A DNA stretch of 35,100 nt, taken from Alphaproteobacteria bacterium (GTDB taxonomy: Bacteria > Pseudomonadota > Alphaproteobacteria > UBA9219). The stretch spans positions 1-35,100 of the forward strand of contig JAGWIK010000020.1 of NCBI GenBank assembly GCA_028866275.1, in the 5' to 3' direction. A program made the translations under genes and the position numbers. The notes below the pieces were generated by a model. That model did no database searches, was not told where the DNA came from, and saw nothing but the letters and a program-made list of their open reading frames with translations. Shown here piece after piece: positions 1 through 35,100 of this stretch (position 1 is its first letter; the number at the start of each line of letters is the position of its first letter).

Positions 1-89
1 CCGACGCGATGATGAAACGCCAGACGACGACGGATAGGTGCAAGGCCGCCGACGCGTTGCTGGACGACTATATAAAGGACGGCAAATGA
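1..89 (+). CDS. 3' end of an unidentified gene (partial)
   Basis: The frame with codons starting at position 3 is open from the left edge and stops with TGA at 87-89. The visible 28 residues are polar and basic (they include KRQTTTDRC and end DDYIKDGK). The stop overlaps the ATG of the next gene as ATGA, which suggests translational coupling. The next product resembles a phage Rz1-type lipoprotein, so this could be the end of a lysis-cassette gene. Too little is visible to name it. Confidence 0.4.
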   Translation, partial: DAMMKRQTTTDRCKAADALLDDYIKDGK

Positions 90-433
90 TTGATGACGCG
101 GCGGCAGCGGCTTCGCCGCCCCCCTCCCTAACCCTCCCCGCTGGGGGGGAGGAAACAGGCTCTTATCGTGGCTGGTCGGTTTGTAAAACCATATGGTTTG
201 CCCTGATGCTGGCCGGATGCGCGACGCCGCAACCGGTTTACAAACCCGTGCCCGTCGATATGCCGGTTTCCGTGCCCTGTGCCGCGCCGCCCGTCCCGCC
301 GCCCGATTTCGCATTATCCCATGCCGCGCCGCGCGACGATGTATTTGTGAAAACCCGCGCGGCCCTGGCCGAACTGGACGAACGCAAGGCCTATGAAGCC
401 GCATTGCGCGCGCGCATGGACGCGTGTTTTTAG
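86..433 (+). CDS. small lipoprotein, Rz1/spanin-like, with an in-frame repeat near its N-terminus
   Basis: This encodes 115 residues from the ATG at 86, which overlaps the upstream stop. A hydrophobic stretch ends in the lipobox LAGC at about residue 44, followed by a proline- and valine-rich linker (PVYKPVPVDMPVSVPC) and an Ala/Arg-rich C-terminus with one late Cys. Lipobox, Pro-rich linker and small size are typical of phage Rz1-like outer-membrane spanins, so that role is likely but unproven. The lipobox lies unusually far from the start because about 35 codons, including a C-rich/G-rich palindrome at 119-152, sit in front of it. No ATG, GTG or TTG in frame lies between that repeat and the lipobox. 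The repeat may have entered the signal region and damaged secretion. A GTG at 38 in the same frame is a less likely start. Confidence 0.5.
   Translation: MIDDAAAAASPPPSLTLPAGGEETGSYRGWSVCKTIWFALMLAGCATPQPVYKPVPVDMPVSVPCAAPPVPPPDFALSHAAPRDDVFVKTRAALAELDERKAYEAALRARMDACF
119..152. repeat. C-rich/G-rich palindromic repeat inside the lipoprotein gene
   Basis: A run of C/T-rich triplets is followed by a G-run. CCTCCCC at 133-139 pairs with GGGGAGG at 146-152 across a 6-base loop. Palindromes of this composition are common as dispersed intergenic repeats in proteobacteria (from memory). Here it is translated in frame as roughly PPPSLTLPAGGEE, which looks unlike the rest of the protein. Confidence 0.55.
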
Positions 434-435
434 GA

Positions 436-465
436 ACCTATGGATTGCCTCACTTGGTCATAGGT
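436..465. repeat. short inverted repeat after the lipoprotein gene
   Basis: ACCTATG at 436-442 and CATAGGT at 459-465 form a 7-bp perfect stem with a 16-base loop just after the stop at 433. There is no T-run after it, so a terminator role is uncertain. Confidence 0.3.
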
Positions 466-479
466 GACAATTTTCGTGC

Positions 480-509
480 GCGTCATACCGGCGCAAGCCG
501 GTATGACGC
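480..509. repeat. REP-like palindrome, copy 1
   Basis: GCGTCATACCGGC at 480-492 is perfectly complementary to GCCGGTATGACGC at 497-509, with a GCAA loop. It belongs to the same family as the arms at 23691-23765 and 24108-24137 (core CGTCAT-CCGGCGCAAGCCGG-ATGACG). It sits between two convergent genes (stops at 433 and 554), where it could also act as a bidirectional terminator. Confidence 0.7.
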
Positions 510-553
510 ATTTCTGTTGCGCGATCGGCCGGAATCATCGACGGGTTTTGTCC

Positions 554-1408
554 CTAGCTCGCCGCGCGGCGGAACAAATGCGCGGGATAGGTTCCCAGTA
601 TTTTGACTTCGTGCGCGAAAAACGCCAATTCTTCGAGCGCGAGCTTGAAGCCCGCCTGTTCCGGATGGCCTTCGACATCGACATAGAATTGCGCCGCGGT
701 GAAATGGCCGTCGACCAGATAGCTTTCCAATTTTGTGATATTGACGCCGTTGGTGGCGAAACCGCCCAGCGCCTTGTAGAGCGCGGCGGGCACGCTGCGC
801 ACGCGGAACACCAATGTCGTGATGCAGGGCGTCGACGGCGGCGGCACGTGCGGCGTTTTCGACAGAATCAAAAAACGGGTCGTGTTCTGCGGCCCTTTGT
901 CGCCGCCGGTATCGGCGATATTTTCCGCCAGCACATCCAGCCCGTAAATCTCGCCCGCCAGTTGCGAGGCAATCGCCGCCGTTTTTTTGTCGCCGCGGCG
1001 GGCGATGTCGGCGGCGGCGCCCGCCGTGTCGGCGTGAATGACGGGTTCGATGTTATGCGTGCGCAGCCAGTTGCGGCATTGCGCCAGTGCCTGCACATGG
1101 CTTTCGACCCGCGTGATGTCGGCGAGCGTCGCGCCCTTGACGCCCAGCAGGCGGTGATGGATGGGTTGGTAATGTTCGCCGATGATGGCAAGCCCGCCCT
1201 GCGGCAGCAGATGATGCACATCGGCGACGCGTCCCGCCACCGAATTTTCCACCGCGATCATCGCCAGATCGGCATGCCCGTCGCGCACGGCGGCGAACGC
1301 GTCGTCGAAGCTGAAACACGGCACGGTGTCGCAGCCGGGATAGACGGCGCGGCAGGCAAGGTCGGAATTGGCGCCGGGCGCGCCCTGAAAGGAAAGTCTT
1401 ATTTTCAT
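554..1408 (-). CDS. pheA: prephenate dehydratase
   Basis: This cytoplasmic enzyme converts prephenate to phenylpyruvate in phenylalanine synthesis. The 284 residues have a catalytic dehydratase domain at about 1-185 with the conserved TRF motif at 177-179 (NTTRFLIL), then an ACT regulatory domain at about 197-275 (ALYKALGGFATNGVNITKLES), which in this family binds phenylalanine. No chorismate mutase domain is attached, so this is the monofunctional type. The ATG at 1408 is chosen because homology begins at MKIRLSFQGAPGANS; the upstream in-frame extension is not conserved in character. It is read in the same direction as the glycosyltransferase upstream (54-bp gap), to which it has no obvious functional link. 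Confidence 0.93.
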   Translation of the reverse strand: MKIRLSFQGAPGANSDLACRAVYPGCDTVPCFSFDDAFAAVRDGHADLAMIAVENSVAGRVADVHHLLPQGGLAIIGEHYQPIHHRLLGVKGATLADITRVESHVQALAQCRNWLRTHNIEPVIHADTAGAAADIARRGDKKTAAIASQLAGEIYGLDVLAENIADTGGDKGPQNTTRFLILSKTPHVPPPSTPCITTLVFRVRSVPAALYKALGGFATNGVNITKLESYLVDGHFTAAQFYVDVEGHPEQAGFKLALEELAFFAHEVKILGTYPAHLFRRAAS

Positions 1409-1462
1409 TGTTACGCCTGTGCTGAACGGTTTTTTATAGCCGCGGGCCGGCATTGCCGCAAG

Positions 1463-2560
1463 CTACATCCCGTCGCCGATTGTGCGCCGCCAGCGCGCCA
1501 GCCGTTTTTTGGCGCGCGGCGACGGCGCCTGTAAATTCCGGTAAAATTGTTGCGTGCAGGCTTCCCACGAAAAATGGTCGGCAAAAGCGCGCGGCGCGGC
1601 GGGGTTGGAGGGCAAAGCCAGCGCGGTTGTAACCGCGCGTTGCAGGTCGGCGTCCAGAACGGCAAAGACGCGCGCGGCGGGGTCGGCGAAAATATCGCGC
1701 GGCCCCGGCGCGGGACAGGCCGCGACGCGCAGGCCCGACGCGCAGGCTTCGAGCAGCACGAGGCCGAACGTATCGGTCAGGGACGGAAACACGAACAGGT
1801 CTGCGCCTGCGTAATGGCGCGCCAGATTTTCACCCTGCATCGTGCCCAGAAAATGCGCAGCCGGATAGGCGCGGCGCAGCGCGTCGAAATCCGGCCCGTC
1901 GCCGATTACGATCTTGCTGCCCGGCGTGTCGAGATCAAGAAACGCGCGCAGGTTTTTTTCCGCCGCGACGCGCCCGACATAGAGCAGGATCGGCCGCGGC
2001 AGCGATGCGTATATGTCGGGCGCATCGCGGCGGACGCAGAACAAATCCATATCGACGCCGCGCGACCAGCGCGCGAGACGGTGGAAGCGGCGTTTTTTCA
2101 GTTCCTGTTCCATCGACGGCGTCGCCACCATGACTGCGCCTGCGGGCGTATGGAACCGGCGCAATCCCGCGTAACAGAAGAAGGAAATAAACGGGCGGAG
2201 AAAACGCGGCGCGCGCGCCGCGATATATTCGGGAAAGCGCGTATGATACGAGGTTGTGAAAGGCAGGCTGCGGCGCAGGCAGACCGACCGCGCCGCCCAG
2301 CCCAGCGGGCCTTCGGTCGCGATATGGATGAAGTCCGGATTCCAGTCGCGGATAATGGCGGCGATTCTTTTATGGGCAAAAAATTCGATCTTGATTTCGG
2401 GATAGAAAGGCAGCGCCACCGCCGTCAGCCGCGCCGCGTCCGGCCCCGTCACGCGCACATCGTGGCCCATGCGGCCCAGATGGCGCGCCGTCATTTCCAG
2501 CGTGCGCACCACGCCGTTGATTTGCGGCGTCCAGGCGTCGGAAATGATGAGAATCTTCAC
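1463..2560 (-). CDS. GT4-family glycosyltransferase (MgtA/GDP-mannose-type)
   Basis: This 365-residue protein has a GT-B fold. The N-terminal acceptor domain begins KILIISDAWTPQINGVVRTL, characteristic of the GT4 subgroup of alpha-mannosyltransferases and lipid or carotenoid glycosyltransferases. The C-terminal nucleotide-sugar domain has YVGRVAAEKNL, the mid-motif GDGPDFDAL and the E-x7-E-type segment DLFVFPSLTDTFGLVLLEACASG. It probably transfers a sugar from an NDP-sugar to a lipid or glycan on the inner face of the membrane; donor and acceptor cannot be read from sequence. The start is GTG at 2560, immediately before KILIIS. Upstream lies the 3' end of a pilin gene with an intervening hairpin at 2594-2621. 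Confidence 0.85.
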   Translation of the reverse strand: MKILIISDAWTPQINGVVRTLEMTARHLGRMGHDVRVTGPDAARLTAVALPFYPEIKIEFFAHKRIAAIIRDWNPDFIHIATEGPLGWAARSVCLRRSLPFTTSYHTRFPEYIAARAPRFLRPFISFFCYAGLRRFHTPAGAVMVATPSMEQELKKRRFHRLARWSRGVDMDLFCVRRDAPDIYASLPRPILLYVGRVAAEKNLRAFLDLDTPGSKIVIGDGPDFDALRRAYPAAHFLGTMQGENLARHYAGADLFVFPSLTDTFGLVLLEACASGLRVAACPAPGPRDIFADPAARVFAVLDADLQRAVTTALALPSNPAAPRAFADHFSWEACTQQFYRNLQAPSPRAKKRLARWRRTIGDGM

Positions 2561-2593
2561 GGTTTTTGTCGTCCTGCCAGGCTGCCATCTTAT

Positions 2594-2621
2594 GGCATAG
2601 AAACATTGATTTTTCTATGCC
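2594..2621. terminator. 10-bp hairpin between the pilin and glycosyltransferase genes
   Basis: GGCATAGAAA (2594-2603) and TTTCTATGCC (2612-2621) form a perfect 10-bp stem with an 8-base loop. It lies 33 bp beyond the pilin stop (2654) and 34 bp before the GTG of the next gene. Neither side has a clear T-tract, so termination is inferred from its position. Confidence 0.45.
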
Positions 2622-2653
2622 CGGAAAGATAGAAGCGGCGCGGGGGCGCATCG

Positions 2654-3268
2654 TTAGATCTTGAACCCGACCTGAAGATCGCGGCCGACGGTGCGCGTGC
2701 AAAGGTCTTCGATGGTTGCGAACGAAAAGGGTGTGTAGGTTGAAATGCTGGTCGAAAAGGTCGTCGGATTCGTCGTGCCCGCAAAATTTTCATAAATCAC
2801 GCCAGGCAAAAATGTAAGGCTGGCCGCCAAGTGGATGCATTCATCGACTGTCACGGGCGTGAATCCGACAAGAATCGTATTAAGAGGCGTTTGCTGCACC
2901 CACACATTGACAGCCCCTCCCCACGGGTCGGTAGGGGTCGAACCGACCATCATGTCGACCGGAAAATAGCCCGCTTTGACCCCCAGCGACGTGACATTGT
3001 CCCACGACGCCACGCCCGCGCCGCGCGGCCCGTAAAGTTTGCGATAATTGGAGACAAATTCAATGGTCTGCTGGGTTATCAAGGCGACTTTCTTATTCAT
3101 ATAGACATCGGCGGCGGCTTCCCATATCGCCCCCAGCACAAGGCCCGCGATGCCAAGAACGATGGCGATTTCGGTCAGGGTGAAGCCGCGACGCAAGCCC
3201 GCCCGCCGGACAATTTCCCGAGGCGGTTCTGGCGCAAAACGCCGCATAAGAATGTGGAGCCCGAGCAT
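2654..3268 (-). CDS. type IV prepilin-like protein (PilS/T4b-like), leftward member of a divergent pair
   Basis: The prepilin peptidase site is RRG|FTLTEIAIVLGIAGLVLG: Gly before Phe, Glu at mature position 5, then a long hydrophobic helix. A 27-residue basic leader precedes it if translation starts at ATG 3268. Later features include TPTDPWGGAVNVW, a PWGG-type motif seen in PilS-family T4b pilins, and two Cys near residues 143 and 187 that could form the pilin disulphide loop. Other possible starts are ATG 3277 and ATG 3247. I disfavour 3277 because it would overlap the predicted -10 (TAGGAT, 3281-3276). From 3268 the mRNA would be nearly leaderless. It is probably a structural pilin or minor pseudopilin; no assembly genes are nearby. 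Confidence 0.8.
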   Translation of the reverse strand: MLGLHILMRRFAPEPPREIVRRAGLRRGFTLTEIAIVLGIAGLVLGAIWEAAADVYMNKKVALITQQTIEFVSNYRKLYGPRGAGVASWDNVTSLGVKAGYFPVDMMVGSTPTDPWGGAVNVWVQQTPLNTILVGFTPVTVDECIHLAASLTFLPGVIYENFAGTTNPTTFSTSISTYTPFSFATIEDLCTRTVGRDLQVGFKI

Positions 3269-3275
3269 AATCGCC

Positions 3276-3308
3276 ATCCTAGAGCCGGCAGCGTTAAATT
3301 CCTGTTAA
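3276..3308 (-). promoter_or_regulatory. CtrA-type promoter of the leftward pilin gene
   Basis: A perfect TTAA-N7-TTAA (3294-3308) matches the alphaproteobacterial CtrA box. On the minus strand it is followed after 12 bases by TAGGAT (3281-3276) as a -10. This puts the box over the -35 position, as in CtrA-activated promoters such as Caulobacter pilA. Confidence 0.6.
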
Positions 3309-3342
3309 GAACCTGTTTGCGGTTGCGCGGCGTGCCGCCGTT

Positions 3343-3375
3343 TTAATCAATTTTTTATGATGAAGCGGCTAGGGT
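3343..3375 (+). promoter_or_regulatory. near-consensus CtrA-type promoter of the rightward pilin gene
   Basis: TTAA-N7-TTTA (3343-3357) matches 7 of 8 positions of the CtrA box and is followed after 12 bases by TAGGGT (3370-3375), the same spacing as in the divergent pilin promoter. The pilin ATG is 38 bases further on. No standard -35 hexamer is seen, which fits activator dependence. Confidence 0.5.
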
Positions 3376-3413
3376 ATTTTGGGCGTCGCCGGATCATAGA
3401 CGGGTAGCTTGGC

Positions 3414-4070
3414 ATGAAACAGATGATGTATTTTCCACGCGCCGCGGACGGTAAGGAACGCGGGTTTACGCTGACCGAAATCGCCATCGTTCTGGGCGTC
3501 GTCGGCATCATCGTCGGCGGCATCTGGGCGGCGGCCGACAATGTCAGCGAAACGCGCAAAGAAAACGACGCGGTGGCGGAATTGCAGACGATTGCCCATA
3601 ATATGATGACTTTGATGGGCGGGCGCACCATTCCCCCACCGCCGACGGATAACGACATCACGGCGGCGATGATAACGGCCAATGTCATTCCCAGTTATTA
3701 TACTGATCAGATCGCAACTGCGGCCGCAGATAATCCGTGGGATAACGGTATTGCAACCGTCCACGCCAACAGGGGTTTTATTATTTATCGGATAGGCCCG
3801 ACGACCTTCCGCCTGTCTTTCTACAACACGACCTATGGCGGTTGCATTGCCCTGATTTTGGCGGCTACCGCCTGCCCGTTCGGGCAGCCCGAATGCCCTG
3901 TTGACGTCGTGCCCAATGACGGGGGCAGCGGCATCTATGGCCCCGGAACCACCAATTTACCGGGCACATGGACATCATGGGCGGGCATGACCGCGAGCGA
4001 AGCCAGCACATTATGCGCCATGAATCCGACGAACGGCGGTTCGATTGAATTCGATTACGCGACGCAATAA
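3414..4070 (+). CDS. type IV prepilin-like protein (PilS/T4b-like), rightward member of a divergent pair
   Basis: This 218-residue protein has a short leader ending KERG|FTLTEIAIVLGVVGIIVGG, with Gly before the cleavage site and Glu at mature position 5. It is clearly related to the divergent pilin through the shared FTLTEIAIVLG block and the same layout. NPWDNG at about residue 110 corresponds to the DPWGG motif of the other pilin, and it carries late Cys residues (CPFGQPEC, STLCAMNP). Likely role: subunit or minor component of a type IVb pilus or a pseudopilus. The start at ATG 3414 gives a normal leader of about 17 residues. Its stop overlaps the end of the convergent glycosyltransferase by 16 bp. 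Confidence 0.8.
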   Translation: MKQMMYFPRAADGKERGFTLTEIAIVLGVVGIIVGGIWAAADNVSETRKENDAVAELQTIAHNMMTLMGGRTIPPPPTDNDITAAMITANVIPSYYTDQIATAAADNPWDNGIATVHANRGFIIYRIGPTTFRLSFYNTTYGGCIALILAATACPFGQPECPVDVVPNDGGSGIYGPGTTNLPGTWTSWAGMTASEASTLCAMNPTNGGSIEFDYATQ

Positions 4071-5155
4071 TCAGGCGACCCGTTTTTGTAGAAATCCATC
4101 CATTGCCGCGTCACCGCTTCGCGGGTGTAGTCCTTGATATAAGCGGCGTAGCCCTGAGCGATGAGGGCGCGGCGCAGCGGTTCGTCGTCGAGCGCGCGGC
4201 GCAGGGCGCGGGCCAGCGCGTCGGCATCGTCGATGGGAACCAGCAGGCCCGTGACGCCGTCCTGAACATGCGCGGCCGGCCCTGCGCTGGCGCAGGCGAC
4301 AAGCGCCGTGCCCGCCGCCCAGGCTTCCAGAATGACCGTGCCGAAAGGTTCGTAGCGCGACGGCAGGACGCAGACATCCGCCGCGCGCAATAAAGCAGCG
4401 CGGTCGGTGCGCCAGCCCAGAAAACGCACCCGGTCGAGCACGCCGAGCGTTTTTGCCGTATTTTCCAGTTCGCGCCGCAACGGCCCGTCGCCCGCCAGCC
4501 ATGCCACGCAGTCGGGCAATCGGGTCAGCGCCTGCAAAAGCGTGTCGAGGCCTTTTTTCGGGTGCAGGCGCGACAGGGCGAGCAGGACTTTGACTTCGCG
4601 TTGCGTCGCCAATGTCGCGCGGTCGACCGGCGGCATCGGCGCGACGTCGGGAAAGGTGGGGATAAAATGGGCGTTTTGCGCGGGCACGCCGTTTTTGACC
4701 ATATGGGCGACGATATCGCGCGTGACGCCGACGAAGACGCCGCAGGATTTAAATTTCGACGGGTCGTAGTAGCCGCCGAACCAGGCAATTATGCGGGGGG
4801 CGCGACTGCTCTGCGGTATACCGGTTTCACGGGCTCCCCGCAACCGCGACTGCGCCAGGCTCTTAGGCACGAGGCTTGCCGCGCGGCGCATCCAGCAATG
4901 GATAATGTCGGGCTTTTCCCGTTTGATCAGCAACCGCAACAGTAATTTCTGCAAGGGCCGGAACGGCACGGCCAGCACGCGCGGCGCCATGCGGATGCCG
5001 GCGCGTTGCAATTCGGCAAAGCGCGGCGCGCGCGGCGACATCACCACGCATTGGTCGACGCCCTGCGCATGCAGGCTGAGCATCACGTCGGTGGAATAGG
5101 TTTCGGCCCCGCCTTGCGTTTCGCCGGCCATGATGTGGAGGATGCGCATGGCCAT
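4055..5155 (-). CDS. GT4-family glycosyltransferase next to lpxA
   Basis: This 366-residue GT-B protein has an N-terminal domain starting RILHIMAGETQGGAETY (glycine-rich acceptor loop) and a C-terminal donor domain with ALSRLHPKKGLDTLLQAL, GDGPLRRELE, FLGWRTDRAALLRAADVCVLP and an E-x7-E-like stretch at YEPFGTVILEAWAAG. It lies 8 bp downstream of lpxA and follows fabZ-lpxA, the position where many proteobacteria carry lpxI/lpxB. It is GT4-like, however, not the GT19 fold of LpxB. An LPS-core or other surface-glycan role is inferred from context. ATG codons at 5155 and 5149 are both possible; the first is used. Confidence 0.85.
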   Translation of the reverse strand: MAMRILHIMAGETQGGAETYSTDVMLSLHAQGVDQCVVMSPRAPRFAELQRAGIRMAPRVLAVPFRPLQKLLLRLLIKREKPDIIHCWMRRAASLVPKSLAQSRLRGARETGIPQSSRAPRIIAWFGGYYDPSKFKSCGVFVGVTRDIVAHMVKNGVPAQNAHFIPTFPDVAPMPPVDRATLATQREVKVLLALSRLHPKKGLDTLLQALTRLPDCVAWLAGDGPLRRELENTAKTLGVLDRVRFLGWRTDRAALLRAADVCVLPSRYEPFGTVILEAWAAGTALVACASAGPAAHVQDGVTGLLVPIDDADALARALRRALDDEPLRRALIAQGYAAYIKDYTREAVTRQWMDFYKNGSPDYCVA

Positions 5156-5163
5156 GCCCCGTT

Positions 5164-5964
5164 TTATTCGTCGTCGCTTTTGGGCTGGCAGATCGGGCGG
5201 TCGGACGCGGCGCGGATAAAGTCGACGATCTGGGCGACCTGTGCCTGATTTTTATAATGCGCGGCGGTTTCTTCGATACGTTCGGCCAGCGTGCCTTCGG
5301 GTGCGAACAGCATGCGGTAGGCGCTGCGCAGCGCGCGGACGTCTTCGCGCGTGAAGCCGCGCCGTTCGAGCCCGACCATGTTAAGCCCCGCCAGATGGGC
5401 GCGTTCGCCCTTCACAAGGCCGAACGGGATGACGTCTTTTTCCACGCCCGACATGCCGCCGATAATGGCGAACGACCCGATGCGCACGAATTGATGCACC
5501 GCCGACAGCCCGCCGACGATGACGAAGTCGCCGAGCGTGACATGGCCGGCCAGTGTGGCGTTATTGGCCAGCACGACGTTATTGCCGACATGGCAATCAT
5601 GCGCGACATGCGCGCCGACCATGAACAGCCCGTTATCGCCGACGCGCGTGGCCATGCCGCCGCCTTCGGTTCCGGGGTTCATCGTCACCTGTTCGCGGAT
5701 CTGGTTGTTTTTGCCGATGTCGAGCGTCGAGGGTTCGTTTTTGAATTTCAGATCCTGCGGCCGCAGGCCGAGCGAGGCGAAGGGATAGACCACCGTGCCT
5801 TCGCCCACCGTCGTGCGCCCGCCGACCACGACATGCGACACCAGCCGCACGCGGTCGCCGAGCCGGACGTCCGCGCCGACGGTGCAGAATGGGCCGATAT
5901 CGACATCGGCGCCAAGTTGCGCGGCGGGGTCGACGACGGCGGTGGGGTGAATGGATACGGTCAT
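5164..5964 (-). CDS. lpxA: acyl-ACP--UDP-N-acetylglucosamine O-acyltransferase
   Basis: LpxA catalyses the first step of lipid A synthesis, transferring a 3-hydroxyacyl chain from ACP to UDP-GlcNAc in the cytoplasm. The 266 residues are the normal length. The N-terminal left-handed beta-helix is visible as hexapeptide repeats (for example IHPTAVVDPAAQLGADVDIG). The catalytic His is in the AHVAHDCHVG motif (His122). The C-terminal helical domain contains LNMVGLERRGFTREDVRALR. It lies 15 bp downstream of fabZ in the same direction, a standard pairing because both use 3-hydroxyacyl-ACP. Confidence 0.96.
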   Translation of the reverse strand: MTVSIHPTAVVDPAAQLGADVDIGPFCTVGADVRLGDRVRLVSHVVVGGRTTVGEGTVVYPFASLGLRPQDLKFKNEPSTLDIGKNNQIREQVTMNPGTEGGGMATRVGDNGLFMVGAHVAHDCHVGNNVVLANNATLAGHVTLGDFVIVGGLSAVHQFVRIGSFAIIGGMSGVEKDVIPFGLVKGERAHLAGLNMVGLERRGFTREDVRALRSAYRMLFAPEGTLAERIEETAAHYKNQAQVAQIVDFIRAASDRPICQPKSDDE

Positions 5965-5979
5965 GGATTGATTTTTTCC

Positions 5980-6465
5980 TTAGGCCGAAGCTTCGGGAGA
6001 GACGTCGTCGCGCGGCACCAGCATGGCGGTATAGGTGGCTTCGGCGCAGAGTTTGTCGCCGACGAAGGCCTGGCCTTCGAATTTCCACACATTGCCGCGG
6101 GTGCGTTCTTTTTTCACCTTGATATGCAGCGTGTCGCCGGGAACCACCGGATGGCGGAAGCGCGCGCCGTCGATCGTCATGAAATAGACGATATGGGTGT
6201 CGCAGGTGACGCCGTCGAGCGAAGCGACGACCAAAGTGGCCGAGGTTTGCGCCATGGCTTCGACGATCAGGACGCCGGGCATGATGGGATGGCCGGGGAA
6301 ATGGCCCTGAAACACGGGTTCGTTGGCGGACACGTTTTTGATGCCGGTGCAGCTTTCGCCCGGCACGATGTCGATGACGCGGTCGATCAGCAACATGGGG
6401 TAACGGTGCGGGATGCGCGCCATGATACCGGCGATGTCGAGCGAGGTCAGGGTCTTTTTGGTCAT
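5980..6465 (-). CDS. fabZ: 3-hydroxyacyl-ACP dehydratase FabZ
   Basis: FabZ dehydrates 3-hydroxyacyl-ACP in fatty acid elongation. The 161-residue hot-dog-fold protein has the signature [20 protein letters not shown] with catalytic His55 and Glu69, and the N-terminal [17 protein letters not shown] Shine-Dalgarno lies about 8 bases before the ATG at 6465. lpxD is not upstream; flgD is, across a 102-bp gap, so the usual lpxD-fabZ-lpxA order is not kept. The gap holds a small perfect hairpin (CGCTAC-tt-GTAGCG, 6486-6499) that may separate this unit from the flagellar operon. Confidence 0.96.
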
Positions 6466-6567
6466 GAAGGGGCTCCGGAGTTAATCGCTACTTGTAGCGC
6501 AACTGGAGCCGGTCGTTCAAGAGACGGTTTGGGGCGTTTTTACAGCCTGGGAGTTTTTACGGCGCGT

Positions 6568-7314
6568 TTACCCCGTCACGACCGCCGTGGTCGAGGCCGG
6601 CTTTGTGGTCGAGGTATAAACGGCATCGATCGCGGAAGAAGACACCGAAAGCCCGTCGGCGATCAGATTGAGCGTGCCGTTGCTGTTGCTTTGCACGCCT
6701 GTGACCTTGGCCAGCGCCAGATAATCCGTCGGGGTTATGGTTTTGCCGCTGGAATCGGTCGCGGTGACGACGAAGCTGTAACTGCCGTCGGACAGGGTGT
6801 TGCCGCTGGCGTCGGTTCCGTTCCATGTGATGTAGTTCGTGCCTGACGACGTGCCCCCGGCGAAGGACGCGACCTGATTGCCGCTGGAATCATAGACCGT
6901 GACGGTGGAGCTGGCCGCGGCGCTGGGCAGCGTATAGCCGATTTCGGCGCTGCTGCTTTGCAGGGAAAAATCCGCCGGGGACGAGCTGGTTGCCGATTCG
7001 ACGTAATTACCGATATAGCCGACCCCCGTGGCCAGCGCATTGGCGCTTTCCGCCGAGACCAGCGATTTGAGGTCGGTATCGGTATTGATCTGTTGCTGCA
7101 CGCTTTCCATCGTCACCAGTTCCTGCGTGTACTGGTTGGGGTCGGTGGCGTTGGTGGGGTCCTGGTTCTGCAGCTGGGTGGTCAGGATTTTCAGATATTG
7201 CGTGAAGTCGAGGCCGAGCGCGGCGCTGGAGCTGCTGGAACTGGACGAGCTGCTGGAGCTGGAACTGGAGCTGGAAGAGCTGCCGCTGGTCGGCGTTGTG
7301 GCGGAAATCGTCAT
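6568..7314 (-). CDS. flgD: flagellar hook assembly scaffold FlgD
   Basis: FlgD caps the growing hook and is needed for FlgE polymerisation outside the cell. The 248 residues begin with a secretion-type N-terminus interrupted by a tract of about 20 serines (residues 9-28). Then comes the conserved FlgD block LDFTQYLKILTTQLQNQDPTNATD, with QYTQELVTMESVQQQ. The C-terminal half carries the beta-rich FlgD Ig/tudor-like region (VYDSSGNQVASF, NGTDASGNTLSDGSYSF). It starts 11 bp after the fliK stop and is the last flagellar gene of the leftward operon. The poly-Ser tract is unusual and reads as AGC/TCC codon repeats. Confidence 0.92.
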   Translation of the reverse strand: MTISATTPTSGSSSSSSSSSSSSSSSSSSSAALGLDFTQYLKILTTQLQNQDPTNATDPNQYTQELVTMESVQQQINTDTDLKSLVSAESANALATGVGYIGNYVESATSSSPADFSLQSSSAEIGYTLPSAAASSTVTVYDSSGNQVASFAGGTSSGTNYITWNGTDASGNTLSDGSYSFVVTATDSSGKTITPTDYLALAKVTGVQSNSNGTLNLIADGLSVSSSAIDAVYTSTTKPASTTAVVTG

Positions 7315-7325
7315 GATTTATTTCC

Positions 7326-9446
7326 TTATACCCGAATGTTCACGCCGCGCGGCGAGATGTAATAGGTTTCGGTCGTTGCCGTCACGGCGGATACCCCGCC
7401 CGCGTCGTCGTCGCCCGCAAAAAGATTTGCAGGAACCGTGCCATTGCCCCCGTTATTGGCCGTGCCGTTATTGTTGGCGAAGGCCTGTCCCGATTGGTTG
7501 CCCTGCTGGCCCGACGGGTCGCCGAGATTGAATTGCAGGCTGCCCGGATCGGCGCGCAGCCCGGCGTCTTGCAGGGCGCGTTCGAGATTGCGCGAGTCCT
7601 TTTGCAGCAGGGCCAGCGTTTGCGGATTGTCGGCGGTGACCGTGCCTTGCACCTTGCCGTCGGAACCGACATCGAGCTTGACCGTGATTTTCCCCAGTTC
7701 GGCGGGGTGAAGCTGCAGCGACATCTGGTCGTTGCCGTTTTTGACGCCGCGGTTGAGTTGCAGAACGACCTGATCGAGGAACGGCGCGGCATTCGAGGCC
7801 GACGATTCCGACATTGATTGCGAGGCCGCGAGTTGCGACGCGAAACTGGCGGCGCCCGTCCCCGCGGCATTATTGGCGCCCGGCGTCAGGCGCAGATCGA
7901 TGCCCGCCGCCGCACCGTTATTCGCGGCGGCGTTCTGGCCGTTATCGCCCTGCCCGTTCTGGTTTGATGTCGTGCTGTCGCCGCCTGTCGCAGCTGCCAC
8001 GAACAGCGACGGCGCGGATGTGTTTTGCGGCGCGGGCGAAGACGGGCCGGACGGCGTGGCGGCCAGCAAAGACGGGTTTTGCGTGGCATCCGTTGCCGGT
8101 TTGACGGCAGGATTGGCGGCAGGATTGGCCGCCGGCGTCTGGGCAGACGTCGTGGCGGATGCGGACGAAGCCGTCGCCGGAGATTGCACGGCGGCGGCTT
8201 CGGTCAATGCGGCGTCTTGTTTTTTCAGTTGCGCCAGCGCGGTGCGCAGACGCGCTTCGAGATCGGCCAGACTGGATGAATCGGTATTCGACGCGGCGGT
8301 TGCCGTGTTGGTTTTCGCCGACGCGGTGGCGGCGGCGGTAAGGGTCGTGGCGACCGCCGAGGCTGCCTTAAGCGTGGCGGCGAGGTTTTGCATCGCGTCG
8401 CCGCCTGATTGCCGGTCGGCCTGTTGCAACAGCGCGAGCAGTTTTTTCAGCGCGTCCGCGCCGGAACCGGATGATGCATCGGTATTTGTTGCCGCCACGG
8501 CGGCAGATTGGGAATCGGACTGCGCCGCCGCGGTCGTTGGCGCCGTGGCGTTGGCGCCGCCGGTCAGGGCCGCAAGCGCCGCCGCCAGCGCGGCCAGCCC
8601 CTGATTGAGATTTTGATTCTGGCCGGCGGGGTCTGTCGCGGCCGCGGCGCCGGTTGGCGCGCCGCCGGACGTCGCGGTTTTCGTTTGCGTCGTTGCCGTT
8701 TGCAGATTCTTGATCATATCCTGAACCAGCGCCAGCCATTGCGCCAGAAGCGAGGCAAGCGATGTGGTGTCCGACGACGAGGATGTGCTGTCGGATGCGG
8801 CGGAGGAAGCGTCGGACGCCGCCGAGGAAGATGTATCGGTTGCCGTCGTGCCGGATCGGGTCGATGCGTTTTGTTGCGACGCGGTGGATTCGTTTCCGTT
8901 TTTGTCGTTGCTTTTTGTCGATGAATCCGTTGCCGGCGGCGGCGCGGGGGCATTTGCGGCCGATGCGGCGTTCGCCGTATCGGCGGGCGGCGCGGCGGTA
9001 TTGTCGGCGGTTTGCGTTGTGGTTTGAGTGTCGGCGGCGGGGCCGGTTGTAGTGGAATCGGCGGCGGGGCTGGTTGCAGCGGAATTGGATGAAGTGGCTG
9101 TGTTGGATGTATTGGCGTCGGCGTTGTGACGCAAGGTTGTGATGGCTTGCTGCAACGCGCCGGACAGGCCGTTGAGATTCTGCAACAGCGCATCGCCGGA
9201 AGAGGATGAAGATGATGATGACGAATTGGAATCCGTCGTTGACGACCAAACCATTGGCGACGCCGCGCCCGTTGACGCGGTCGATGTATCACCCTGCAAC
9301 AGCAGAGCCGAAAAAGCCTGTTGCGTGGCCGCGTCCTGTGTCGCGCCGAACAGGCTGTCCATTTGCGACAGCAATCCGCCCAGAGACGCGGACGCCGTCG
9401 CTCCGAATGAAGCCAGCAGGTCGGTCGATGGGGCGTTGGTTGTCAT
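7326..9446 (-). CDS. fliK: flagellar hook-length control protein FliK
   Basis: FliK measures hook length and triggers the export switch. The 706 residues consist mostly of a low-complexity Ala/Ser/Thr/Gln region (about 1-540) with serine runs, as in ruler-type FliK proteins. The conserved C-terminal Flg_hook domain is at about 560-650: VVLQLNRGVKNGNDQMSLQL, HPAELGKITVKLDV, TVTADNPQTLALLQKDSRNL and LERALQDAGLRAD. It lies between the flgN-like gene (10-bp gap) and flgD. At over 700 residues it is long for the family, which may reflect linker expansion. Confidence 0.9.
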   Translation of the reverse strand: MTTNAPSTDLLASFGATASASLGGLLSQMDSLFGATQDAATQQAFSALLLQGDTSTASTGAASPMVWSSTTDSNSSSSSSSSSGDALLQNLNGLSGALQQAITTLRHNADANTSNTATSSNSAATSPAADSTTTGPAADTQTTTQTADNTAAPPADTANAASAANAPAPPPATDSSTKSNDKNGNESTASQQNASTRSGTTATDTSSSAASDASSAASDSTSSSSDTTSLASLLAQWLALVQDMIKNLQTATTQTKTATSGGAPTGAAAATDPAGQNQNLNQGLAALAAALAALTGGANATAPTTAAAQSDSQSAAVAATNTDASSGSGADALKKLLALLQQADRQSGGDAMQNLAATLKAASAVATTLTAAATASAKTNTATAASNTDSSSLADLEARLRTALAQLKKQDAALTEAAAVQSPATASSASATTSAQTPAANPAANPAVKPATDATQNPSLLAATPSGPSSPAPQNTSAPSLFVAAATGGDSTTSNQNGQGDNGQNAAANNGAAAGIDLRLTPGANNAAGTGAASFASQLAASQSMSESSASNAAPFLDQVVLQLNRGVKNGNDQMSLQLHPAELGKITVKLDVGSDGKVQGTVTADNPQTLALLQKDSRNLERALQDAGLRADPGSLQFNLGDPSGQQGNQSGQAFANNNGTANNGGNGTVPANLFAGDDDAGGVSAVTATTETYYISPRGVNIRV

Positions 9447-9455
9447 GATGCTACC

Positions 9456-9935
9456 TTAGACCGAACGGCTGACAGCCACGGGCGGGCAGACCGGGCTGTA
9501 GATGCCGAGCTGCAGATGCGATTTGGCCGCGTTTTTATAGGGTTGTTTGTCCAGCACCTTGGTTTTGATCATGGCCATGATGTTCTGGATCAATTGCTGC
9601 GACGCGCCGATGGCGGCGCGCAGGGCGCGGGCGTTATCCGCCGCGGCGCGCGACAATGCCTTAGCCGTGTCGCGCAGAACCGTGCGGGCGTCTTCGGACA
9701 GGGTGGCGAAAAGCTGGGGCTGGTCGGCGAGCGCCTTGAGATTGGCGCGATAGTCGTTGGCGAGTTTCTGTTTGTATTTCAAGATGGCCGGATGTTCGTC
9801 GACGCGCCGTTTGATGACGATGTCGATTTCCTGAATCAACACGCGCGTCAGTTCTTCCATCAAAGCCACGGTGGCGGTGATGATTTTTGGCGCGCCTTCG
9901 AGAAGCCGCGCGGTTTTTTTATTGGACGGCGACAT
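9456..9935 (-). CDS. FlgN/FlbY-like flagellar protein
   Basis: This 159-residue, mostly helical protein contains ATVALMEELTRVLIQEIDIV and HPAILKYKQKLANDYRANLK, the pattern of FlgN-type export chaperones (long amphipathic helices). It overlaps the 3' end of the flgJ-like gene by 17 bp. In Caulobacter, as I recall, flgI is followed by cheL and flbY, and this gene occupies the flbY place. A chaperone role for late hook or filament-junction substrates is inferred. ATG 9935 is chosen because the longer frame upstream is the antiparallel shadow of flgJ; MSPSNKK gives a normal start. Confidence 0.6.
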   Translation of the reverse strand: MSPSNKKTARLLEGAPKIITATVALMEELTRVLIQEIDIVIKRRVDEHPAILKYKQKLANDYRANLKALADQPQLFATLSEDARTVLRDTAKALSRAAADNARALRAAIGASQQLIQNIMAMIKTKVLDKQPYKNAAKSHLQLGIYSPVCPPVAVSRSV

Positions 9936-10410
9936 GGGCGTCTCCTTCTGCGGACGGTTCCGCCGGCGCGGCGGCGAGGGTGGCGTTAGCGTTGCGGGCA
10001 TAGGCCGCGGCGGCGGACGCGGCGGCAGACGGCGCGGTTTTACGGCCGCGCAGCGCGCCGCCAGCCTGTTCCTGCGACCGCAGCATTTCCGCCTTGATTT
10101 GCGGTTCGATATGCAACGCGTCGGTTTTGGCGATGATTTTGCCGTAAGCCTGCAACAGGAACGACCGCATGACTTCTTCGCCGTGGCCGCCGCCAAAGGT
10201 TTTGTCGACCTGCATCCCGTCGAACATCGGCTGCAACATTTGCGTGGCGAACATGGCTTCGAAATTTTGCGCGGTGCTGTCGATTTGCGCCGACGTCGCG
10301 CCCGCCCCCATTTTCAGCGACAGGGCGGCGGGCGAGTCCAGCGCGCCCGCCAGCATCGCGGGGTCGGTCATCGCGCCGCCGGGCGCGGCAAGGGATGAAA
10401 GGGCGTCCAT
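9919..10410 (-). CDS. flgJ: rod-binding protein, FlgJ N-domain type (CheL-like)
   Basis: This 163-residue protein contains only the rod-binding half of FlgJ: AQNFEAMFATQMLQPMFDGM, then FGGGHGEEVMRSFLLQAYGKIIA. The muramidase domain found in enteric FlgJ is absent, as is normal in alphaproteobacteria. It probably caps and guides rod assembly through the periplasm. The start ATG overlaps the stop of the preceding 36-codon ORF as TAATG. The C-terminus (about 115-163) is Ala-rich and overlaps the next gene. Confidence 0.88.
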   Translation of the reverse strand: MDALSSLAAPGGAMTDPAMLAGALDSPAALSLKMGAGATSAQIDSTAQNFEAMFATQMLQPMFDGMQVDKTFGGGHGEEVMRSFLLQAYGKIIAKTDALHIEPQIKAEMLRSQEQAGGALRGRKTAPSAAASAAAAYARNANATLAAAPAEPSAEGDAHVAVQ

Positions 10411-10520
10411 TACAGAATCTCCGGATCGGCTTGCGCCCGCCGTTGCGGTTGCGGCGCCCCTGAGGGGCGGCGCAGAGCGGTCGCGGACACATACAAAGCG
10501 GCGGGAAGAGCGGCGGCCAT
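10410..10520 (-). CDS. 36-residue ORF between flgI and flgJ, probably a duplication by-product
   Basis: The frame runs from ATG 10520 to TAA 10410, linked by TAATG overlaps to flgI upstream and flgJ downstream. Its last residues, QADPEIL, nearly repeat the FlgI C-terminus QADLEIL. At DNA level about 30 bases around the stop are repeated 110 bp away (CCATTACAGAATCTCC at 10407-10422 and 10517-10532). The simplest reading is that the flgI/flgJ junction was partly duplicated, creating a short coupled ORF that keeps translation running into flgJ. The remaining residues are Ala/Arg/Pro-rich and match nothing I know. Function unknown. Confidence 0.35.
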   Translation of the reverse strand: MAAALPAALYVSATALRRPSGAPQPQRRAQADPEIL

Positions 10521-11710
10521 TACAGAATCTCCAGATCGGCTTGCAAGGCGCCCGCCGCCTTGATCGATTGAAGGATATCGATCATGTCGCGCGGCCCGAT
10601 GCCCAGCGCGTTCAGGCTTTGCACCAGATCCTGCAGCGACACGCCGGTGCGCAGCATCGCCAGTTTGTTGCCGCTGTCTTCGCTGACGCTGATGCTGGAA
10701 CGGGGAACCACCTGCGTGGTGCCGCCGGTCGACAGCGGATTGGGTTGCGATACCTGCGGCGTTTCGTTGATTTTAATCGTCAGGTTGCCCTGCGCGATCG
10801 CCACCGTATTGATATGCACATCCTGACCCATGACGATGATGCCGGATTGCTGGTCGATGACGACGCGCGCGACTTCGTCGGGCACGACGTCGAGCTGTTC
10901 GATGCCGGTCATGAAGCCGACGACGTCGCCGCGGTCGGTATCGGGGATATGCACCGCGACGGTGGCGCTGTCTTGCGCGTCGGCGATGGGGGCGCCTTCA
11001 TGTTTATTGATGATATCGGCGATGCGCTGCGCCGTGGTAAAGTCGGGATTGCGCAGGGACAGATGCATGACCTTGAGGTCGGCAAGGCGGAAATCGATTT
11101 CGCGTTCCACAATGGCGCCGTCGGTGATGCGGCCCGATGTCGGCACGCCTTTGGTCACGCTGGATCCGCTTTGGCCGGACGCGCTGTAGCCGGAACCGAC
11201 GGAACCCTGCGCCACGGCGTAAACCTCGCCGTCGGCGCCCTGCAACGGCGTGACCAGCAGCGTGCCGCCTTGCAGGCTTTTGGCGTCGCCCATCGCCGAC
11301 ACCACGACGTCGATGCGCGACCCTTGCGCGGAAAAAGGCGGCAGCGTCGCCGTGACCATGACGGCGGCGATGTCCTTGGTTTTAATGGTGGTGAAGTCGC
11401 TGCTGGAATTGATGCCCAGCCGTTCCAGCATGCCGATCAGGCTGCGTTCGGTGAAAGGTGCGTTGATCAGCGAGTCGCCGGTGCCGTTAAGCCCGACCAC
11501 GAGGCCGTAGCCGACCAGCATATTGTCGCGCACGCCTTCGAAATTGACGATGTCCTTGATGCGCGATGCGGCGTGGGCGGCGGAAAAGGGAGCGAAAACC
11601 AGGAGTGTCATGACGACCGCCGCAAAAAGGCGGGAGAACCGGCGGACGCGTGCGAACTTTGCCGCCGGCTGGCGGGATGAAAAAAAATTAAAAGAAAACA
11701 AGTCGTACAT
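10520..11710 (-). CDS. flgI: flagellar P-ring protein FlgI
   Basis: FlgI forms the periplasmic P ring around the rod. The 396 residues include a long signal region (hydrophobic core MTLLVFAPFSAAHA, cleavage near residue 48). The conserved mature start is SRIKDIVNFEGVRDNMLVGYGLVVGLNGTGD, visible as IKDI, GVR and GYGLVVGLNGTGD. Family motifs continue with FTERSLIGMLERLGI, KDIAAVMVTATLPPF, GSRIDVVVSAMGDA and GTLLVTPLQGADG. The C-terminus has GIGPRDMIDILQSIKAAGAL. A sigma-54-type promoter lies 32 bases upstream. flgH is not visible here. Confidence 0.95.
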   Translation of the reverse strand: MYDLFSFNFFSSRQPAAKFARVRRFSRLFAAVVMTLLVFAPFSAAHAASRIKDIVNFEGVRDNMLVGYGLVVGLNGTGDSLINAPFTERSLIGMLERLGINSSSDFTTIKTKDIAAVMVTATLPPFSAQGSRIDVVVSAMGDAKSLQGGTLLVTPLQGADGEVYAVAQGSVGSGYSASGQSGSSVTKGVPTSGRITDGAIVEREIDFRLADLKVMHLSLRNPDFTTAQRIADIINKHEGAPIADAQDSATVAVHIPDTDRGDVVGFMTGIEQLDVVPDEVARVVIDQQSGIIVMGQDVHINTVAIAQGNLTIKINETPQVSQPNPLSTGGTTQVVPRSSISVSEDSGNKLAMLRTGVSLQDLVQSLNALGIGPRDMIDILQSIKAAGALQADLEIL

Positions 11711-11741
11711 GACAGCCCCTGGCCTTCCTGCGGGCCTGCCA

Positions 11742-11757
11742 TGCGAGAGTCGTGCCA
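11742..11757 (-). promoter_or_regulatory. sigma-54 promoter of flgI
   Basis: The minus strand reads TGGCAC-N5-TCGCA, a strong match to the sigma-54 -24/-12 consensus (TGGCAC-N5-TTGCA). The start of transcription would fall near 11731, about 20 bases before the flgI ATG. Mid-class flagellar genes of Caulobacter use sigma-54, so the fit in function is good. Confidence 0.7.
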
Positions 11758-11822
11758 ACCGCGCCGGACGGCGGATTCATTTTGTAATTCATTGGCGACG
11801 CTTGGTTTTTATCATGACTTTG

Positions 11823-11860
11823 ACCCTGTCTTTGGGCTAGGATACAAACCAGGACAGGGT
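11823..11860. promoter_or_regulatory. inverted repeat over the likely fliX promoter
   Basis: ACCCTGTC (11823-11830) and GACAGGGT (11853-11860) are perfect inverted copies whose centres are 30 bp apart. A possible -10, TAGGAT (11838-11843), lies between them, with a weak -35 near 11814-11820. This could be an operator for a dimeric regulator of fliX; the factor is unknown. Confidence 0.4.
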
Positions 11861-11911
11861 ATTATTTGCCGGGTCGGTAAAGTTATCCGAAGACAGGTTT
11901 GCGAGGAAAGC

Positions 11912-12331
11912 GTGATCGACAAAATCGACGGATTGGGCCAGATACGAACCCCCCAGCCTATCAAGCGTCCCGCCAAGACGGAGGGGAGCGGTTCGACCAG
12001 TTTTGCCAAACATATCGACGAAGACAGCGAAAGCGCGGCGACCGGCGGCGTGATGTCGAGCAACGCCGTCAGCGGCATTCTGGGCGTGCAGGAAGTCGAT
12101 GATGCGCTGGCCCATGCGTCCAAGGGCAAGGCGCGCGCCAACGACATTCTGGACAAGTTGGAAGATTTGCGTTTGCAATTGCTGACCGGCACGGTGTCGC
12201 GCGACAAATTGATGCAATTGAGCCAGATGGTCAATTCGCGCCGCGCGCAGGTCAAAGACCCCCGGCTGGCCGCCCTGCTGGACGATATCGATTTGCGCGC
12301 GCAGGTCGAATTGGCGAAATATGCCCGTTAG
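11912..12331 (+). CDS. fliX: flagellar assembly regulator FliX
   Basis: FliX is an alphaproteobacterial protein that couples early basal-body assembly to FlbD-dependent sigma-54 transcription. The 139 residues match the family in size and in their C-terminal half: ILDKLEDLRLQLLTGTVSRDKL, VKDPRLAALLDDIDLRAQVELAKYAR, where the DPRL and VELAK segments are characteristic. The start is GTG 11912, preceded by GAGGAAAG. The longer ATG at 11741 would run through the promoter region. It is divergent from flgI, as in Caulobacter. Its stop abuts the stop of rimI. Confidence 0.88.
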   Translation: MIDKIDGLGQIRTPQPIKRPAKTEGSGSTSFAKHIDEDSESAATGGVMSSNAVSGILGVQEVDDALAHASKGKARANDILDKLEDLRLQLLTGTVSRDKLMQLSQMVNSRRAQVKDPRLAALLDDIDLRAQVELAKYAR

Positions 12332-12775
12332 TTACCAGGTTTTTTCCAGCATAACCGCGTCGACGGCGCCGTGGGCGCGCGGATAGTAATTTTTGCGTTT
12401 GCCGATGGGACGAAACCCGTTTTTTTCGTAAAGCGCCAGCGCGGCGGCGTTGTCGGCGGCGACATCCAGAAACATGCGCATGATGCCTTGCGCCCGCGCG
12501 GCATGAAGGGCTTGGGCCAGCAAGGCATTGCCGATGCCGCGACGCCGCGCGGCGGGAGCGGTGCAAAAAGTCAGGATTTCCGATTCATCCCCTGCCATTT
12601 GGCACAAAATAAAGCCCAGCGGCGTTTCGTTTTCATAAGCCAGAAGGCCCGTCGTGGTCGGCAAAGAAAGGCTGCCGGATATTTGGGTATGCGACCATGG
12701 CGCGTCGGGAAACCCGGCCACATGCAGGGCGGCCAGAACCGGCGCGTCGCCGGCGACGATCAGGCGCGTTTCCAT
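12332..12775 (-). CDS. rimI: ribosomal-protein-alanine N-acetyltransferase-like GNAT enzyme
   Basis: This 147-residue GNAT protein has ILTFCTAPAARRRGIGNALL, the acetyl-CoA loop in the R-x2-G-x-G/A form, and NAAALALYEKNGF, the typical RimI C-terminal motif. It begins with the RimI-like PWSHTQISGSL segment. It probably acetylates the N-terminus of ribosomal protein S18, though closely related GNATs have other substrates. Its start overlaps the end of dnaQ by 16 bp, suggesting coupled expression. Confidence 0.8.
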   Translation of the reverse strand: METRLIVAGDAPVLAALHVAGFPDAPWSHTQISGSLSLPTTTGLLAYENETPLGFILCQMAGDESEILTFCTAPAARRRGIGNALLAQALHAARAQGIMRMFLDVAADNAAALALYEKNGFRPIGKRKNYYPRAHGAVDAVMLEKTW

Positions 12776-13440
12776 AACGGGTCTTTGATCGCGGCGAGGA
12801 AGGTTTCATGCGCGGCAAGTTCGCCGTCATGCGGGGCGTGGGCGCGCGGCGCGCGATATTCGCGGGTTTGCTGCGCCTGATTTTCCACGGCCTGCGCCAC
12901 CGCCGTCGCCGCGATTTCAAGCCCCGGCTGCCGCCCGCCACGCAGTTCGAGATAGACCTCGGCCAGCAATTGGGCGTCGAGCAGCGCGCCATGCAGTTTG
13001 CGGTTGGCATTATCGACGCCGAAACGTTTGCACAAAGCATCGAGCGAGGCCGGTGCGCCGGGGAATTTGCGCCGCGCCATCATCACCGTGTCGATGGCGC
13101 GATCCAAAGGCAGGCGTTTGAAGCCGGTGCGCGTCAATTCGGCATTGATGAAATTCATATCGAACGACGCGTTATGGATGACCAGCGGCGCGTCCCCGAT
13201 GAAAGCGAGGAAATCGTCGACTTTTTCCGCGAACACCGGTTTGTCGGCGAGAAATTCGTCGGTCAGCCCGTGCACCATCGCCGCTTCGGACGGCATGTCG
13301 CGTTCGGGGTTGAGGTAAACGTGGAAATGGTTGCCGGTGGCGACATGGTTGTGCAATTCGACGCAGCCGATTTCGACGACGCGGTGGCCGTGCAGCGGGT
13401 CGAGGCCCGTGGTTTCGGTGTCGAGGACGATTTCGCGCAT
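12760..13440 (-). CDS. dnaQ: DNA polymerase III epsilon subunit (3'-5' proofreading exonuclease)
   Basis: This 226-residue DEDDh exonuclease proofreads for the replicative polymerase. ExoI is VLDTETTGLDP (Asp7, Glu9), ExoII is VIHNASFDMNFIN (Asp94) and ExoIII is HGALLDAQLLAEVYLEL (His150, Asp155). The C-terminal tail (about 170-226) should carry the alpha-subunit contact. ATG 13440 is chosen because MREIVLDTETTG is the usual family start. It is transcribed with rimI. The alpha subunit dnaE lies elsewhere in the window (19599-23120). Confidence 0.93.
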   Translation of the reverse strand: MREIVLDTETTGLDPLHGHRVVEIGCVELHNHVATGNHFHVYLNPERDMPSEAAMVHGLTDEFLADKPVFAEKVDDFLAFIGDAPLVIHNASFDMNFINAELTRTGFKRLPLDRAIDTVMMARRKFPGAPASLDALCKRFGVDNANRKLHGALLDAQLLAEVYLELRGGRQPGLEIAATAVAQAVENQAQQTREYRAPRAHAPHDGELAAHETFLAAIKDPLWKRA

Positions 13441-13454
13441 GGCGGTCTTCCAAT

Positions 13455-13474
13455 GTTTATATCGGTTTATATCG
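13455..13474. repeat. tandem 10-bp repeat upstream of dnaQ
   Basis: GTTTATATCG occurs twice in perfect tandem and is followed by a partial third unit (CGGTTTAT). It lies 15 bases before the dnaQ ATG, in the divergent space shared with the GT9 gene. The 10-bp period and AT-richness suit a promoter or protein-binding site. On the minus strand each unit offers a TATAAA-like -10. Confidence 0.4.
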
Positions 13475-13591
13475 CGGTTTATGTTGCCTGCGCACGCTAC
13501 CATAAAAGGGGATTCGACAAAACCGCATTTCGGTACTTTATTGAAGGCCGCGATTCGATCCGGCCTTCCCTATCCCGTCTTCCTTACCCCT

Positions 13592-14560
13592 ATGACACAT
13601 CCACAACAACGCATTCTTGTTATCCGCGCCGGCGCTTTGGGCGATCTGGTCATGTGCGGCCCGGCTTTTGCCGCCATTCGCGCCGCGCATCCGGGGGCGG
13701 AGATTGCCTTGATGACGCGCGCGCCGTTCGCCGATTTTGCGCGCGCGATGCCGTGGTTCGACCGCGTCATCGTCGACACCCACCCCGGCGCGTGGCAATG
13801 GCGCGGCTGGGCGCGGTTGATCCGCGCGATCAGGGAGTTCGGCCCCGACCGGGTTTATGATTTGCAGGGCAAAAGGCGGCAGTCGATTTTATATGCGTTG
13901 CTGGGCGGGCGGCGGTTCGGGCCGGCATGGTCGGGCGCGGCGCGGGGATGCGCCTTTCCGCGCGTTTGGCCGCCACAACCCGGCATGCATTTTATGGATT
14001 TTCTGGCCGCGCAGTTAAAGGTTGCGGGCGTCGGGCCCGCGCCGCGCGTGGATTTCGGGTGGATGGATGCGCCGCCGGAAGCTTTATCCAAATTCGCGCT
14101 GCCACCAGAATATGTTGTTCTGGTTCCCGGTTGCACACCCAAGGCGATGTATAAACGCTGGCCGCCGGAAAAATACGCCGATTTTGCCAACCGGTTGCAG
14201 GCCCGCGGCGTGCCGTGCGTCGCGGTCGGCGCGGCCAGCGACGGCGACGCCGTGGCCGCCATCCGGAAGACCGCGCCGCATGTCGTCGATTTAAGCGGCC
14301 GGACCGATTTATTCGAGCTGGCGGGAATTCTGCGCGGCGCGTCCTGCGTCGTCGGCAACGATACCGGGCCGGTGCATATGGCGGGCGCCGCGGGCGTGCC
14401 GACATTGGCGGTGCTGTCGGGGCGCACCGATCCTGTATGGTCGCGGCCGCCGGGCGACCGCGTGGTGTGGCGGCAGGCGGTTGAGTTGGCGGCGTTAAGC
14501 GTCGACGAGGTCTGGTTCGCGATGGTCTTGTTGCTGCAGCATACCAAAAACAAAGGCTGA
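13592..14560 (+). CDS. GT9-family glycosyltransferase (LPS heptosyltransferase-like)
   Basis: This 322-residue GT-B enzyme of the ADP-heptose:LPS heptosyltransferase family begins ILVIRAGALGDLVMCGPAFAAIRAAHPGA, with the family's R-x-GALGD loop. The C-terminal part has VVLVPGCTPKAMYKRWPPEKYADF, then GILRGASCVVGNDTGPVHMA, the conserved D-TGP-H motif that contacts the nucleotide-sugar. It likely adds heptose or a related sugar to the LPS core at the inner membrane. ATG 13592 is chosen to place the glycine loop near residue 15. The 3' end overlaps the convergent O-antigen-ligase-like gene by 66 bp. Confidence 0.88.
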   Translation: MTHPQQRILVIRAGALGDLVMCGPAFAAIRAAHPGAEIALMTRAPFADFARAMPWFDRVIVDTHPGAWQWRGWARLIRAIREFGPDRVYDLQGKRRQSILYALLGGRRFGPAWSGAARGCAFPRVWPPQPGMHFMDFLAAQLKVAGVGPAPRVDFGWMDAPPEALSKFALPPEYVVLVPGCTPKAMYKRWPPEKYADFANRLQARGVPCVAVGAASDGDAVAAIRKTAPHVVDLSGRTDLFELAGILRGASCVVGNDTGPVHMAGAAGVPTLAVLSGRTDPVWSRPPGDRVVWRQAVELAALSVDEVWFAMVLLLQHTKNKG

Positions 14561-15676
14561 GAGCGCGAAGGCCGCCCACAAAGCGTCCGTCCAGAAATCA
14601 AACCCGAACGACGCCGTGACCACCGCCGCCGTCCAGCCGCCCAAGGCGAAAGGCCGCAGGGACGACGATAATTTATCGGCGCCGCGCAATGCCAGCAGCA
14701 TCAGAGCCAGCCCGCAGCCCAGCCCCGGCAGTCCCGTTTCCACCCATAATTGCGTGACGAAATTATGCGCGTGGGGCGCGGCGGCGGTGGCGTAATGATA
14801 CAGGTTGCCATGCGGATGTTTGACATCGAGCGTGTGGGTCGTGCCCAGCCCCCAGCCCAGAAGGGGCCGTTCGGCGATGCGATAGGACAGATAGTCCCAG
14901 ATTTCCATGCGGTGCGTCCATGACGGGTGCCATGTTTCGACGCGGGCATAGAAATCGGAAAAAATCCGTTGGGCATAAAAAGGCAAAGGCAGGATGACGA
15001 CGGCGCCGGCCGCCAGCGCGCGGCGCGTCCAGACCGGTTGCCAGAAGCCAAAGCCGGTAACGGCGACGCCGAGGATCAGTGCGAGTTTGGCGGTGTGGGA
15101 GTCCGTCAGGCTGGCGGGAAATAACAGCGCAAGCGCGAGCGCAAGCGCAGCCGCGCGACGGCGGTGATGCCACAGCGCGGCCAGAACGGGAAAAGACAGG
15201 ATGACCAGATGCGCAATGCCACGGTTATATTCCGTCAACGACGCGTTCGGCCCGCGCAGGGCATGCAGCAAGACGCCGCCGCTGGCAAGTTCGGCCCCCA
15301 GCGCCAGCGCGCCCGCCGCCATCGCCGCGGCGATAACGGACACAAAACGCGGCGAAAAACCCAGCTGCTGGGCGCGCGGCGCGGCAAGCCATATCAGGGG
15401 GATGAAAATGGATGCAAGATGCAGCCAGGTGCGCGCCGACAGCGCGACGTCGGACGACACAGGCAGTTCGAGGGCCCATAGCCCCAGCGTCGCCGCCATA
15501 AGGATGGAAAGGCTGCGCGGCGGCGGGGGGTATTTTCCGTCGATCAGGCACGCGGCGGTCAGGAACAGGATGCCGCCCCCGATGCCAAGGGCGCCCCAGG
15601 CGCCGCCATTGAACGCGCCGAGCGTCGCGGCGGCAACAAAAGTCAAAAGGCAGAGGATGGCGATCGGTTTTTTCAT
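14495..15676 (-). CDS. O-antigen ligase/polymerase family membrane protein (Wzy_C type)
   Basis: This 393-residue protein has about ten or eleven hydrophobic segments. A long periplasmic loop in the C-terminal half ends in PHAHNFVTQLWVETGLPGLG, the conserved HAHN motif with the Wzy_C/WaaL signature; RPLLGWGLGTTHTL also fits. Enzymes of this family join O-antigen to lipid A core, or polymerise or transfer other glycans, in the periplasm. The convergent GT9 neighbour supports an LPS role. A -10-like TAGGGT (15688-15683) ends six bases before the ATG, so the mRNA may be leaderless. Confidence 0.82.
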   Translation of the reverse strand: MKKPIAILCLLTFVAAATLGAFNGGAWGALGIGGGILFLTAACLIDGKYPPPPRSLSILMAATLGLWALELPVSSDVALSARTWLHLASIFIPLIWLAAPRAQQLGFSPRFVSVIAAAMAAGALALGAELASGGVLLHALRGPNASLTEYNRGIAHLVILSFPVLAALWHHRRRAAALALALALLFPASLTDSHTAKLALILGVAVTGFGFWQPVWTRRALAAGAVVILPLPFYAQRIFSDFYARVETWHPSWTHRMEIWDYLSYRIAERPLLGWGLGTTHTLDVKHPHGNLYHYATAAAPHAHNFVTQLWVETGLPGLGCGLALMLLALRGADKLSSSLRPFALGGWTAAVVTASFGFDFWTDALWAAFALSAFVFGMLQQQDHREPDLVDA

Positions 15677-15723
15677 GGCCTGACCCTAGCCTTTTTCATC
15701 GGGACATGATAGCCATAACCCCC

Positions 15724-16410
15724 ATGTCCATTGCGTCTTATTGTCTTTATCATCATCCGCTTGATCCCGCGTCGCGCTTTGTCCGTTTGGCCATGGCGGA
15801 AAAACACGCGGCGTGCGATCTGGTTCTGGAAAAGCCGTGGGACCCCAGCGAGAATTTGCGCGCGATCAACCCCGCCGAAGAAACGCCGGTGCTGGCGATT
15901 TTGATGGATGGCGGCGAGCAGATTCTGGCCGACGCGCGCGCGATTTGCGAATATCTGGAAGAAACCCATCCCGGCACGTTGCTGGGCAAAACCCCGGCGG
16001 AGCGCGCCGAGGCGCGCCGTCTGGTGGGGTGGTTCGACGGCAAGTTCAATAACGAGGTGACGCGTCTTTTGGTCGGCGAAAAGGCATTGAAGCGGTTGAA
16101 AGGCCAGGGCGAGCCGGACAGCGCGGTGATCCGCGCCGGATGCGCCAATATCCGCACGCATCTGGACTATATCGGGTGGCTGTCGGAACGGCGCAACTGG
16201 CTGGCGGGCGACGCGCTGACTTTGGCCGATCTGGCCGCGGGCGCGCATTTGTCGGTGATCGATTATCTGGGCGATGTGCCGTGGGATTCCTACACGCTGG
16301 CCAAGGAATGGTATGCGCGGTTGAAGTCGCGCCCGTCTTTCCGCGGCATTCTGGGCGATTATATTCCCGGTTTCCCGCCGCCGCGGCATTATGCCGATCT
16401 GGATTTTTAA
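15724..16410 (+). CDS. fzlA: GST-like FtsZ-binding cell division protein FzlA
   Basis: This 228-residue glutathione-S-transferase-fold protein has a thioredoxin-like N-domain ([22 protein letters not shown], then the cis-Pro region ETPVLA) and an all-helical C-domain ([41 protein letters not shown]). The C-terminus, [16 protein letters not shown] and HYADLDF, matches what I recall of Caulobacter FzlA, which binds FtsZ and couples it to wall synthesis. A generic GST is the alternative. ATG 15724 gives the usual N-terminus; ATG 15706 is also in frame. Its stop overlaps the hemF start as TAATG. Confidence 0.72.
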
Positions 16411-17300
16411 TGTCGTCGCAAGAACAAAAAACGCAGGCCGAAGCGTGGTTCCGCACTTTGCGCGACCAAATCTGCGTGGCATTCGAGGCGATTGAAGACG
16501 CGTTGCAGGGCACGGCGCATGCCGGTTTGCCCGCCGGGCGGTTCGAACGCACACCGTGGACGCGGGACAACGACGCAGGCGCAGAGCGGTCGCGTCCGAT
16601 ATTGAAGGGCGGCGGCGAAATATCCATCCTGCGCGGCCGCGTGTTTGAAAAAGTCGGGGTCAATATATCGACCGTTTACGGCACGTTTTCCGAGGAATTC
16701 CGCAAGCAGATTCCGGGCGCGGTGGAAACCGGCACGTTTTGGGCGTCGGGCATCAGCCTGGTCGCCCATATGCGCAACCCGCATGTGCCCGCCGTGCATA
16801 TGAACACGCGCCATATCGTCACCGGCAAGTCGTGGTTCGGCGGCGGCGCGGATCTGACGCCGATGTTTTTCGGCACGCCGCAGAGCGAAGACGACAAGCG
16901 CGTTTTCCATGACGCGCTGCGCGCCGCGTGCGACAGGCACGGCCCCGATTATTACGCGCGTTTTTCCAAATGGTGCGACGAGTATTTTTTCCTGCCCCAT
17001 CGCAACGAGGCGCGCGGCGTCGGCGGGATTTTTTACGATTATCTGGAAAATGACTGGGACGCCGATTTCGCCTTTACCCGCGATGTCGGAATGGCGTTTC
17101 TGGATATTTATCCGCGCATCGTGCGCGCCCATATGGAAAAAGAATGGACGCCGTCCGACCGCGCGCATCAATTGGCGCGGCGCGGGCGTTATGTCGAATT
17201 TAATTTGTTATATGATCGCGGCACGACGTTCGGGTTGAAGACCGGCGGCAACACCGAGGCGATTTTGATGTCGATGCCGCCCGAAGTAACCTGGGCGTAG
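16410..17300 (+). CDS. hemF: oxygen-dependent coproporphyrinogen III oxidase
   Basis: HemF converts coproporphyrinogen III to protoporphyrinogen IX using oxygen, late in haem synthesis. The 296 residues show the family blocks [64 protein letters not shown] and the C-terminal [33 protein letters not shown] 16410 overlaps the fzlA stop (TAATG), giving tight translational coupling. The reading frame is open further upstream, but that part is a shadow of fzlA. It ends 4 bp from the convergent unknown gene. Confidence 0.95.
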
Positions 17301-17304
17301 GCGC

Positions 17305-18183
17305 CTATCCCATCAGCGGCACGAGTTTCATCAGCGGCAAGGCATTTGCGATCATTTTGCCCGCCCGAAGAACGCTGCCCGCGGTTTCGTGCGCCACGCG
17401 GTCGGGATGAACGCGCGCGGAGATGCGCCCGCGCCCCGCGATGAATGTCTGGGTTATTTCTTTTCGGCTGCCGCTGTATACCGACGCGACGCCCCACCCT
17501 GTCGCTGCGTCCGATTCATACAATTTGACGTCGTCATCGGATATGCGGTGCAGGCTCACGGAACGCATTTTGTCGCGCGCGGTGATGACAGATTGGCCGT
17601 CTTCCTTGTCATAGCGGATGACAATGGTCGCGGCGGGGTTGAGACCCAGAGCCTGAGCCACCGCCCGCTTCCAGTCCGGCATGATCTGGGGTTCGGGCGG
17701 CGGAAGGGCAAGTCGTTTTCCAGCCGGCGCGGCAGCGTTTTGTTGCGTGTTGCGGGGTGGGGGCGGCGCAAAGAGAATCGGTAAAAGGTCGCGGACATGG
17801 GCGACCATTTGCCGCAAGGCGTCACCGTCCCTGTGCGGGTTTTTGACCAGACTTTTCGAAGACCCGAGCAAACCGAGTGCCGCTTCCGTCACTTTACCGT
17901 CGGAAGAAAGCCTTGTTTCAATTCCATTGACGCGCCCATAGGTGTTGATGAGGGTCAATTGGAAATCAGGCCCGCCCGGATCCCCGGAATAGAAAAGCTT
18001 GCTGGTTTTATTGTGACCGTAATGCACGGTAATGGTGACGTCGGTTTGGCCGCTTTCAACGTCGACGCAAGGGTGTAACGGGTGCGCGTCTTCAAGGGTG
18101 CACCCTAAAACGGCCGCGGCGATTTCGCGCATCGCCGGAACATGGTAAGAAATTTGATGCGCGGGATCTTGTGTTTGCGCCAT
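17305..18183 (-). CDS. protein of unknown function
   Basis: I do not recognise this 292-residue protein. It has no signal peptide or clear membrane segment until the weakly hydrophobic C-terminus (IANALPLMKLVPLMG). A Pro/Ala-rich linker at about 140-168 separates two beta-rich parts. Each part starts with a short helix (MREIAAAVLGC; WKRAVAQALGL) and continues with strands (DVTITVHYGH; ATIVIRYDKED), so the protein may hold two related modules. ATG 18183 is chosen; a TTG at 18192 is also in frame and the ribosome site is weak. A perfect palindrome (18277-18295) lies in its upstream region. It is flanked by hemF (convergent) and a MarR regulator. Confidence 0.6.
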   Translation of the reverse strand: MAQTQDPAHQISYHVPAMREIAAAVLGCTLEDAHPLHPCVDVESGQTDVTITVHYGHNKTSKLFYSGDPGGPDFQLTLINTYGRVNGIETRLSSDGKVTEAALGLLGSSKSLVKNPHRDGDALRQMVAHVRDLLPILFAPPPPRNTQQNAAAPAGKRLALPPPEPQIMPDWKRAVAQALGLNPAATIVIRYDKEDGQSVITARDKMRSVSLHRISDDDVKLYESDAATGWGVASVYSGSRKEITQTFIAGRGRISARVHPDRVAHETAGSVLRAGKMIANALPLMKLVPLMG

Positions 18184-18276
18184 TTCCTGCAATGAAAAGT
18201 TGCGTTAAATAAACGAAATCAACTCAAACGAAGGCAATAAAAACGGTCTTGGAACGAATTTTCATCGTATAACCGA

Positions 18277-18295
18277 TTCTTGAATTTTTCAAGAA
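18277..18295. promoter_or_regulatory. perfect palindrome, possible operator
   Basis: TTCTTGAA (18277-18284) and TTCAAGAA (18288-18295) are inverted copies around TTT. The site lies between the MarR gene (stop 18315) and the unknown gene (start 18183). On the minus strand a CTTGAA/TTGAAA -35 in the palindrome and a downstream TATACG could form a promoter for the unknown gene. Its 8+8 symmetry suits a MarR-type dimer. It could instead end MarR transcription, but no U-run follows. Confidence 0.4.
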
Positions 18296-18314
18296 ATATT
18301 TTTGAAACGGCGCG

Positions 18315-18818
18315 TCAGAAATCGGCGTCGTCGCCGTGGCTTTCGGCGCGGATGGCGTCGGTCCAGCGGCGTTCGAGGCGGCGCAGCGTGGCGTGCGCGA
18401 TGTCGAGATCGCGGTTTTCGCTTTCGCCTTTGATGATGCCGTCGGCCATGTCGACGTTCAGTTTCGCCAGCGCGGCGAGGATGTCGCGGCCCTTGGCCGA
18501 CAGTTTCAGCCGCGCCGAACGGCGGTCGCGCGCCGAGGCTTGCCGTTGCACGTAACCGCAGTCCACCAGATTTTTCAGATTATAAGACGCGTTGGAGCCG
18601 AGATAGTAGCCGCGTTCGATAAGATCGCGGACGGAGATTTCTTCGTGCCCGATCGTGCCCAGCATCATCGCCTGCACCGGCGAGATGTCATGCGTGCCGC
18701 GGCGCGCCAGTTCGATGCGCACGACATCCAGATAACGGCGATGCATGCGTTCGATCAGGCGCGGCAGATCCTGCGCGATTTGCGCGGGCGGTTTGAGGTC
18801 GGCTGTGGATACGGTCAT
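18315..18818 (-). CDS. MarR-family winged-helix regulator (LdtR-like)
   Basis: This 167-residue DNA-binding protein has an N-terminal dimerisation helix. The winged helix-turn-helix spans about 40-115: ISPVQAMMLGTIGHEEISVRDL, the recognition segment YYLGSNASYNLKNLVDCGYV and the wing ASARDRRSARLKLSAKG. The SNASYNLKNLVD and DRRSARL blocks resemble the alphaproteobacterial LdtR subgroup, which in Liberibacter controls an L,D-transpeptidase. The ligand is unknown. ATG 18818 is chosen because MTVSTADLKPP fits the group; the longer frame upstream is not conserved in character. It is divergent from the SPOR lipoprotein gene, a possible target. Confidence 0.8.
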   Translation of the reverse strand: MTVSTADLKPPAQIAQDLPRLIERMHRRYLDVVRIELARRGTHDISPVQAMMLGTIGHEEISVRDLIERGYYLGSNASYNLKNLVDCGYVQRQASARDRRSARLKLSAKGRDILAALAKLNVDMADGIIKGESENRDLDIAHATLRRLERRWTDAIRAESHGDDADF

Positions 18819-18918
18819 AACGCACCAAGAATAAGGGACAGAAAAATAACAATTGGTAAACGCGGCATTATCGGCCAAAATGGGCTGTCTTTCGCTTCTC
18901 CGGCATTAAGGATTTCCC

Positions 18919-19598
18919 ATGCTGCGTTCGTTTGTTCCCGCCATTGGTTTGTGCCTTGTTCTGACGGCTTGCGCGGGCACGTCGCCCGAAGATGCCCATA
19001 TGGCCGATGCGTTGTGCACGCAGGGCAAGGTTTTGCTGGCCGAAGGGCGCGCGCGCGACGCGCGCGATATTTACGCCAGCGCGACGAACCGCGACGCCGA
19101 CAACGCCCGCGCGTGGAACGGGTTGGGGGTTGCCAACGACATGCTGGGCAAGCGTGCCGAGGCGGCGGATGCCTATCAACACGCCGCCGATCTGGCCCCG
19201 CATGATTTGGGCATCGTCAACAATATGGCGCATCTGGATATGGAAAAAGGCGATGCGGCCGACGCTGTCGCGTTATTGCAGCCCTATGCCGACGACAAAA
19301 CCGCGCCGGCCGCGCTGCGCGCCAATCTGGACGCCGCGCGCAAGATGGCAGCGGCGGGCGCGGGCTATGCCGATCTGGGGTCATACCCCACCGAAGCCAT
19401 GGCGCAGGCGCATGCGGCGCAGGCCAAAGGTCTGGCGGGCGACGATGGCGCGGCATGGCATTTCGATGTCGCGCCCGAAGTCAAGGTCACGGGCGGCATT
19501 CCGACATTCACCGTGCGCGTCACCGGCGCCAACCCGCAAGATATATGCGCGGCGATGATGGCGCAGGCGATGCCGTGCGTGGCGATGAAGGGGCCGGC

Positions 19599-19605
<7 letters not shown>
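18919..19605 (+). CDS. TPR- and SPOR-like lipoprotein
   Basis: This 228-residue protein has a lipoprotein signal (GLCLVLTAC, Cys18 as the likely lipidation site). TPR-like helical repeats span about 30-140: ARDARDIYASATNRDADNAR, then AWNGLGVANDMLGKRAEAAD and AYQHAADLAPHDLGIVNNMA. The C-terminal region (about 150-228; YADLGSYPTEAMAQAHAAQA, then PTFTVRVTGANPQDICAAM and CVAMKG) has the spacing of a SPOR domain, which binds denuded peptidoglycan glycans. The first part resembles TadD/Pal-type TPR lipoproteins. It is probably anchored in the outer membrane and faces the periplasm. It overlaps the dnaE end by 7 bp. Confidence 0.7.
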
Positions 19606-23120
<3,515 letters not shown>

Positions 23121-23127
23121 GGGCGGT

Positions 23128-23646
23128 TTATTTTACGGCGTTCAGGTCGTCCCAAACATAGATGGTTTCGACCCATTTGTCGCCGGGGATTTCGGCGGCC
23201 TGACGCCCGCCCATATGGCGGTAAAATCCCTTGGCCTGTTCGTTCGCGGTCAGCGCCTTGAGCGCGACGGAGGCAAAGCCCTGCGCCGCGAGATGTTCGA
23301 GCATCGCGACCAGCAACCGGCCGCCCAGCCCCTGCCCTTGGGCGCGGCGCAGCAGGTAAAGCGTGGTGATTTCGGCGGGCGCGTAAGTTCCGGTTTCGCG
23401 CGCGGGGCCGCAATCGCCGAAACCGACGGCATCGCCTGTTTCATTTTCGACGATGAAATGCCCGTGGCGTGGCGTTGAAAAAGCAAAAATGTCGCGGCGC
23501 ACCGCGGTGCGCGCGTCGACCGTCGATAATTTGGCGAAAATATCGGGCGGCATGATCGCCGCATAGGTTTCCTGCCACGCCTGCGCATGAATGCGGCCAA
23601 GGGTTTCGGTGTCGGCGGGTATCGCGGGACGGATGGTGCAGGGCAT
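23128..23646 (-). CDS. GNAT-family N-acetyltransferase
   Basis: This 172-residue protein begins with the usual GNAT opening IRPAIPADTETLGRIHAQAW. The central motif A, ITTLYLLRRAQGQGLGGRLL, carries the Q-x2-G-x-G/A acetyl-CoA loop, and VALKALTANEQAKGFYRHMG is typical of the C-terminal part. The substrate is unknown; related proteins acetylate amines, antibiotics or peptides. ATG 23646 is preferred over the GTG at 23682, which would add residues outside the fold. It lies 7 bp upstream of dnaE in the same direction and may be cotranscribed. A REP-like palindrome lies just upstream. Confidence 0.75.
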   Translation of the reverse strand: MPCTIRPAIPADTETLGRIHAQAWQETYAAIMPPDIFAKLSTVDARTAVRRDIFAFSTPRHGHFIVENETGDAVGFGDCGPARETGTYAPAEITTLYLLRRAQGQGLGGRLLVAMLEHLAAQGFASVALKALTANEQAKGFYRHMGGRQAAEIPGDKWVETIYVWDDLNAVK

Positions 23647-23690
23647 TTCGGACACAATTTTATGTTCTATTCTTGTTGTCACTCGGCAAA

Positions 23691-23765
23691 ATCGTCATCC
23701 CGGCGCAAGCCGGGATCCAGAAATAAAGCTAAGGACTGGATACCGGCTTGCGCCGGGATGACGAT
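23691..23765. repeat. REP-like double palindrome, copy 2
   Basis: Two 30-base arms (23691-23720 and 23736-23765) are inverted copies with one mismatch, separated by a 15-base AT-rich spacer. Each arm also contains its own palindromic core CCGGCGCAAGCCGG. This is the classic layout of a dispersed REP/BIME-type element. Confidence 0.85.
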
Positions 23766-23788
23766 GGCTCTGGTGGACATGATCTTTT

Positions 23789-24079
23789 CTATAATTGAAT
23801 GATGTCTTCATACAAATCGCGCCAATCGGGGTTGAATTTCTCGATTATTTCCAGTTTCCATTTACGGTGCCATTCCTTCACGCATTTTTCACGATAAATG
23901 GCGTCGGTGATGTCCTCTGCAGCTTCGTAATAGACCAGCATTTTTACGTTATATCGGGCGGAAAATCCTCTGATTTAGCCGCTTTTGTGCTCGGCGACGC
24001 GGCGCACCAGATCGTTTGTCACGCCGCAGTAAAGCGTGCCATTGCGTTTGCTGGCAAGGATATAGAAATATCCCGGCAT
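23789..24079 (-). pseudogene. GIY-YIG nuclease-domain gene with an in-frame stop
   Basis: From ATG 24079 the minus strand reads MPGYFYILASKRNGTLYCG, then VTNDLVRRVAEHKSG. This is the standard start of short single-domain GIY-YIG proteins, with Y-IL as the GIY-YIG pair and the Arg of LVRRV. Codon 35 is TAA (23977-23975), after which the same frame continues with IRGFSARYNVKMLVYYE, the catalytic-Glu region, and IYREKCVKEWHRKWKLEIIE through to NPDWRDLYEDIIQL and TAG at 23791-23789. Related proteins commonly have Leu at the stop position, so one T-to-A change (TTA to TAA) explains it. Total length would be 96 residues. A GGAAAG site precedes the ATG. It is bracketed by REP-like arms. Confidence 0.82.
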
Positions 24080-24107
24080 TTTCTTTCCAAAAAGAAAGAT
24101 TTTCAAT

Positions 24108-24137
24108 CTGGGTCCCGGCTTGCGCCGGGATGACGAT
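24108..24137. repeat. REP-like single arm, copy 3
   Basis: Thirty bases (CTGGGTCCCGGCTTGCGCCG and the following GGATGACGAT) match the right arm of the element at 23736-23765 at 28 of 30 positions, in the same orientation. It lies between the GIY-YIG pseudogene and the ssb stop, ending 5 bp from the latter. Confidence 0.8.
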
Positions 24138-24142
24138 CACTT

Positions 24143-24613
24143 TTAGAACGGGATGCTGTCGTCGAGATCGCCGCCGCCCGAAGAACCCGAACCGGCCGAA
24201 GGGCCGAAGGCGGGCGGTTCGTCGGAGCCGCCGAAGGACGCGCCGCCGCCGCGATTGTTGTTGGCGCCGTCGAGCATCGTCAGTTCGCCGCGATAGGGGC
24301 GCAGGACGACTTCGGTCGTGTATTGTTCCTGACCTTCCTTATTCGTCCATTTGCGGGTTTCGAGCTGGCCTTCGATATAGACCTTCGACCCTTTTTTCAG
24401 GAAACGTTCGACCACGCCGACCAGCGCGTCGTTAAGCACCGAGATGCGGTGCCATTCGGTGCGTTCTTTTTTTTCGCCCGATGTTTTGTCTTTCCAGCTT
24501 TCCGAGGTGGCGATGGAAAAGGACGCGACGCGGCCGCCATTCTGGAACGCGCGGATTTCGGGGTCGCGGCCCAGATTACCGACGAGGATGACTTTGTTGA
24601 CGGTGCCTGCCAT
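24143..24613 (-). CDS. ssb: single-stranded DNA-binding protein
   Basis: SSB coats single-stranded DNA in replication, repair and recombination. The 156 residues have an OB-fold at about 1-112 ([47 protein letters not shown] and [17 protein letters not shown]). A Gly/Ser-rich flexible linker leads to the acidic tip DLDDSIPF, the docking peptide for partner proteins. It is followed directly by a REP-like arm, and the gap upstream to accD is about 90 bp. Confidence 0.97.
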
Positions 24614-24704
24614 GGGATGTCCTTTTGTGTAAGAGTCGCGCGATTTTACCCCGCCGCGACGCAGAGTCTAGCGCATTCTGCGCGGCCAGCTATCCGGTTG
24701 CAAT

Positions 24705-25625
24705 TCAGGCGCGTTTCATGCCGCGCATGCCGTGCGGCACGGGGCCGGTCAGAAGCGTGCCGGATTTGCCGTTTTTCTGTTTCGACAGCAGGCGCAGCAC
24801 GCGGCCCAGCGTGTCGCGCAGTTCCTTGCGCGTCACCACGATGTCGACCATGCCGTGGTCGAGCAGATATTCGGCGCGCTGGAACCCCGGCGGCAGGGTT
24901 TCGCGAATCGTGCTTTCGATCACGCGCGCCCCGGCAAAACCGATCTGCGCGCCGCGTTCGGCGATATGGATGTCGCCGACCATGGCGAAGCTCGCCGTCA
25001 CGCCGCCCGTGGTCGGGTCGGTCAGGATGACGATGAAGGGAAGGCCGGCATCCTTGACCATGTCGGCGGCGATGATGGTGCGCGGCAACTGCATCAGGCT
25101 TAGCGCGCCTTCCTGCATGCGCGCGCCGCCCGAGGCCGGCAGGACGACAAAGGCCGATTTGGTGGCGACGGCGCGTTTGGCCGCGGTCACGATGGCCTGC
25201 CCCACGCCCATGCCCATCGACCCGCCCATAAAGCTGAAATCGAAGGCGGCGATGACGGTTTTGACGCCGTCGACCGTGCCTTCGCCGACGATGATGGCGT
25301 CTTGCCGTTTGGTTTTGTGCTGCGCGTCGCGCAGACGGTCGGTGTATTTTTTCTGGTCGCGGAATTTCAGCGGGTCGATCAACACTTTGGGCACATCGAC
25401 ATTTTTGTACGCCCCTTCGTCGAACAGGCTTTCCAGCCGTTTGACGGGGCCGAATTTCAGGTGATAGCCGCAATGGTGGCAGACATTCAGATTGTCTTCG
25501 AGTTCGCGCGTGAACAGCATCGCGCTGCAGCCCGGGCATTTTTCCCACAAATTGTCGGGGACTTCCTTTTTGGGGCCGACAAGGGCGCGGATTTTGGGGC
25601 GGACGAAATTGGTAAGCCAGCTCAT
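24705..25625 (-). CDS. accD: acetyl-CoA carboxylase carboxyltransferase subunit beta
   Basis: AccD is half of the carboxyltransferase that makes malonyl-CoA for fatty acid synthesis. The 306 residues have an N-terminal zinc finger (Cys30-x2-Cys33 and Cys49-x2-Cys52) and the carboxyltransferase core: KRQDAIIVGEGTVDG, FDFSFMGGSMGMGVGQAI, LPASGGARMQEGALSLMQ, DPTTGGVTASFAMVGD and GARVIESTIRETLP. ATG 25625 replaces a TTG one codon upstream. trpB-trpA-accD is a common alphaproteobacterial order. Here a 295-bp repeat element separates trpA from accD, and accD has its own likely promoter. Confidence 0.96.
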   Translation of the reverse strand: MSWLTNFVRPKIRALVGPKKEVPDNLWEKCPGCSAMLFTRELEDNLNVCHHCGYHLKFGPVKRLESLFDEGAYKNVDVPKVLIDPLKFRDQKKYTDRLRDAQHKTKRQDAIIVGEGTVDGVKTVIAAFDFSFMGGSMGMGVGQAIVTAAKRAVATKSAFVVLPASGGARMQEGALSLMQLPRTIIAADMVKDAGLPFIVILTDPTTGGVTASFAMVGDIHIAERGAQIGFAGARVIESTIRETLPPGFQRAEYLLDHGMVDIVVTRKELRDTLGRVLRLLSKQKNGKSGTLLTGPVPHGMRGMKRA

Positions 25626-25671
25626 CAATCAAACCATTGGTTGTTAAGGTTTTCGCATGCGCGAAACCCTG

Positions 25672-25700
25672 AACCTAGCCGTTTCGTCGCGCGGTGACAA
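25672..25700 (-). promoter_or_regulatory. probable accD promoter
   Basis: The minus strand has TTGTCA (25700-25695; 5 of 6 to TTGACA), 17 bases, then TAGGTT (25677-25672). The ATG is 46 bases further on. The promoter lies wholly between the repeat element (25718-26012) and accD, so accD need not depend on trp transcription. Confidence 0.5.
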
Positions 25701-25717
25701 TTCCCATGTCTCAATCG

Positions 25718-26012
25718 TTAGGGTCAGGACCTATTAATTTTAAGGATTTCTGTTTGCAAGAGAAGGAAAATCGGCCAGGCGACGAGCGCCGCCGTACTTT
25801 ATGTACGGCAAGCGAAGTCAACCCCGTGTCGGGGCACGGGGCAGGCTGCCGCCGTTTTCCTTCTCCTGCAAACCCGCAGGGCGCGGCCACAATCTTCGGC
25901 GATGCGTTTGAAAAACTTGACTGTACGCCCAGTACAGCCTGCGTTTTTCAAACGCATCGCCAAAAATTCTGACCAGCGCAGAAACCTTGAAATTAATAGG
26001 TCCTGACCCTAA
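25718..26012. mobile_element. 295-bp non-coding element with 28-bp terminal inverted repeats (MITE-like)
   Basis: The ends, 25718-25745 and 25985-26012, are inverted repeats matching at 27 of 28 positions (outer sequence TTAGGGTCAGGACCTATTAA). GGGTC is preceded by TA at each end, consistent with a TA target duplication of the mariner/IS630 kind. Inside, 25752-25770 pairs with 25855-25873 (18 of 19) and encloses two 7-bp hairpins (25791-25809, 25822-25841). A perfect 19-bp stem joins 25898-25916 to 25943-25961, capped by CTGTAC/GTACAG. There is no plausible coding frame for a conserved protein. It is probably a non-autonomous element mobilised in trans; a structured RNA is an alternative. Confidence 0.75.
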
Positions 26013-26827
26013 TTTCCGTGCGCGGCATCGGCCAGCGTGGCGACGAAGCCCAGCACATCGGCCGTAAGCCCTTGTTTGGGTTTGTTATCCCCGTCAAGAT
26101 TGGCGGCGATGCGGTTGACGATGGCGCTGCCCACCACCACCCCGTCGGCCACGGCGGCGATGTCGTGCGCCTGTTCAGGCGTGGTGATGCCGAACCCCAC
26201 CGCGACGGGCAGGTTGGTATGCGGGCGGATGGCGGCGACGGCGCGGGCCACAGGTTCGGCGGCGGCCTGTTTGGAGCCGGTGATGCCGGCAACGGAGACA
26301 TAGTACAAAAAGCCCCCTGCCCCGTTCAGAATTGTGGCGAGGCGATTTTCGTCCGTGGTGGGGGCGACCAGGCGCACGATGTCGATGCCGTGTTTTTGCG
26401 CCGCGGCGCGCAGGGTGGAATCTTCTTCGGGCGGCAGGTCGGCGATGATAAGCCCGTCGACGCCCGCGTTTTGCGCGTCGGCGGCGAAAGCGTCGATGCC
26501 ATAGGACAGAATGGGGTTGATATAGCCCATCAGGATGATCGGCGTTTCGGCGTCGGCACGGCGGAACGCGGCCACGGCGGCGATGATTTTCTTCATCGTG
26601 ATGCCGGCGGCGAAGGCGCGCAGATTGGCGCGTTCGATGGCGGGGCCATCGGCCATCGGGTCGCTGAACGGCATGCCGATTTCGATGAGGTCGCATCCGG
26701 CCTGCGGCAGGCCCGCCAGAATATGCGCGAAAGTTTCAAGATCGGGGTCGCCCGCGCTGATAAAGGGGATGAAGGCTTTGCGGCCGGCGGCCCTGAGCGC
26801 GGCGAAGCGTTTTTCGATGCGGGTCAT
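26009..26827 (-). CDS. trpA: tryptophan synthase alpha chain
   Basis: TrpA cleaves indole-3-glycerol phosphate to indole, which is channelled to TrpB. The 272-residue TIM barrel has catalytic Glu49 and Asp60 in [20 protein letters not shown], the loop [21 protein letters not shown] and the phosphate-binding [10 protein letters not shown] and [11 protein letters not shown] 26827 overlaps the trpB stop by 4 bases (ATGA), giving coupled translation of the two subunits. Its last codons are GGA AAT TAG, and the stop lies in the terminal repeat of the element at 25718-26012. The insertion may therefore have replaced the native C-terminus or stop. Confidence 0.96.
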
Positions 26828-28035
26828 AGCGTCACCCCCAGCCGGCCGGCGATGGTATAGATGTCCTTGTCGCCGCGGCCCGACAGATTGACCACAAGCA
26901 GGTTGTCGCGCGGCAGGGCCGGCGCGATTTTTTCCAGATAAGCCAGCGCGTGCGCGGATTCCAGCGCGGGCAGGATGCCTTCCTTTTTCGCGCATAGTTG
27001 AAACGCGGCCACGGCTTCGTCGTCGGTCGCGGGCACGTAATTCACGCGTTTCCGGTCGAACAGCCACGCATGTTCGGGGCCGATGCCGGGATAGTCGAGC
27101 CCCGCCGAGATCGAATGGGCTTCCTGAATCTGGCCGTCGTCATTTTGCAGGAAATAGCTGCGCATGCCGTGCAGCACGCCGTCGCGCCCGCCCGCCAGCG
27201 ACGCCGCGTGTTTATCCGTGTTCAGCCCGTGGCCCGCGGCTTCGACCGCGAACATGTTGACCGACGGTTCGTTGAGGAATTCGTAAAACAGGCCCATGGC
27301 GTTCGACCCGCCGCCGACACAGGCGACCAGCGTGTCGGGCAGCCGGCCTTCGGCTTCCATCATTTGCGCGCGGGTTTCGCGGCCGATGATCGATTGAAAG
27401 TCGCGCACCATCATGGGGTACGGGTGCGGGCCGCCGACGGTGCCGATGATGTAAAAAGTATCGTGAACATTGGCGACCCAGTCGCGCAACGCCCCGTTCA
27501 TCGCGTCTTTGAGCGAGCGCGAGCCGGATGTTACCGCTTTGACTTCCGCGCCCAGCAGGCGCATGCGGAAGACGTTGGGTTTTTGCCGTTCGATGTCGAG
27601 TTCGCCCATGTAAATGGTGCAGGGCAGGTTGAACAATGCCGCGACGGTGGCCGTCGCCACGCCATGTTGCCCCGCGCCGGTTTCGGCGATGATGCGGGTT
27701 TTGCCCATGCGTTTGGCGAGCAATATCTGCCCCATGCAATGGTTGATTTTATGCGCACCGGTGTGATTCAGTTCTTCGCGTTTCAGGTAGATTTTCGCGC
27801 CGCCGAAATGGTCGGTCAGCCGTTGCGCGTAATAAAGCGGCGACGGGCGGCCGACATAGTGTTTCAGATAGTAATCGAGTTCGGTTTGAAAGGCCGGGTC
27901 GGCCTTGGCCTGTTCATAGGCCTGTTCCACCGCAAGGATCAGCGGCATCAGCGTTTCGGCGACATAGCGCCCGCCATAGGGGCCGAAATGGCCGTGCGCG
28001 TCGGGTTGGGCGGTGTAGCTGTTAAGTTTGGTCAT
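26824..28035 (-). CDS. trpB: tryptophan synthase beta chain
   Basis: TrpB is the PLP enzyme that joins indole and serine into tryptophan. The 403 residues have [15 protein letters not shown] near the N-terminus, the PLP lysine in [15 protein letters not shown] (Lys96), [18 protein letters not shown] and the phosphate-binding loop [29 protein letters not shown] and NLSGRGDKD complete the signature. It is the standard TrpB1 type. It is coupled to trpA through ATGA. The upstream neighbour is the Dot/Icm-like icmJ (52-bp gap), with trpF not visible in the window. Confidence 0.97.
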
Positions 28036-28087
28036 GGCATCACGGGAATGGAAAAAGAAAGAAGGGTGGCCGCGCCGCGAAAAGGAT

Positions 28088-28738
28088 TTACGCGACTTTG
28101 GCGAATAAATCGCGCCACGATGCGGCGGGGATTTTGCCGAACGGGCCTTGGGGCGAGCGCCAGAATGTGACCATTTGCGGGAAGCCGTTCACGTCGCCGC
28201 CCTTGCCGCGCACCATATATTTGTCGTTGGGCAACAGGCGGATGCCGTCGAGTTTTTTGGCCGCCGCCGCGCTTTCTTTGTCGGTCAGGTTTTCATGCAG
28301 CACGGTGGCCAGCACCAAAGGATCATCCGTGCCGAGGCGTTTTTTGGCTTCGGCGCGGCGGGCGGCCAGCGCGTCGAGCGCGCGCGCGGCGGCATCGGCC
28401 ACGTCGGTTTGGTCTTCGTCATCGCGGGCGATATAGGCGGCGCGGGCGATGTGGTTGAGTTCGGCCTGCGAAATTTCAGGCAGCCAGATCAGAATGCCGC
28501 CGCCCATAAGGCCGGCGCGTTCCAGCGCCACGACCTGTTCGCAAAAAGTGCAGGCGGTGACATAGCCGTCCGATGTCGGCACGACGCGTTGATAATGCGT
28601 AGACGAAAAACCGCAGAACCGGCAGGTATAGCCGTCGCGGTTGAGGATTCTTTCGGTTTCGGGCTTCGACGGCGGCCTGCCGCCGCCCTTGGCGTCGGGC
28701 TTTCGTCCGACGCCAAGGGTTAGAGGGAGGAAAGACAA
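28088..28738 (-). CDS. icmJ: IcmJ/DotN-like type IVB secretion protein
   Basis: This 216-residue protein begins with LPLTLGV, followed by a zinc-site region with Cys39-x2-Cys42 (CRFCGF) and Cys63-x2-Cys66 (CTFCEQ), then [20 protein letters not shown]. This series matches my recollection of Legionella IcmJ/DotN, an HNH-like zinc protein of the type IV coupling complex that helps load substrates. The likely start is TTG 28738, nine bases after the stop of the IcmD-like gene, since no ATG or GTG precedes the conserved LPLTLGV. The middle part (about 100-150) is Ala/Asp-rich. It is cotranscribed with the IcmD-like gene. Confidence 0.72.
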
Positions 28739-28747
28739 AACAGCGCC

Positions 28748-29143
28748 TTACATGCCGCCGATATTGGTGAAGCTGGCACCACCGCCGGTCACGCTGACAT
28801 TGTTAAGAGTACCGGTCATGGTCGAGGCGACGGCAGGCGCGGCAAGGAAAGCCCCGCCAGCCGCGAGTTTGCCGAGAGCCGGGCCGAGTTTGTTCTGGCC
28901 GGGGTTATCGGCATGTTTCTTGGCATCGGAAATGCCGACGACGACCATGACAGTGCCCAGGGCATAGCTGGCATAGCTGGCGAATTTGACAAACGGATCC
29001 ATAACGCCGTTTTGCGCGGCAGAGCCGACAGCGGCGAGATTCTGGGCCAGCGCATCGGCCGGGACGATGGCCGTGAAAGTGGCCGCAATCATCAAGCCGG
29101 TCAACACATCGTTGAGCAGTTCTTGTTTCATGATGTTCTTCAT
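28748..29143 (-). CDS. icmD: IcmD/DotP-like type IVB secretion membrane protein
   Basis: This 131-residue protein, close to the 132 of Legionella IcmD as I recall it, has a signal or first membrane helix at about 14-33. A second hydrophobic unit spans about 55-106: FASYASYALGTVMVVVGISD, KKHADNPGQNKLGPALGKLA, then GGAFLAAPAVAS. The Y-x2-G-...-G-...-K-x-H-x-D-N-P-x-Q pattern is that of IcmD/DotP. ATG 29143 is chosen because a GGGAG site lies nine bases upstream; the longer frame to 29203 starts with an unlikely peptide. It probably forms part of the inner-membrane or periplasmic apparatus. A perfect CtrA box lies 76 bases upstream. Confidence 0.7.
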   Translation of the reverse strand: MKNIMKQELLNDVLTGLMIAATFTAIVPADALAQNLAAVGSAAQNGVMDPFVKFASYASYALGTVMVVVGISDAKKHADNPGQNKLGPALGKLAAGGAFLAAPAVASTMTGTLNNVSVTGGGASFTNIGGM

Positions 29144-29202
29144 CTGTCTTCTCCCTTGGGGGTTCAAGTTAAATCGATAAAATTTAATGTTATTTAGGTT
29201 CA

Positions 29203-29233
29203 ATTTAAGCCTTGTTTGTTAACGACCGCTTAA
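29203..29233 (-). promoter_or_regulatory. CtrA-box promoter of the icmD-like gene
   Basis: TTAA-CGACCGC-TTAA (29219-29233) is a perfect CtrA half-site pair with N7 spacing. A weak -10, TTAAAT (29208-29203), follows after 10 bases on the minus strand. The ATG is about 60 bases beyond. The box lies between the dotE-like and icmD-like genes. Confidence 0.55.
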
Positions 29234-29313
29234 TTTGCACCTTCGTCCCAATGCTATCCGGATTCATATTTCTTGGCAATATGCGTTTTATTTTCAGGCG
29301 TTTTTGTGGGGTA

Positions 29314-29329
29314 GATCCTGACCCTAATT
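29314..29329 (-). repeat. solo copy of the MITE end at a second gene's stop codon
   Basis: The minus strand reads AATTAGGGTCAGGATC, differing at one base from the trpA-side end of the element at 25718-26012 (AATTAGGGTCAGGACC). In both places the TAG is the stop codon of the gene that ends there, and Asn (AAT) is the last residue. No partner end is seen nearby, so this is a relic or a shared short motif. Confidence 0.5.
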
Positions 29330-30304
29330 AAACAGCTGCGTCCCGAAAGTCGAATTCATGATCTCGAGGAACGAAAATACATTAATGGCCAGCACGCCGC
29401 CGACGATATGGGTGATGCCCTGCGCCATGGTGACATTGCCGCCGCCTTCGACGACTTTTTTCATCACCAGCCAGCCGCGCACGAAAGCGATAACGCCGAT
29501 GATCTGGACAAAGGTGAGCGCGGCGGTCACCGCCGTCTGGAACTGCGCCGACGCGCCGCCCGCCAGCGATGCGGCGTAGGACCAGTTGATGACGCTGGAG
29601 GTTCCCAGCGTGGTGTCGCCAAAAACCGACGCCAGCATCACGTTAAGATTATCGCCGATTGTCATCAGCAATGCGCCAAAGACGATGTTGGTGAGGATGC
29701 TGTGAACGGAATAGGTCCGGGCATCGATGCCGTGCTTGGATGCCTTGACGAGGCCGTTGACGACCATGAAAAGCCCGGCGACAATCGCAATAAGGGAGAC
29801 AAGGCTGATCAGCGGCGCTTTGATATTGCCGACGAAATTCGCCAACATGACGTCGAGCGTCGATGCCCCGCCGGTCATGCCCGGCGCGCCGCACACCAAA
29901 GATCCGCCCGAAGCCGATGCGCCGTAGATGCTTGCGATGACGCAGTCAATCACGCTCGGCAAGGCCAGGAGACACGCGCCCCCAAGCCACAGCATGAGAG
30001 GCCGTGCGAGGGAATTTTCAGTCGGGCGGTCCGTATGAAGCCGCAGATGATGGATGCCGCGGACGACGCAAAACACGCCCGCCACATAGGCCGCATACTG
30101 AAAAATAAAAGCGAATGCCTTGGTATTGGCAAAAGCGTCGCAGAACATGTCGCCCAGCGAGGCGGCGTCATAAGTCGCCGAGCCCGAGGCAACACCTGCC
30201 GCGCTTTGAGCAAAAGCCAGGTCGCCGGACGCGAAATAAATCGCCGCCGCCGCAAGAACCGTCAGGGCGGGAAAGGCGTTTTTTGTAAAAACATTCTTAA
30301 ACAA
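29324..30304 (-). CDS. IcmC/DotE-like membrane protein with an N-terminal IcmD-like module
   Basis: This 326-residue protein has a signal-like helix (about 11-33) and six or seven further hydrophobic segments. Residues 69-120 (QYAAYVAGVFCVVRGIHHLR, HTDRPTENSLARPLMLWLGG) align with residues 55-106 of the IcmD-like neighbour. The C-terminal half (about 150-326) has FVQIIGVIAFVRGWLVMKKV and ITHIVGGVLAINVFSFLEIM, the pattern of IcmC/DotE. It therefore looks like a fusion of two related type IVB modules (inference). The start is TTG 30304, with AGGGG upstream; no ATG precedes the signal helix. It is controlled by a CtrA-box promoter. Confidence 0.68.
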   Translation of the reverse strand: MFKNVFTKNAFPALTVLAAAAIYFASGDLAFAQSAAGVASGSATYDAASLGDMFCDAFANTKAFAFIFQYAAYVAGVFCVVRGIHHLRLHTDRPTENSLARPLMLWLGGACLLALPSVIDCVIASIYGASASGGSLVCGAPGMTGGASTLDVMLANFVGNIKAPLISLVSLIAIVAGLFMVVNGLVKASKHGIDARTYSVHSILTNIVFGALLMTIGDNLNVMLASVFGDTTLGTSSVINWSYAASLAGGASAQFQTAVTAALTFVQIIGVIAFVRGWLVMKKVVEGGGNVTMAQGITHIVGGVLAINVFSFLEIMNSTFGTQLFN

Positions 30305-30383
30305 TGACTTATACCCCTTTGACGGGCGGTTTGGTGCCGGTTCCGTCGATGCGGCAGATGTTCCTTTTTACACTTCTGAGGGT

Positions 30384-30416
30384 ATTTTGCCAATAAAGTA
30401 ATTAAAAAGCTTTTAA
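30384..30416 (-). promoter_or_regulatory. CtrA-box promoter of the IcmC-like gene
   Basis: TTAA-AAAGCTT-TTAA (30402-30416) is a perfect CtrA box within a larger palindrome (AATTAAAA-AGC-TTTTAATT, 30400-30418). On the minus strand, after 12 bases, CAAAAT (30389-30384) can serve as -10. The alternative is a sigma-70 promoter TTGGCA-N17-TAAAAA (30393-30365). The AT-rich palindrome could also terminate the upstream lpt operon. Confidence 0.55.
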
Positions 30417-30458
30417 TTTCGTAAGTATGACGGGGGGTTGGCCGTCGCCGGGCTGGGG

Positions 30459-31319
30459 TCATCCCCCTGCGGATTCATACATTTTTCCAACCAGCGGGTA
30501 CAGCAACCTGTCGCGGTCGTCGGCCCAGCGGATGATGGAAAGCTTGCCGTCGAAATCTTCGACCATCGCGGTGCAGGATTCGACCCAGTCGCCGTCGTTG
30601 AGATAAAGCACAGACCCGATTTGCCGCATTTCGGCATGGTGGATATGGCCGCACAGCACGGCGTCGGTTTTTTGCTGCGCCGCGCTTTCGGCGATAAAGG
30701 TTTCGAACGAGCTGATATGATCGACGGCGTTTTTGACTTTGTGTTTCAGGTAAGCCGACAACGACCAGTAAGGCAGCCCCATTTTTTTGCGCGCGGCGTT
30801 GAAGATGCGATTGACGAACAAGGCGACGTCATAGGCTTTGTCGCCCAGATGCGCGAGCCATGTGGCGTAACCGACAACGGCGTCAAACTGGTCGCCATGC
30901 AGGACAAGGATGCGTTTGCCGTCGGCGGTTTCGTGGATGGTTTCGTTGACGACATAGACGCCGCCGAAATGCAGGCCGCAGAAAGGCCGCGCCGCTTCGT
31001 CGTGATTGCCGGGAACGTAAAAAACCTTGGTGCCGTGGCGGGCGCGGCGCAGGATTTTCTGCACCACGTCGTTATGCGCCTGCGGCCAGTACCAGCGGCG
31101 GCGCAAATGCCAGCCGTCGACGATGTCGCCGACCAGATAGAGATATTCCGATTCCGTATGGCGCAGGAAGTCGAGCAGCCTTTCCGCCTGGCAACCGCGC
31201 GTGCCGAGATGGATGTCGGATATCCAGATGCTGCGGTAACGCAGCACGGGGTCGTCGCGGCGTTCCGAACCGGGAAGCGTATCGGTTTCAGGGACAGGCG
31301 CGGCGGGCGTGGGGGTCAT
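30459..31319 (-). CDS. metallophosphoesterase, LpxH-like UDP-2,3-diacylglucosamine diphosphatase family
   Basis: This 286-residue calcineurin-like phosphoesterase has the full metal-binding set: ISDIHLG (Asp35, His37), VGDIVDGW (Asp65), PGNHDE (Asn105, His106), HGDQFD (His141) and CGHIHHAE near residue 225. The family includes LpxH-type enzymes, which hydrolyse UDP-diacylglucosamine to lipid X in lipid A synthesis, and looser relatives. ATG 31319 overlaps the lptG stop as ATGA, so it is coupled to LPS export genes. This supports an LPS role. It is followed by a 154-bp gap with the CtrA-box promoter of the secretion gene. Confidence 0.78.
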   Translation of the reverse strand: MTPTPAAPVPETDTLPGSERRDDPVLRYRSIWISDIHLGTRGCQAERLLDFLRHTESEYLYLVGDIVDGWHLRRRWYWPQAHNDVVQKILRRARHGTKVFYVPGNHDEAARPFCGLHFGGVYVVNETIHETADGKRILVLHGDQFDAVVGYATWLAHLGDKAYDVALFVNRIFNAARKKMGLPYWSLSAYLKHKVKNAVDHISSFETFIAESAAQQKTDAVLCGHIHHAEMRQIGSVLYLNDGDWVESCTAMVEDFDGKLSIIRWADDRDRLLYPLVGKMYESAGG

Positions 31320-32407
31320 CCATCCTCCAGATGTAAAAGCGCGGCGTTGGCCAGCGCCAGCGCGGCCAGCGGTATCGCCCACGACGCCAGCGCCACCGGC
31401 AAAGTCTGGTTCAGGCCCAGCGCGCCGACGACGTTGTTAAGCGTGTAGACGAAGCTGCCCAGCAGCACGCCCGCGATGATCATGCCCGTGACGCCGCCGC
31501 GCCGGTTCATGCGCAGGGCGAAACACGCCGCGAAAAAGACCATCGCGCACAACAAGACGGGCTGCGACAGCAGATCCTGAAACGCCAGCTGGTGCGCGGT
31601 CGGCGGCAGGCCGATGGCGCGCAGCGCGCGGATGAAGCGCGGCAATTCCCAGAACGAAATTGTGTCTGGCGATTGCATGCTTTCCTGAATCTTGCCGAAA
31701 GTCAGCGTGGTCGGCAATTGCCAGTCGTCGCTGTGCTGCGGCGGCTGTTTGTCCATATTGATCCAGGCGTCGCGCGCATCCCATTGGCCGTCGGCCAGCA
31801 CCGCCTTGGGCGCGTCGACGCGTCCCAGATAATTGCCGTTATCGTCATAGATCAATGCCATCAACGGCGTCAGGGTCAACGGATTCATATCGACATGGTC
31901 GGCATGAAGCAGGTAACGCCGCCCGTCGCTCGACTGGCGCAGCCACAGCCCCGCGCCCGTCAGTTCGAGCGTCGGCACGCGGTCGAGATAGTGCATTTCC
32001 ATCGCTTTATACCGCGCATTCATCACGGCGCCCGCGGGATTGACGACCGCGATATTCAAAAGGCCGAACGCCAGCGTCACCCATAAAGCGGGGGCGAGAA
32101 ATTGCCACGCCGACACGCCCACCGACCGCGCGACGACCAGTTCCTGGCTGCGCGTCAGCCGCCAGAAGGTGAATAGTCCGGCGAACAGAACGACAAAAGG
32201 CAGGACGCGTTCGATGGTTTCCGGTAGTTTGTAAAAACCCATTTCCAGCACGATGGCAAAGCCGACATCGGGCCGTCCGCCGGCGCGGCGCATCAGTTCC
32301 GCCACTTCGAACAGATAGATGATGCCCGACAGCGCGAACAGGAAGGCCAGAAACCACAGCAGATATTGCCGTCCCAGATAGCGGTTCAGAACCCAGCGTT
32401 TGATCAT
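31316..32407 (-). CDS. lptG: LPS export permease LptG
   Basis: LptG is one of the two inner-membrane subunits that, with the ATPase LptB and LptC, extract LPS and send it along the Lpt bridge. The 363 residues show six membrane segments in two groups of three, around a beta-jellyroll periplasmic domain (about 130-270, with LELTGAGLWLRQSSDGRRYL). The N-terminal VLNRYLGRQYLLWFLAFLFA and the C-terminal LNNVVGALGLNQTLPVALAS fit the YjgP/YjgQ family. ATG 32407 overlaps the lptF stop by 4 bases (ATGA), and its own stop overlaps the next start in the same way. Confidence 0.92.
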   Translation of the reverse strand: MIKRWVLNRYLGRQYLLWFLAFLFALSGIIYLFEVAELMRRAGGRPDVGFAIVLEMGFYKLPETIERVLPFVVLFAGLFTFWRLTRSQELVVARSVGVSAWQFLAPALWVTLAFGLLNIAVVNPAGAVMNARYKAMEMHYLDRVPTLELTGAGLWLRQSSDGRRYLLHADHVDMNPLTLTPLMALIYDDNGNYLGRVDAPKAVLADGQWDARDAWINMDKQPPQHSDDWQLPTTLTFGKIQESMQSPDTISFWELPRFIRALRAIGLPPTAHQLAFQDLLSQPVLLCAMVFFAACFALRMNRRGGVTGMIIAGVLLGSFVYTLNNVVGALGLNQTLPVALASWAIPLAALALANAALLHLEDG

Positions 32408-33534
32408 GCCGGCCTCCGTCGCGCAAAGGGCAACAGGCGCAGCGATCCGATCCATTCGGCGTTGGCCAGCGCGAAGCCTGCCGGCGCGGGCAGCACGGCG
32501 ACGGCATAAAGCAGCGGCGTCCACATCGTCGATCGCGCCGCCATGCTGGACGCGGTCATGAACAAAGCCTGCGTCACCACGATGGCGATGGCGGCGACAA
32601 GGATGCGCCCGCCCATGCCGCGGCGGTTAAACGCGCCCGCCAGAATCGCCGCCAGCCCCATCAAGGCATAGGACAAGGACAGAAGCGGCGTGGCGATGCG
32701 GGCGTTGAGTTCGCCGGTGAAATGGTCGATGGGGCCGCGGACGCGCAGGTACGCGGCGGGCGGATGCAAAAGCTGGCGGATGGTCATTTCGCGCGTATCG
32801 GGGATGCGGCCGCCCGGCGGCGCGCGCAGCGCGTCGAGATCGAGCACATATTGGTCGAACGACAATTCCGACAATTTGCCCGTGGCGCGGTCCAGTTCCT
32901 GACGGCGTCCGTTGAAGATGATCAGGTGCGGCTGGCCGCCTTCGTCGCTGACCTGTCCTGTCGCCGCCATGGTCGTGACGGGATCGTCGGGGTTGCGCGT
33001 GTCTTCGATCAGGATGCCCTGCAAGGCGCCGTTGGCCCCGCGTTTATTGGCGTAAAATGTCACGCCGTCGGACAGATCGTTGAAACTGCCGGGATGCGAC
33101 AGGAAGACGGCGTAGCTGTCGCGTATTTTATATTGCAGTTCGACCAGCGCGCGGTTGGCGGCGGGCGTCATCCACAAAGTCAGGGCGTAGCCCAGAATGA
33201 CGGCGGCGGCGGCCATCATCAACGCGGGGCGGGTCAGCCGCCACGGGTCGATGCCCGCGGCGCGCATCACCGTCAATTCGCTGTCGACCGCCAGCCGGTG
33301 ATAGGTGAACACGACCGCGACCCCGACGCCCAGAGGCATGATAAGGGGCAGAAAAGTCAGGGCCGACAGGCCCATCAGGTGGAAAAACACCAGCATGGTC
33401 GAGGAATTTTCGATCACCAGCGACAACAGGCGAAAAGACTGGGTGAACAGCACGACAAAGGTGACCGCCCCCGTGGCGAACAGGAAGGCCCCGGCCAGTT
33501 GGCGCAGCAGGTAAAAGGTCAGGATGCGGTTCAT
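32404..33534 (-). CDS. lptF: LPS export permease LptF
   Basis: This 376-residue partner of LptG in the LptBFGC transporter begins ILTFYLLRQLAGAFLFATGA and has the conserved transport-groove region LPLIMPLGVGVAVVFTYHRL followed by DSELTVMRAAGIDPWRLTRP. The periplasmic domain spans about 130-270, then three more membrane helices (ATPLLSLSYALMGLAAILAG). It is the first gene of a coupled set lptF-lptG-LpxH-like, transcribed leftwards. It is divergent from pepA, a neighbourhood found widely in proteobacteria. Confidence 0.93.
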   Translation of the reverse strand: MNRILTFYLLRQLAGAFLFATGAVTFVVLFTQSFRLLSLVIENSSTMLVFFHLMGLSALTFLPLIMPLGVGVAVVFTYHRLAVDSELTVMRAAGIDPWRLTRPALMMAAAAVILGYALTLWMTPAANRALVELQYKIRDSYAVFLSHPGSFNDLSDGVTFYANKRGANGALQGILIEDTRNPDDPVTTMAATGQVSDEGGQPHLIIFNGRRQELDRATGKLSELSFDQYVLDLDALRAPPGGRIPDTREMTIRQLLHPPAAYLRVRGPIDHFTGELNARIATPLLSLSYALMGLAAILAGAFNRRGMGGRILVAAIAIVVTQALFMTASSMAARSTMWTPLLYAVAVLPAPAGFALANAEWIGSLRLLPFARRRPA

Positions 33535-33616
33535 GAGCCGGTTTTTAGCATTTACTGGACAAAATGCCTAACCGGTTTAAGCTGAAAAGGCAAATAAACA
33601 TCCGAGGAATCGCCCC

Positions 33617-35100
33617 ATGCTTAAAATCGCCTTCGCCGCCGCCACGTTACCCGGCCAACATGCTTTGATCGTAACCGTCGCCGACAAGAACATGTTGGGC
33701 GAACAGGGACAAAAATTGGACAAAAAGACCAACGGCGCGTTAAGCCGCGCGATGGCAGCCAGCCATTTTACGGGGGCTGCCGCGCAGACTTTGACCGTGC
33801 TGGCCCCGGCGGGCACGCGGTTGTCGCGCGTTATTCTGGTCGGTATCGGCGCCGCGGCCAAGGCCGATGCGGCGTTGTTCGCGCGCGTCGGCGGCGCGGG
33901 CGTCGCGGCCCTGACCGGCAAGGACGCGCAGGCGATGTTTTTGGTCGACCAGCATAAGGATCTGGCCCTGCCGGCGGGCGAAGCGGCGGCGCAAACGGCC
34001 TATGGCGCGCGGTTGCGGTCGTACCGTTTCGACAAATACCACACCAAATTGAAGGCCGAGCAGAAGCCCGCGCTGAAATCCTTGATTGTCGCGACCAGGG
34101 ATGCCGCGGCGGCCAAGGCCGATTATGCGCCGTTGGGCAAAATTGCCGACGGCGTGTTTTTGGCGCGCGACCTCGTCACCGAACCGGGCAATGTCATCTA
34201 TCCGGAAACGCTGGCGCAGGCGGCGCGGGGGCTGGCCGAACTGGGCGTCAAGGTCGAGGTTCTGGACGAAAAGCAGATGAAGAAACTGGGCATGGGCGCC
34301 TTGCTGGGCGTGGCGCAGGGCAGCGCGTTTCCGCCGCGTCTGGTCGCGATGTCGTGGATGGGCGATGCCGATGCCAAGGATAAAAGACCCGTTTGTTTCG
34401 TCGGCAAGGGCGTGACCTTTGACACCGGCGGCATTTCGATCAAGCCCGCCGGCGGCATGGAAGATATGAAATACGATATGGGCGGGTCGGCGGCCGTCAT
34501 CGGCGCGATGAAGGCGTTGGCGGGACGGAAAGCGAAAGCCAATGTCGTCGGCATTGTGGGGACGGTTGAAAATATGCCGTCGGGCACGGCGCAGCGTCCG
34601 GGCGACGTCGTCACCACCATGTCGGGCCAGACGGTCGAGGTCATCAACACCGACGCCGAAGGGCGGTTGGTGCTGGCCGACGCCATGTGGTACGCGCAGG
34701 AAACATTCAAACCGCGTTGCGTGATCGATCTGGCGACGTTGACCGGCGCGATCCGCATCGCGTTGGGCAGCGAATATGCCGGTTTGTTCAGCAATGACGA
34801 CACGCTGTCGGCGCAATTGACCGCCGCGGGCAAGATGGCCGAAGAACCGCTGTGGCGCATGCCGATGGGCGACGCCTATGACAAGCAGATCAACAGCGCG
34901 ATCGCCGACATGAAAAATATCGGCGACGGCGGCGCGGGGTCGATTACCGCCGCGCAGTTCCTGCAGCGTTTCATCAAGAAGGGCACGCCGTGGGCGCATC
35001 TGGACATCGCCAGCATGGCGTGGGCGACCAAGGACAAGCCGTTATCGCCCAAAGGCGCGACGGCGTTCGGCGTGCGTTTGCTGGACCGGTTCGTGGCGGC
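33617..35100 (+). CDS. pepA: leucyl (cytosol) aminopeptidase, M17 family (3' end outside the window)
   Basis: PepA removes N-terminal residues from peptides using two metal ions. The frame is open from ATG 33617 to the right edge, giving 494 codons, so only the last few residues can be missing. The catalytic C-domain shows VGKGVTFDTGGISIKPAGGM, then MKYDMGGSAAVIGAMKAL and the family signature NTDAEGRLVLADAMWYA, with the metal-binding Asp and Glu and the catalytic Arg. DLATLTGAIRIALGSEYAGL follows. The N-terminal domain (about 1-165) is the variable macro-like part. It is divergent from lptF with an 82-bp gap. Confidence 0.94.
   Translation, partial: MLKIAFAAATLPGQHALIVTVADKNMLGEQGQKLDKKTNGALSRAMAASHFTGAAAQTLTVLAPAGTRLSRVILVGIGAAAKADAALFARVGGAGVAALTGKDAQAMFLVDQHKDLALPAGEAAAQTAYGARLRSYRFDKYHTKLKAEQKPALKSLIVATRDAAAAKADYAPLGKIADGVFLARDLVTEPGNVIYPETLAQAARGLAELGVKVEVLDEKQMKKLGMGALLGVAQGSAFPPRLVAMSWMGDADAKDKRPVCFVGKGVTFDTGGISIKPAGGMEDMKYDMGGSAAVIGAMKALAGRKAKANVVGIVGTVENMPSGTAQRPGDVVTTMSGQTVEVINTDAEGRLVLADAMWYAQETFKPRCVIDLATLTGAIRIALGSEYAGLFSNDDTLSAQLTAAGKMAEEPLWRMPMGDAYDKQINSAIADMKNIGDGGAGSITAAQFLQRFIKKGTPWAHLDIASMAWATKDKPLSPKGATAFGVRLLDRFVA

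What the first reader, a model, noticed from the sequence alone, without database searches (positions are those of the whole stretch)
3276..30416. Candidate CtrA boxes at two pilin promoters and two Dot/Icm-like promoters
Perfect TTAA-N7-TTAA sites lie at 3294-3308, 29219-29233 and 30402-30416, and a 7-of-8 site lies at 3343-3357. Each is in the upstream region of a gene pointing away from it: two divergent pilins, the icmD-like gene and the icmC-like gene. In three of the four a -10-like hexamer follows at exactly 12 bases; in the fourth the gap is 10. I found no such site elsewhere in the window. CtrA controls pilA and flagellar genes in Caulobacter, but joint control of T4b-like pilins and a type IVB secretion system would be new to me. 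It would tie secretion to a cell-cycle stage.
Basis: partly seen in the sequence, partly recalled or inferred. Interest (0 to 1): 0.85.

Follow-up and report, generated by a model that had tools for sequence, protein, structure and literature searches.

The report
Cell-cycle switch controls secretion machine genes
In a little-known bacterium, landing sites of the cell-cycle master switch CtrA lie in front of pilus genes and genes of a Legionella-type secretion machine and are kept in close relatives, which suggests that the cell builds these tools at one stage of its life cycle.

Summary
The sites are real and look functional. The window holds three perfect TTAA-N7-TTAA boxes (chance 0.12), before a pilin pair, icmD and icmC. 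The genome encodes CtrA (NF045991, 424.8 bits, cut-off 350) and has 41 such boxes; N7 is about 3 times commoner than N6 or N8. Neighbours include fliL, motA, an MCP, chpT, another pilin pair, a pilus secretin and an icmL operon. Over 43 box-gene orientations TAnnnT peaks 11-12 bases past the box (15 of 43; about 0.7 per other gap), the Caulobacter geometry. In same-genus relatives the perfect icmD box is kept in 8 of 9 and the icmC box in 7 of 8, with diverged spacers. icmK has a conserved 7-of-8 site; dotDCB has none in the held upstream; the icmL box is perfect here but in none of 20 relatives. Outside the genus conservation falls off. Best reading: CtrA co-regulates flagellum, type IV pili and a type IVB secretion system. 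Binding is not shown. My searches found no report of direct CtrA control of a dot/icm system; one paper reports ctrA and an icm-like T4SS rising together and speculates on a link.

The parts
3294..3308 (-). perfect CtrA-type full box serving the minus-strand pilin; -10-like TAGGAT at 3281-3276, gap 12
3343..3357 (+). 7-of-8 CtrA-type box serving the plus-strand pilin; -10-like TAGGGT at 3370-3375, gap 12
2654..3277 (-). type IV pilin-like protein (N_methyl, GFTLTE); start probably the ATG at 3247
3414..4070 (+). type IV pilin-like protein (N_methyl, GFTLTE)
29219..29233 (-). perfect CtrA-type full box of the icmD-icmJ operon; -10-like TAAATT at gap 11; perfect box kept in 8 of 9 same-genus relatives
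28748..29143 (-). icmD/dotP-like small membrane protein (no Pfam or NCBIfam hit; named by its place beside icmJ, which recurs in relatives)
28088..28738 (-). icmJ/dotN-like protein (NF038221, 85.3 bits, below its cut-off of 100)
30402..30416 (-). perfect CtrA-type full box of icmC; -10-like CAAAAT at gap 12; perfect box kept in 7 of 8 same-genus relatives whose upstream is held
29324..30304 (-). icmC/dotE-like membrane protein (NF033883 IncI1 TraQ, 50 bits, below its cut-off of 80)
6568..12331 (.). flagellar neighbourhood between the pilins and the icm genes: flgD, fliK, flgI, fliX (over cut-off), and weak flgN-like and rod-binding-like ORFs (below cut-off)

Best explanation
The boxes are binding sites of the response regulator CtrA, which in this lineage activates type IV pilin genes and at least the icmD-icmJ and icmC operons of a type IVB (Dot/Icm-like) secretion system together with flagellar, motility and chemotaxis genes. 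Phosphorylated CtrA, fed by a ChpT phosphorelay, would bind the full palindrome centred near -32, where it takes the place of a -35 element, and recruit RNA polymerase to a -10 hexamer 11-12 bases downstream. Pili, flagellum and secretion machine would then be built in the same cell stage, most likely the late predivisional or motile (attack-like) stage. Shown: the sites, their spacing specificity, promoter geometry, conservation, and the presence of CtrA and ChpT. Inferred: binding, activation and timing.
For: CtrA ortholog: 72% identity over 224 of 225 residues to Caulobacter CtrA (query recalled), NF045991 at 424.8 bits against a cut-off of 350; the DNA-binding part is nearly identical. N7 makes 41 of 112 TTAA pairs at spacings 4-10 (p=3.8e-9) and 41 against 27 for N6+N8; same genus 415 against 381 (9 of 9 genomes above the mean of the two), same family 13 of 14. 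TAnnnT at gap 11-12 in 15 of 43 orientations against about 0.7 per other gap, fitting the full-box 5' end near the -35 region, -39 at ctrA P2, in Caulobacter (PMC4287350, passages seen). Conservation: perfect box at icmD in 8 of 9 and icmC in 7 of 8 relatives, every other spacing at most 2; pilins 9 of 35 frames against 0-2 for each other spacing; icmK has a conserved 7-of-8 site in 15 of 24 genomes. Neighbours: fliL, motA, flgB-like, MCP, chpT, a pilin pair, an MshL/PilN-like secretin, an icmL operon.
Against: No binding, expression or transcription-start data. About 12 of the 41 sites are expected from control spacings, so single sites can be chance. Placement alone is weak: 31 of 41 N7 sites and 12 of 24 control sites lie intergenic within 260 bp of a start (Fisher p=0.056); 5 of 41 and 5 of 24 lie wholly in called genes. 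Kinds of target alone are weak: 11 of 41 against 2 of 24 (fliL and a cheA-like gene among the controls; p=0.11), and 3 of the 11 are the window's own. Some box-linked genes are housekeeping (hemE-like, citrate synthase, groES, ligA). dotDCB has no box in the 285 held bases (contig edge). The icmK site is imperfect. The icmL box lies 225-327 bp before the first gene of its operon, could serve the divergent M23 peptidase gene, and no perfect box was found in 20 relatives' icmL loci. Of 20 loci outside the genus 7 have a perfect box before icmD or between icmC and icmD; N7 enrichment falls to 1.15 in the rest of the order, 5 of 9 genomes.
Confidence: 0.82

Rival explanations
1. The boxes are bound by another OmpR/PhoB-type regulator with a TTAA-type half site, not by CtrA.
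For: Six further full-length response regulators of this type match the recalled CtrA at 29-37% identity; no binding data.
Against: The motif is the published CtrA full motif (PMC4287350, passages), the CtrA DNA-binding part is nearly identical to that of Caulobacter, and boxes precede genes of kinds known as CtrA targets such as fliL, flgB-like and chpT.
Confidence: 0.08
2. The window sites are chance matches in AT-rich promoter DNA.
For: Roughly 12 of the 41 genomic N7 sites are expected from the control spacings; 7-of-8 sites are at chance level; placement against control sites is not clearly different.
Against: Perfect boxes kept at icmD (8 of 9) and icmC (7 of 8) with diverged spacers, and near absence of other spacings there; -10 at gap 11-12.
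Confidence: 0.04
3. CtrA binds there as a repressor or without stage dependence, so that there is no stage-specific arming.
For: In Caulobacter CtrA half sites over the -10 repress (PMC4287350, passages); timing cannot be read from sequence.
Against: The boxes lie at the activating distance, not over the -10.
Confidence: 0.06

Closest known systems
CtrA regulon of Caulobacter crescentus (full motif TTAA-N7-TTAA)
   Same: Same box, same distance to the -10, flagellar and pilin targets, CtrA ortholog and ChpT present; control of pilA is recalled.
   Different: Here the pilins are of the N-methyl GFTLTE kind (the Caulobacter pilin being of the Flp kind is recalled) and the boxes reach type IVB secretion genes.
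Dot/Icm type IVB secretion systems (Legionella, Coxiella)
   Same: icmK-, icmE-, icmL- and dotC-family genes over cut-off; icmD-, icmJ-, icmC-, icmG-like genes by weaker evidence; DotD- and DotB-like ORFs, named by position, flank dotC.
   Different: There CpxR and PmrA regulate icm/dot (titles in a reference list seen); here the boxes point to CtrA. The genes found lie on four contigs.
icm-like T4SS of Phaeobacter piscinae (PMC9942592)
   Same: An alphaproteobacterium in which T4SS genes with homology to the Legionella icm system and ctrA both rise in one mutant; the authors speculate that a CtrA phosphorelay network links such traits (passages seen).
   Different: Correlation in one mutant of a plasmid-borne system; no CtrA sites or direct control in the passages seen.
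CtrA and T4SS in Dinoroseobacter shibae (PMC6473078)
   Same: Alphaproteobacterium in which CtrA and quorum sensing form one network with flagella and gene transfer agents.
   Different: There the plasmid-borne T4SS is stated to be induced by quorum sensing but not as part of the CtrA phosphorelay (passage seen).
pT4SSi of Micavibrionales (PMC9418006)
   Same: Seven marine Micavibrionales were reported to carry this system (passage); a same-family record here is titled Micavibrio aeruginosavorus (L061).
   Different: No regulation was discussed in the passages seen; [quoted passage not shown]

Membership tests
CtrA-activated promoter | full palindrome TTAA-N7-TTAA | tested here: met
   three perfect sites; the site at 3343 is 7 of 8
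CtrA-activated promoter | box 5' end near -39, that is 11-12 bases between box and -10 | tested here: met
   by -10-like hexamers, no mapped starts; geometry of ctrA P2 from PMC4287350
CtrA-activated promoter | ctrA present in the genome | tested here: met
CtrA-activated promoter | conservation of the box in relatives | tested here: met
   icmD 8 of 9, icmC 7 of 8 same-genus loci; 7 of 20 loci outside the genus
CtrA-activated promoter | binding by CtrA~P and CtrA-dependent transcription | not testable with these tools
   needs footprint, ChIP-seq, transcript data
type IVB (Dot/Icm) secretion system | core-complex genes icmK/dotH, icmE/dotG, dotC | tested here: met
   PF12293 240.8 bits, PF03743 48.4 bits against 35, PF16932 255.4 bits
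type IVB (Dot/Icm) secretion system | icmL/dotI | tested here: met
   PF11393 twice, 166.4 and 131.4 bits, over cut-off
type IVB (Dot/Icm) secretion system | icmJ/dotN, icmC/dotE, icmD/dotP | tested here: inconclusive
   IcmJ model 85.3 bits against 100; TraQ model 50 against 80; icmD no model hit; gene order recurs in relatives
type IVB (Dot/Icm) secretion system | icmB/dotO, icmO/dotL, dotA | not tested
type IV pilin | prepilin peptidase motif and N-terminal hydrophobic helix | tested here: met
   PF07963 over cut-off in both; TIGR02532 over cut-off in both
type IVb pilin subclass | subclass assignment by sequence or structure | tested here: inconclusive
   a genomic secretin resembles MshL/PilN, below cut-offs; the pilins themselves were not classified

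The most novel reading that the evidence does not exclude
A single CtrA programme arms the motile, attack-like cell of a predatory alphaproteobacterial lineage with flagellum, type IV pili and a Dot/Icm-type injection machine at once, so that the alphaproteobacterial cell-cycle circuit has been turned into a predation (or host-contact) cycle.
Probability: 0.4. Interest if true: 0.85.

Novelty: new variant of a known kind. Interest (0 to 1): 0.72.

Why it matters
Dot/Icm systems are best known from Legionella and Coxiella, where other regulators drive them (CpxR, PmrA; titles). If CtrA drives one here, assembly of a protein-injection machine is written into the alphaproteobacterial cell-cycle circuit next to flagellum and pili. 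That gives a directly testable model of how epibiotic or predatory alphaproteobacteria might switch between a seeking and a feeding stage, and makes CtrA boxes a handle for finding unknown parts of that programme in uncultured genomes.

Tried and rejected
Chance: rejected by spacing controls, promoter geometry and conservation, although about 12 of 41 genomic sites are expected background. Plain density was not used: the control pattern AATT-N7-AATT occurs 35 times against 41, so raw counts prove nothing; only the comparison among TTAA spacings does. The 7-of-8 sites by count: at chance. icmL boxes in relatives: no perfect one in 20 relatives' loci; a TTAA-N7-TTGA form recurs in 7 of them (G011, G014, G015, G017, G018, G029, G031), suggestive only. 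dotDCB: no box held. Own ctrA promoter: only two 7-of-8 sites upstream. Placement and kinds of target against control sites: p=0.056 and p=0.11, too weak to stand alone.

Rows dropped or limited. Control sites: 28 non-N7 sites were read off the partial listing; 4 close to an N7 site were dropped; 24 remained. 'Inside a gene' needed a 10-base margin (3 of 41 N7); without it 5 of 41 lie wholly in called genes, two of them at gene ends (L002, L009), and one overlaps by 4 bases. Pfam was run on 40 neighbouring genes of the N7 sites outside the window, not on every neighbour, and on 14 control neighbours. Pilin scan: 37 frames in 30 loci, 2 dropped for lack of 300 bp upstream; the 30 loci are the best-match loci; the two window pilins share one perfect box, so the 9 hits are 8 boxes; a first, narrower motif missed many. 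In one search weak icmD hits (E above 1e-6) and short icmC hits were skipped. L048-L071 are largely the same genomes as the G handles and were not counted again. L207 (G003 pilins) held no perfect box. Genes were called with a home-made codon-score caller.

Papers: searches., which used 'dot icm' as a phrase, returned 0 papers and may not match the form with a slash. No structure prediction was made; it would not bear on the question.
Full report
What was checked. The 7-of-8 box at 3343-3357 exists too, but such imperfect sites are at chance level in the window (7 with up to one mismatch, 3.3 expected). Two boxes precede the divergent pilins (PF07963 and TIGR02532 in both), one precedes the icmD-icmJ operon and one icmC. 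The hexamers TAGGAT, TAGGGT and CAAAAT follow their boxes at a gap of 12; for icmD the conserved hexamer TAAATT stands at gap 11.

Is CtrA there? Yes. A recalled Caulobacter CtrA finds a protein with 72% identity over 224 of 225 residues on contig C9, and that protein scores 424.8 bits with the NCBIfam CtrA model, cut-off 350. The carboxy-terminal DNA-binding part is almost unchanged. A ChpT-like phosphotransferase (PF10090) is encoded with a perfect box 78 bp upstream.

Is the box special in this genome? The raw count, 41 sites, is close to that of the reversed pattern, 35. But TTAA pairs at spacings of 4 to 10 total 112, so N7 has 41 and the other six spacings average about 12 (p=3.8e-9). 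Against the mean of N6 and N8 the ratio is 3.0 in this genome, 2.2 in nine same-genus genomes (9 of 9 above the mean), 1.6 in 14 genomes of other genera of the family (13 of 14), 1.15 in nine genomes of other families of the order (5 of 9), and 0.96 pooled over 26 genomes elsewhere in the class, where 18 of 26 are nevertheless above the mean and the AT-rich genomes dominate the sum. So the N7 spacing is favoured in this lineage, and about two thirds of the boxes here exceed background.

Where are the 41 boxes? With a simple codon-based gene caller, 31 of 41 lie intergenic within 260 bp upstream of a start; for 24 control-spacing sites the number is 12. 5 of 41 and 5 of 24 lie wholly in called genes (with a 10-base margin, gives 3 and 5). 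This contrast is weak (p=0.056). Genes beside the boxes include fliL, motA, a methyl-accepting chemotaxis protein, a flgB-like rod protein with a divergent FlhB-like gene, chpT, a GGDEF protein, bactofilin, DNA ligase, a second pilin pair on C43, a pilus secretin nearest to MshL and PilN (below cut-offs), and an operon with a weakly GcrA-like protein and two icmL genes. Some are plain housekeeping genes. By my sorting 11 of 41 sites lie by motility, pilus, ChpT or dot/icm genes, three of them the window's own, against 2 of 24 control sites (fliL and a cheA-like gene; p=0.11), so this list supports but does not prove the case.

Promoter geometry. Taking every intergenic box with a gene start 15-260 bp downstream (43 orientations, both directions counted where two genes diverge), TAnnnT occurs 15 times at gap 11 or 12 and about 0.7 times at each other gap between 0 and 44, with a lesser peak of 5 at gap 17. 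Two of the 15 are window boxes (minus-strand pilin, icmD). In Caulobacter the 5' base of full CtrA boxes lies near the -35 region, at -39 for ctrA P2, which is activated (PMC4287350, passages seen); a 15-base box at -39 leaves 12 bases to a -10 at -12.

Conservation. Relatives were found by IcmD. In the nine same-genus relatives a perfect box begins 87-99 bp before icmD in 8; of eight with the icmC upstream held, 7 have a perfect box before icmC and the eighth a 7-of-8 site. IcmD itself is only 48-60% identical in these genomes and the seven spacer bases differ, so the boxes are probably held by selection; the genomes share ancestry and are not independent draws. In the same 250 bp, each other spacing from 2 to 13 gives at most 2 hits. 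An alignment made without anchoring on the box lines up box and -10. Outside the genus 7 of 20 loci have a perfect box before icmD or between icmC and icmD; several of the 20 are cut by contig ends. For pilins, 9 of 35 frames have a perfect N7 box within 300 bp, both window pilins included (which share one box), and each other spacing from 3 to 12 gives 0-2.

Other dot/icm operons of this genome. icmK (PF12293), icmE (PF03743) and a weakly icmG-like ORF lie on C28. Their promoter carries TAAAC-N6-TTAA, 7 of 8, kept in own, 8 same-genus and 6 other same-family genomes of 24 examined. icmL lies on C46 with a perfect box that could serve it or the divergent M23 peptidase gene; no perfect box was found at icmL in 20 relatives. 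dotC (PF16932), with neighbours that look like dotD and dotB by position, lies at the edge of C9 with no box in the 285 held bases before the dotD-like ORF. So 3 of 5 located dot/icm operons have a perfect box, a fourth has a conserved imperfect one, and one has none.

What the organism is. Seven marine Micavibrionales were reported to carry this secretion type (PMC9418006, passage), while the genome paper of M. aeruginosavorus ARL-13 found no evidence of a type III or IV system and reports flagellar and chemotaxis genes on in the attack phase (PMC3189940, passages, sections 11 and 14 read). A predatory or host-attached life for the window's organism is therefore a guess.

How it most likely works. 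CtrA~P, fed through ChpT, binds the full box in place of a -35 element and switches on pilins, icmD-icmJ and icmC together with flagellar and chemotaxis genes, so the secretion machine and the pili are made for the same cell stage. Shown: sites, spacing, geometry, conservation, ctrA and chpT. Inferred: binding, activation, timing, and the idea of an attack-phase arming programme.

What is in print. The searches gave no report of direct CtrA control of a dot/icm system. The nearest is Phaeobacter piscinae, where T4SS genes with homology to the Legionella icm system and ctrA both rise in one mutant and the authors speculate on a CtrA link (PMC9942592, passages). Dinoroseobacter's T4SS is stated not to be part of the CtrA phosphorelay (PMC6473078, passage).

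Noticed in passing
L130:9523-9545 and window 30380-30401 (minus strand): The icmK and icmC promoters share more than the box: a stretch of roughly the form CTTT-AT-TGG-CAAAA follows it and is kept across the genus. It may be an unusual -10 or a second regulator's site.
   Followed up: partly
L131:15192-15683 (contig C46): A short ORF weakly like the cell-cycle regulator GcrA (PF07750, 17.8 bits, cut-off 26.9) is the first gene before the two icmL genes.
   Followed up: no
L027:1495-2295; L032:1501-2891: Some relatives carry two or three tandem icmD copies between icmC and icmJ.
   Followed up: no
L016:2209-2246: Two 7-of-8 CtrA-type sites lie 36-74 bp before ctrA itself, as would fit autoregulation.
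   Followed up: no
own genome, boxes: Besides gap 11-12, TAnnnT also peaks at gap 17 after the boxes (5 of 43), which might mark a second promoter class.
   Followed up: no
window 6568-12331: Flagellar genes (flgD, fliK, flgI, fliX) lie between the pilins and the icm genes but have no perfect box in this window.
   Followed up: partly
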